64,000 nucleotides of DNA from NCBI RefSeq assembly GCF_964275005.1, contig NC_092688.1, forward strand, positions 21,891,903-21,955,902, in the 5' to 3' direction. The translations under genes were made by a program, and so were the position numbers. The DNA is from Diadema setosum (Eukaryota; Echinodermata; Echinoidea; Diadematoida; Diadematidae). Positions 1-64,000 of the stretch are shown piece by piece. Every line of letters begins with the position of its first letter. The first letter of the stretch is position 1. Under the pieces are notes generated by a model that was given only the letters and a program-made list of their open reading frames with translations, was not told the DNA's origin and searched no databases.

Positions 1-300
1 TTAAAATATCGAGCATTGTGAAGTGAATGTTCAGCTAGAACGTTCTGATTTGTTGTGAGAGATCGTGTATGTGTTGCTCCTCTGGAATTTAGTTTTAATA
101 TGTTTGATAACCACTCTGAACTTTTTTAATGACGTCAGATATTGAGTCATCATCTTCCGTTAGTGAGTAGTTTCGAACGGAGACCGAATCAAAGTATTTT
201 TAATGTAAATGCTGAAGTGAGCCCTCTCTCGACGGATTGCACAATGGCGATGAAGCGCCTATGACGACCCCACATACGTGATGAGTACGCGCGAAATAAA

Positions 301-363
301 AGTGCGTTGCACTGTGGACTATCATTTAACTAGGTCACTTGATAGTCCACAGTGCAACGCACT
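301..363. repeat. Perfect 24-bp inverted repeat (hairpin)
   Basis: Two perfectly complementary 24-bp arms (301-324 and 340-363) flank a 15-nt loop. The arms begin AGTGCGTTGCAC. No open reading frame is associated. It could be the core of a small foldback MITE or a precursor-like hairpin; the sequence alone does not decide. Confidence 0.8.
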
Positions 364-560
364 TTCACTTCGGTGCCGCGCGGTGCGCGCAGCAAATTCA
401 TTGTTTAACCTCTTTGTTGTTTTGTCATAAGTACGCGCACACGTCTAAAGTAAACTACTAGTACGTAGCCTAAGCCCTGAGGATACCTTTTAAAGACAGC
501 TAAAACGATTTCAGATGTGGAATAAAATGGGAATCTCTAGGACCCTAGATGTGGAATATA

Positions 561-723
561 AAGCAAATAATCAACTTTTAGTTTCAGGCAATGAGACAAA
601 CTATCACTTCCTTGGCGATCTGACTGTCTTTCCTCAGCTGCGCTTCGGAAAGATAGCTACATCCAGATCGCCTCGGAAGTGATAGTTTGTCCCATCATCT
701 TCACCAACGTTGATTATTTGCTT
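561..723. repeat. Foldback element with 15-bp outer and ~28-bp inner arms
   Basis: The outer arms (561-575 and 709-723) are AAGCAAATAATCAAC and its complement. The inner arms (about 594-622 and 664-691) are complementary over roughly 28 bp with a couple of mismatches, and the centre can pair further (ctttcc/ggaaag). It resembles a short non-autonomous foldback element. Confidence 0.65.
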
Positions 724-1722
724 ACTATTCCTATGTCTATCACAGTGAATCTCCTTTTCCTAAATATTTAATACATCCAATCCGGTCAAGTCATCTTCAT
801 AATTTTCATACTTAATGAAGCATGATAAAAATGCACTAGCAGCATAGCAAGTGAATTGAATGGCTAAACAACAACACCTGATCAAACAGTGAAGTATCTG
901 GATCAAATAGGTCTCCACAACTCTTCACAACACTGCGATCGGTAAATGTTAAAGTGGCAGGAATGAAGTGCATTCGTTCCTCCCCCATCACAGAGAGACT
1001 GGTAAGCATTTACACGTTTGGAAGTCAGTTTCTATCTTATGTCTATGTGAATACTAGGCTCCCCATTCCGCAAAGCGAATACTGTTTAGACACCACTGTG
1101 AGACCCCAAATTGGCAAGAATCTTCAGCAGTCTCCAAGACCAGGCGAAAATGATGTCAAAGTGGAATGGTTTTAAAAATAACCATTGAAAGGTATTCCAA
1201 AGACCAAAAAGTAATTTCCAGCGGATTCAATTCTCAACAGATCTCTTTGGGACCTTTAAGACTTATATGCACCAAACGTTCACTGCGAGACCAATAACAC
1301 CATAACAGCGATCAATGAAATATTGTAACGGCGACTTGTATTTGTCGAAGATGGGCAGAATATATTTCCTATTCTGTGAAAGTCCCAAAATAAAGTCCCG
1401 TTGTATGTTGAAGTATATTGCCAACGGATGCCGACAGTCAGTAGAAATTACAGTCATCAGGCAGAAATCACGGTTACGAAGTTTATTATGACGAATCACT
1501 TGAACACTTTTACAGCTAGAAATGGATATTGAGAATGTCTCGCCTGGCTGGCATGAGAGGTGCGATGCGGTGAAGGAATTATAACTGGCTAATACATTAA
1601 GCTAATGTGACTGGAGACCGTTTCTGGACTGGTTGACTCTCTATCCTAGCTCTTTCATTGGTTACTCTCTCGCTGTTCAAACAACAATTTCAATAACTAT
1701 TGAAAAACATCTAATCACCTTT
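724..1722. other. Gene-free stretch
   Basis: Short open frames occur here (for example 954-1175) but none has recognisable domains, splice context or composition distinct from its surroundings. I see no gene or clear repeat. Confidence 0.5.
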
Positions 1723-3268
1723 GGTAACGTATCTGGTAAAATATGAGTAATAATTTTAGTTGTGTATGAATTAATAGATATCACCTGTTTAATTATTTAC
1801 CTCATGAATTGATGTAAAAATGAATGATGCAAGCCCAAATTAACCATTTTAAACATTGTACGTAATATTTAAACTATTAAACGTAGTGGAAAAGAGCCCT
1901 AAATGTGAAAGCTGAGTTCTTTATTCACAGAATATTCTCATCTTACGTCTGAATGTATTTATCCATCTGACTATAAATATTCATTAAGTTTTGATGGATA
2001 ACGCAAACAAGGTATAAAAATATATATTTTTACAGGCACTTAGAAGGAAGTAGGTACAGTCTCTATGAACTCGATATGCTAAACAGTTGTTTGACGTATG
2101 GTAACGTATTTGGCTCATACCTTTTAATGAAAATGAATAAATAATTGTTCAACTTATCAATGAATCTTGAGTAGTTCTTCATATGTTGAAAAACACTAGA
2201 ATAAATATGCAACAGAACGCTGAAACTTTTCTCGGAAGCGTTTCATAAACTACTTTTTACTGTTTCGAAGTTTGGTAACGTATCTGGCGTACCGTAAATG
2301 AATCTGTCGGTGAAGTTACACAGCAATTTCTACTGAATATTGTTCATTTGAACATAACTTTAATTTTTTTTATGGAAGCGCCATTCTATGCAGAATTGTT
2401 TTATGAACACTTTGTTTTACATAACATTATTTGTCACCGTAGGTGCCCTGAATTATACGTAACGTATCTGCTAAATCTGAAAAGCAAAAAACTGATATGC
2501 TGAATCTTAGCTTCGTCTTGTAAAATAAACGTTCAAAGTTGTTGCATAGAATATGAAAGTGGCTGGGTTTTATAGAATAGAACTTTGGAGTTTATGAGCA
2601 CACAACGATTTGTTTGTAAAAACATTTACAATTTCTTTTCAGCATTTTGATTATGTGGTAACGTATCTGTCGAAAAACTTGGCATTAAGTTGTGAGACAC
2701 TGACGCAGAAAGAAAAATCATGTGGAAGTGTTGCTCTTTTTCACCTCTCTGTCCTTTTGGTGTAAGAATATAATCCTTAGGTCCAACAAAACGAAGCATG
2801 TAATGCGTAGGGATGAATTTTGACCAGATTATTGATCCCCAGAAAGCACAAGACCAATGAGCAAAATTCGGTCACGTATCTGGGGTAACGTATCTGTGGT
2901 AACGTATATGGTCGATCATATTATTATGAGAGCGATATCTACCAAATATTTCTCACTTGTACTAAACTTTAATGTTGAATCGATGCGTCACTCCGAGGAG
3001 TAATGTATAATATACAATTTGTCTGACATTGTAATATCTGTCGCAGTGGGTGGCGTGAAAAGTATGTAACGTATCTGTCCAAATAAAAGTGTAGAAAACC
3101 GATATTTCAAACATTGCACCGTATTCTCAATAAAGAGCTGTTGCACAAAAAATCTAAGTACTTGCAATGTATGAAGTATATCCTCAGGGTTTCATATACA
3201 CAGGGTCATTGCATAGTCTTGTTATTTTCGCAATGCTGTAACACTAAAGAAACTGGTAACGTATCTGG
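1723..3268 (+). repeat. Phased array of a conserved 14-bp motif (GGTAACGTATCTGG)
   Basis: The motif GGTAACGTATCTGG/T, or a close variant, begins at about 1723, 2100, 2274, 2458, 2657, 2870, 2883, 2898, 3065 and 3255. Apart from one triple (2870/2883/2898), the gaps are 377, 174, 184, 199, 213, 167 and 190 bp, so the spacing is near 185 bp with one double gap. The sequence between motifs is not obviously alike. It could be a decayed satellite of about 185 bp with one conserved box, or a cluster of protein-binding sites; both are inference. Confidence 0.75.
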
Positions 3269-3799
3269 CGGTGAACTTGGCGACAGGTTTCAAAAGGCTA
3301 TAAAAAAGAAGTCAATAAAAATTTTGGAACTTTTTGAGTATTGTGATTAGCACATATGATATGCACATCGTCCATGAAAATGATATTTGGAAAGTGTGTT
3401 TGTGGACGGAGAGGAGCAATAAAACATAATTCTGAAATAGCCGGCGACACTGCGTTTTGGGGGTCTTAACGAAGTTTAACAGCAAAATTTTATACAAAAA
3501 GGCAGACAACCGCATTTGATCGTGTTTATTTTTTACAAATAAAGTCCTCGTGATATATTATAAACATTTAGATAGTATCTAATAGGTTTCAGGGAACCGC
3601 AAACTGTCATGGAATGTCGGCGACACCAAAATTCCGTATTTGAACGCTTTTACTGAGAATGGGCCATAAATCTTTTTTATATGTTATATACCCCTTTCAA
3701 CAATCTCCTTTTGTTCGAGAAAGATAGAGAGAACCAGTCATGAAGGTCACGAGAAAGACGTTTATCGCGCTGCGGAGTTTATAGGAGAAGGACGTCTTT

Positions 3800-4225
3800 G
3801 AGCACTCAGATAGGGAGCTCAAAGTCATAGGGAAGGAGAGAACACAAGGACAGGAGAAAGTCAAGATAAGAAGCAAGCAGAAAGGGCTGAAGGACAGTGA
3901 GAGTTAAGGGCGAAGGGAGCAACCTGGAAAGGCTGAAGGACAGTGAGAGGTAAGGGCGAAGAGCAAGGACACTGAAAGTCAGAACAAAGATGAACTTAGG
4001 AGAGCAAGGCAAGAGTTCTGAAAGACCAAGCAATGTCAAAGTGAGAAGGGACAGAGCGAAAGTTCTGAAGTGAGAGCAATGTCAAGGCGAGGAAAGCACA
4101 AAATGGACATGTGAAGGTCAAAAGAACAAGTGAGCACAAGGTTAAAGTGGTGAGAGCATAGAATAGACTTGTGAAGGTCAGAAGAACAAAGTAAGATGGA
4201 CGGAGAGAACTCCGCTGAATGCAAA
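3800..4225. repeat. Purine-rich degenerate tandem repeat
   Basis: The + strand is strongly purine-rich and built of imperfect repeats such as GGCTGAAGGACAGTGAGAG (twice, about 3888 and 3931) and TGTGAAGGTCA(A/G)AAGAACAA (about 4110 and 4170). The long minus-strand open frames here only reflect the pyrimidine-rich complement. Confidence 0.7.
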
Positions 4226-4230
4226 GCAAT

Positions 4231-4864
4231 TGAGATGAGCTAGCAACTCCAGTAAACTAGTAATTTGCAATAGCGTTAGCGAGACATCCTTTACATAGAC
4301 TACTACGATAAACATGGAAGCAATGAAAAACATGTAATGCTATATATACATATTAATGTCACATAAAACATATAACCAAAATGCGTGACAATATCTTCTG
4401 GCATACTCAATGATATCTTCAAGAGATCAATCAAGATCTCTGAGAGACTGATTTTTAATGATCCCTTGCAGGTCTTTCAATAATCTTTCAGTGATCTTCT
4501 CCAAAATGCAGCAATTTTTGAGACTGCCTAAAGATGATTGAAAGACTAAGACCCTTCCACTCACCCAGTCACTGTAAACGGTTACCGGTACCGGTTACCG
4601 AAAGAATGAGATAAAATGTTCATAGCAAACTTGTTGAGAATTACCACAACACACTAGAACTCGCACACCAACAAAGTGAATTTTATGCATGCTTTTTCCA
4701 AAGTACCACTGTTGCTTCTGTTTTTTTCCCTGAAGTTCTAGTATGGTTTTCATGTATACTCTTCGTTGCTGAGACGAGATGATTTAAGCAAACAATGCCA
4801 GAAAGGAGAAAAATGTGTCAAAAAATAAACACAACAACTGTAATACGGAAACTAAAATCAATTA

Positions 4865-4907
<43 letters not shown>

Positions 4908-5354
4908 AGGTTTTCCCTCTTTTTGTTTTTCTAGGAAATCAAGAGTTTGTTTTTATTTCACTCAATTCTATGTTTTCATTCCATGAGTTCTTCCATTACT
5001 TTTAAGATAACCATAGGTAAGCAAATGTAAAATAAAAAAAAAAAACTCCTTCAAATGTCTCGAGTTTTATATGATGTTCTATATCAATTATTTTGTTAGT
5101 CTGTTGTCCCTTTGAAAGCCAAAGCTTGAAGGGCAATCAGTACACACATTTTTAAATGGTTTATCATGAAAACGAAAACTGCCTCTCTTACTGTATCTCC
5201 TACCCTTCCTTCGTCACTCGATCTGCTTAAATCGTTCACTCGGCTACTAGGAACCAGTAGAAATTAGTAGCCATTGATACCTTAGCGAGGTCGTGTATTG
5301 CCATTACCTTATGAACATTCTTCACCATATTACCAGAAAGCATGCTTTCCCTAC
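4231..5354. other. Gene-free stretch with a short ACCGGT palindrome and a TA tract
   Basis: No supportable gene. Around 4570-4592 the tetramer-rich ACCGGTACCGGT palindrome occurs within direct repeats of CGGTTACCG. A pure TA tract lies at about 4868-4905. Otherwise AT-rich sequence without recognisable structure. Confidence 0.5.
4868..4905. repeat. (TA)n microsatellite
   Basis: Uninterrupted TA dinucleotides. Confidence 0.95.
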
Positions 5355-5590
5355 ATATCAGTAATCTTTACCAAGTACAATACATTTAACAATTGTATGC
5401 TTTTTACCGTTCCTTTTCCATCATTAACATCTTTATGCTTCATTCTTTTTTTCCATCATTATCACCGTCGTCATATCAGTAATCTTTACCAAGTACAACA
5501 CATTTAGCAATTGTATGCTTTTTACCGTTCCTTTTCCATCATTAAAATCTTTATTCTTTATTCTTTTTTTCCATCATTATCACCGTCGAC
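5355..5590 (+). repeat. Tandem duplication, period 118 bp, two copies
   Basis: The unit beginning ATATCAGTAATCTTTACC at 5355 repeats at 5473 with only a few substitutions over 118 bp. Both copies end in a run of ATCATTATCACCGTCG. No coding function is visible. Confidence 0.9.
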
Positions 5591-6052
5591 ATAATCTCCA
5601 CCAGTTCAACATCAACACCATTATCACCGTCATCTTTGACAAGGTTGCTTTGATCATTTCATAACACTCTTCAAGCAAATTATTTTGCTCAGCTGGTTGT
5701 GCGTTCATTTCTTCTTGGTCAGAAATACTAACGGTGGCTTCGCTTTAGCCAGTCAAGACACAGGATTGATAAAATGTGGATATATGCCTTCTTAAAAGAA
5801 AAGCGCTTTGGATTTAGGCCCTTTTGAAAGAAAACAAAAATTACATAAGAATTTTATACAAACTTTCTGAAACTTTTTGGAGTTTAAATAAAGTCGGTTT
5901 GGTGCATGTCTAGTTAGGCATGCGCAGAACTAGCAAATAATCCATGATCTATATGAAGAGCGTGCAATCAAAAGGCACTAAATCCATTGAAAAATGATGG
6001 ATATGATTAGCGCCTTTTGGAGCAAGCTCTTCATATACATTTATACATAGGA

Positions 6053-6096
<44 letters not shown>

Positions 6097-7479
6097 TACA
6101 TAGTGAGAAAGAGAGAGAGAGAGAGGTTAATGATCATTCTTTTGCAACCCTCTATACGAAAACGTGGTCATTAAGAAGAAAAAAAGAAGATATACTTGCG
6201 GTTTCAGATTTTAGGGATGCTTCACAGCAGAAACAATACATTTTATACCATTTATTTGATAGTGTCCCTATAGATCAATCAACAGTTCAGCAACTCTGTA
6301 ATCTCATAGTATTTGCGATTGTTACAGCATTAGTATAAACAACATCGAAGATAAGTTATTGATTCTTGTTCCTCTGTCTTTCTTTAATTTGCCCGTGCGT
6401 GAATGGTGCGTGGTTATTGTTTTTTTCTTCAGTAGATTTTTGTATTCCTTTTTTTTTGTATTCCTTTTGAAGTAAATACTTATGTTGGTACTTGCAAACA
6501 GTCGTAATAGATCTATGCAAATACATTTTTCACTTGTGTAGATTTAAAGCATTCTGACCGTCACTAATGTAGCCAAACAAATATCTAAATTCGTGGCTTT
6601 ATATCTTATCATTATTCAGATTTCTTTGATACGGGAAAATTGACTTTGTAACTCATGGCTATTTGATACTTTTTTGACTAACAGAAGAAAATGGAATGCA
6701 TATATCCCAGGCCGAGTATAGCTGGGATTTTTCCATATTACTTATTTGATTAATCAAAGTACATTATATGAATTTACTTATTGTAATCACTAATGCCTAT
6801 ATTTTATGTACATATTCATAACAAATATGACTTCTTTTAAATGCAGCTGAGCTTTATAATTTCAGTGTAATATTCTTCAACTTGCCAAGTTATATTTTGA
6901 CTTGGTCATAATATGTGATAAATCCCACATAATCAATCTTAAAACAGCAATAATCTTATCGGACCTGCAAACAAAGAAACTTGCTTTTTCTAGTATATAA
7001 ACGTATTTATATTTCTTACATCCTTAGTTACTACAGCAATACCGTTTCATTAATTTGATTTGATATGATTTATTCGTTTCTGTATCATTGTACATGCACA
7101 TTCATGTACATACATAGACATAAGTTGTTCACAGAATATTTTTCTTCATTTAAACGTTATTGCCTTTACACAATGTACAGCAAAACGTATAAGTAATACA
7201 ACAATGAATAATACAGTGGGGCTACAGCATAAGCGTGGCTTGATCATTAATCATCTGTCTGTTCCTTCGTTAGTACATGCTCAGTAAAATACAATTGTAT
7301 TTGTTTATCTTTGCGTTACTTAATTTGCAAAAATATGAAAATACATGAAATGAAATGAAATGAATTAATCAACAAAAAGGAAAAATGTACTGAACATAAA
7401 CGTTAACAACCAAAGACAACTGTTGTGACATGTACAGCATACCGCAGCATCCATTGCCATCATTCAAGTATCAAAGCAT
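5591..7479. other. Gene-free stretch downstream of gene A
   Basis: Contains a TA tract followed by a GA tract (about 6056-6126) and two stretches that look like 3' tails of old LINEs: a minus-strand AATAAATCATATCAAATC type around 7050-7075 and a + strand (TGAAA)n around 7345-7365. An AATAAA on the minus strand at 7069-7074 could serve as the polyadenylation signal of gene A, about 400 bp after its stop, but it may belong to the LINE tail. Confidence 0.45.
6056..6126. repeat. (TA)n then (GA)n microsatellite
   Basis: A TA tract is followed after a short spacer by GA repeats. Confidence 0.9.
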
Positions 7480-8038
7480 TCACATGTCGGTAACATTCAT
7501 GTACACTTCCTCTTGCCAAGATGGTTTTGAGTCTCCACTGCAGGCCCCTCTTGTTTTGTTCACCTTTGCATACAATTCCTCACAGGGTGCCTTTGCAGCA
7601 GCCGATTCCCCACCTGTTCTCTTCACCCCTGCGTACAAGTCCTCACGAGTTGTTTCCTGTAGTCCATAGTATTCAGAACAACTCGGCATTACTACTGAAG
7701 TCAGTGAAGTGTTGACAGCTGACTTGACGCTGCTCAGCATGGGAAATGTACAAGGGGAGATTTGTTCTTCGTCTGCGGTCTGAGAACCCATCTTGGCTAC
7801 CTCCGCAGCGTCTTGGTAGATGTGATATGGGTCTTCCTGATGAACTGTGACGTCTCCGAATCTGTTGTCCTGATGGTCAAGGAAAATGTGACCTACTGCC
7901 CCAGCGTCAGTACTCGAAGCGTTCAGTGAATTATCTCTCGTGCTCGGATTCTGGCTTGAAATGCCAACAGGATCCATCTGTTGTTGTTCTTCGTTAGAGC
8001 GATCATTCATCTGGTTCAAAGTTTCTGACGGCTTGCGT
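7480..8038 (-). CDS. Gene A exon 10: cytoplasmic tail (shortened)
   Basis: Begins after TACAG in phase 2 with RKPSETLNQMNDRSNEE. The tail is about half the length of genes B and C because the middle is missing in frame: GLQET joins directly to EDLYAGV. Retained tyrosine motifs are YAGV, YAKV (EELYAKVNKTRGAC) and terminal YMNV. YMNV fits the pYxN site of Grb2-type SH2 domains; the others are YxxV. The stop is TGA at 7480. Confidence 0.8.
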
Positions 8039-9652
8039 CTGTACGAACGGAGGGAAAGACATTTAACCATTACTCCATATTATCATGATGGTATGTGGTT
8101 GGCTATATACATTTTTCTTCACATTCAAAATTTTTGTGAAGTCAGACTTACAGATTAACGTCATAAGAAAATTCACAGATAAAATCGAGAGGAAGACCTA
8201 AAATTCTTTTGTTTGTTTGTTACATTGGTGAGTTTTTGTATGTATGTGTGTTCGGGATGATCCACAAATCTCTCATCTGAATGCACAAAAAGTTCACATT
8301 TGTCAGTTATCATAGAATATCTCATTCATACATTTTGAGCAATATACTTTATGTTCGCACAATTTAGACTTATTTGATTATGAGTATTGGACAGTTATAC
8401 AAATCTCAAGTCTAAGTGTCCCATGCGTATGTATGTGTGCGTGTGTGTGTGTTTAAAGACTCACGTTTTCTGCTGATTCTTGCATCGCGTCATGGTTAGT
8501 ATGATAAGCAGCACCAGAGCGACACACAGGAAGGTCCCCGTAAGGCTGTATATGATAACATTTGTCTCAGATGTCGAGTCAATAACTGGAAGATATTTGA
8601 TAGAAGTGGAACATAGTCATTTACATAGGGAATCACATAGGGATTTCGTCAACAATTTGACGATATTTACAAATGTGTCAGTAAGCTACGTTGTAATTTT
8701 AGATTTGCTTATACAATGTACAACAAAATTAATAATTTTAATGGACCATGGGTATAAAGGATGTCTTCTGGGTTTGCAAAAATTGTTATTCAAGCCGATT
8801 ACTAAATTTCAGCAGTATGAATATCAGCCTATGATTTTACATTTACCTGGCAATTTGGACACAACTGCCGAGACAACAAAATTTGATAGTCTACATCCAT
8901 CACTCCTGGGAAGGTCTTTCAGTTTTACTTTAGAGCTTGTTCATTTTTCTTTTTATTATGTACAAGGAGAAGGGCAAAACGAAGAGCTAAAGTAAAACTA
9001 CGGACTGAATGTTGTGGACTTCTTTGGGTCGCAACTTACTTGAAGAAGATGTTGGACTTGACATCGCTGAGGTCCTCGATTCTGGAATATGTTTTCTATC
9101 GCCTGTTGACAAAAAGAACACAAGGGTATTTATGGTAGTAGTAGACAAAGTAACAGCATAAACAAACCACCCTGTTGAGGACCGAATTGAGTAAGGCCTA
9201 TACAAAAATTTCTATACCTATTCATAGCATTATGTTAGGGTAAACATGGATGCACCTTTATTGCCATCTTTTGACTAGGATTGTCGGGTACAAGTTCCTG
9301 TACGGTAATTTAAAAAAACATGCATGCTATTCTTTTATAAGCTGATATGGCAGGGCGAAAGGCGGATGGAATTTAGTTTTGTCCCTTCTTTCTTTTTGTT
9401 ATGTACAAGGAGAAGGGTAAAACGAAGAGGTAAAGTAAAAATACGGACTGAATGTTGTGGACTTCTTTGGGATCGCAACTCACTTGAAGAAGACGTTGCG
9501 CTTGACATTGCTGATGTCATCAATTCAAGGATATGTTTTCTATCGCCTGTTGACAAAAAGAAGATCAAATTCAGATTTCGCCCTTATCAGTATAATACAG
9601 TGTAGTTACAAATCTGTCAATGTTAGCACACAAATTGACATGTGCTCTCGCA

Positions 9653-9701
<49 letters not shown>

Positions 9702-12700
9702 AACACACACAACTACACCCACACACAAACACACGCATATATACACTATGTATAAATATATTACACATGGAGAGGTGCAATTATCCAATCACAGCGCAAT
9801 CATGTCATCTTGTTTTATTTTGTAAAATACTAGACGCTCAGCTCCATTTTCGTAATACTTATTTTGTACTCTTGTCTGTATCACGTATGGGCGCTGTGCT
9901 AATTTTGCTATCTTCCCATTTATTGCCTATAAAAAAGAAAGAAAGAAACAAACGTATGAAAAGTGCACTTTCATATTCGTCTAGGACACTTTGCTCATTA
10001 GGAAACTGATGCTTTGTGTATGTTAAAGAAAATAATGTGTCACTGAAAGTCGTTTTTCAAATACATATTTATACAATTATAGTAACATAATATTGTACAT
10101 AATGCCGTGAAAGTTAACTTTGATGGGACTTAACCATTTCAGTTGCATATTTCTTACGAACACTGAATTCTGGTTTTGTTTTGTTTTTTTCTGCTAGTGA
10201 CCATAGTCATACCACATCTTGAGACCGTTTACAATCGTCGGAGGTGTAAATTTGTACTCTGGTAACTGGTGTAATGTGCTAGTCATATTGTTTTTAACGA
10301 TACAGAATATTACATTTATTGTAATCTACATTAAATTGGCACAATACTGAGTTGGGTACTGGCCATCCCTAAGAAGACAAAAATATTCTCTCGATTCGGT
10401 ACACACTGCTTACACTGCTTACACACTGCGTACACACGATATACTGTATATACTATGCTATATCATTATGAGCGTACCGATTGTTGTTTGTTCGACTGCT
10501 TGACAAGATGGCTCTGAAGCGTTCCAAACCGGGAAGTAAGTCGACCATCCGGGTCGTCTAACACACTGAAGTGTAGCGCTGCCATTGATGACGTAACCTT
10601 CTCTACAGGTGAGAATGATCTTAGACCCAAACCTCGTGATTTCGTAGTCCCAATTGCCATTGGTTACATGTCTAGGATGATCACAAACTCCGACTGAAAC
10701 TATCAATGAAAGAGAAAGCCAGGGATTCCAAGCGAAAAACGGAATCACGAAAAAGAATTAAAATGAAAGCACTTAGCCAAGTATTCCAGAATCAATTTGG
10801 CTAGTTTTCATATGGTGCAAATGATTGTTAATCAGAGGTTTTGTTTTTTTAACACATAAACCAATTACCCTATCTTTAGAAAGGATGCACGATCTTTATT
10901 TCTTTTATTTTTTTTCTGAGCCGTATACTTTACGCTTTAAACACCGTAAGGAATGATGAAAATGAAAGTTACTGCAACCATCATCAATAATAATTGACGT
11001 AAGGGTTGAAGATTGTGAAGATGGTAATATCGATTATAGACGTTGAAACACGTTTGTAACACTTTTAGTTTAAAGAGGAAATTCACTCCAAATGTAAGTT
11101 AATCAAATAAATAAAGTAAAATCTTACGAGTTCAACGGTAAAAATTTAACTGAAATCGGATGAAAAAAAAGGAAGTTATGACATTTTGAAGTTTTGCTAA
11201 TTTCTGCAAAACAGTTCTTGAACAGTTGATATGAATATGCAAAAGAGTGAGCTAACCATGTCATACCCCCACAACTTTCCATTGATCGTGTAAAAAAGAA
11301 TGACGAAAATTCAATGTTTCCGTCACTGAAGTCTGAAACATGACGTTATTTTCTGGATGTATACCTTCAGAGAGGATTTGAGCCTCGGGCATAATTGCGT
11401 TTGAATAAAAAACTGGAAATTCCACAATTTTGTGTACAAACTATATGGTAAGATGTGAGGGAATGACATGCTCACTTTGCCATTTGCATATTCATACTGA
11501 CCGTTCAAGAAATGCTCCCCCAATAGCGAAAATTCAGAATGTCATAACTTCCTTATTTTTCGTCTAATTTCAATCAAATTTATACCGTTGAACTCGTAAT
11601 ATTTTACTCTTTCTTATCAGACTTATATTTGGACTGGATTTCCCCTTTAAAACAAGACGTACCAACGACATAATTAGAAAGTATCGACTGTGTTACTAAC
11701 AAATGTCACAAGAATAAACTTTTGTTGTAATAAAGATTGATGGACTAATGATGGTCAAGATGAGACAGAGCTTTGACTTTATACTATCACCGAATCTCTG
11801 CTTCTAATACTCACGGGAGAAAAAATAATGAAAATTTGGTTGGGTCGACAGACGTTTCTCCCTAAGACATCTCCAGTCGTGAATGCAGGCTGAAGAATTG
11901 CAGAAGGTGTTGTAATCTTCTGGTTGAAAACATGTACACTTTCCTTGATGCATGACAGCAATGCCATTGTTTTTAGGCTTTCTTATACAGTGAGATACAC
12001 ATTCTCCCGAGGAGGGAATAGCAAATCCAAGGTGAGAGAAAGCCTGAACTACCCTATCGTCGCCTTGGTAGCATCCAAGAAATCCTGGGTCTACGTAGAA
12101 CGTGGATATAAGTATGACATACTGGTTATTCTGTACGAAATTTCTTAGTGTAGACACTTATCAAACAAACTGCAAAATAATTATATTTTAAACAATAAGA
12201 ACTCAAACGTTGGAAAGTAAAATAAAAGAGCGTTTGAACTCTGACAGCAGTTCTTAATGAAGTTCTACGTGCATTAGGCCCTAAATCACGTTATCACGTG
12301 GTTATGGCGATATATTGTATATGCCTTCTGAAGTATATCGAATTAGAGTGTAAGTGGCATTAGAGGGAACGACGTTTTGTTTTTAATACAAACTAATACA
12401 ATAACATTGTCAATGATGAAAAATGTTGTTTCCTAATGAATGTACGGTTGGTTGGTTGGTTTTGGTTTACTGCAACGTTTTGTTCGCATACGTACATCAG
12501 AAAGTCAGGCTTTTATTTATGGCTAATGTTGATATTTATGCGCCCTCAAGACATATGTGACCCGCTACAACAAAAGGATCCGAAAGTCGGGGGTGAACAA
12601 TTTTCTGAAAATGACATGGCATTATTCCCTTACTCTTCCACTTTAATTTCATAGAACATGACTCATAAAAGTGAGAAAACCACCTTCAAAGTTTTCCTTC

Positions 12701-15641
12701 CCACACTATCATGATCAAGGGGAGGCAAGACAGTTTTTCACTGCTTGACAATAGAAGGTATGCTCCTAGCAACCTCCGCAGTGTTCATTCAAGCTTAGCG
12801 CCAGCAGTCTAGCACGACCAGTCAGTAACCAGGATGCCACTCACTGACAAATAAGATCACTTCCTCGTTGCTAGGGGCGGGGTCTAGCTGCGGCGCTAAA
12901 TCCAAATCTTCGGACACATTTCTGTTCCGTTGACAGTCGGAAAAATCATGGCCCAGAAAAACGCTATTTTCTTGCTTTTCCTTCCGTTATTTAGCTTCGA
13001 AATTTCGGCAGATGTTAGACGATACATTAGACTACAAAATTATGCCAAAAACAAAAATCCGATCGTTTTGACCGCTTTTGATGATCTGACTTCAAACTCG
13101 ATTTTCTTGGCTCGGCCGTCAGCGACTTTAGGATCCTTTTGTTGTAGCGGGTCACATATTCATATGTTTGTATGCACATCTAAACATATTGTACATACTT
13201 AGTCTCACCTCTGCATTTGAGTCTGACATGCTTATTCGACGGACACTCAGTGGTTTCCAGTGAACAATCCATTAAGCGGAGGGAACCTGTGAATTGATAT
13301 GAAAATTGCTTGTAGATTTGTTATTCGAAAGATTATCTCGTCACTAGCAAAAGTTATCATAATGATGCTGCATTATATTTGGTTATGCCAAATATCTCAT
13401 GTTTCTCTCAAAGTATGAGTTTTAAACTTTTCCTAAAATTCTCAGGGCACATGTGGATGTATCATGCTTACTGCACACTGTCGTATACCGTAGAAGGGTT
13501 TGTACTTTTTAAGATGAATTTCTGATTTCGATTCCTGAAGGTGCGTTAATCCTTGGAAAGATATTAAGATATCTTAGTATCAGGGCTGCACTCTACTCAT
13601 GCTGGTGTATGTTTTTAATGCTTAAATTCACTATCTCGGCGCTATTCTGAAATCTTTATGTTGCTGACTATTCTGCCCGCATCTTATAGAAATTAAACAG
13701 TGCAGCACATGATGCTTACATCTCATCTTTTCAATGGCTTAGTACAGTCTCAAATTTCAAAACAACCTTTAACTTTGCAACTTGCAGTTGTAGTCGTCGT
13801 TAAAACTGAGTTATCAAAATTTTGTAAAATCAAGGTTTCCTTGCAAAAATCCTTTTTTTTTTGGGGGGGGGGTGACTTTCGAAGAATCACAAACAATTAA
13901 TGTGCATACATAATATTACTGTAATATTACGATATTTATCATTATGTTTCGTAACATTCTGCGACTCAGATGATCTGAGCGTTCAATACTGTTTAATTAC
14001 TTTACAAACGTAGAATGGAATAGAACACTATCTCAATCATTTGCCAGATGCAAAGTATGTTCTACCCCGATGCAATATACATATATTCGCGTAATTTGTC
14101 ACCCGAACACACGGGGCCTACGTTTTCCCTGCTAAAGCTGTTTAGTGCTTTGTAGTTATAATCAGATAGTAAAGAATGACAATGCACACAACATAGCCAT
14201 ATGATATATAAGTTGCATTAGGCATCGTCTCATGGATTTCTCTTTTTTTTTTTCATTCTGCTGACTAATACACGAAATTTTCGTAACGTACTGCAGGAAT
14301 CTTCCTGGACCTCTCCAAGGCCTAACACGATTAACCACGACATTCTTCTTTATAAACTTAATCATTATGGCATACGTGGGAAGGCCTTGGAATGGTTCAG
14401 AAGCCATTTGAAAGACAGAAAACAATTTGTTTGTATAAACAATGAAAGATCTTCTTTGCGTTCAGTTGATTGTGGAGTTCCACAAGGAAGTATACTAGGG
14501 CCGTTACTTTTTATTATCTACATCAATGATTTTCCAAAATCTTCAAATGTTCTTTCTTTTATATTATTTGCAGATGATTCTAATCTTTTCTTTTCTCATT
14601 CAAATCCTCATACATGAGTTGATATTATGAATGTAGAATTGAACAAGATAATGCAATGGCTAAGAGCAAATACATTATCGCTTAATTTGCAGAAAACAAA
14701 TGTGATGTTATTTAGTAATACTCTTGATAAATTGCCACATGATATAATTTTTGAAAATGAAGTGATAAAACAGGTTCATTCTGTTAGATGTCTTGGTGTA
14801 ACTATAGACAGTAAGCTTTCTTGAAAACAACATTATAGATTGTATATGCCGCACAATTTCCAGTAACATAGGTGTAATCAATAAAGTAAAGTTTTGTTTT
14901 CCTGTTAAAACGTTGTTAATGTTATATTCAACGTTAATTTTACCTTATTTGATGTATTGAATTCTAGAATGGGGAAATACACATTCAACTTATTTGGATT
15001 GATTATTTTTGTTTTAAAAAAAGTACTTCGAGTAATATGTAATACCTCCAAATATTCCCATACTGACGGATTATTTGTGGAGAATAAGGTTTTGAAAATA
15101 AGGTTTTTGTATTATTATTACCTTGGTCAATTTATGTACAGTTTGCATAATAATTCACTTCCTTTAGTTTTTGAAAATATGTTTAATAAGAATAAAAATA
15201 TTCATAAATACCCCACTCGTCAAACAGATGAGTATCATTTGCCCCTCACCCGAACTTTACTTACAAAATCCACGTTTATTTACAGTGACCCAAAATTTAG
15301 GAATTCCCTCGAGAAAAATATAAAAGATTCTATTAGTTTGAAATCATTCTCTAGTAATCTAAAGAAATATTTGATTAGCTCATATGTACCCCATGATTAG
15401 TTTGACTGTTTGGAATTGTTCTTTTTTCTTCACCCTGCATCGAGAATGCTGACCTTCCCTTCGCTCTCTCTACTCCCCCCTCCCTCACTCCCTCTCTCTC
15501 TTTCCCTACTCTCTTCTGTGTGTGCACAATGTATGTGGATGCATACATGTGTGTGTACGTGCGTGTGTGTGCGTATGTGTGTGTGTGCTTGTGTGTATAT
15601 GTGTGTGTATGTGTGTGTGTGTATGTGTGTATGTGTGTGCA

Positions 15642-15678
<37 letters not shown>

Positions 15679-18600
15679 GTGTGAAAGCGTATGCTTCATG
15701 TTACCATCCGATTCGATTGAATGAAAACTGTATACTTCCAATGATTACCTTGTACGGTACATGTATCGTTGTATTGTGTTATAAAGCCATGTATAGTTAA
15801 TGTATTGCAGTAATGTAACGTAAGTGAGGGGACTGCACTATACAAGTTCGCTTTTTAGCGCCCCTCAATTTTCATTTCCATGAAGTTCTTTTAATAACAA
15901 ATATGTATTATTATGTTCTAAGATATGTAATCATTTGAAGTGTATTACTTGAGTATATTGATTGGAAATGAAAATAAAAAACATGCATGTGAACATGCAT
16001 GTGTGAAATGAAATGAAATGAAATGTTGAGTACGGTATATTATACATGCATAGCAGATTTACTTAGTACTCAAACCGACATGGATAATACCGTAGGGACA
16101 TGAGAGCCAGATCCTGTTCCGTGATTCCGTGTTTCGCATAGTCTCATTCGAATACCGTTCTGCCGCTGGAAAACCGAGTTCTCCGCAGATCAATTCAGCA
16201 ATTTTGGCCGTGAATCCATAAAGGCAAACATATCTGTCTGGTTTGAAGACTACTACACCTTCTGTGGGGGAGGGTCCATCAACCAGCTTCACTGATGATC
16301 CTTGAAAATTATCAAGATCCAAAGAGGAAATCGGGTTCACTGATGATGATAATAATGAGTGGTGGATGCATGTCGCTTTATACCTGATTGATCAATCTGC
16401 GCGATGTGTTTGATTTGCCAAGGATTTCTGTTTCTTTGGCAAGAGAGCGAGTAGTCTCGTTATTAGTATAGACAATAAACTAATAAAATCCAGCATATTT
16501 TCTGTAAATTAACCCCCTCTCCAAGGGGAAAACGTAAAGAATGAAACAAAGAATGCAATTGAGCTATGCCATTAAAAAATTCCGGATGAAAAAAAGAAGA
16601 AGATATTTTCCGATCTACTGTTATCTGGCTGTATTATCACAAAGGCTAGATTTGGGCTAATTGGTCTCCATAATAAAACGACGATTTAATTACCGAATAT
16701 GGAATGTGAGATATTCTCACAAGTGCTGAATTATGCAATTGTAGGGTTAATCGGTCGTATGATTAATAGGGTTCCGGAAAACGAATATAAACAAAACCGT
16801 GAATCAAAGCCTATATCAAATACAACACATTGCAAATGAATGAAGGAAACAAACAATCAGTCAAAGAAAGAAACGGAAATTAAAGAGATAGAAGGTGAAT
16901 TGGAACATTAACCTCATGATTATGATTAGTCAATGCTATTGAAGGGGCTCTCCGTGGGCACAGAACGTATATGAAAAGCAAAAACGAGAAACACGAACAA
17001 TATACATGTAAGTGGGAAAATACGATACCTGAGATGATACTAAGAGGAGGAAGAGTGAAAGAAAGGTAAAAGAGAGAACAGTGGGTATAATATCATTGAA
17101 AATATGAAAACAAAAAATGTTAATGATCTTTTTGTCTGACTGATCCTTTTATTTAAAAATTTCTCTTAAAACTCGATAAACTTTGTGGCTCCTTAAAATT
17201 TGAGCAAGAAACTTCCATACTTCGCCCAAATGATTTATGATAGATCTCTTTCCAAAGTTTAGGTCCATGACAGAAAGAATTCTGCTTGTCTTTTTGTTAA
17301 GGGTTCGTGAACAAAATTTTAAAAGTTGTCCGAGTAGTGTAGGGTATTTGTGCATTATCATATTCTTCATAATATTATATATATATTATAGAATAGGTAT
17401 TGAGGTAATTGATTTGTATCTTATTTGTTTATGAAATATAATCTTATATTTCATACCTAACCATTAGCAATGTTGTTAAAGAGTGAAAACATGAGCGAAA
17501 ATTGGTGCTGAAAACTTCATACTCATAACTTTCTTTAGTATTAAAGGGCTTACATGAAAGTTTTCCACAGATATTCCCCTAAACAACAATGTAATAATTA
17601 TTAAAGACCCAAAGATAAGGACAGCATGACTAGAGCTAATGCGAATTTAACTGTCGAATATTACAATAGTTCAAATGTGTTTTGACTTTCTCTATCAATG
17701 TCTATATTAGGAGATAATTTCTTATCATGTCAACAGATATGAGAGACAGAGTGAAAAAAGAGGAAACAAGGCAACACCAAGAATGACAAAAGTTGTTCAG
17801 CAAAAAGCTCAGTCCATTGCCAAGTTAAAGAAATGCATTTTAAAGACTGTTAAAATCATCAACTGTATCGGACTGCTTGAAATGTGTGGGTAATTTGTTT
17901 TATAACTCAGCAGCTGTCAGTTTCAAAGACCTCGCACCATAAAAAGTTGTTGATATCACAGGGCCGAACAAAAGAAGTTTTGACTAAGATTGAAGGTTTC
18001 TTGCCGGACGACATTTTGTTTTCAACTGTTGTAGATGGTGGGGTCTACTACCATGGTTAAAATCTTGAGGCTAATTCGTTGAGAAACTGGCATCAATGCA
18101 ATTGCTTTAAAATTGAAATTAAATGCACATTAGGTCAACCACGAGTAACCAATCTAGCCGCAGACTTTTGTATTCATTACAACTTTTGGATTTCATTGTT
18201 CGTTGGAACATATAGAATACCATTACAAAACTCAAGGCGAGACATTATGAAAGCATGAAATCTCTGTGTCAACTTCCTGCTCGCTGGCACTATACGCGAC
18301 GTATTACAAAGTGAAAGGGTTATAAACAAGTGGATTTCCAATTAGAGTGATGACGCTTATCAATATGATATCATTAGTAGCAAATGTGCCCAATAAATTC
18401 TCATTCATTTCTTGTTTATTTATTGCTAATTCTAATTAGTTGTAAATTGGAAATAAAGCAGTGGAATATCATATACTTTTTATTTCAAAAACTCATTTAA
18501 CGGGGTAAAGATTGTGGGCATATGTTGGGCTAGTTGCATACCAATTTTAGAAAAAAGCAGACATAACATTAAATAACATTTGATAGTGTTGATATAGCGA

Positions 18601-18792
18601 AAGTTCACCTGATATCAAAAGTACAGCTGAGTATATTGATGTAATCATCATATTAATGTAATCATCCTGCAAGCGTGTTCAGGCAAGGCAGATGGAAAAG
18701 ACAACTTCATTGTCGACAAAAAATACGTAATAATAATTCAGAGAGAATAAGATGTTGCCTAATTGTTGTCTTATCGAAGTCTTTATGCGTGT

Positions 18793-18865
<73 letters not shown>

Positions 18866-21800
18866 ATATTTACGTAAATAATTTAGCGCATAATTTACAA
18901 ATAAAATGGACGGAAGCTTGGGAGAGCGTAGCCAGCTAACTTTCATATAACGAAGTGAAAGGCTAATTCTGCGTATTATGTCAAATTTTGATCATTGTAG
19001 AGACTTATCGAGCGTGTTCAATAAAGCCGTTGATAACAGTCAATAACATTGTTCTGCAAAAATTTTGCAAAGAAAGAAATTAGGAGTATTTACATATACC
19101 CACGGACCGTATCAAAATAAGATACCTGCATTAGATTACTGTTTGTACCTAGAAATGTTTGATAAAGGGTACTTGCTCCCATGTCCGTTATGTGGCCCAT
19201 TAAAATATTTCTATTAATTTTTTATCAACTCATATTTATGAGTAATTTGAAAACAAAATCGAAGTCATGAAGTTTAAACATTTCATGTTGGTGCCTTTGT
19301 AACATGAGAATTTATATCTACAGATTGACTGAAAATGAAATTTCTGACATCTTATTTTCCTTATATTTGTCATTTTCTCCTTTTTGGGGCCTATCGCTCC
19401 TCCGTGACAGAAAGATACGTTTCACCCTCTGCGTACTAGAACAATATCGCAAAGTAAACAACAATCTTTTTACAGGGCGGAGAGGATGTTATGGGAATAC
19501 CTGTTTTCCGAAATGTGGTTTTGTTCACTTTACTTGTTCTCAGACACAGATAACAGATATTTCAGTGAGAGAATACTCTGCAAAAATGGTTCTATATAAC
19601 CCTATATCGTGCATCCCTCTTCGTATTTTTCATCTGTTTTCTCCTTGTTCGGGCAAAGTAGAGGTATTGTCGAGCCTACATAATCATCTTAAGGCTTCTC
19701 CTACACATTTTTTTTTTTTTGTATGTATATACGTATTTGTCTTTAAATCAAAGGTTTTGTTTACTCTAATACATATTTTTTTTTTTCCGCTTTGATAGCT
19801 GTAGCTGTGCTGTGTAGCTTCGGTCGAGTATTCTTCAAATGTAACAATACGTAAAGAGAGAAAAAAGTATTTCAGGAGTACTATACAACTATATATGCTC
19901 ATATTTTTTTTAAGTGTATTGGTTACCTCTGGTCCGTCCGATATCCGGAAATTAATACCAAAGATTTCAGGGAACTGCAAATAAACAAGCTTGCGTTGAT
20001 AAACACATCATGCACGCTCATTCTCTATTTTCCATTCTTTCTGTATCACTGATAATTTTGTTCATGGTACCTATGTTCAGAGGAGAATTAATTCCTCTGA
20101 GTTAATATGAAAATAAACAAATTTAAAAAGTGAATTACCATGCCAAAGAAGAGTTTGAAAAAGTAAGGCTCATACAACAGCAATGACCATCGGAGAAAGT
20201 AATATGAAACAACAAGAATGTAATTACTTGAAATTTTGAGTGGCAATGAATGTAGAATGCATGCAAATATAAATTCTACAAATGTATATTACATCAGAAA
20301 TTTAGGGGTCTGTAAAAAAACAAACAATAGAAAATGATACGATAGTGAATCATATTCTTGCTTTCGTCTGTGCTCATGTAATATACGCTATTCAAAAGCA
20401 AAAACTATTTTACCATTACAATCAGTGACTGATCATCATCGTTATGCATTAGTAATATTATTGCTTCAACGATATCATCATCATCGTCGTCATCTCATCA
20501 TCTTCATCATCATCATCAATGTAATCATCATGATCATTATCATCACGATTATCGTTATCTTGTCACGATTATCATCATTACGGTACAGTAAAGCCAATGT
20601 CAATTGACTCGTCACTTTCCACAGAAACTACTGTCAGTATTTTCTCCACTCATCTCCAGGCTCTTTAAATTCCTTATCCATTGAAACACCGATAATAATA
20701 ATGTGGTAAGTACATTGTAAGTCACATCCTTAAGACTCATTTATTTATTCCTGCAACCGTTAATACAAAAGTCTAATTCCGGGAAAAATCTAAACACCGC
20801 CTGCTAAATACAATCTAAATTCTAATCTTGTGGATGGTCACTGGGTTAGAGGTATCAGGTTAAGTTTAATGTACTTATCTGCTTTGACAAAGCATTTTAT
20901 GAATCTAAGTGGCTCGGAGTTGCTCCTCGGTTTGAATGCGAATATAACATAGTGATTATTGCCAATTTGAACTAAATGCATATTACTTTGAAGGAGAAAT
21001 TATGCGCTACCTTTTTTCTTTTCGAAAACTGTGTAAGTATACATGTTTGCACATGTTGAGTCTTGAAATCACCTGCATGATCTTCACAAGTGTTTTATAC
21101 CCTAGGTATATCTGTATTCATATTTGTGGTTTCATGACGAAAAAGTATGCTTAAGCAAAAATGGAAAAATCCATGTACACATTTGACCTCTGTTCCAGGT
21201 TCCAGCAAAAATGACACACTTATAGACCCATTTATACTCGAGATAAAGTCATTATACTCACCGTTGAAACACTGCAACATCAACCTGAATATCACTGGGA
21301 ACTTATATATTCCATATCCGTATCTTCGTCTTATGGGTCAGTGACAGGAGAACAGAAGACAGCGTGTGATTCTCAATCAGAATTTTGGATGATTTCTTAG
21401 ATATTTCATCCAGAACATCAATTCCCATGACTTTGTTGTTGGTAGACTCAATTTCTGAAAGGATTCGCCGTCCACGGGGTGCCCGTATAACCCAGATATG
21501 ACCCTTTGTGACGCAGTCTGCATCACACGACAGATTTAGGGACAGTGGATCATCGGAACAGTTCAGAGAGAAATCTGCAAAGAAAAAAAATCGGGACGTG
21601 GAAGTAAATCTTTGACCATTTCTTACGAGCCTTTGCGAAATCCCCACTAAAGAGTAATCACTGCTTTAGCGCTTGGACAAATGAGTATAAAACAGACGCA
21701 CAAATTAGGAAAAAAAAACACCCTCCAACTATTTATCAATACTCTCTGATCAAGTCTAAGTTAACAGTTTTACTGTTCAATTTGACAGAATAATTTTTCG

Positions 21801-22211
21801 AAAAGAGAAAACGATATCTCTATCTTCTGTATGTGTGCCTTTTGTACAATCTATCTTTATTTTATTTTTTTTTTAGCTTCGCACTGCCAATCTGGAAAAC
21901 GACTTTGATTAGCCTCATCTGCTCTCAATGCTAGCAGTTTAACTGCTGTACCGCTATACTGGATATCAATGGTGAATATAAAATCAAGCGGTGGCTTAAA
22001 AGTCGGGAAAACTATAAGATAATTGTGTTAAACTGACTCTACTAGGTTTTCTTGTTACAGAAATGCAGACAATCCAAGGGATGAATAACTATGTGAAATA
22101 CGTATTCATAGAAACAAAATACTTACACTCTGTAGTTGTTTCCGGCGTTGACGACGTAGTGAACGGATTGTAAAAAATGAGACCAGCAAACACCCATACA
22201 AATGAAGCCAT
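7480..22211 (-). CDS. Gene A: CUB/SRCR/WSC/CCP single-pass receptor (spliced, ten exons)
   Basis: A predicted type I membrane receptor. Exons from 5' to 3' on the minus strand: signal 22127-22211, CUB-like 21262-21574, SRCR part 1 16091-16300, SRCR part 2 13209-13286, WSC 11815-12090, CCP 10478-10699, stalk 9484-9546, duplicated stalk 9040-9102, transmembrane 8465-8585, tail 7480-8038. All have GT/AG borders with matching phases: 1 throughout the ectodomain, 2 before the tail. The architecture implies sugar/protein-binding modules outside and SH2-docking tyrosines inside. The ectodomain reads cleanly except at the end of the CUB exon, where an in-frame TAA and a shift separate the domain from its conserved donor. 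Either that copy is impaired or the exon border differs. Introns hold a LINE and two MITEs. I do not recognise a named orthologue; an innate immune role is inference. Confidence 0.75.
8465..8585 (-). CDS. Gene A exon 9: transmembrane segment
   Basis: Begins in phase 1 after CTTCCAG and reads STSETNVIIYSLTG, then FLCVALVLLIILTM and TRCKNQQKT. That is one hydrophobic helix followed by a basic stop-transfer, giving type I topology. It ends in phase 2 (AC) at GTGAGT. Confidence 0.8.
9040..9102 (-). CDS. Gene A exon 8: duplicated Ser/Thr-rich stalk
   Basis: A 63-bp phase 1-1 exon reading GDRKHIPESRTSAMSSPTSS, with acceptor CAACAG and donor GTAAGT. The duplication (period 444 bp) includes about 110 bp of intron past the donor, for example GTACAAGGAGAAGGG at about 8960 and 9405 on the + strand. 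It lengthens the stalk without changing phase. Confidence 0.7.
9484..9546 (-). CDS. Gene A exon 7: Ser/Thr-rich stalk
   Basis: A 63-bp phase 1-1 exon (acceptor CAACAG, donor GTGAGT) reading GDRKHILELMTSAMSSATSS. Probably an O-glycosylated stalk between the CCP and membrane. It has a near copy 444 bp downstream. Confidence 0.7.
9653..9745. repeat. (CA)n-rich microsatellite
   Basis: CACATA hexamers followed by pure CA repeats. Confidence 0.9.
10478..10699 (-). CDS. Gene A exon 6: CCP/sushi domain
   Basis: After acceptor GATAG it reads VSVGVCDHPRHVTNG, then FGSKIILTCREGYVINGSAT, LQC and WSTYFPVWNASEPSC, with the four cysteines and the late Trp of a complement-control-protein module. It ends TTIG in phase 1 at GTACGC, a weaker donor than in B (GTGCGT). 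CCP modules bind proteins, often complement components. Confidence 0.85.
11074..11646. mobile_element. Foldback MITE with TTAA target duplication
   Basis: TTAA flanks both ends (11070-11073 and 11647-11650). The terminal arms AGAGGAAATTCACTCCAAAT and its near-complement at the right end continue as arms including ACGAGTTCAACGGTA. Large arms and TTAA sites suggest a piggyBac-type non-autonomous element. It sits in gene A intron 5. Confidence 0.75.
11815..12090 (-). CDS. Gene A exon 5: WSC domain
   Basis: Acceptor CTACGTAG, then DPGFLGCYQGDDRVVQAF, ECVSHC, a GKCTCFQPEDYN segment, and a C..SSAC..DWRC end. This is the WSC pattern of paired cysteines around G.AV...G.C.C. WSC domains are thought to bind carbohydrate. 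It ends FSR in phase 1 at GTGAGT. Gene B is very close; gene C is interrupted at this exon's end. Confidence 0.85.
12557..13155. mobile_element. Non-autonomous inverted-repeat DNA element (TIR GTGACCCGCTACAAC)
   Basis: Terminal inverted repeats start GTGACCCGCTACAACAAAAG, and the last 19 bp are the complement. Both ends are flanked by ATAT (12553-12556 and 13156-13159), a 4-bp target duplication. It shares internal sequence with the element at 22945, including a GCTAGGGGCGG block. It lies in gene A intron 4, 54 bp from exon 4. No transposase is present. Confidence 0.85.
13209..13286 (-). CDS. Gene A exon 4: SRCR-like domain, part 2
   Basis: A 78-bp exon, CACAG acceptor and GTGAGA donor, phase 1 on both sides. 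Reads SLRLMDCSLETTECPSNK, then HVRLKCRG, supplying the last cysteines of the SRCR-like domain begun in exon 3. Near-identical exons exist in genes B and C. Confidence 0.75.
14270..16024 (+). mobile_element. 5'-truncated, decayed LINE (RT domain to 3' tail)
   Basis: Reads GIFLDLSKA.., TINHDILLYKLNHYGIRGKA, then VDCGVPQGSILGPLLFIIYI and FADDSNLF, the fingers/palm motifs of a non-LTR reverse transcriptase; the FADD box marks the catalytic site. A C-terminal part (about 14957-15400) ends SSYVPHD. Frameshifts and stops separate the parts (for example after PHT at 14617 and after KLS at 14824). The element ends in (TGAAA)n at about 16003-16024. It lies antisense in intron 3 of gene A. A TG-rich microsatellite sits in its 3' region. 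Confidence 0.85.
15535..15685. repeat. (TG)n/(TGTATG)n microsatellite
   Basis: Imperfect TG repeats within the 3' region of the LINE. Long open frames on both strands here are artefacts of the repeat. Confidence 0.9.
16091..16300 (-). CDS. Gene A exon 3: SRCR-like domain, part 1
   Basis: Begins after TTTTCAAG in phase 1 and reads SSVKLVDGPSPTEGVVVF, then YVCLYGFTAKIAELICGELG and FPAAERY. This is the SRCR pattern (VRLVGG...EG.V.V, VC..G....A..ICRELGFP), shortened. It ends CPYG in phase 1 at donor GTATTA. A LINE tail ends only about 67 bp downstream in the next intron. Confidence 0.75.
17830..17940 (-). mobile_element. LINE C-terminal relic
   Basis: Minus-strand translation gives RSLKLTAAEL*NKLPTHF followed by a DDF block. 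This resembles the conserved C-terminal segment of CR1/L2-type LINE reverse transcriptases (A..LWN.LP..I..S.....FK). It has stops and is a short decayed fragment in intron 2 of gene A. Confidence 0.45.
18796..18861. repeat. (TA)n microsatellite
   Basis: TA dinucleotides with a single CA interruption near the middle. Confidence 0.95.
20455..20580. repeat. (ATC)n-rich imperfect trinucleotide repeat
   Basis: Interspersed CATCAT, CGTCGT and ATCATT triplets. Confidence 0.85.
21262..21574 (-). CDS. Gene A exon 2: CUB-like domain
   Basis: A consensus acceptor (TTTGCAG) gives FSLNC...LSCDADC, then W-V-I-R-A-P-R-G-R-R-I, a CUB-like strand pattern in which a conserved Cys pair precedes W.I.AP.G. A good donor (GTGAGT at 21261) is conserved in position in all copies. 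In the phase set by exon 1 a TAA follows IRIWNI, 38 bases before the donor. The phase needed by exon 3 instead reads IFRLMLQCFN up to the donor. So the exon is homologous throughout but its frame breaks in an AT-rich spot near 21305. Confidence 0.65.
22127..22211 (-). CDS. Gene A exon 1: signal peptide
   Basis: The start at 22211 is chosen because all three paralogues share MAS followed by a hydrophobic run (here MASFVWVFAGLIFYNPF) and then a short Ser/Thr stretch TTSSTPETTTE. An upstream in-frame ATG exists but its extension is not shared. The exon ends in phase 1 at a consensus donor, GTAAGT (22126-22121). Confidence 0.8.
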
Positions 22212-22944
22212 TCTCTCTTCGATTGAAAAAAAAAAAACCCAAACAAACAACACTGTATAGCAAACCAATCGCCTAATGCATAGTAGCCCTGCCCAACCCG
22301 GTACAATGCAAATGTAGTTGCGTTGAGGTAGCAAAGAACGGATTATGAAGGACGAAACCAAAGTATGATACTACTTAAACATCTTCTTCAGATTGTTAAC
22401 TAACATTTAAACCAACTGCAATTCAACACTAGGTACGCTGTGAAATCTAAGTTCAGTCCACAGTATCCCTTCCCACGGCTAGACAGCAAAATGAACGCAC
22501 AGGCTATAACTGCAGTATATGCAACTCAGTCAGGATATTCTCCTTTAAGCCAGGTGTCATGCGCTGAACAGTATGATTCAACAAAATTGTGTTCAATATT
22601 CTTCTTCTGTGTATGCTGGATGAGAAGAGGAGCCCTAAAGGTGCGCGTGATGTCAATGCGCAACCATTCGGCCACTCCCTGCATGAGTGTTCTTGTGCCA
22701 TGAAAGTTCAAAGTTGACGTCTCGATAAAGTGCCTGGTCTTTCAGGAAACAATGGATGTAATAGCATGAGAAACCACTTAAGCATGTCATGCAATTCTTC
22801 TCCTCGTAGCAACAAGGTGTTCTTTCTTTATTCTTTTGGATACCTTTGTATCCGTGATGGTTAATGGGGTAGTAACAAATTATTACCTACGCAATAGCTT
22901 TCGTTTATATCAATGATATACATAAATGATAGGTTTAAATAAAT

Positions 22945-23707
22945 GTGACACGCTACAACAAAATGATCCTAAAGTCGGGCGAGGTCGATTATTTGAAAAT
23001 TGCATGACACAATTCCCCAATCTTTCTGCTTTAAATTGATATATAACACGTCTTATAAAAATAATCGGTTGCGGAGATATCGATGTTTAAAAGAGACCAT
23101 GTCAAGACGTCTGGGAAATCACTGTTTCGAGAAAAGCGCCCTAAAAGTTCTCCTTGCGACGCAATCACAATCAAGAGACACGTAAGTCAGTATTCACCTC
23201 CGGACAATAGAAGTTAAGCCCTAGCAACCCCCGAAATGCTCATTCAAACACAGCGTCGGCGGTCTCCTCAACGACCAATCAGTGACCAGGATGTCAGGAG
23301 AAGCGGCTAGGCATAGCGCAACCCGCCCGCACGCACCAGTCGACTGGGCAGTGTGCGAGCTTCACGCTTCGGTTAGCGGCAAGCAGCAAACTGACCAATG
23401 AGATCACTCTGGTCGTTGTTAGGGGCGGAGCCTATGTGTGGCGCTCAATCCAAATGTTCGAACCAGTTTCTGCTTCGTTGAAACGCCAAAAAAAAAACAT
23501 GGCCCAGAAAAACGCTATTGTTTTATCTTTCCTTTCATAATTTTGCTTCAAAATTTCGACAGATGATAGAAGACATGTCAGACTCTAATAATATGTCAAA
23601 TTCTGAAAATCGTAAGTTTTGACCAATTTTGGTGCTCTAACTTCAAACTAGATTTTCACGGCTTCGACCGTGCGCGACTTTAGGACCATTTTGTTGTAGC
23701 GGGTCAC
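22945..23707. mobile_element. Non-autonomous inverted-repeat DNA element, second copy
   Basis: Ends GTGACACGCTACAACAAAAT and GTTGTAGCGGGTCAC are inverted. AAAT flanks both sides (22941-22944 and 23708-23711). The paralogous site near 42370 reads TTTAAATAAATGTTGTC with one AAAT and no element, so it is an empty site. The middle carries extra GC-rich sequence absent from the 12557 copy. Confidence 0.88.
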
Positions 23708-25805
23708 AAATGTTCTCCTGAGAGAATCTTTCAAGCATCAATATTCTGATGGGTAAGTTGATATCGTAAAGAATCTGCTTTCAGTTTCATGGATTTCAAT
23801 CTGATTCACAGTCTTTAACCCATTGCTTACTGGAAACTGATTCTGGGTGGTTTTATTTTCTTTACATGGTCAAGAAATCAGAAAATCGTACGAAAGATTG
23901 CTAAAATGAATTCACTTGATTATGATTCATATATAACGTTCTTATCTCATCTTTCACGGGGAAAGACGGAGAGCTAAAAACTGGGTGATGAATATGTATA
24001 GTCCTAGCCTTATACTATAAGAAATACCATATCAGTGTATCCTGAAAGACAAACGTACACTCGATCCCTTGAAACAATTAATGGTCTGGGCTTGAATATC
24101 ATATCTATCATATCTCATTGTAATTATACTCTACGATTCAAATTGCTTTATAATTTTTTTTTTTATTGATCAAGCAATGTGATTGTTTTATGCACGATTT
24201 TTATGCTGTTTCACTTTTTTTTTTGGGTGGAAATTAAAAATGAAATTGAATTGAATTGAATTGAATGTAAGGGCATATCAAATTTGAAAAAAAAAAATCA
24301 TCTGGAGCTCACGAACCCTCTTTGTAACGCTTCATATCATGGAACCCTTCTTATCTGGAGCGTGTCACGTGGTAGCATCAATATTCACAATGAATTTAGT
24401 TATGCAGACTTTGAATAATTCATAAGTCACGCTTCAGGATAATCCGATAATTCATTCATCAGTTTCTCGATATAATGAGAGAATTCCGTATCACATCCAA
24501 TTACATCAAGAATTGTGATCAAGCAACGCCACATTACACAGGCATGAAATAACCAATAAAGGCAATAGCTGTATTTCAAGATGCCCGTCCTTCCAAATTG
24601 TATGAAGTTTCAGTTTCAGTTAGTAAAATGACGGTACAAAAGACCACAAGGGAGAGTAGTAGTGATCATGCTTGTCCTCACGCATATACACCCACGTACA
24701 TCCATACAAGCATACATAAAACGTGCACTTTTTTTATCACATCCTATTTCTTTGTGAATTTATTTCCTGGAGTTCTGCTTTGATAACTACATTTGTCTGC
24801 CAACACAATGTAATCGATATCTTTTCGTTTTACTTTTCGTTATTCATTGCGAAGTCATTATTTTTTCTATAACCATAGTACAAAAGATTTTGTCATGGTT
24901 TGTTGTACTATTCAACCGTAACTCACTACATATAATTTACTTCGAATGCAATATGTTGAATTGAATGGAATAAGAGAGAAAAAACAACAACTTGATTTGT
25001 AATCTATGGTTGGGTATTTTCGAATCGGTGATGAAATTAAGATACAGAATAAACCTTTGCACAGAAGGCAAATGGTATGATGTCGAAATAAATTCATACG
25101 GGAGGGGATGCTCTACATTTATCAATGATTGATATGGACATGAATTGGAACATGATAAGGACGTTTTGATATGAGCATAGTTGTTGAGGGCAAGATGGCC
25201 GGGCGAAGATTAAAAAAGCTACTGTGATTATTATGTTTTTAGTGACTGGCCGGGGTAGACAAAAAAAAATGAAGTGAAAAAATATCTATAAAATTGAAAA
25301 CAAATTTTAATTGAATTGAACTGAATTATTTTGTTCCTCAGCACCAGACCACAGTCTTTAAAAGGCAAAATGGACTTCTTTGATTTTCATCCAGTGCTAT
25401 GTAGTTCACCAGCTCTCTGTGACATCATAAACGAAAGTTGGAAGACCACGCCGTAATCAAGAACACGAAAGCACAAACCGACCATGCCAACGATTACTGT
25501 GAACAAGGAAATCTGAAGGACTAAAGATTTCCTAAAAATCTTTACAAAGATTTCCTCAAAATCTTTACAAAGAAGACATGTATAGTTATGGTTACCTGCT
25601 TTCTCATGTCAGTAACCTCGATGTTAGTAGACATCAAGCTCACGCCAGTAACGTGACAAGCTAGACTGGGACATTGACTTTGTCCAACCCTATTCTTGCA
25701 CGCTTTAAATGTGCCTCTGTTCATCAATTACCAGGTTGAAAATGAATCTCGGTTGATCCAGGAATAACATTCCTTAATACATGAAATAAAATTCGTGTTT
25801 ATAAA

Positions 25806-25812
25806 TTCATAA

Positions 25813-25851
<39 letters not shown>

Positions 25852-25890
25852 ATACATTAATAAATAAATCTAAATACATATATATATATA

Positions 25891-25923
<33 letters not shown>
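25806..25923. repeat. (AATA)n and (TA)n microsatellites
   Basis: An AATA tetranucleotide run is followed by a TA tract. Confidence 0.9.
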
Positions 25924-25927
<4 letters not shown>

Positions 25928-28095
25928 TTATTCTATTACCTATTATTTGTTATTTATTTATTTATCATACAGTTATTTATTATAATTTTCATCATGATAT
26001 AATTACTGACAAAGCTTAATTACATAAATATATCAATAAATTCAATGCATTCTCGCGATTCCCCTTCAAAGAAAATCTTTGTCAATGTTTACTACAAATT
26101 TACTATGCAGAAGAGGAATCATTATCTTACGTCTCATATGTCGTGCAAAAAAAGTAAACAATTCATTTCGAATATATTATGGGGCCTACGTGCCAACCGA
26201 AAGGAGATTTTTCTTCAATGAAAGGACAGACATAATATTATCTACGTTGGAGACGATCCAAACGATTGCATTTTGTATCTCGACACCCTCTACGAAACCA
26301 AGCTGAAACTTTATATCCAAGTCTATTCAATGAAGAAAGCGTTATTACACATAATGGATCGAACGATGTGACCCTTCACAACTCAGCGAGAATAATCTTG
26401 GGAGTGCAGCGACTTCCAAATTTTGGATTTTAAAGTAAAGGTTATATGTACATAAAAAGTAATATTTTGAATAAATTGTTTGTCTTTTCCTCTCTTTTTT
26501 TTTTCTCTGAAGGAATGTCATGGTCACTTTTAGAAATACCATGCCTCTATAAGCTCATTATGGGATATAATATGTAATACATATTCAAGTATAGCGACAC
26601 TTTTTACAAAATCAAATCAATTAAAACGCCACACATATCACATGATATGCCAGAAACCCTCTAAGGAAATTGGACAAGCATAACAAGAAAGAAAGATTTG
26701 GTAACACGTGAGCGTTTTGTATTAATACAAAGCCTACACAGTTACTTTGTCGAATGTACCAGATGTTTAAAACCTTACAATAAAGCCATGAAATTGATAG
26801 ACACAGGAAATTGGAGGTTATAGATAATTAGATAGACGCAAAAGATTATTGATATACTGAGAGAGGGAAGTGACATAGATAATGATAGCGAAACAGCACA
26901 TGAGAAATATGACTCAGAATAAGATCACATTATGGTGGGTTTATTACATGATATCAAAAGGACAGCAACAATCTGTATGCAATCAGATCTTACGTCCCCT
27001 CATTTCATACATTAACTTTATCTCAACACAGAAGTCTATAGACAAATGACTGCAAGGCGGATTGAGCGCTGCAGTGGTAACAATCAAAGCCATGCCATCA
27101 TTACTGTAAATCATATAGCGTCTATCGATTACATCTTCATCACCCAGTAACGGGATATTTGTTTGATGTTTGATGATAATGTGTGCGCAGTGATGCACAT
27201 CATGTATGGAGCGAATATGAAGGCAAAACTCACATGAATTGTAATATGGAATAAATCGTTCATATTCACTACTGCAATATGGGCGAGATTATTCTGAAAC
27301 TGTAAAAGTTACCAACTGACACTGCACTATTAAGTTTTCTTAAAACCATTATACCTATACTATCAAACATTCAAGATTTATCATAAATATTATTGCAAAA
27401 ATAATCAATAATCATACAAATACGAAAACACATAGAATCATTGTCAATGATATAGTTTTTATTAGATTTTTGGATAGTTTTTTTTTTGAAAGATTTGTTT
27501 GTGCCTTGGTATTTTGTAGTCGTGCATGCAAACATTTTTATTCCAGGATATGAATGATGTACTCTTTATATATTTGGATGTAAGGTTGGATGAATTTAAA
27601 ACATGATCATGTCACAATACAAATCAGTATTACTTAGTCTTATGCACATACTGGAAATGTAATTCCTTGTTCTTTGCAATATCATCTAATGTACACTTCT
27701 AGTTGTCGTACTTATCATCCGTAGTCTTCAAGGGTTTCTCTTTCCCATTTGGTCATATCCCTTATGTAAGAAATAAGTAATCACTAAACGCTATTTAGAT
27801 TATTTGACTCCCAAGCATGCTTTTATGGTGGCCTCATATTTCACTTTTCCAGCGTGACGTATCTCACTTTTACAGGGTCAATGATTATTTTGTCCATTTG
27901 TAATTTTATGCTCAAGTATTCGGTTGTATTTGGTATCCTGTGCATCATCTTAAAAGAAATATAAAAAGTGAATGAAAATAGACTACAATGTAAAAAAAAC
28001 AAAACAACAACAACAAATTCTGGGATTCAAGCAGTATACAACATACGAGCACATCATATGCATGTCATTTTTAAGTAAGCATTCATGTGTTATTA

Positions 28096-29290
28096 TTAAA
28101 CATTCATGTACAGTTCCTCTTGCCATGCTGGTTTTGAGTCACCACCGCAAGTCCCTCTTGTTTTGTTCACCGTAGCATACAACTCCTCACAAAGTGGTGG
28201 TGGCGTTGACGACGCTCCTACTGTTTTGTCCACTTTTGCGTACAATCCATCACAATTTTTAGATTCCGAATTTGCGGCGTCATGGCGGCCATGGAAGTCG
28301 CTTTCTCTCGTTGTGGAAATAGAGACATCGTTGGTAGCATTTTGAGGATTCAGCACACTGTATTCTTCGGAATCAAAAGCCTCTGAAAATTGCGACTCGT
28401 TGCTAGTATCTACTTTATTTCGTTCCTCGCGTTCTAATTGATAGAAAACGTCTCCAGAAGGTTCGGTTAACAAGAAACCCATACTTGTACAGGACGTAGT
28501 GTTTCCTTTATTAGAGTAAACTTTTCTCTTTGACTTGGAACCAGAAGCTGAGAGTTCAGGGTTGTAACTTTGTGCTATGTAGTCGTGAGGAGTATGTCCG
28601 GTAGAGTCGCTGAATTCAACATACTCATTTAGGCCTGTCATTGTCCTGTCGATCTCAGACGCGTCGACAACTTCGGCTTCATGAATGTGAGTGTTGCTAG
28701 GACCTGCATTCTGTCTCCGAGTGCAAACATCGTCGGGCCGGTTGCCGAAGTTGAGCGACTTGTAACAACTGTCATCAAACAAGTGCGTTTCACACGGGGA
28801 TCTTACGTCATCCTTAGATATCCTGTCAATTCTACAAAAGTCTACATCCTGGTAATCCTCGTCCTCGCAGCCGCCCGCCGGTTGACCCAGTGATGTTTCA
28901 TGTAGACCACAGCATTCAGAACTAGGCATAGAAGTCTGCGAAGTGCTGATGGTGGACTGGACGCTGCTCTGTATGGGAAGTGTACAAGGGGCGATTTGCT
29001 CTACGTCTGGAATCTGAAAACGCCCCATTTCTACCTCCGCATTGTCTTGGCAGATGTGATACGAGTCTTCCTGATGAATTGTAACGTGTCCGGACACGTT
29101 ATCTGGATTGTAACGGAAAGAGTAACCTACAGCTCCAGCATCAGAACTGATGGCATGCAGTGAATCAACATTATCGGGCATGCTATGACCATGACTATGA
29201 CTATGACTTGAATTTCCAACAGGGTGCATGTTTATTCGTCCGTCATTATAGCGATCATTCATCTGGTTTAAGGTCTCAGAAGGCCTGCGT
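28096..29290 (-). CDS. Gene B exon 9: cytoplasmic tail with tyrosine motifs
   Basis: About 397 residues after acceptor TACAG (phase 2), beginning RRPSETLNQMNDRYNDG. Tyrosine sites in order include YHIC, YQDV (CEDEDYQDVDF), YKSL, YVEF, YSVL (DSEEYSVLNP), YAKV (GLYAKVDKTVGAS), YATV (EELYATVNKTRGTC) and terminal YMNV. None fits the strict ITIM (a hydrophobic or Ser residue two before Tyr), and spacing does not fit a canonical ITAM; YMNV fits a Grb2 SH2 site. A His/Ser repeat (SHSHSHGHS) lies near residue 35. This is the reference tail of the family. Confidence 0.85.
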
Positions 29291-32200
29291 CTGTATGAAC
29301 GGAGGGAAATAGGATTTTAACCATAAGTGCACATCATGAGGAAATCAGGCCCTATACGTTGGTCAATGATTATCATTCTGTGTTTTTGTGAAGGCAAAGT
29401 TAACATATTATCATCTTTGCGAGAACAATTCCTTGATACGTAAAAATGTAGTATGGAAATATAGTATGTAGTATTCTGTTGTATGTGTTTGTTAACCTGG
29501 GGCCCGTTTCATAAAACTTGTCATCAGTGACAACTGCCACATTTCTATGACAAATTTGCTCTCAGCCAATCAGATGCAAGGATTTCAGTAGCTTGTCACG
29601 TCTGTGACAACTTGTCACTGATGACAAGTTTTATGAAACGGGCCCCTGGTGACTTTATATATGTATGAGCGTTTGGTATTAGCCATAAATTTCTTATCTG
29701 AGCGCACACGGACCAATCATTTTTTGAGCAACATAACATATCACGGACACAATATACATTTATATGTTTACGGGTAATGTGGAATTTACCCTAAATTTTC
29801 AACTGTCCTTAGCGTTATGTTTATTTGTGTTTAGTTTTTATTTGTAAATATTCCAAAAAACTCACGATTTTTGCTTATTCTTGCGCCGAGTCATTGCTAC
29901 TATAGCAAGCAATGCGAGAGCGACACACAGGAAGGCCCCAGTAAGACTGTATATCATATTTTTCGTCCCTGATGTCCCGTCAATCACTGAAAGATATTTA
30001 ATAGAATTAGGACATAATCATCTAAAGAAGAAATTACAACAGCGTGTAAATGAATTCTGTTCGACTGGACTTGTCCATTCATTGAGACAAGGTCGTGACA
30101 CCGCCTGACTCGTCCGAGTCACTTCGTCACCTCTATCTGACTGGCGAGATGGATGAATGGGCGATGTTACTGCTTTATAATTGGTACTTCGAGGAATTTT
30201 CCGAATTACCAAATTGTATGTTGGTGAAAGGTTGTATCGGAGTCCCCCTGTTCTGTTCAGTGAAAGATTTTCCGCATTCACATACACAGCTTCACGGAAT
30301 TCTCTTTCAAACCAGCTGGTTTCCTTGTCAATGGTGTCGACTCCTTTGTCCTCAAAGTGGTGCCCCGTGTTCTTCAGATGGGCGAACTTAGCCGACTCTT
30401 TCCCAGCTGATCTGCATCTGCGATGATGGTCAGATGATAGAGACGTTTTTGGAGAGGCTGTTTACAAGTCGGTGATTCGGAAAATTCGAACATTGCCCAT
30501 TGACCCATCACGGGTGAATGATCGCCAGCCAGCCAGAGCTGAAGATGTGACTTACGCTTTTATCATACTATCTGAATGAATCAAAATCTACATCGATATG
30601 AGAAATTACAAAGTATTCTGTCACGAAAATGACCATTTAAGATAAAAATGGAAGCAACATTTTATTGCTAAATTTGTTTATACCACAAAAAATTAGTAAC
30701 CTAGAGAACATTGCAAACTGGGGGGGGGGGGCGGTGGCAGCTATGAGAGCTCTTATTGCGACCTAGTGTCCATTTGCATATCCCATGACACTGGTGAAAA
30801 TATCCGCCAAGTACACAGTACTTAGAAAGACTATGCATGTTAAAAAAGACTTAAATGTAGAAACTGCCCCCCAAAAAACAACAACAACAAACAAAGAAAC
30901 AAACAAACAAACAAACACCACCGCGCAACCCCTGGAGCTACTGTGAATAATTTGTTCATTTTATTTTAATTGCATGAACTTTTGGTTGTTGTTTTTATAT
31001 GAGAATAGTTGTAAATTGTTTTCAGAATTTGAGTGTTCATGTGAAATATTGCTATCTATGTACATGGTTTTCTGGAACCCTCGGTAGAACAGAAGTGTCT
31101 TGTAGGCTCAGATGAGCAGGACAATCCAGCCGTATCCTTGTAATGTTTGATTACTATATGAGTATCTGTAAAAAATGAATACAATCCAACATTTAAAGTG
31201 TAGTCAGTAATGTATTTACTCAGAATGTTTCTGGTTTTAGAAAACTTTTTCCCCTTTTAATAAGAGGTTCTTGGGTCTTTGTATAAGTAATTAGATTGTC
31301 ATCCTTGTGATAACGCATTGTTATTTGTGACAAATTTGATCATGTGTTGTCATAAAGAAGAAGAAAATATGTAAGTTCTCCCGGCCCCCACTGCCCACAC
31401 ACCCCTGGATCTGCCATGAAGAAAGAAGAAATTACAGTCACCATCTAGCTACTCATAGCACTAACTTAGCTTATCTTTCCTGTTTCTATAGATAGAAGAT
31501 TCATATAGATTTCGTAAATATGGGGGCTTTGCCCCCCACCCCTTCCCCCGGCATTGTGTCCCAGGTTGGGAATTGTACCAATTTGCTCAGATGGAACCCT
31601 GGCCATAACCCTTGCTTAATTTGGTTAAAAAAAAGTCTGATGACGCGTTTTCAAGAAGAAAATGTATTTGAATATATTTGGAAACTATGTAACAGTCATC
31701 AGTGAACTACCTCATGGTATAAACTGTGCTCAATAAATTCTGGTACAAGAGAAGAAGATTTGTAACTTCAAAGATTCTTTTTTTTTGGGGGGGGATGGTT
31801 GGGCCCCCTGGGAGCCCCCCAGGTCGTGTTAGGTGCCTATTTGAACAAACTAAGATTCTATCCCCCTATAGGGATGCTACCTGCCAAGTTTTGTGAAAAT
31901 CGGCCCTGGTTGTTTTCAAGAAGATGAATATGTAAAATGTTTCCGCACGACGCACAACGTATGCAGACGAAGAGTGATTGCAATAGCGAAGGCTCATGTG
32001 AGCTAGAACAAATGTTGTTTAGTTTGGAAAATATTGCTCACAAGGATGATCACGACATTCGCTCTATGGTTTTGCCTGTCAAAAGTCAAGTTGGACACAA
32101 CTGCTTGAATACATTGCCTTGAGGTAGATCTTTGTCTCAATTTTGGGTAATTACTAGTTAACATTTCTTGTTCTATAACCATTTGTACAAGAGGAAGGGC

Positions 32201-35200
32201 ACAGGATGAGCTAAGATAAAAATAGAATCGAAATTTGGACTACTTTAGGTCGCAACTCACGTGAAGAAAAGGAAGGGCTTGACATCGCTGATGTCGTCAA
32301 ATGTTTTTCCTATCGCCTGTAAATAGAAAAAGAAGACAACAAGAACACATTTCAGAGATGCACTGGAATGAGTGAGACCCTATAAACCTGCTGAGAACCA
32401 AACTTAAAGTAGGCCCTAAGCAACATTTCCATACTAGTCGAGTAGATACTTTTCAGACCTGGGCCCTGTTTTATGAAGAGTTAAATGTAGTTGATTTCTA
32501 TCTTGAGTCTGTGGCAGGCTGTGTGGTAAGGAAATGCATAATCGTTAATATCTTTTGATAAAGCGGGGCACCGGAGGAGTACATAGGCTTGTTGTTGTTG
32601 TTGATTTATGTGCTAGAAGGGTATTGAAGAAAATGTACTTTACAATAATTTCTATAGCCCTCATATCATATTCAGCAATTTAGTCAAATATGTAAAATGT
32701 TAATTTCATCGTAGGAAGCCCCAAAACAGAAATAATACAATTTTCAAGTGTTTCCTATGACCAAGAAACGATTTATGGCTCCAGCGTGTGCTTCCAAACT
32801 ATAGAAATGTTTTATATCATCACCTCTGAGCTAATTAGAATATCATGTATGTACAGTGTACAATAGTCCAGTATAGCTGGTACCATTTTCCATGTACATT
32901 ACATGGAAATGTATGAGAATGTATGGGCCTTTTGTTTGTTTGTAGATTCTTGTGTTAGATAGGTACTAGCATTGTAGTAATCTAAGCTTGGCTACCACCT
33001 TATCAGCCTTGAGCAATTAACTTTGATTAGCCTCATTAGTATATTTAGCTTATAAGGGCAATATATGATATGCATGTTTCTAATCTTTGTTCAGGGATCC
33101 TTGAGTATACAGATAAAATGACTTTTCAAGGTTTTCTTCATCGAGGAATACAACATCAGTTTTTTTTTTTCAAATGATGCAAGTGTGATGATTAAAAAAA
33201 TTAGAATAATTATCATTTTCAAATCATTTGCTAATATCTAAACGATAATGAAATACATAGCACCATAGACCATGTATATACCCTCAAAAAATTGTAGTTC
33301 AATTTGCTGTTGTTGTGGACTATGGTGAGATGGGTATGTAAGTTTAGATGAGGCTCGTTTACCACCTGGGATTTACAATTTAGATCTACAATTTACAAAT
33401 CTACAATTTAGTCGCCTTAATTAGTATAATCCTCTAATCTGAACGTGCAGGTGTAATCTGGGAAAAAAAAAGTTTGTATATAGATAAAAATGAATGATGT
33501 GTAAGCACATTGATGGGCATTGAAGTATTTCAGCTGTATGATTGCTTATAAACACTAAATTTGTTGTTCTAAAGTGTGACCATAGGTGTATGGGTGTATT
33601 CGATATGACTGATGATGAAGGTTCGTTGTCCAAGGAATAATGCTATATGATATGAACGACTTCGACGCACCAACTGTTGTTTGCTCGAACACTTGACAAG
33701 ATGGTACTGAATCATACCAGACAGGGAAGTAAGTGGACCATCCGGGTCTTCCAACACACTGAAGTGTCGCGCCTCCGTCGGTGAAGTAACCTTCTTTACA
33801 GGTGTGAGTTACCATAGATCCGAACCTCGTGATGTTGGAGCTCCAATCACCATTAGGTACATGAATAGGGTGATCACAAACTCCGACTGAAACTATCAAT
33901 GAAACAGAAAGGCAGGGATTTGTAAGAAACCCGGGATCACGAAAAAAAAAAAAGCTCTTGAAATGAAAATACTTTAATGAATTGCTTTTGTGAGGTTTGA
34001 TATGGCGCAAAATGTCTGTTAATCTAGGGTTTTGTTCTTTTTTGATATGTGAAATGATAAGAAGATAATACAAAGTAGCTGCAATTCACATTGCGCAGTT
34101 ACCATAAGTAACCTAGAATCTGTTGATCGAACTAGTACGTTCGAAGCATTATGTAGAGAGGAAAAACCTTGTACACACTAAGACAAAGTGAAATTATAAA
34201 CATTATACTCTAAGAAAGGATATTATATCTTTATTCATATTTCTTGTTTGTCTTTCCAAGCCGTAATGAAATTGCTGAAGATCGTGAAGATGATAGTTGA
34301 ATACTAATTGGAAGTTGTAGCAGTTTTAACTTAAAAAGAAGAAGTAGTAATGAAATCATCACACACTATCGACGTTGTTACTGACAACTGTCCAAAAGAA
34401 TTTTCCTGGAGTAATTATCTGTAAATTTTAAAATAAGCTATTGTAGATTGATAGTGAGGATAGTCAAAATGAGAGGGAGCTTTGACTGGCTACCATCGAA
34501 TTTCTGCTTCTAATACTTACGGGAAAAAGAATAGTGGAAATTCCTTAGCTTTGAGAGACGTGTCTCGTTAGGACATCTCCAGTCGTGAGTGCAGACTGAA
34601 GAGCTGCAGAAGGTGTTGTAATCTTCTGGTTGAAAACATGTACACTTTCCTTGATACATTACAGCAGTGCCATTGTGTGTAGGCTTTCTCGAACAGTTTA
34701 ACACACATTTTCCAGAGGAGGGAATAGCAAAGCCTAGGTGAGAGAAAGCCTTAAACACAGTATCGTCGCCGTGGTAGCATCCAAGAAATCCTGGGTCTAC
34801 GTAGAAAGGGGTATGAGTATGATATACTCATTATTCTACACGGAATATGTAAGCACTTATCACACCAATATGAAAAATATTTACAATTTCAACAATCAGA
34901 ACTAAAATGTTGGAAACAGAGATAAAAGAGCCTTTGAACACTGACATTACATAGGTATCCACTAGCTTCTAGAGTATAGCGAATAAATGCGTAATTGGCA
35001 TCATAATGTAAAACGACTTATTTGAAGTACAAGCCAATACACTGATAATGAAAATTTTTGCTTCCAAATACGTTTATTGTTTGGTAAAATCTACGACAAT
35101 TTTTTGATGGTTGGAATGTATTGCTAGGACACGTACAGTAGGTCAGAAACTCAGGAACATATTACGGCTGATATTGATACAACAAATATTCGTATGTTTG

Positions 35201-38200
35201 TATGCATATTTAAACGTGTCAATTGTATAATTATACTTAGTCTTACCTCGGCATTTGATTGTGACATTGCTATTCGACGAACATTCAATGGTTTCCAGTA
35301 CACAATCCACTAAACGGAGAGAACCTGGAATTTGATACGAATGTTGCATACATCACATATTTATTGTTGAATTCTTCAAAAGATTGATCATATCTTTGCC
35401 AATAGAATCATTATCATAATACTGCTCGTATAATGGTTTTACCAAATACTTCATGTATCCCAAAAAGTATAATGAGTTTAAGTAATACTTATTACTTCAT
35501 TTACTTCACAGAAATCAAGATAACTATACAGTCAATTACATTAGCACAGTTAAAGGAGAATATTTTCCGACACGTACTAAAAGGACTTGCATGGTTAAAA
35601 ACATTTTATGCAACATACGTTACATTGTTTTATGATATTCCAGAAAAGCATAATGTACTAGACCTTACTTTATTCTTATAGGTGCTGACCTGTATAATCT
35701 TAGAAGGTAACCCACAGTGAAACAAAATAACCCAAACAATATAACCATATATAATAAATAAATGAAAGCTCTATACTGGGATATATGGCATTGAAAAAAA
35801 AATATTTTGTTACTATTAAACATTAAACTTTGGTAATATAGGTTACCGATTTGGTAATATTCTTTCCAGTGCTTAAAAGGCCACAAATAGTTATGACCAC
35901 CTGAAAATGACACTACCCAGGCTACAGCCACGTGCGTGTGGCTGTACCTTGTGTGATATCATTCTGTGTAGAATATACTCTAAACATTTGAAATCTTGAA
36001 ATTTACTGACAATATCACCGTGAAGGTTAGTGGTACTTCATTAAGATCAGATTTGCTAAGTAAGTAATGTTATAATTACACAAAAATTATTCCACCAATT
36101 GCAGTGTTTTTCTAACTCCTTCAAAAGATACCAGACCCAGGCCACGTCGAGACAAAAACGGCTAGTAGGGCAACTGAGAACAATTGATCATTTAGAAAAT
36201 ACCAGATTAGCAAGCTTTATGCAAACCCAATAGTCTCATATTTCGAAACGACCTTCGCTGTATGTAAGTTTTACTTGTGCTTATGGAAAATAATAAGACA
36301 TTAAACTTTGAAAAATCAAGGCTTCCGTGTAAATTCCATCTAAATTTTCAGTTCTTCAGGTATACGACCTGTCTGTAACTTTTTTTTTAGACATTGATAA
36401 TTCTCTTTCAGTTCAATTCAATTTAATTCAAACTTTATTTTCCTTTTTTTTTCAACTGACTGTAAAAAGAAATATATAAGATTTATGATATCGAATTGTA
36501 CACAGACAGCCAGATGTTTATGTCTATGCTCAGTACCAGAAGAGCGTATAATGCATTCTGCGAAAAAACTGGAGGTACTCGTAGAAAAGACTTATGCATG
36601 TAGGTAATGTTTAGATAGATCACAAGCAACATGCAGGTATAATGTTACTGTTATGACGATTATAAGTATTATTACCTTCTGTAATATTCTGAGAACGGCA
36701 TGAAGTGCCTATACTGTTTAGGCATTTCACATATATATGCTTTATCTCAACCCATCGCCAAATGGAAAGCAAGTTTTTCTACTTCTGGAGAAGTAAAGAT
36801 GTTTGTGTCGAGCACACTCATTGACACCGGGCCTATGTTTTCAGTGTTTTTTACGTCTTCTTCAAAATTAGTTGATACACGAAATGACATAATATAATAT
36901 ACGACTGTGCCAAATATAAGAAAACAAATTCCAAAAGTTTCAATAGGCATGTTAGGCATCGACCCGAGGACTTCTATTTTATATTCTACTAAATGACACC
37001 TAAACGTTTTAGTACAGTTTGCGAACATGCGTAACAGATGTACCTAAACCGACATGAACATAATGAACAATACAACAGTTACCGTCAGAGCATGAGAGCC
37101 GGGTATAACTGTTCTTTAACGCCGTATTTCGCCTAGATTCATCCAAATACCCTTCTGCCGCTGGGAAACCGAGCTCTTCGCAGATCATGTCAGCAGTTTT
37201 GGCGGTGAATCCATCAAAGCAGACATATTTATCTGATTTGTAGATTACTAAACCTTCAGCTGGAGAGAGTCCATCAACCAGCTTGACAGATGATCCTTGA
37301 AAATCGATAATGTCTCATGAGCATTTGGGGTTCAATTCAGTGCCATTGAGATTTCCATTTCATCACCAAAAAACCGTGATGAAATAGAAAGTATACCTCA
37401 TACATATTATTACCAGAAAATGCATAACGAAAGTTTTAAAAAGGAGAATAACCTATACATACAAATTCATAAGATACAAATTTTCAATGTCCCCCTCCCC
37501 CCCCCCCAAAAAAAAAAAATATATATATATATTAAAATGAAACAAAAAAAGTGGCCAACTGAAAAGCAGAGGTACACAATACGTTTTTGGACTTTCGCAA
37601 TAGAGCCAGAAGTCTCGTCAGTGGTATAGTCAATGACTTAATCAAATTCAGCATAATACTCTCTGAATCCCCTCATAAAAAGAAAGAGTGGAAAATTAAT
37701 CTGATCGAGCGATGCAATCAAAAATTTTACCATTAAACACACTTGTAAAATGATGCCTACCAATCTACTGGCACTTGACTGCATCATCTCAACAGCTAAA
37801 TGTGAGTTGATGGGTCTTCCCGTGATGCGTCACAACCGAACATGGAATATGGGATACTGCCATCACTGCTTATAAGGGTTGTTTAGACAAATTGGAACTG
37901 GACAATTACTATTTCCTGGCAATGAAACAATTATATGTAAGAGCTGATTTCCTTTTTATTGACTGAATTGCAATGCTCAACCATTAATGCTTATAAAAAG
38001 ATATTCACGTATGAATACTCTTAAAAAATACAGCAACAACACACACGTTGAGACATACTTATGATAGAGTATACAAAGAGTATATTCTTCTCTTTATGAT
38101 AAAACTCTGATGTTCACATAGTTATTCCTATTTATCTGAATTGTGCACCAAGCATTGCTGCTTCGTTTCATATATTCTGGACAACATATTCATCTCCTTT

Positions 38201-39382
38201 CCTGGAGAAAAGGTTTGAGAATTGTATGTCACCCTTTCTGCTGTGAAATGTGAAAAAAACAACAACAATAGAGAACAAAGACTCTCAAAATCCAAACTAA
38301 GCCTCACTCGCACCTGCAGATCCATCAGACACATCAAAAAGCATAGTTATTTTCAACTTTAAACACATGTCTCGACAGGGTTCTTTTTTTTCTCAACCTC
38401 CACCTCTATACAGGAGATAGGCAAGCGGTCGAGCAGGTAACATCATGAACTTTTGTTTAGAACCACTTTTCAAGTAAAATTTTATTCGCTATTGTGACTC
38501 CTTTAAACCAGCTAATTCCTGATTTAGATCTACTACTGAAAGAGTCCTTTTTGTAAATAACGTTCTTGTTTTTCCTGAAATGAACAGAATTTGATAGTTT
38601 GAGCATTCGGGTAGTTATTGATTGTTCTATTCTTTATACATAATACTAGAAAATGCATTAGTCAATTGATTTGCACTGGATTGGAAGTGATTTGACATGA
38701 AATGAAGAGTTTGTTTGCAAAAACCGATAAGTCCATATTTGCCAAATGGAGATATTTGCGATTAAAGGTCAAGAAAGATAAAGAGAATAATAAGAAAAGT
38801 TTTGCTTCTTTTGGCCATAACTTCCAAAATGTACCTTTATATGTAGTGACCAATATATCATTTAAAATGTATTATTTTGTACTTTATGACACAGACCGTA
38901 TTTCAAAATCTTCAAAAATGGACTTATCGGTTTTTGCGAACAAAAAATGTAGAACCGTGTAAATCGTGAACTTTGCAAAGATTATATGCACGACACAGTG
39001 AGTGAGAATATATTAAAACGTGTATATATATCTATATATATAATACAAAAGAGCAGAGTAGTTTCCCGTTCAGCAATTCCATAACTTAGCTCCTATAGGC
39101 GGACGAACTTTCATCATTCATGTGTACGCATTTGTTCGTATTAGACATATATATAAATCTTGAAGCATATCAAGGCCCTTAAAACTCCTCATACAGTAAG
39201 AAATACATGTAACATGTGAAGTATAGAATATAGTGATTTGCGTCAAAGGCCTCAGAGTTTTGGAAAATACCAAAAGAGTTGCAATAATCATTGATTCTAG
39301 TTGCCCCTTTGTATGAAAAAGCTGGAACAGCATACATTAATTGTCTTACGCTTTTCTTTAACAAAAAAAAAATATATATATA

Positions 39383-39428
<46 letters not shown>

Positions 39429-41635
39429 CATATATACTAGCAGTAAATAAAGAAATAAATGTCAGAAAAAACACGTTCTTTTATGAACAGTCACTCATAA
39501 AATGTTTATAAACATGTAAAGAAGTACATTAGTCTTGATTTTGTTTTTACCTCTTTTTACGTATCTATGTATCTCTTTATGTATCTATCTGTCTCTATCG
39601 GTACTCTACCTGAGGTGAGTCTATGAACACTTTGATTTGCAGTTTGGGAGATGGATTTTTTTTTTTTTTTTCAGTCAAAATGATATGCACATACCATATC
39701 AATTCGCTCATTTCTTTTTCTTTTGTTCTTGTTTCTTTTCTTTTTTTAACATTTAATCACCATTGTTAATTTGAAATAAAGACAAGGTATCCGGTTTAAA
39801 TTGTTCAAAAATTTCAATGCCGGGGTAATGGCCGTGTGCCTTATACACTGTAGTAAAAAACAAAACAAAACAAAACAATGAAAAACGCTGGATATTCTTA
39901 ATATCAAGAGAACACTATCGATACCAAAAGTGCAGCTCAGTGTACCGATATTCCTACTGCCATTTTGTATTATTGTAATCGATATCATAATGGGTTACTT
40001 GCAGTAATATCCGCAATTATTTCTTTTTTGTCATGAAACCTTCTTAACGTAAGTAAGACGATAATTCTGTCATGGACAGCTGACAATCAAGATTAATTAA
40101 CGGGGAATGGGATGTTGCCAAGTTGCTGGTGAATCAAATGCCTAATTCTATCCTTATTTCGTCCATCATTTACGTACAAAGGGAAAGGAAGCACCTGGGC
40201 AAAACTTCATGAAAAAGAGAAATTCCACCACTGATAGAATATAATATTATATTTAAACTACTTTTGGTGTTTCTTGAGGAATATCCGGAGTTCTTTTTTT
40301 TTTTCAATGAACCCGCTCACTGTTTTGCTGAAATTCTGCCAACACAAAGAATCAGCATTTCTGCTCATGCTTCAGAAACAATAAACATCGCAGAAAAGAT
40401 TTGCCCAATTGAGGATATATGCACTGAGGCGTTTAAATTCCATTTTTGCCGGCACTTTGCATTGCTGATATACTACCTAACAACGGAATTCTACCGAAAA
40501 ATAACCCCGAGAGAAAACACACGCAAACGTATAACCATGTATTTAACTCTAGATATCAAATTCCAATATGAAAGTCTTGAAAATCTGGAAAATCAGTTTA
40601 TGTATTTGACCTGTGTTCACGGAAAAAGACACACACACACTTGTAGCTAAAATCGAGAGAAAGTCACTATTGCTTACCATTGAGACACTGGAACTTCAAC
40701 CTTAATATCACTGGGTACTTATATTAATGTCCTATAATCCGTAGCTTCGTCTGGTGGGTCAGTGATAGGAATGTAGAAGACAGAGTGTAATTCTCAATCA
40801 GAATGTAAGATGATTTCTTGGATATTTCATCCAGAATATCGATTTCCATTCTTTTGTTATTGGTAGACTCGATTTCTGAAAGGATTCGCCGTCCACGGGA
40901 TGCCCGTATAAACCAACTATGACCGTTTTCTACACAGTCTTTATCACAAGACAGTTCAAGGTCTAGCGGATTCCCGAAACAGTTCAGATGGAAATCTGCA
41001 GAAATAAGGAAGTCAAGTTTTGGTAGTAAATAATTGAATAATAGTGTCTAATGACATGTATGAGTTTTTCAAATCTTGCGCAAGAATAATATGACTGCTG
41101 CATAAAGCACTTGGACAAGAAACTAAGCCACACAAGAAGAAGATTATATGCAAGTAGATGAAGTCACACTTTAGTATTATACTGCTCAAGTCAGGATTAC
41201 ACTTGTCAACTTGACAGAATGATTTGGGAAACGAGAATACAACACTAGTATTTTAATCCACTGTATGTTTTGTTTTAAAATACCTTTTTTGTTTCTGCTT
41301 CTGACCGATAATCTGGATAATTACTGTAGATTCATCATCAAGTAATGCTAGCAGTTTTGCTGCAATACTGCTATTGTGGATATCAACAATAAGTATTAAA
41401 TCAATCAGTGGCCTAAGAGTCTGAAAAAAATGACACGGTGGTGTTTACTGACTGGTATGAGGTTTTCTATTTATAAAAATGCAGACAATCTGAAAGAAGA
41501 ACAACTATGTGAACTACGTGTTTATCAAAAAGAAAATAAAAAATACGTACACTTTTTGGTCGTTTCCGGCGTTGACGAAGTAAGGAACGGACTGTAAAAA
41601 ATGAAACTAGCAATCAACAGTACAATGGAAGCCAT
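28096..41635 (-). CDS. Gene B: CUB/SRCR/WSC/CCP single-pass receptor (spliced, nine exons)
   Basis: Same architecture as gene A. Exons: signal 41551-41635, CUB-like 40678-40996, SRCR 37083-37295 and 35247-35324, WSC 34521-34796, CCP 33671-33892, stalk 32261-32316 (frameshifted), transmembrane 29866-29986, tail 28096-29290. Total about 850 residues, roughly half cytoplasmic. Two lesions are visible: a TAA in the CUB exon just before its last 13 codons, and a 7-bp shortening of the stalk exon. Because that exon is phase 1-1, skipping it would keep the frame into the transmembrane exon. The best-preserved tail of the three suggests recent function, though the CUB stop leaves this open. Confidence 0.75.
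29499..29646. mobile_element. Hairpin MITE with GGGGCCCGTTTCATAAAAC ends
   Basis: About 35-bp perfect inverted ends, starting GGGGCCCGTTTCATAAAACT, surround a core of about 78 bp. A hairpin of this kind is, from memory, widespread in marine invertebrate genomes. It lies in gene B's last intron. Confidence 0.8.
29866..29986 (-). CDS. Gene B exon 8: transmembrane segment
   Basis: Begins in phase 1 after TTTCAG; reads TSGTKNMIYSLTG, then FLCVALALLAIVAM and TRRKNKQKS. One helix and a basic stop-transfer. Ends in phase 2 at GTGAGT. Confidence 0.82.
30018..30430 (-). mobile_element. Fragment of a retroelement with GIY-YIG-type C-terminus (Penelope-like candidate)
   Basis: Minus-strand frame reads AKFAHLKNTGHHFEDKG, then WFEREFREAVYVNAENLSLN and GGLRYNLSPTYN. 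The pattern H....GH.F.D, ERE..EA.Y....PSLNR..G..LS..Y matches the C-terminal region I associate with GIY-YIG-bearing Penelope-like reverse transcriptases in marine invertebrates. It is truncated and lies in gene B's stalk-to-membrane intron, just above the transmembrane exon. Confidence 0.5.
32261..32316 (-). pseudogene. Gene B stalk exon, frameshifted
   Basis: Homologous to gene A exons 7 and 8 (GDRKNI at the start, acceptor TTTACAG, donor GTGAGT) but 56 bp instead of 63. The 7-bp shortfall makes a TGA after six codons. Inclusion would truncate the protein; skipping keeps phase 1. Probably not in the functional transcript. Confidence 0.7.
33671..33892 (-). CDS. Gene B exon 6: CCP/sushi domain
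   Basis: Reads VSVGVCDHPIHVPNGDW, FGSMVTHTCKEGYFTDG, LQC and WSTYFPVWYDSVPSC with the four canonical cysteines, ending TTVG in phase 1 at GTGCGT. Confidence 0.87.
34521..34796 (-). CDS. Gene B exon 5: WSC domain
   Basis: Acceptor CTACGTAG, then DPGFLGCYHGDDTVFKAF, KCVLNC, GKCTCFQPEDYN, a C..SSVC..DWRC end and HYSFSR, donor GTAAGT in phase 1. About 92 residues, the usual WSC length. Confidence 0.87.
35247..35324 (-). CDS. Gene B exon 4: SRCR-like domain, part 2
   Basis: A 78-bp phase 1-1 exon, acceptor CCAG, donor GTAAGA. Reads SLRLVDCVLETIECSSNS, then NVTIKCRG with conserved cysteines. Confidence 0.78.
35868..36410. other. Part of gene B intron 3 (SRCR part 1 to part 2) without recognised content
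   Basis: Near 35925-35947 a short hairpin GGCTACAGCCACGTGCGTGT overlaps its complement. From about 36411 a TTCAATTCAATTTAATTC stretch looks like the reversed (AATTG)n tail of a minus-strand LINE. No exon seen. Confidence 0.4.
37083..37295 (-). CDS. Gene B exon 3: SRCR-like domain, part 1
   Basis: Reads SSVKLVDGLSPAEGLVIY, YVCFDGFTAKTADMICEELG, FPAAEGY and ends RLSCSDG in phase 1 at GTAACT. Clear homologue of gene A exon 3. Confidence 0.8.
38707..38945. mobile_element. Short MITE with ~28-bp inverted ends
   Basis: TTTGCAAAAACCGATAAGTC at the left is complemented by GACTTATCGGTTTTTGCG at the right. Length about 240 bp. It lies in gene B intron 2. Confidence 0.7.
39370..39425. repeat. (TA)n microsatellite
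   Basis: TA dinucleotides in gene B intron 2. Confidence 0.92.
40678..40996 (-). CDS. Gene B exon 2: CUB-like domain
   Basis: Acceptor ATCTGCAG, then FHLNCFGNPLDLELSCDKDC and W-F-I-R-A-S-R-G-R-R-I, CUB-like as in A. In gene B, unlike A and C, the phase is right at the donor (GTAAGC), reading YKYPVILRLKFQCLN, but a TAA precedes this segment near 40716. The exon is 5-6 bases longer than in A and C, all of it in the AT-rich spot. Confidence 0.65.
41551..41635 (-). CDS. Gene B exon 1: signal peptide
   Basis: MASIVLLIASFIFYSPFLTS followed by a short Thr-rich stretch and a donor GTACGT in phase 1. A typical hydrophobic secretion signal, aligned with exon 1 of A and C. Confidence 0.8.
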
Positions 41636-42956
41636 TCTATCTTTGATTTGCTAAAAACCAGTAATGTGTAGCCAATCACCCGCTGTTTTGCTGTTTAAAC
41701 TGGAGACCAATGTTCGCCTACCGAAGAGTGGAATTGAACAAGCTCTCACACTGCAAATGCACCTGTATAGTAGCGCTGAGGTACCGAAGAACGCATCATA
41801 AAAGACGAAAAAAAAAATCTACTACTGAAACATTTTAACCAAATGCAAGCAGATATTATATGACGTACGCTGACAAATTCAGGTTCAATCAAGACTATCC
41901 CTACACACGGCTAGACAGCAAAGTAAGAGCATAGGCTATGACTGCAGTGGAGTTTATACGCGACTGATTCAGCATATTCTCCTTCATGGAAGATGTTATG
42001 CACTACCCAGAAATGATCGTGTTACAGCGTTGTTTTTGATGATCTTCTTCAGTGCATGTTGGGGGAGAAGAGGACCCTTAAAGTGCGCAACCATTCCACC
42101 ACTACCTGCATGAGTGTTCTTGTGTCATTAAAGTTCAAAGTTGACGTCCCGATGAATTTACTAGTCATTCGAGGAAACAATGTACAAGAGCATTACAAAA
42201 AAACACTTTAACCATGCAATTCTTCTTCTTGAAGTAACAAAGTGTTGGCTATCTATCATTCTTTTTTACTACTTTCATATCTGTGATGGTTATGGGGTAG
42301 GAACAAATTGTTACCTTTGCAATAGCTTTCGTGCATATCAATGATAAATGGTAGATTTAAATAAATGTTGTCATTAGAGAATCTTGAAACCGTCGATTTT
42401 TGAATAGGTAGGCTGATATCATTACCAAACTCCTTTCAGTTTCAGAGATTTCAAAGTGTTTCACAGTCTTTAACCCACTGCATACAGGAAACTGATTCTT
42501 GGTACTTTTTTTTTCTTTTCAAGGTCTAGAAATCTGAATATCAAAGACAGCCTGCTAAAATGAATCCCCTTGATTATGATCAATATAACGTAGGTTTCTT
42601 ATCTTTCAGAGAGAAAACCAGATGTAATCAGAAACACTGAGCGTTCGAAACTGGGTGATTGATAATGTAATATCAATAATTATAACATTAATATATAATG
42701 AAAGAAATAACACTCCCCTCAAATACTTAAGGCCAAGCTTTTGATTTAAGGGCATGAAATCTGAGAAAATCATCTTTGGAACTGACGAACGCTTTTTGTA
42801 AGGATTCATTTTGTAGGACCCTTTTTAATCAGGCTGTGTCACCTGATGGTATCGATATTAATCAGGAGTAATGATTATGATTATGCAGAATGTAAATGAT
42901 TCGTAGGTCACGTTTCAGGATTTATATAACGAGAGCACTCCTTATCACATCCAATT

Positions 42957-42977
42957 ACACACACACACACACACACA

Positions 42978-43047
<70 letters not shown>
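42957..43047. repeat. (CA)n and (TA)n microsatellite
   Basis: CA repeats followed by a long TA tract, flanking the foldback at 43048. Confidence 0.92.
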
Positions 43048-43051
<4 letters not shown>

Positions 43052-43235
43052 CGAAACTGGAACAAAGTTCATGCTGTATCACAAACGGTTTATTTCTGCA
43101 CACAAATTTTCGAGCGTCTCGCCGCCCTTTCTCAAGTGTTGATACTCTTATAATAAGAGTATTTCTTATATATTAATATATAAGAAATAAACCGTTGGTG
43201 ATACAGCATGAACTTTGTTCCAGTTTTGTTACTTA
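43048..43235. mobile_element. Foldback element flanked by TA microsatellites
   Basis: AACGAAACTGGAACAAAGTT plus GGTTTATTTCT on the left pairs with the complementary sequence ending GTTCCAGTTTTGTT on the right; a smaller palindrome (ACTCTTATAATAAGAGT) lies inside. Absent from the corresponding A-B intergenic sequence. Confidence 0.65.
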
Positions 43236-43273
43236 TCTTTTTATCTTGCCAACACGTGGATTACCTAATCAAT

Positions 43274-43305
<32 letters not shown>

Positions 43306-43980
43306 ACAAATGTATACATATACATGTAGCAAATTTCTATGGCACTGGCAAGAAATGATCAATGACAGCAAACTCTGATGAAGGCTATTATTTCACTCTA
43401 CTCGTCCAAAAGCTTATGAACTTTCTTGTCAGTATTAAAGTGTCCGCACTAAAGAACAAAAGTGAAAGTGACGATGATCATGTCGGTCATCACACAAACG
43501 CCCACGTACATCCGCACAAGCATACATCAAAAAGCACCGCCACACCGGGATGATTTCTTTGTGAGTTTATTTTCTGGAGTTCTGGTTTTTAACCACGTGT
43601 CTGCCAACACTTTGTAAATCGACATCTTTTCGTCTTATACTTTACAATTATTTAGCGTCAACGTACACAGTTTACGTATTTTTTGTTTTGTCTTTTACAA
43701 GAAAGCCTAAAATGGAGCATACATTCATTGCGGGTTATTTTTTTTCGATCATTCTAATAGAGAAGACCTTTATCATCGTTTGTTGTACGACTCAATCTTA
43801 ACTAATTATATAGAGCTGAATTTGAATGCACATGTTCAATAATTACCAAACAACAACAACAAAGCCTGTGTCTCAATCCATGGTTGGGCTTTTTGGGAGT
43901 GTGAATAAACAAAAACCGCCTATTGACGCCGAAGGGCAGCCTGAAATGTTCTGATAGAAATTAAAGTGATCTATGTTTTT

Positions 43981-44301
43981 GGTTGAGACCTAACTTCAGG
44001 TTTCTAACAAAAGATAAAGAGAAGCCTCTTATGAAATACGAAAGGAATTCACCATGTATTTGATGAAATTTGGTTTGGAAATGGCTGAGATATCCAAAAC
44101 AGAGTGATCCTATAAAAGGTGGGACCCACCTATCATTACGGTCTCTTTGTTTTATTTTGATTGTGGATGTCTCAGGCATTCCAAAACTAATTTTCATCAA
44201 ATGAACTTTGAATTCCTCTTAGAATGATATGCTCTGTACTATTTAATGAGTAATTTCTTGATATCTAGCAAAAAAGTAAAAGCCCAATCCTCATCTCCAT
44301 C
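43981..44301. mobile_element. Foldback MITE, copy 1
   Basis: Starts GGTTGAGACCTAACTTCAGG. The two halves are imperfectly complementary around a central AAAAGGTGGGACCCACCT. A homologue lies at 57075. The paralogous A-B region continues without it. Confidence 0.65.
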
Positions 44302-47137
44302 ATTACTGTATTATCCCTTTTACATATGAATAACTGTTCAAACTGTTCGAATAATTGTTCAAAACTGATAGCACGAATCGGCAATTTCAGGGGTGAAGCT
44401 ATAAAGATACAGAATAAACCTTTGTACAGATTAAGGCAAATGGTATGTTGTGAAAATAAATTTATATGGGATGGGACGCTCTACATGTTATCAATGATTG
44501 ATTTCAAGATGAAGGCATAAATTATGGAAGTAGGATGAAAATTGGAACATGATAGGGACATTTTGATATGAGTATATCTAGTTGTTGAGGGCAAGATGGC
44601 CGGGCAAAAATGAGAAACGCTGAGGCGATAAGCTTTCAGTGACTAGGTAGATGAGATAGATATCTTGATTACGTGATTGAACTGCGCTGTAGATATTTTG
44701 AATTTTAAAATTCTAATTTATTAGTGAATTACACGGTTTACTTTCAAAATTTCACCTTATTTTCACACTTTTGAGGGATGTTTCTTCGAATAAAACTGTC
44801 CAATTCTCTGTGGATTCTGATCACTTCAGTATTCAGTCATCAATATATAATCACTATGGATTTTACACATGTTGTATACTGTGTTCTTTCCATGTTGCCT
44901 TGATTACCTTATTCTCTGTTATTACAGAAAGTGAAATGTATATGTTTTTGTCGAAAAATGAAAATAAATTTAAAATTGAATTGTATTATATTCCTCTGTT
45001 TCTCAGCACAAGACGACAGTCTGCAAGAGGCAAAATAGACTTCTTTTATGTTCATCCTGTGCTATAGTGCACCAGCTCTCCGTGACACTATAAAAGAAGT
45101 TAGATAATGAAAGCGAAACAGCACAGGAGAAATTTGACTCAGAATAGAGATCACATTACGGTGGGTTTATTACAATCTCAAAAGGACAGCAACGTCGTAG
45201 TGTATGAAATCATATTTTATGTCACATCATTTCATATGCTCACTTTATCTCAACACAGAAATATATAGATTATAACTGCAAGGCTGACTGAGCCCTGCAA
45301 TTGTAACCAAGTCATGCCATTTTTATCATAAATCTTAACATGTCTATCAATTCTATCTTCAACACCCAGTTCCATCTTTAATTCTATCATCGAAAGTATG
45401 AAATTATTACCCTCTTGAAACCGCCATATATCATTTTTATGTAGATTAATCTACCTTAATTCCACTTCCAACCCTTTTCTCTGATGGTACACCCTACTAC
45501 CAAAGATTGCTTTTGGCACTGGGAAATAAGAAAAAAAAGTGTAACAAGAAGTGTTTCCAAAGGTAACTTAGTACCTGCAAATTTGACTGCCATTGTCCAA
45601 AGCATGACATAACACTATATCCCCCACACACGCTAATAACCTCAAATTCTGTCTTGACAAGTAATGGTGGTAAAAGTAAGCAAATGAAGCACATTCTTGA
45701 TTACATAGGCTTACACGTAACGGGACATTTGTTTGATGTTTGATCAGGCCATGTGCGCAGTGATGCACATTATGTCTGGATAGGACATTTAGGCAACACT
45801 CAAATGGATTATAACTATGGAATACACAGTCCATATTACACTACTGCATGACTAAGGTTATCCTGAAACGGTGTGATTTACCAACTGACACTGCACCATT
45901 TAGTTCTCCCTAAAACTAGGGATACCTATTATCAGACAACTATTATAGGATTTATCATCAATAATCTTTCATTGCTATACAAATACAAAACACATAGAAT
46001 CATTTTCAACGATATGGCCATGTTCAACAAAGGTATCGATTCGAGTGTTCATACTAGACAAGTGAAATCACATCCCATGCCACGTTATTACTATTTTGAA
46101 ACTGGATTAAAAATAGTATTTATTGTTTTCACTAGACAACGATCACTATATACGAAGTGTGAAATCCCATTCATAAATCAAAATAGATCGCGAGTTCTAC
46201 CGTTAGCAATCAGTCAGTCAGTCTTTAACTAGTAACTTGCATGGTGAGGCCTTACCGTTTCCACATATTTTCCCTCGTGCTTACCAGTTTACTATATACG
46301 TAATTTGTGGCTAACATTGGCTATTTATAAGTCGTATGTTTAACTACACCTTTATGGTGTAATTTGAATGTAACCACATTTCTGGAAATTCAATTCAACA
46401 CGGTGTCCCCCCCCCCCAAAAAAAAAAAAAAGAAACAAAAAAAAAAACAGAAAGAAAAACTTTGTTGAAAGATGACAATGAATTGGCAAGCATATTGCAT
46501 TCAGTCGTATAACGGAAGGGTGGACTATAAAAAAAAAATCTCAACACAGTCTCAAGATTACTGATATTTACATAACTGTATCCTGGGACACTATTAACAT
46601 TCAGTCATACCATGCACACGGAGAGCGAAAGCAATGGTGCATTAAGCAATCTTTTCATCGCTAAGAAAATGCATGGTTTCACTTTGAGCATTAATTTGTT
46701 TTGTTTTGTTTTGAACACAAAGACGTACCCAACTTGTGCCTTTCCTGCTTGGGATTAATTTTCAAACACTTTGTAGCACATGCAGTTAGAATTGTTAGGA
46801 TAGATAAATGAGTATTTTCATACAGCAATTCTTAATTAAGTAAGTAGGTAGTTGGCATGTCGGATACCAGAAATATGTTTCTCTCTCTTTGTAAATATTC
46901 ATACGTGAATGTTGTTATGTATTTACGTTTGGAGAGATGGTCATATTTTTAACGTCATTTCAAATGAAATGAATTATAATGCGTATTAAAGAAATCGTGC
47001 AAAAATCATTGTTTTATGTGTCTTGGAATTCTGTAGTCATGCATGCAATCATTTGTATTTTAGGATATGCATGATGTTCTCTTGAAGTATACCGGTATTT
47101 GCATGTAAAGTTGGATGAATTAAAAACATGGTCATTT

Positions 47138-47366
47138 CACAATAATATCATCAGTACTACTTAGTCTTATACACCTGCATACTGGGAATGTAATTCTTTT
47201 ATCTTTGCAACTATACACTTGTGGCTGTTGTACTTGTCATCCATAGTCATGTCACAATAATATCATCAGTACTACTTAGTCTTATACACCTGCATACTGG
47301 GAATGTAATTCTTTTATTTTTACAACTATACACTTGTGGCTGTTGTACTTGTCATCCATAGTCTTG
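47138..47366 (+). repeat. Tandem duplication, period 115 bp, two copies
   Basis: The unit starting CACAATAATATCATCAGTAC at 47138 recurs at 47253 with one or two substitutions. The A-B block has one copy (about 27615-27730), so this duplication is recent. Confidence 0.9.
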
Positions 47367-47700
47367 AACTTTTATTGTTGTATTTGGTTATTTTATTTAT
47401 GTCAGAAATAAGTGACCATTAAATGCCATTTATGTTATTTGACAAGCAAGCATGCTTTTATGTTGGCCTCATATTTCTATTTTCCTGCATGATGTATTTC
47501 AGTTGTAATTTTATGCTCAAGTAAAATTCAGTTGTATTTGGTTTTCTGTGCATCGTGAAGTGAATGAACATAAATGAAATGAAATTAATCAAATTCTGGG
47601 ATTCCATCCGTATACAAGATACGACCACAACATGTGCATGCCATTCTTCAAGTCATGTGTCACTAAAATTCATGTACAGTTCCTCTTGCCATCCTGGTTT

Positions 47701-48891
47701 TTAGTCACCGCTGCAGGTCCCTCTTGTTTTGTTCACCGTAGCATACAACTCCTCACAAAGTGGAGGTGCTGTTGACGACGCTCCTACCGCTTTGTCCACT
47801 TTTGCGTACAATCCCTCACAAATGTGAGGTTCCAAGTTTGCGGTGTCATGGCGGTCATGGAAGTCGCTTTCTGTCATTATGGAAAGGGAGACACCGTTGG
47901 CATCATTTTGAGGATTCAGCACACTGTATTCTTCGGAGTCGAAAGCCTCAGGAAATTGCGGTTCGTTGCTAGTATCAACTTTACTCCGTTCCTCGCGTTC
48001 TAGTCGATAGCAGAAAATGTGTCCAGAAGGTTCGGTTGGTAAGAAACCCATACTAGTAGAGGACGTATTAGTGTTTCCTCTATCAGAGTAAACGATTCTC
48101 TTTGGACTGGAACCGGAACCATGGAGTGCATGGTTGTAACTTTGCGCTTGTCGTCGAGGGGTGCATAATGGATGCGATTGTACTCCGTGCAGCCAGAGAT
48201 ATTGTGGGCATGTTCGTTAGGGTCGCTTAATTCTGCATACTCATTTACGATTGCCGTCTCTAGCTCAGAAGTGTTGACAAATCTGTCTTCATGAACATGC
48301 GTGCTGCAGGGGCTTGCATTACATTTTCGAGGGTATACTTTGTCAGACCGTTTACCGAAGTCCAGCGAATTGTAACACCGGTCATCAAACAAGCGCGCTC
48401 CAGCAGATCTTGATACTGCACCATTCGCCGCCCTGTTGATTCTCCGAACATCTACATCCTGGTAATCGTCGTCCTCACAGCCGCCCGCTGATCGGTTCAG
48501 TGATGTTTCCTGTAGGCCACGGTATTCAGAGCAACTAGGTATAGAAGCCAGTGAAGTACTGACGGCGGATTGGACGCCGCTCAGCATGGGAAGTGTAGAA
48601 GAGGAGATTTGCTTTTCGTCTGCAGTCTGAGAACCCACTTTGGCTACCTCCGCAGCGTTTTGATAGATACGATACTGGTCTTCCTGATGAATTGTGGCGT
48701 CTCCGAATCTGTTGTCCGGAATGTACCGGAAAGAGTGACCTACTGCACCAGCTGCGGTTCTGCTATCACTCAGTGAATCAACATTATCCCCCATGCTGAG
48801 GTTCTGGCCTGACGTGCCAACAGGGAACATGCGTGTTTGTCCGTCATTAGAGCGATCATCCATGGGGTTTACAGTTTCTGACTGCCTGCGT
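47701..48891 (-). pseudogene. Gene C exon 10: cytoplasmic tail, frameshifted and truncated
   Basis: Begins RRQSETVNPMDDRSNDG and matches gene B closely through CEDDDYQDVDV. Near 48150 one base is missing relative to gene B (GACGACAAGCGCAAAG against GACTACATAGCACAAAG), shifting the frame to a stop at 48000. In the other frame the homology resumes with SMGFLPTEPSGHIF, YSVL, YAKV and YATV, but TAA replaces a Ser codon before the final motif. Confidence 0.8.
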
Positions 48892-49308
48892 CTGTATGAA
48901 GGGAGGGGAACGACATTCATCGATTAATGCCGACCATTACTAATAGTTTGTTTAGCAATGTGCGATTCAAACTTTTTGTAGAGAAACATAAAACGAACAA
49001 TTGTATAATGTAAAAGTTTTCCAATCTATATATATAAAAAAAAAACTTCTGTTCAATACAGAATATTCTTTTATGTGTTTATTCACCCTGTGCGTTTGGA
49101 GCATGTATGAGTATTTCCATTGAGCCAAAAATCTATTTTTCCATTGAGCCAAACATCTCTTTTCTGAACACACGCTTGCACAACTGCGAGCAACACCCAT
49201 AGTGATACATATGATATACAGTTATTTGTATATGAGGAGATTCGCAGTTCAAAGGGATTTTACAACCTTTCATCTGACCCTATAGTTTTTGTGTATCAAA
49301 AAACTCAC

Positions 49309-49426
49309 GCTTTTAGCTGATTCATGCACCGCGTTATGGCTAGTATGGCAAGCAGTGCAAGAACGACACACAAGGAGGTCCCAAGGCTGTACATGATGAT
49401 TTTCGTCTGATGTAGCAACTCGGTCA
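49309..49426 (-). CDS. Gene C exon 9: transmembrane segment
   Basis: Reads TELLHQTKIIMYSLGTS, LCVVLALLAILAI and TRCMNQLKA; ends in phase 2 at GTGAGT. 118 bp, one codon shorter than in A and B. Confidence 0.78.
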
Positions 49427-49610
49427 CTGAAAGAAATTGGGTAAAGGTACAACATCATCATCTGTAAGGAAGGAGCTCACAAAATGAGTGCAGCCATAGA
49501 ATATGACCAGATTCGAACACATTTCTTCACGTCTATCATGTTCATGTTATCATTTTTATTACAACCAACACGACCAAGAAGAAAGCTTAGCCTTTTGAAT
49601 GTTACCGCAC

Positions 49611-49612
<2 letters not shown>

Positions 49613-49648
<36 letters not shown>
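49613..49648. repeat. Poly-T tract (36 nt)
   Basis: Uninterrupted T run in gene C, possibly a retroposed poly(A) tail on the minus strand; no source recognised. Confidence 0.9.
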
Positions 49649-49653
<5 letters not shown>

Positions 49654-49988
49654 CAAGTTGTGAAATGCCGCCATGAAAGCACAACCGGTAGGTCCTGAAG
49701 CTACACGGATCTCATGGGAAGGCCGTTTCCGCGTGTATGTGTTTTTGTGTGGGTTCGCCTGGATATGAAAAAAAAAATTCCTTTGTTTATAATGTGTGTG
49801 TCATATTCGAGCATAAAGTATGCACGCCTGTTTCTATGTCTGTGCAAAGAGTGCATTTTAAAGTTTCAGCGCCTCTTTTTTTGACATGAAAAAATCAAAG
49901 GGGAAAAATCAATCAAGATTTCACTTAATACAATGATTGCACGCTCAAAATGAAGTGATCAATTCAAATTGACTGTATAGACTATACT

Positions 49989-51051
49989 AGGTTTTCCCGC
50001 CCAATTTCATCAGATTTGCATTCGAATTAATGACAAGGCGTTCAAATTCAAGGGATTTTTGTCATTGCTCTACTTTCACTGTTCATTTTAATTCTTTGAG
50101 TATTCAATCTCATTTCACATCATTCCTTTAAGATTTTATTTCATTCAATTCAGAGAGAAATTCATTCAATTTAACGGCTCAAAGTTGGCATTCAATTTCG
50201 CGCCAGCTGGATAGACGTTCAAATTTGCACCAAATACCAGTTTCAATTTCATTTATAGGCACACAACTTCAACATTTGAACGTTCAAATTTAATTGGCAT
50301 AACCAAGTCCTGTAATTCTATGCAATTCTTACGAATATTTTACGTTGATTTCATTCATTAACTTTCAGTCCTGTTTCAATTTCAACATCTCTTTTCATTT
50401 TCTTTTCGGCTAGTTTCACTTTATTTCAAAATGGATATCACATTATTTTACAGAATGGTTGAACTCCGACTTTGCTAACATGAGAGATTACATGAGAACA
50501 TCGATATGTCAAGTGTGATTATAGTCGTTTTACAGATTTCGTTTTCAATCACGTTTGAGGTGTGAATTGTGTGTGAGATACATTGCACTAAATATTCTTT
50601 CTTTTTCATAATTATTCATAATTTCGATGTTCAGTCTCTCAGTATCTTCAGCCGTCGATCTGTTGACGCGCCAGGCACCTTGGCATGTCTACGTCTGAAA
50701 GTGGTTGTACCATTCTTCAAACAGATGGAGAAAATACAAAGAACATGAGCAGCAACGAAAAACACTGCCCAGATGCTGCAAATGTTTGCCTATTCGTTAA
50801 TTTGAATTCCTTAATGTTCATCGGATCTGTGCTGGTGCGAATTTGAATGCGTTTCACGTGCATTTTAATTTGAACGCGCTGTTTACACGTTTATGTGACA
50901 AAATCATGAATTCGAATGCTGATGAAATTAAATTGAATAAACTACTTAGCTTTTTGAATGTTGATCTCGAAGATCATTCGAATTCGCTTGAAAATGAATG
51001 CTTGCATCATTAAATCGAATGCAAATCTGATGAAATTGGGCGGGAAAACAT
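49989..51051. mobile_element. ~1.06-kb foldback element with TTCAATTT arrays, copy 1
   Basis: Ends TTTTCCCGCCCAATTTCATC and its complement (GATGAAATTGGGCGGGAAAA), with arms of about 35 bp. The left half is full of ATTCAATTT/TTCAAATT words and the right half of their complements (AATTTGAA, ATTGAAT). No transposase. Related at the ends to 54811-55992. Confidence 0.75.
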
Positions 51052-51271
51052 ATATTTACTCATATTTTAGGGGTATATGTTCCCGTGTATACGCACCTTC
51101 TTGGGGTACAAATGATAATCTTTAGTATCTTTATAATGAAGAGTGCCATAAGTCTGTTTTCACGCAATTGATTGTCTTTCTTTATTCTACCTGGATTCCA
51201 ATGCACACATAAGAATAGGATCCGGCAATTATTATCAAAATAATCCACTATAGACGCATTAGACTACTCAC

Positions 51272-51334
51272 CTGAAGGAGACGTATGACTTGACCTCGTT
51301 GATGTCGTCAATTCTAGAATATTCTGTCCGGCAT
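51272..51334 (-). CDS. Gene C exon 8: Ser/Thr-rich stalk
   Basis: A 63-bp phase 1-1 exon reading DAGQNILELTTSTRSSHTSP, homologous to gene A exons 7 and 8 and of the same length; donor GTGAGT. Confidence 0.7.
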
Positions 51335-51722
51335 CTGTTTAAGAAAAGAAGACCAGAAGGACATTGATATTATACGAACCAGCGACAAAAAAAAAAAAAA
51401 AAAAAAAAAACCACGAAAAAACGAAACAAGTACAATTCTAAAACCCCTTTCTACCAAAATCTTCAGAAAAATTATGCTATGATCATAATAAAAGACCAGA
51501 TTAACCTAAACTGCCGTCTTTTCAAAAAGTAAAAAGTTTTGCCCTGTATGAAAATGCAATAAATTCTAGAAATCGTGTATTATTCGTTTGATGACGATAA
51601 AGCACATGGCAAGCCGGATTCAAATGTGCTCTTTTTCAGCATTTCCAGCACACCAACACACACCAACACACACATCGGAGACACACATACAACACGCTGA
51701 ACTTGCATTTTGTAATACTCAC

Positions 51723-51776
51723 TAGATGTATTGTCTGTAGATGCTGTGTTGATGTTTACATCTTGCCATTCATTGT
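51723..51776 (-). CDS. Gene C exon 7: stalk
   Basis: A 54-bp phase 1-1 exon (acceptor TTTCCAG, donor GTGAGT) reading DNEWQDVNINTASTDNTS. Not obviously homologous to the GDRKH stalk exons of gene A. Confidence 0.6.
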
Positions 51777-52358
51777 CTGGAAACAACATGCGTATGTGCA
51801 CAGAAATGGAAGAAGTAAATACAATTTTCTTTACACTCTGTAGGTTTTAAATTAACACAACAACAACTATGCAATACGTTTTCAAGCTTACTTGAAATTT
51901 ACAGGAGACTGATCTGTCTTTACTAATGACCAATCCGTTTTTATGACTATCTTTGTAAATTTCTGTTAAAGGTGACTTGGATGAGAATAAAGCAATATAA
52001 GCAAAAAAAAAAAAAAAAAGGGGGGGGGGATTGAAGGCTATTCTTTGATGCATTTTCTCCGTACGTTTTAATAATCCCTAGATTTGTTATTCTGGCGTGT
52101 TGCCAGATCTTGATACCATATCTTCACACGATTCAGTCGGTTCGTTGGTGTTGTCTGTTTGGCATTGATGATTTTAGAAGTAAGATTTAAGCAACAAATG
52201 CAACCTGTTCAAACAAAAAATATACTAGTTTTGTATCTCTCCTGTCTTCACGTTTCAAGCTAACTAAAGAAACGCATACATTAATTCTTGCATTGTACCA
52301 GTGCTCTTACATCATGATATACTCTACAAAATGTGCTCTATTACTGAATATGACACAC

Positions 52359-52580
52359 CGACTGTTTGTTGCTTGACTGCCTGACAAGATGGCACTGAAG
52401 CGTTCCAAACCGGGAAGTAAGTCGACCATCCGGGTCTTCCAACACACTGAAGTGTCGCGCCTCCGTCGACGATGTAGCCTTCTCTACACGTGAGAGTTAT
52501 CATGGATCCGAACCTCGTGATATTGGAGCTCCAATCACCATTAGATACATGGCTGGGATGATCACAAACCGCAACCGAAA
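52359..52580 (-). CDS. Gene C exon 6: CCP/sushi domain
   Basis: Reads VSVAVCDHPSHVSNGDW, FGSMITLTCREGYIVDG, LQC and WSTYFPVWNASVPSC with four cysteines; ends QTVG in phase 1 at GTGTGT. Confidence 0.85.
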
Positions 52581-52617
52581 CTATTCAGGAAACAGGAAAG
52601 CAACAGTGTTTCGAAAG

Positions 52618-52621
<4 letters not shown>

Positions 52622-52652
<31 letters not shown>

Positions 52653-52658
52653 ATGTAC

Positions 52659-52740
<82 letters not shown>
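52622..52740. repeat. Compound (CA)n(TA)n(GA)n microsatellite
   Basis: Three dinucleotide tracts in succession, immediately upstream (minus-strand sense) of the CCP exon. Open frames here are artefacts. Confidence 0.95.
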
Positions 52741-52752
<12 letters not shown>

Positions 52753-53252
52753 GATGTTATGCAAGAAAATAAATTTTTCATCAATAAAGCATTCATTTCT
52801 CAAACGTTTCATTTGGTTGAAATGTGGAAATCGTTTTATTTGCTTGTGACATATCACATCCTTTGATATTATTTAAATTACGCCTATCTTTTTGTCTATA
52901 TACCAATCCCCGAGAACAATAAAATTGAATGAAATAATAGCCCCTGCAATTATTGTCAGCTGACGTCAGAACTAAAGATTGGGAAGATAGAGGTAGGGAC
53001 TGCGACAAATTTAGCAAAAAAGACTAGTAGAAAAGTAGATTTTATAGCAACAGAAAACATGAATTTCGTTAGTGATTAGTGTCACAAGAGGATGTACAAT
53101 GGCTATCAACATAATTAAATACATATCGCAGATTGCTGATAGTGACAAATATGGCGGTAATACTGAATGCAGTTAGAACGAGAGGGAGAGAGATGATAGG
53201 CCCTAGGTATCATTACCTATTATCGTCACAGAATTTGATTAGTATTACTCAC

Positions 53253-54063
53253 TGTTAAAGGGAAGATAAACCCAAAGAGCAATGTGGATTGAGTAAAAGC
53301 AGCAACAGTAGTAGAACACATCGGTGAAAGTTTTAGGAAAATCGGACAATCGTTGCAAAAGTTATGAATTTTTAAAGTTTTAATGTTGGAACCGCTGGAT
53401 GAGGAGACTACTAGAGGTTATGACGTATCAGAGGACAATGATACAAAGAAAATATAAAGGAAATTCAACAAAAATTCATTTTTCTAGCATTATGGAAGAG
53501 CACTTGACTAACCGCTTTCAGAAAGCAGGGGGAATAATTGCTACCCTTAACATATGTCAGTATCAAGTTGACGGAATTTGTAATTTTCATGAAAAATTGA
53601 TTTTTGTAGCATTTTCTTTATATTTTCTTTGTATTGTTGTCCACTCATACGTCATAACTTCTAGTAGTCTCCTCATCCAGCGGTTCCAACACCAAAACTT
53701 TAAAAATTCATAACTTTTGCATCGATTGTCCGATTTTCTTCAAACTTTCACTGATGCGTTCTACTAATGTTGCTGCTTTCACTCAATCCACATTGCTCTT
53801 AGGGTTTATCTTCCCTTTAAAAAAGTAGCGAACATTTTCTTCCTCACTTGGACACTCCCAACTGTGAGAACAGGTTGAGGAACAGCCGCTGTAATCCATT
53901 TGTTGAAAACATGAACACATGTTCCGATGCATGACAGCAGTGTCATAGCGAATTGGGCGTCTTACACAGGTAGACGCACATTCTTCGTAAGAATGAACTT
54001 CATATCCAGGATAAGCCTGAAATACCTGATAGTCACCCTGATAGCATCCGAGGAATCCAGGCA
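53253..54063 (-). pseudogene. Gene C exon 5: WSC domain interrupted by a transposon
   Basis: Reads VPGFLGCYQGDYQVFQAY, ECASTC, NMCSCFQQMDY and C..TCSHSWEC, a complete WSC domain, then NVRYFF before entering the element at 53816. With one TTAA and no element the exon would end RYFFN plus one base at GTGAGT (53252), matching HYFFSR in gene A in phase. As it stands translation stops inside the element. Confidence 0.8.
53259..53816. mobile_element. Foldback MITE with TTAA target duplication, inside gene C exon 5
   Basis: TTAA flanks at 53255-53258 and 53817-53820. Arms of about 200 bp are almost complementary (AGGGAAGATAAACCC at one end, its complement at the other; GGAACCGCTGGATGAGGAGA further in). 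Genes A and B have the empty site. TTAA preference suggests piggyBac-type mobilisation; there is no transposase. Confidence 0.88.
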
Positions 54064-54450
54064 CTACGTAGAAACAGAATGATGGTTATCCAACATTAGA
54101 TTTGCTTCTGAAAGCAGCTATCCGACGGACCCAGTGTCACTTGATAGGTAATTTTGATATGATAAATGAATAGAATAAAAACGGACAATGCTTCCCTTTA
54201 ATAAAGCGATGATCATTATACATGAACCTAAGTATAGTAAAGCATACCAATGCAGCATGTATTGGCATGAAGATGTGTAAACAAGGCTCAATGCATCTAT
54301 CATGAATCAGATGTATGCTGCTGTATACATACAAAATGTAGGGTTGGTTTGTGTAGGCCTACTGTGCTAAAATTCTTGCTCTTCGCTGCTTAATTTCACT
54401 AGCATGGGGACACGAGAGAGCCAGGCACCTATAGTTCCAATTTATTTCTT

Positions 54451-54478
54451 CACAGACAGACAGACAGACAGACAGACA
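54451..54478. repeat. (CAGA)n microsatellite
   Basis: Short CAGA tetranucleotide run near gene C exon 4. Confidence 0.85.
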
Positions 54479-54575
54479 CATACACACTCATGTATCATGT
54501 ATTTATACACACGTTCACATAATACATGCGTACGTACCATGCATAATCATGTACATACAAAATGTACAACCTCAC

Positions 54576-54653
54576 CTCGGCACTTGAGTCTGGCAAGCTT
54601 ATCCGAAGGACACTCAGTGGTAGCCAGTGAACAACCCATTACACGTTTAGAAT
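54576..54653 (-). CDS. Gene C exon 4: SRCR-like domain, part 2
   Basis: A 78-bp phase 1-1 exon (acceptor CATAG, donor GTGAGG) reading SKRVMGCSLATTECPSDK, then LARLKCRG. Confidence 0.77.
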
Positions 54654-54810
54654 CTATGGATTGATATTGTGAATATCATTTACATGTTATATTTCCATGT
54701 ATGAAGAGATAACTATCTCTTCGTTGATTGCAATGTATTTCATGATAGTAATTTACTGTTTGAACATACAATATCCTCTGTTCCTCTCAAATTTTTAATT
54801 CCTACATTAT

Positions 54811-55992
54811 ATAGGTTTTTCCGGCCAATTTCGCACTTCTGTCTGTCAGTCCATTTGATAGAAGGTTCATTCAATTTAGCAAAATCCCTCGTTATCGCAC
54901 AGTCTGTCTTTCAAAATTGCAACGTGTGCATTCAATTTAGCATTTCGATCAATGAAATTTGCACATGTGGCTTTCGAATTCGTAAAAAGGGCATTCAAAT
55001 TAGCTGGTACTCCACCTTCAACTCAATCCGCCATCACTTGCCAAAAAGGTAATTTGAGTCATTCAATTTCGCGAATGGGCAGTCAAATTCCAGACATTTT
55101 CATTCAAATAAACGTCATGCTATTTCTATTATGAAAAGGTGAGAACATTCAAACGTGTATTTCTATATGACTTTTTGTTTCATCAACACACTGTTAAGCA
55201 GTAAAAGTATCATATTTTTGACCCTATGTAACTCGAGTTTGTTGTTGTGTAACGCCCCTTTTCTTTCATACTGTATATGTCATTACAGGCCTATACAAGA
55301 ACCAATACTACAGATTAAATTCATCTTCTTGCAGTCATGACAGCGCAAGTTAGATAAGGACATATCTCAAGAAGGCAGAGAAAGAATCATCACTGATCAT
55401 AGGAACATTTTATGATCATAACCTTCACTTCCTAGAACTGGCCAACACACTCGGAATAAAGCGCTCAACGGCCAGATAAGTTGTGGCCACATGCACTATC
55501 TTCGGACTGGGAGACTCAATTTTGAAAAACATTGGAAAAAAAACTGTTGCCAAAATCTCCAGAATGAAAACGAAAATAAAAATGTAATGACGCTTACACA
55601 ACAATAACTATGTTGAAGAAAAAAAAATACAGAAAGAACCAAAGCATAAACATGTGTGCTAAATTGACTACAAAAGATGTTAAATTGGATGCCCAAAAAT
55701 GAATTCGAATGAACGAGCGCAGCATATACGTGATGACGTCACTATATCATTCCAAATTGAATGAACGAATAACGAAATGGTGCTTGTTTTACGAATTTCA
55801 ATTGAAAAAATTGTTGATTAGAGTGAGGTTAAAGGTAATTTGAATGCTCAAAAATGATTTTGAAGGAGGAGATCACAAAATTGAAATACCCAACATGTGC
55901 TCTTCGCTAAATTTTGCTAAATTTAATGCAGCAATAAGGAATACGACTGACAGACATTGACAAAAGTGCGAAATAGACCGGGAAAACCTATA
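54811..55992. mobile_element. ~1.18-kb foldback element with TTCAATTT arrays, copy 2
   Basis: Begins TATAGGTTTTTCCGGCCAAT and ends with its imperfect complement (ACCGGGAAAACCTATA); a subterminal CTGTCTGTCAGTC is also inverted. It shares the AGGTTTTYCC-CCAATTTC end and the dense CATTCAATTT words with copy 1, but the bodies have diverged. Confidence 0.75.
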
Positions 55993-56029
55993 CTAAAACC
56001 GCATGACACACGTGGTGCATGTACCATTT

Positions 56030-56097
56030 TACCAAACACTGCTGTGTACAGTAGAAGACTTTTAATCTGGAGGTTCTGAGTTCAGTTCCTAACAGGT
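56030..56097 (+). repeat. tRNA-Lys(TTT)-derived sequence, probably a SINE head
   Basis: GTAGAAGACTTTTAATCT is close to the anticodon arm of eukaryotic tRNA-Lys (loop CTTTTAA), followed by GGTTCTGAGTTCAGTTCC, a degenerate B box. The D-arm region is shortened and the acceptor ends do not pair, so it is not an intact tRNA gene. Confidence 0.5.
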
Positions 56098-56750
56098 GCT
56101 TATATACATGAACAAGATGATTTAAACCCTTCACGTGGGGACAAATGAGCACACCATCCACCGGCACAGAATCATGCACAATCGCAGGACATTAACTTTT
56201 GCTTGTGGCAGATCTGTTTCTAAATCCCGAGATTTTTCGGTTCTTGAATAATTCCAAATACTAGTAGTCATCCCGCTTTATCAAAAAAGAGACACAACAC
56301 AAACGATGATAAAGCTAAGAAGTGTAGGGTTACCAGTTGCTGCAACTGAATTGTTTAGACGTGCCGTTATCTAACATGGCAATTTTCACTATAGTACTGT
56401 ATCATCATCCTCTGAATACAGCCAGTATTCATTCATAGCTGTTCACCGAATATATTTTTTTCTCTCTTTTTCTTTCATTTGACCAAATCGTGACTATTTA
56501 TGTAGTACGCCGTTAATGTGAATTCTAGGTAGAACAGGTGAACAAGTGAAATTGCCAGTACACCATAACACTTACCAGGGGCGGATCCAGGAATTCTGTA
56601 AAGGGGAGGGGGGGGGGCCGCAACTAATATTTCTGGTGCCGCTTCGGGGTTTCATTTCATTTTTTCTTGTTATTTCTTTTGTTTTTAACGAAACATAAAG
56701 GGGGGGGGCGTGCGCCGGTTGCGCCACCCTCTGGATCCGCCAGTACTTAC

Positions 56751-56963
56751 CTTGAGAACATGTCAACCTCTGAGTCTTGTTACGTGTTGCTGTGCGGGGC
56801 AAACTCTGAGTTGAATATTCTTCTGCCGCTGGAAAGCCAAGCTCTCCGCAGATCAGTTCGGCAGCTTTGTCGTTGAATCCATCATAGCAGACATAGCTGT
56901 CTGGTTGGAGGAGCACCAAGCCTTCCAAGGGAGAGGGTCCACCATCCAGTGTGACAGATGGTT
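56751..56963 (-). CDS. Gene C exon 3: SRCR-like domain, part 1
   Basis: Reads PSVTLDGGPSPLEGLVLL, SYVCYDGFNDKAAELICGE, LGFPAAEEY and LTCSQG, phase 1, donor GTAAGT. A GC-rich G-tract region follows in the intron. Confidence 0.8.
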
Positions 56964-57074
56964 CTTGGAAATAAATGAGATCTAATTAAAAGCCTTGGTT
57001 CATTGATGATGACAGAAATGAGTGATCAATATGTTTTATGCTACATCACGATCTCGAAGGGATCGTATAGTTTT

Positions 57075-57424
57075 GGTTGAGACCTAACTTCAGGTTTCCA
57101 ACATTTCTTGGTGAGATAGTGAGAAACCTTATATGAATATAAAAGAGCATGTAATTCCAAGAAGGACTCAAAGTCTATTTGATGAAAATTGCTCTGAAAT
57201 GTCTTAGATACCCCAAAACAGAGCGATCCAAATAAAAGGTGGGATCCACCTTTTATTACGATGGCTTTGTTTCACCTTTTTTTTTTTTGATGTCCAAGCC
57301 ATTCCAAAACTGATTTTCATCAAATAAACTTTGAATTCCTCTTCGAATAGTTTGCTCTGTTATATTTCATAAGTAGTGTCTTGGTATCTCACAAAAAGTT
57401 AAAGGCCAAATCCGCACCTCAACC
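57075..57424. mobile_element. Foldback MITE, copy 2
   Basis: GGTTGAGACCTAACTTCAGG start, central palindrome AATAAAAGGTGGGATCCACC plus complement, and complementary halves (TCTATTTGATGAAAATTG against CTGATTTTCATCAAATAAA). Same family as 43981-44301; lies in gene C intron 2. Confidence 0.7.
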
Positions 57425-57549
57425 ATTACTTTACCATCCTTTTAATACAGTAGTAAAGTGATTATAACTTGTTTTCACTCTTAACGAAAACTCCTTGACA
57501 CTAGAGTACAAAAAACATTTCCCACTTTTGATCCTTAATAGTTCGAAAA

Positions 57550-57715
57550 GTATATCAGATAACACTGTCATTCATATGAGTAATAGCTGACTAGTGTACA
57601 ATTTAGTTGAAGGGGACATGAATATGAAAGCATGACTCATTTTAAATTACCTCCAACAAAATTGTACACTATTCAGCTATTGCCCATATCAATATCTGTG
57701 TTTATCTGATATATA
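57550..57715. repeat. Imperfect inverted repeat, ~50-bp arms
   Basis: AGTAATAGCTGACTAGTGTA on the left pairs with TACACTATTCAGCTATTG on the right. A wider inverted pair (CATTTCCCACTTTTGATC at about 57513 and GATCAAAAGTGGGAAATG-like near 58500) suggests nesting in a larger element of about 1 kb. Confidence 0.55.
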
Positions 57716-58094
57716 TCAAAAAACGAAAACAAAAAGTCGCACATACTGATATTGTGTGAGGACTGAAAGTAGGTGAAACGGGTCAACCTAGCCAATCTTG
57801 ACTTTTTTTTTTATTTTCTGAAAGGGCAAGTCTTCTTCTACACTATGCTATAATTTGGGGTCATATAACGAACAGGAAAATGTGTATTTTAGCAGGTTAT
57901 CTTGAACATTTTTTTTATATATATATATAGATTAGTGTGATTAGGTGTGTCTGTAGAATCCCCTTTTCATTTCTTAAAAACCTTGTACACACTCTTCACT
58001 TTCAACTTTTATAACTTTTGAAAAAATTAATCATGCACAGAATGTGCTTATGAAGCTTGCTCAATTTGAGCTTAATTTGATTATCCCTTCATTG

Positions 58095-58101
58095 TTATTG
58101 C

Positions 58102-58147
<46 letters not shown>

Positions 58148-58330
58148 TATTCGGTAATTCAATATACAATACAAGTTGACATAAAATACAAACAGAAAAT
58201 TGTATTACATGATATGAAAATTGTGGTGGTTCCAGGTGCTCCGGTGGTCAACATCCTGTTTTTTGTTCCATTCATCGCACAGCCAGCACAGCTTGGTACA
58301 GATTAAAGCGCTTGAATACACTCTGTACTT
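58095..58330 (-). mobile_element. LINE/SINE 3' tail with (AAT)n
   Basis: On the minus strand a segment ends GAATAAATAATAATAATAAT followed by about a dozen more AAT units. That is the form of a non-LTR retroposon 3' end. No coding region is recognisable. Confidence 0.45.
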
Positions 58331-59928
58331 CAATTCACACTTTTCCTGAGTGTGTGCTTTCTTTCCAATATTTAGATAGGTTAGGGGAGTCCACTTGATT
58401 TGAGTTATATCTTTTAGAATCTGTCCTTAACTAAAAATCCATTTTTGTTTGTTTGTTTTGTGGTGCAGGGTCACATATAGTTTTTGAATTATTTCGCATC
58501 AAAAGTGGGAAATGTTTTTTTTTTCTTTTGTAAGATCTAGCACTAGAAGTAAGAATTGAGCGTTATTAAGCTTTTGATCTGAATACTGAGATTTTCGGAA
58601 ATATCTTACAAAAAAAAATGATAAAAATGCTGTAAATAGTATCCGATTAGGTTTTGATCTTTTTGAGATCTCCATATAACGGGAAATATAAATGATATCA
58701 ATCTCGTCAAACCGTACTTGCACCTTGACTAACTCAGTCAAAACTAACCAGTAAAAAAAAACCACATAATATCCTTTCCTTATTGTCCTTATTTCTGTGC
58801 ACATACAATGTTAATACTTGTAGGTGTTAAGTAACCCGAAATGTTGTCTGTGATCAGTAGGATGCGTTGCATTTTGTCCTATACTAAAAGTCACTTTTAA
58901 CTTTTGAATTCAGCTCAGCAGAGACAGCAGACCTCGTATTCATAACGATTGTCGCAATAATCATTATTGTAAATATAACTGTTATTGTTACATTGTTCAC
59001 ACCATTGCATTCATTCCTCTTGTTATTATTCTATTTTTTTTTACTGTTTTATCGTTATGTGTAAACAAAATCGCCCACCTCATCTCGAAGTGTGTAGTTA
59101 TTTACGTCATATAGCGCAATTATACAAGACAATTTTGAGTGCATTACATTAGACTTTGTTAATATTATATCACATTTATTGTCGTCACGGGTGATCCGTG
59201 TAAACATCGGGAGGCATAACTGTTTACCAACTTTCCTATGGCAACTAAGAGGCAAAAGACGAGTCCACTGTCGATGGCGTAAAAGTATAAAATAATTTAA
59301 AAGACGAAGTAGTTACCGATTGTTCAAAGATGAAGATCAGCAGTTGCGATCTTACAAATTAATTAGTAGAGAGGGAGACAATTGGTAAAAAATATAGTAG
59401 AAGAAGACTATGGCTGCTAAACAATAATGAGCCTCAAGAAATGGTAGCGCGTGCAACACTAAACAGAACTTGCATTTTCAAAAGTTTTATACAATGACTG
59501 AAGATGCATAACAGCAATTGCAGTAGTTGTAATGAATAGTCAAATGCAAACATAACTTCACAAATTCATGACTCAGGTGAGGATTATATGACAACATTAC
59601 AATCTACTGGACACTTTCCCCGATTTTCTGCATGGGTTCTTATACAAATTACATTAATCTAAAATTTATTGTTAATATGTAGCTACCGTTTGTGCCATGG
59701 AAATACTAACCACTATCATTTTATGTGTGTGTGCGTGTTTCTGTCTGTGTTTCTATGTCTTTGTCAATGTATACATAAATGAACATTCTGCCTATTAATG
59801 TATACATACAATATGTAAATGAACATTCTGCTATTGGGGAAACGTTATAAAATCGAAGAAGGACATTTCAGTTTGTTAACTGAAAACCTTCTTGTATTTA
59901 CAATAATGATGAAGACTGTAATACTTAC

Positions 59929-60241
59929 CGCTGAAGCATTGCACCTTCAACTTGAACATTACTGGGTAAGTATATATACCATATCTGTAGATTCACTTGA
60001 TGGGACAGTGATAAAACTGGAGACGGCAACGTATGATTCTTAATCAGCATGCGAATTTTTTTAGTAGATAAAACATCGATGATATGAAATCCCATCCTTG
60101 GGTTGTTGATTGACTCAAATTCTAAAAGCACTCGCCGTCCAGAGGTTGCCTGTATAAGCCAACTGTGACGGCTTTGGACGCAGTTTTCATCACACGATAT
60201 GTTCCCGTCTATTGGATCACCGGAGCAGTTCAGATGGATAA
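59929..60241 (-). CDS. Gene C exon 2: CUB-like domain
   Basis: Acceptor CTCTAG, then IHLNCSGDPIDGNISC and W-L-I-Q-A-T-S-G-R-R-V. It stays open through LQIWYIYLPSNVQVEG to the conserved donor (GTAAGT) but arrives in phase 2, while exon 3 needs phase 1. The alternative frame there reads VMFKLKVQCFS, the version conserved in A and B. Confidence 0.65.
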
Positions 60242-60705
60242 CTAGAGGAGACAGAGAGATCAGGAAGGTAAATCTTTAAATCTTATGAAATACCAGTATC
60301 ATAATATACTTTGCTCAAGACGCATACCACGGCTGTGGGCACTGGGTTAACTGAAGATGATCATTAAGAATTATGTATGTCAAAAGGGTCTGTTAATAAC
60401 GCCAGGTATGATAATGCTCTGTTTCAACAGAAAGAGTACAATGTCTGCTTTTGTTTTAAGTAGGATAGATTTGTTTTCTCTTTCCCACAGAAAATAAAGT
60501 TTCTCGCCCTTTACACTTATTAGCACTTCAAGTACTCATACACTGGCCTGATTGCTATGGGAAAAATTGACTGACACTGAGTGTTCAGATGTCGGCTATG
60601 ACCTATTGTAACCAAACTGAATAATGTAAGCATCTCGGGAAAAGAATACGTATTATAGGAAATGCATTTTGAATTCATGGAAATCAAAAAGAAAGAAATA
60701 CCTAC

Positions 60706-60790
60706 CCCATGTCGTTGTTCCTTGCGTCGAAAAAGTGAGGAACGGACTGGAAAAGATGATGCAAACTAACAACCATACTAAGGAAGCCAT
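60706..60790 (-). CDS. Gene C exon 1: signal peptide
   Basis: MASLVWLLVCIIFSSPFL followed by TFSTQGTTTW and donor GTAGGT in phase 1. Start chosen by alignment with genes A and B. Confidence 0.78.
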
Positions 60791-61534
60791 CGTTTCAATG
60801 CTGGCTAAAAATCAATATTGTAGCCATCAACTTATCAGTGTAGAAACTAAAGACCAATTCCTGGTCGATGAAGAGTAATACTGACCAACCTCAGGTATGG
60901 CACTTGTAGTAGCGTTGAGGAAATGACAAACGGGTTAAATGAGATGGAACCATGTAGCAAACAACCATGCCTGGCAAACTATTTTTTCTCACCATCAAAA
61001 TATTTGTAAGACATCAATGACAAGCTGTCGAAATAGATTCACGTTTACTGCAAAATGTGTCGGGGCAAAATTAGACGTAGGGGAGACCGGGTCTAGTTGT
61101 TACACGGGCAAGTTGTTACACTGTCATTTTTTCTCTATTATGATCAAAAGAGGACGTTACAAGTAATATCAAATCAAAACGTATAGCCAACGATCTCTGC
61201 GTGCGAAATCTGGCGTTGCCTGGACGTCACATGTAGAAGATAGGTCCAAAAAACACTTTTTTACCTCTCCGAGTAAAATTTTGAAAAATTCGATTTTTCT
61301 TTATTACACCAAATCCATTCTTCTCCAGTAAGTGATGAGTATGTGGTTGAAAGAAGCGTGTTTTGGCTGTCTTTTGGTGAAAGTAGCAACACGTGATGTT
61401 TGATTGTTTATTGGCCACACGTGTGAAAAGTTTTTGAAGACGCACTGGGTCAAGTTGTTACAACAACTTGACCCGTGTCGAGAATCGAGTGATGTAACAA
61501 CTTACCCCAATGCACTTTCAATTGAATTCATGGT

Positions 61535-61570
<36 letters not shown>

Positions 61571-62780
61571 AACACACACTCAACACACTCATACACCCCA
61601 GCATAGGCTAACATGCACACCCAGACAGGTCAATATTAAGAATTACCTAACACGTCAGATCTGCATTACCCGATTTGAGTTGACTTTCTACCGTGTAACA
61701 AAGTACCCCATGTGCTGTAACAACTTACCCCAACATCGGGGAAAGTTGTTACAAAATGTTGTGTTTATTGATTACGTAATATCTTGTTTATATTATCTGG
61801 ACTTCCAAAGTTTGTACTGTGTTTAATTAAAGGAGGAAATAAGGTATCCTCAAAGCAAAAATGAAGCCGATTCCTCTATTCGTTTTTTGTACAGACCTAA
61901 AAATGTGAAAATTGTAACAACTAGACCCGGTCTCCCCTACAATTTCCAATGAAGGCTGCAGTACTGCGTGCTTAGTCTGATTCCATGAAGATGCATACGA
62001 TAAGTCTGCATTGCCATGCGATAAAAGATTCAGTGTAAGCTCCTTAATGCGTTGTTTGAAAATAATGGTCGAAAAGTACTCCTGATGATTCTTCCGTTCA
62101 TTGTGTGGAAGAAAAGTCTTGTGACTGCGCATCTTCTTGACCACTCCCTACGTGTGCACGCGTGCGTCAAACAGTAAACGTCACTTCTCATTATATCCCC
62201 AGGCATTCAAATAACAGAATAGATGAGGAAAGTCAGAAACCACTTGAAGATACTATTCAGTTCTAAGACTATATTTGAATTCATATGATTTATAGTCTCC
62301 TGTCTTCTTTCATATCCCTGGTCGACTGTTCTCTGCATGATATCGATAACGTACGTGTAGTATCCGCTTTTTCATAAGTGAAAGATAGATTTCAGCGTCT
62401 TTTGTCATCGGAGATTATTGTAAACGTATAATTATCACCAGGGTAGGTTAATGATATTTACGCCAAAAGTTCTCGGTTTCGAACATGGAATCCATACCAC
62501 TATCCCTTGTCATAAAAAGAATAACTTAGATACCGTTATGCTAATTGGATTAGGGAGCCACCTCCCTGATTGTATTGGAGAGAGTTAAATACGCATACAT
62601 TCACACATTATTATTGTCAAAATAGAAAGTATTAATGATACTGTACTAAGTATCTATTTCATGCCTTTGCAGTCACACAGTGCTTTACGATAGGTTACGT
62701 TCGCCGCGGATAGATACGGATGAGTAGACGCAGGGGGACGCTGCGTGGACGTAGGCATCCGCAGGGACGTATGTAGACGT
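60791..62780. other. Upstream region of gene C, no gene
   Basis: Contains the 5' flank of gene C and the inverted-repeat element at 61078-61940. Around 62700-62780 a GC-rich stretch repeats GACGCAGGGGGACG-like words. No gene is supportable. Confidence 0.55.
61078..61940. mobile_element. Inverted-repeat DNA element with TA target site
   Basis: GGGGAGACCGGGTCTAGTTG at the left and its complement at the right (AACTAGACCCGGTCTCCCC), about 26 bp, flanked by TA. Internal short repeats CAACTTACCCCA recur several times, and a (CA)n tract lies at 61536-61569. TA flanks suggest a mariner-type non-autonomous element. Confidence 0.82.
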
Positions 62781-62784
62781 AACT

Positions 62785-64000
62785 AGTAAGAAATAGTTCT
62801 GAATGATTGTAATTTAGAAAGTGTGTCATGTTTTAAATTTCTTGGTATTTTTGTAGATAATAAACTTTCTTGGAAAATACATACTGATCATATCTGCAAA
62901 ATTATTTCTCGCAATATAGGTGTTATGAATAGACTGAAATTCTATATTCCTGAAAAGACCCTACTAGTGTTATACTCCTCTTTGATACTCCCTTACCTTA
63001 ATTATGGAGTTTTAGCTTGGGGCAGTACTCATCAGACACTGCTGAATAGAGTGTTATTATTGCAAAAGAAAGCCCTCCGTATTATTTCTAATTCTCCTAC
63101 ACGTTCATATACAAATGCATTGTTTGACTGTTATAAGCTATTAAAAACCAACGAATTATTCTTATTTAACTTAGGTCAATTCATGTATATGTATGATAAC
63201 AATTTACTCCCACCTATTTTTGGTTCTATGTTTCAAAAAAAAAAAATCAATCATTCCATAATTACCCCACCCGGCGTTCTAACGAGATTCATTTACCACT
63301 TCTTCGAACGATTTTAGCAAAGAATACACTTGTTTACACTGGACCAAATCATTGGAATTCCCTGAATCATGATTTAAAATCTGCTCCATCTATTTACTCA
63401 TTTAAAAGGAGATTAAAGTCTTTTCTTTTACAATCTTATAATGACGACTCGCAGAATCAGATTAGTTAATAGGCTTACTTTGTTACTCATCCGCAATATC
63501 GGCATTGCCGTTCTTTTTATTATTGTAACTATTGCTCAAGCCTTGATTATAAGATTTTCTTTAACCTATACTTCGCAGTTGAAGGGTTTGTTCTATATTC
63601 TTTTTTCTTCTTCTCTTTCTTCCTCAAACCTCCGAGGATCGTCGTCTGTGTTGCATATTCCTGTCTATTCTGTTACCTCTTTATCACGCTATAGTCTTGT
63701 TTCCTCTTGTGTCGTCAAGTCAGTTTGTTTCTTGTTTTTCCTCCTACAAGTAGTCTTGTTGCTGTCCCAGTCCTGTTACATGTTCATAACTCTGTTTGTT
63801 GTTGTTTTATGTATAACTGTTTGTTCGTCTGTCTCTTAGTGGGCTGCCAAACTTTTTTGTGACGAACTTTTTGTGCGGATTTTTTGCTGTTTTCAATTCA
63901 ATTTTTACATCGGGCTTCTAATACAAGAGGGGCCCACACTCTACAAGCTCTGTCTTTTTAGTGGGTCCCTCCGTTTTTGTCACACAGTGCATGTATTGAA
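62785..64000 (+). mobile_element. 5'-truncated LINE, C-terminal RT region, running off the window
   Basis: Reads FKFLGIFVDNKLSWKIHTDH, LVLYSSLILPYLNYGVLAWG and LQKKALRIISN, the C-terminal thumb region of a non-LTR reverse transcriptase. A frameshift at the A-tract near 63241 precedes LPLLRTILAKNTLVYTGPNH. The end of the ORF is homologous to the LINE at 14270 (YPTR, LPL.RT.L.K). The 3' end lies outside the window. Confidence 0.85.

Follow-up and report, generated by a model that had tools for sequence, protein, structure and literature searches.

How could a full-length receptor be made from genes whose second exon cannot be read through in one frame? The window (the whole 64,000-nucleotide stretch of Diadema setosum DNA analysed), when compared with itself, gave three sets of exons in the same order, A, B and C, all on the minus strand, with outer bounds at 60790 (start of C) and 7480 (end of A). 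Each copy comprises, in order, a signal peptide exon, a CUB-like exon, SRCR exons a and b, a WSC-like exon, a CCP exon, a linker exon, a transmembrane (TM) exon and a tyrosine-rich tail exon. All ectodomain junctions that could be placed are phase 1, and the TM-to-tail junction is phase 2. The duplication extends into the intergenic DNA of the three copies.

The earlier note had described this three-fold recurrence on one strand and in shared phases, which holds, and a spacing of 'about 19-20 kb'; homologous exons lie 18.7-19.7 kb apart from C to B and 19.4-23.2 kb apart from B to A, so that its figure is too low for the latter. It had also spoken of three receptors. Not every copy is whole: A is the cleanest of the three, and B and C bear lesions: in B the linker exon is out of frame and the CUB exon contains an in-frame TAA, and in C there is no donor at the homologous place after the WSC exon and the tail holds a frameshift and a stop. 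Read-through of the CUB exon is absent in all three copies, an observation missed by the earlier note. Neither an Rfam nor a tRNA scan found anything in the window. The exons of copy A are:

22127..22211, minus strand: exon 1, signal peptide, exits in phase 1 (hydrophobic core mean KD 2.25 over 11 residues)
21262..21574, minus strand: CUB-like exon, +1-offset class (body in frame 0, end in +1)
21305..21310, minus strand: ATATAT run, putative slip site; TAA next in the unshifted frame
16091..16300, minus strand: SRCR exon a
13209..13286, minus strand: SRCR exon b
11815..12090, minus strand: WSC-like exon
10478..10699, minus strand: CCP (Sushi) exon, by homology to the Pfam-positive B and C exons
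9484..9546, minus strand: linker exon, extra copy
9040..9102, minus strand: linker exon
8465..8585, minus strand: transmembrane exon (mean KD 2.56 over 19 residues)
7480..8038, minus strand: cytoplasmic tail exon of 186 aa, some 200 aa short of the B tail

Those of copy B are:

41551..41635, minus strand: exon 1, signal peptide
40678..40995, minus strand: CUB-like exon, in-frame length, in-frame TAA inside
37083..37295, minus strand: SRCR exon a
35247..35324, minus strand: SRCR exon b
34521..34796, minus strand: WSC-like exon
33671..33892, minus strand: CCP (Sushi) exon
32261..32316, minus strand: linker exon, 56 nt, frame lost
29866..29986, minus strand: transmembrane exon
28096..29290, minus strand: cytoplasmic tail exon, 398 aa, a single open exon

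Those of copy C are:

60706..60790, minus strand: exon 1, signal peptide
59929..60241, minus strand: CUB-like exon, +1-offset class
59972..59977, minus strand: ATATAT run, putative slip site
56751..56963, minus strand: SRCR exon a
54576..54653, minus strand: SRCR exon b
53788..54063, minus strand: WSC-like exon, GT donor missing at the homologous place; 3' end approximate
52359..52580, minus strand: CCP (Sushi) exon
51272..51334, minus strand: linker exon
49309..49426, minus strand: transmembrane exon
47654..48891, minus strand: cytoplasmic tail exon, frameshift near 48140, stop near the end; 3' end approximate

Profile searches of each exon, proposed as a check when the locus was first described, placed SRCR and CCP over the Pfam cut-offs and recovered WSC through a profile built from the genome itself; CUB was matched weakly. 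Scanned singly, the SRCR exons fell below the Pfam cut-off and the WSC and CUB exons gave no match. After joining, the two SRCR exons scored 33.0 bits in A, 35.8 in B and 31.0 in C (cut-off 26.1), with six cysteines spread over the two exons in each copy. Group A SRCR domains are defined by six cysteines and by division of the domain among more than one exon, and the predicted SRCR domains of all three copies are of group A. The CCP (Sushi) exons of B and C, the two scanned, reached 29.3 and 35.4 bits (cut-off 20.7). In the three window copies the Pfam WSC profile matched nothing at E values of 10 or below, and none of its 109 genome-wide matches (PF01822) lay at C4 20-26 Mb. An hhalign comparison of the exons of A, B, C and C17 with 20 of these 109 Pfam-found domains and two from the PDB gave a probability of 83% (E 8.5e-6, 57 columns) that none of 200 shuffles reached; an earlier comparison with three references only was equalled by 32 of 200. 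The Pfam CUB profile gave no match in the window copies and one among 13 family members, at E 0.1, and hhalign probabilities for CUB were 9% and 3% (shuffles as high, 0/200 and 2/200, respectively). A PDB profile search with the 13-row CUB profile found no match, and those with earlier WSC and CUB profiles found two weak, irrelevant matches each. AlphaFold2 models from three-row alignments were unusable (mean pLDDT 37.3 and 36.5). The second exon may encode a CUB domain, a weak identification, and is called CUB-like here.

Strict ITIM strings occur once in the tail of A, once in that of B and twice in that of C; no ITAM pair was found in any of the three tails. One ITIM site is common to A and C and absent from B. 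As type I proteins with several conserved cytoplasmic tyrosines and a strict ITIM string per copy, the predicted receptors resemble ITIM/ITAM immune receptors; they differ in lacking an ITAM in A, B and C and in that three conserved C-terminal tyrosine sites fail the strict ITIM pattern, the ITIM strings not being co-located across the copies.

The proposal that the locus holds a locally expanding signalling-receptor family stands as regards tandem, type I receptor-like genes with tyrosine tails, but not as regards a local trio. The 912.7-Mb genome contains at least 150 CUB-exon matches (150 scored of 239 candidates) on many contigs, at least 150 WSC-like exon matches (150 of 177) and 148 tail matches; SRCR domains are very abundant in it. 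All 26 CUB exons listed for C17 have a listed WSC exon next, followed by a matched tail in 17 of the 26. The CCP exon of gC17, one of three offset genes examined in full, is interrupted by ~1.2 kb. Judged from sequence, A, B and C belong, as tandem copies, to a very large type I membrane receptor family of predicted function, with a putative immune role.

Modular relatives are known. Kremen 1 likewise combines WSC and CUB modules within one cell-surface protein, in which the WSC precedes the CUB (PDB chains). It also has a kringle, and is not known to have an SRCR, a CCP or a comparable tail. The system had been put forward as undescribed, and the order CUB-SRCR-WSC-CCP is named in no title or abstract opening among the open-access papers that literature searches listed. 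The kind of family is already known, since the available text of PMC10855680 counts 359 SRCR genes in sea urchin, places 253 of them in tandem clusters and records Sushi (38), WSC (36) and CUB (35) domains among them. The sea-urchin superfamily thus shares with the present one large families, tandem clusters and co-occurrence of Sushi, WSC and CUB. It differs in that the same text describes neither the CUB-SRCR-WSC-CCP-TM order nor a frame offset, the word 'tyrosine' is absent from the main text, and its tandem example has mostly single-exon SRCRs, whereas here the SRCR spans two exons (PMC10855680).

We examined 94 CUB exons and scored 91, leaving out L097, L121 and L124. Sixty-six, A and C included, carry a +1 offset, 22 are in frame and 3 are in a third state. 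In the offset exons, conservation follows one frame through the body and another, +1 away, at the exon end. The first 78 body codons are free of stops in every scored exon, as are the final 13 second-frame codons in all 66. Entry and exit phases fit the phase-1 neighbours, and the donor is GTAAGT in 54 of 62 offset exons (a count preceding the re-assignment of four rows). The offset recurs in the family: all 12 scored CUB exons of C17 have it, and the +1 label switches at least nine times on well supported tree branches.

Several splicing solutions were ruled out. An intron in the gap is excluded by the spacer, which in offset exons measures only 28-43 nt, at 31 nt or a multiple of three away from it, and is itself coding. 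An alternative donor CCCA/GT is missing in several offset exons (C4p, L095, L112, L072), as is an alternative acceptor CCCAG/ in many (slashes mark the splice sites). Reading frame 0 through to the donor with phase-2 entry into the SRCR exon is incompatible with the phase-1 entry seen in A, B, C, C17, C7 and C4p, and is also contradicted by the stops that frame 0 meets before the donor in 35 of the 66 offset exons.

Both parts of the exon are under purifying selection in most all-offset clades tested, with one clade against. In the C24 clade (11 exons, all +1) w is 0.40 for the body versus 1.10 in the wrong frame, and 0.25 versus 1.73 for the end; the corresponding values in the C7+C4 clade (12 exons, all +1) are 0.41 versus 0.80 and 0.54 versus 1.78. 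The contrast is weak for the nine C7 exons alone (body 0.56 versus 0.60, end 0.61 versus 0.98) and contrary in a +1 clade of ten exons, where the end has w 0.94 in the expected frame and 0.51 in the other. The end is almost invariant in C17, and both frames appear constrained there (w 0.12 and 0.17). Between the two parts lies a conserved run: counted over 48 distinct exons of modal length, positions -9 to -4 ahead of the YPV block read A45 T47 A47 T48 A48 T48. This ATATAT covers wobble sites of both frames and sits in the sole window permitting a shift. Purifying selection on both frames about a conserved shift site is what a programmed frameshift predicts, and these sequences show it, weakly or in the contrary sense in some clades.

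The run also has the form that a backward slip would need. Of the 66 offset exons, 59 have NAT-ATA-T in frame 0 within the spacer, versus 2 of the 22 that are in frame (Fisher 5e-12, a P value that overstates independence because the exons are related); two of the three third-state exons have it as well. After a -2 slip and identical re-pairing the ribosome would be in a frame open to the donor in 64 of the 66; perfect -2 re-pairing is missing in L095 and L099, and 13 of the 22 in-frame exons also have an identical codon two bases upstream. Some in-frame members, such as L086 and L109, carry long TA runs. No stable downstream RNA structure was found (z -1.8 to +1.4 in 15 tests on five spliced mRNAs). 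To our knowledge, no slippery site of the form AU-AUA-U has been described.

On the sequence of this one genome, we consider it on balance probable that the CUB exon of most members examined undergoes programmed -2 frameshifting (equivalent to +1), with a signalling receptor made on slippage. The ribosome would translate the CUB body in frame 0 up to the in-phase AU-AUA-U run, where the P-site tRNA on AUA would move back two bases onto an identical AUA. The new frame would end the CUB-like domain in a conserved cysteine and join the SRCR exon in phase 1, giving a receptor whose repeated LYAxV and YMNV tail motifs are candidate sites for SH2 proteins. Ribosomes that did not slip would meet a stop within or soon after the CUB exon and release, as the default product, a short secreted CUB fragment. 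The broader proposal, that a -2 shift on this six-base run acts in more than 60 receptor genes as a fragment-or-receptor switch set gene by gene, lost or gained in several lineages and often together with the run, seems to us plausible if not quite probable.

Readings that dispense with recoding have to account for the same exons. The CUB exon of offset genes might be skipped, or be a decaying relic, with the full receptor made without CUB. Since all ectodomain introns are phase 1, the exon is symmetric and skipping it would keep the frame; the available text of PMC10855680 documents a sea-urchin SRCR exon lost to a stop codon, B has lesions in its CUB and linker exons, and the w contrasts are weak or contrary in some clades. 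We nevertheless regard this as unlikely, given the purifying selection on frame 0 in the body and +1 in the end in the all-offset C24 and C7+C4 clades, the body and end free of stops over these 78 and 13 codons (0/66), the retained strong donors and the conserved ATATAT. Nor would the fragment be expected to be the sole working product of the offset genes, the remainder being a remnant: the unshifted frame does stop 89-130 residues from the aligned domain start (five genes checked), yet in C17, where every scored CUB exon is offset, 15 of the 17 matched tails lie inside open frames of at least 386 aa in CUB-WSC-tail order, and the second frame is conserved, which makes this very improbable.

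The length of the run bears on two further readings, since one added TA unit restores the frame. RNA polymerase might slip on the run, itself a conserved feature, and put one extra UA into some mRNAs; the runs are mostly 7-9 nt, and only 5-6 nt in six offset exons, dinucleotide runs so short that little transcriptional slippage is expected, and we judge such repair improbable. Alternatively, the assembly might under-call one TA unit in exons that are truly in frame, the missing length being exactly that unit and TA runs of at least 7 nt being enriched in the offset class (60/66 versus 7/22). This too we think quite improbable: such an error would have to affect 66 separate exons, including those with 5-6 nt runs only (L068, L073, L074, L095, L099, L112), while seven in-frame exons carry runs of 7-9 nt and a 7-nt TA run stands in three long open frames (putatively coding) of other loci examined.

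Conserved frameshifting is rare among nuclear animal genes, and we know of no earlier case of a large receptor family dependent on it. If true, programmed frameshifting would offer each gene a simple way to yield its receptor both in soluble and in membrane form, and automatic annotation may have divided many members or dropped them as pseudogenes. Antizyme frameshifting is controlled by polyamines, is not known to use an AU run and takes place with a stop codon in the A site, as the shift would in copy A. The likeness lies in a conserved translational frameshift, there a +1 shift, in a nuclear animal gene (available text of PMC5009743 and PMC5644247); the difference is that a multigene receptor family would be concerned here. 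For vertebrate nuclear genes, the available text of PMC5644247 lists antizyme together with a few genes of retrotransposon origin, with ASXL proposed. It also shows that downstream structure is dispensable in some known frameshifts, an example being arterivirus nsp2TF, which resembles the shift proposed here in being a -2 shift on a short motif without downstream RNA structure, and differs in being viral, in its RG_GUC_UCU-type site and in its protein stimulators (PMC5644247).

When the window was compared with itself, three minus-strand units proved homologous, and the duplication takes in intergenic DNA as well as the genes:

60790 to about 47650, minus strand, receptor gene copy C
41635–28096, minus strand, receptor gene copy B
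22211–7480, minus strand, receptor gene copy A

Boundary mapping gave the exon order signal peptide, CUB-like, SRCR (two exons), WSC-like, CCP, linker, transmembrane (TM) and tail, with phase 1 at every placeable ectodomain junction and phase 2 at the TM-to-tail junction. The dN/dS ratio (w) among the copies is mostly 0.2–0.8 (above 0.8 in three exon-pair values, two of which exceed 1), indicating that the exons code, and the proposal of the earlier note that the same ordered exons recur three times is thus borne out. Two related plus-strand stretches (14222–15397 and 62790–63466) resemble, by eye, non-LTR reverse-transcriptase fragments.

CCP scored above the Pfam cut-off in B and C, the two copies scanned, and SRCR, with six cysteines, is Pfam-positive in all three copies once both exons are joined. 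The WSC-like exons of the window copies gave zero Pfam hits, and a WSC profile test with three references failed. They match a 22-domain WSC profile (20 of the genome's 109 Pfam-found WSC domains plus two PDB domains) with a probability of 83% over 57 columns, and 0/200 shuffles scored as high. Contig C10 carries 78/109 of the Pfam WSC matches, away from the receptor family. Pfam detected CUB in 1/13 family members (E 0.1), and two profile tests both gave low probability, with 0/200 and 2/200 shuffles as high; the CUB identity is a weak assignment.

Reading through the CUB exon fails in 3/3 window copies. The exon consists of a body (frame 0), a spacer and a conserved end (YPVxFxxxVxCYxG, then GTAAGT in most exons). 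All exons of copy A are open apart from the offset between CUB body and end, and its tail is 186 aa. Copy B (tail 398 aa) has a TAA in frame within the CUB exon, where two near-copies elsewhere in the genome (L040 and L041) are open, and a 56-nt linker exon in which the frame is lost. Copy C has, besides the CUB offset, a frameshift and a stop in its tail, and it lacks a GT donor at the corresponding position behind WSC. Judged by sequence, copy A and perhaps copy B look usable, and copy C looks damaged. The linker exon is doubled in copy A alone (9040–9102 and 9484–9546), and the A tail (7480–8038) lacks about 200 residues of the B tail (28096–29290), absent in-frame, with the last three tyrosine sites retained.

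We examined 94 CUB exons (three from the window, three from fetched genes, eight from search loci and 80 fetched), hand-picked across clusters from 150 matches; three were left out (L097, disrupted; L121, sequence incomplete; L124, too divergent). In this non-random sample the end is offset by +1 from the body in 66/91 exons (12/12 on C17, 10/10 on C7 and 12/13 on C24), 22/91 are in frame (21 open, and B with its TAA) and 3/91 occupy the third frame state. The 37 exons with a spacer other than 31 nt comprise 22 in frame, 12 still +1 and three in the third state. The third-state exons (L107, L117 and L120; spacers of 29, 32 and 29 nt, TA runs of 7–10 nt) may be dead copies or may use a different slip. 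The SRCR entry is in phase 1 in 6/6 genes checked and the signal-peptide exit in 5/5 where found, so it is the +1 frame that carries the protein onward.

Over 1,384 pairs of the offset class, w of the body is 0.51 in frame 0 vs 0.80 in the shifted frame, and w of the end is 0.42 in the +1 frame vs 1.41 in frame 0. Values for clades offset throughout are tabulated.

Table. w in the right/wrong frame for offset exons
C24 clade (n=11): body 0.40/1.10; end 0.25/1.73
C7+C4 clade (n=12): body 0.41/0.80; end 0.54/1.78
C7 exons by themselves (n=9; weak contrast): body 0.56/0.60; end 0.61/0.98
C17 clade (n=12): body 0.51/0.86; end 0.12/0.17, nearly invariant
Offset trio clade: body 0.59/1.05; end 0.55/2.27
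Fourth large offset clade (n=10): body 0.49/1.13; end 0.94/0.51

The end values of the n=10 clade speak against two-frame selection. The three in-frame clades (3–4 exons each) gave noisy w, with clear contrasts in C6 alone (0.45/0.76 and 0.36/0.68). The first 78 body codons are stop-free in 91/91 exons, and so are the final 13 end-frame codons in 66/66 offset exons; frame 0 meets a stop ahead of the donor in 35/66 offset exons.

Stop codons in the two frames confine any shift in the 54 modal exons, of which 48 are distinct, to positions −15 to −5 ahead of the YPV block. Bases −9 to −4 read ATATAT in 45, 47, 47, 48, 48 and 48 of the 48 distinct exons. The tyrosine codon within the run is TAT in 47/47 distinct spacers; the tyrosine after it is TAC in 37/40 (body tyrosines: TAT 43, TAC 15). 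NAT|ATA|T in frame 0 occurs inside the spacer in 59/66 offset, 2/22 in-frame and 2/3 third-state exons, and a frame-0 codon with an identical codon two bases upstream in 64/66 offset vs 13/22 in-frame exons (P values count kin exons as independent and are indicative only). A −2 slip at the identical codon leaves the frame open up to the donor in those 64; in the two exceptions, L095 and L099, TGA comes next. In L112 the run lies farther upstream with its phase unchanged. The frame label switches at least nine times on well supported tree branches, and the run is absent from several in-frame clades and retained in others. A search for downstream RNA structure found none.

Alongside the observed offset, selection and conserved run, we infer as the most likely working explanation that ribosomes link the two frames by a −2 slip, equivalent to +1, at AU-AUA-U. 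Ribosomes that do not slip would stop, giving a secreted fragment; unshifted translation stops 89–130 residues from the aligned domain start in the five genes checked. Slippage would yield the receptor, with a tail carrying LYAxV, LYAxV and [LV]YMN[VF], sites that SH2 proteins could bind. All three are encoded in the DNA of A, B and C (in C, downstream of the frameshift). Between the B and C tails, with C read through the frameshift and X inserted, tyrosine is conserved in 13/15 columns vs 240/390 overall; conserved residues number 57/82 within three positions of a tyrosine vs 170/293 elsewhere.

The genome search covered 912,680,840 bases on 102 contigs (window, C4:21891903–21955902). Queries from copy B gave, as lower bounds, at least 148 matches for the tail (104/152 candidates scored), at least 150 for the CUB exon (150/239) and at least 150 for the WSC exon (150/177). 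Among the matches listed, C17 carries 26 CUB and 26 WSC exons, alternating, and a matched tail comes next after 17/26 pairs. Three distant members retain much of the order. The C17 gene keeps CUB, SRCR, WSC, CCP (split), TM and tail, with the signal peptide unmatched; the C7 gene and the one at C4:0.83 Mb run in order from signal peptide through CUB, SRCR and CCP to the tail, a WSC-like exon was looked for and found in neither, and TM was matched in the C4 gene and unmatched in the C7 gene. At L049/L050 (C17:25446001–25466000), ~1.2 kb without evident splice signals interrupts the CCP exon. Near-copies of the trio at C4:20.48–20.69 Mb, 1.3–1.4 Mb away (CUB exons 99% and 98% identical, one tail 96% identical to that of B), may reflect a segmental duplication or raise an assembly question.

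SRCR domains are very abundant in this genome (at least 150 matches scored among 1,379 candidates), an abundance consistent with a sea urchin. A dense tandem array of highly similar single-exon SRCR matches, spaced roughly 740–810 bases, lies at C12:10.73–10.79 Mb. Among the open-access main articles listed in searches, none reports, judged by title and opening of the abstract, the receptor architecture or frameshifting linked to SRCR, sea urchins or echinoderms. Known frameshifting cases were taken from PMC5009743 and PMC5644247; 'sea urchin' and 'echinoderm' are both absent from the 300,000 characters searched of the 475,107 in PMC5009743. PMC10855680, a survey of 29 species, reports that SRCR has expanded massively in one sponge and one sea urchin, and counts 113 SRCR genes in a brachiopod. 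The receptors described here add a new form to the SRCR expansions already known from sea urchins.
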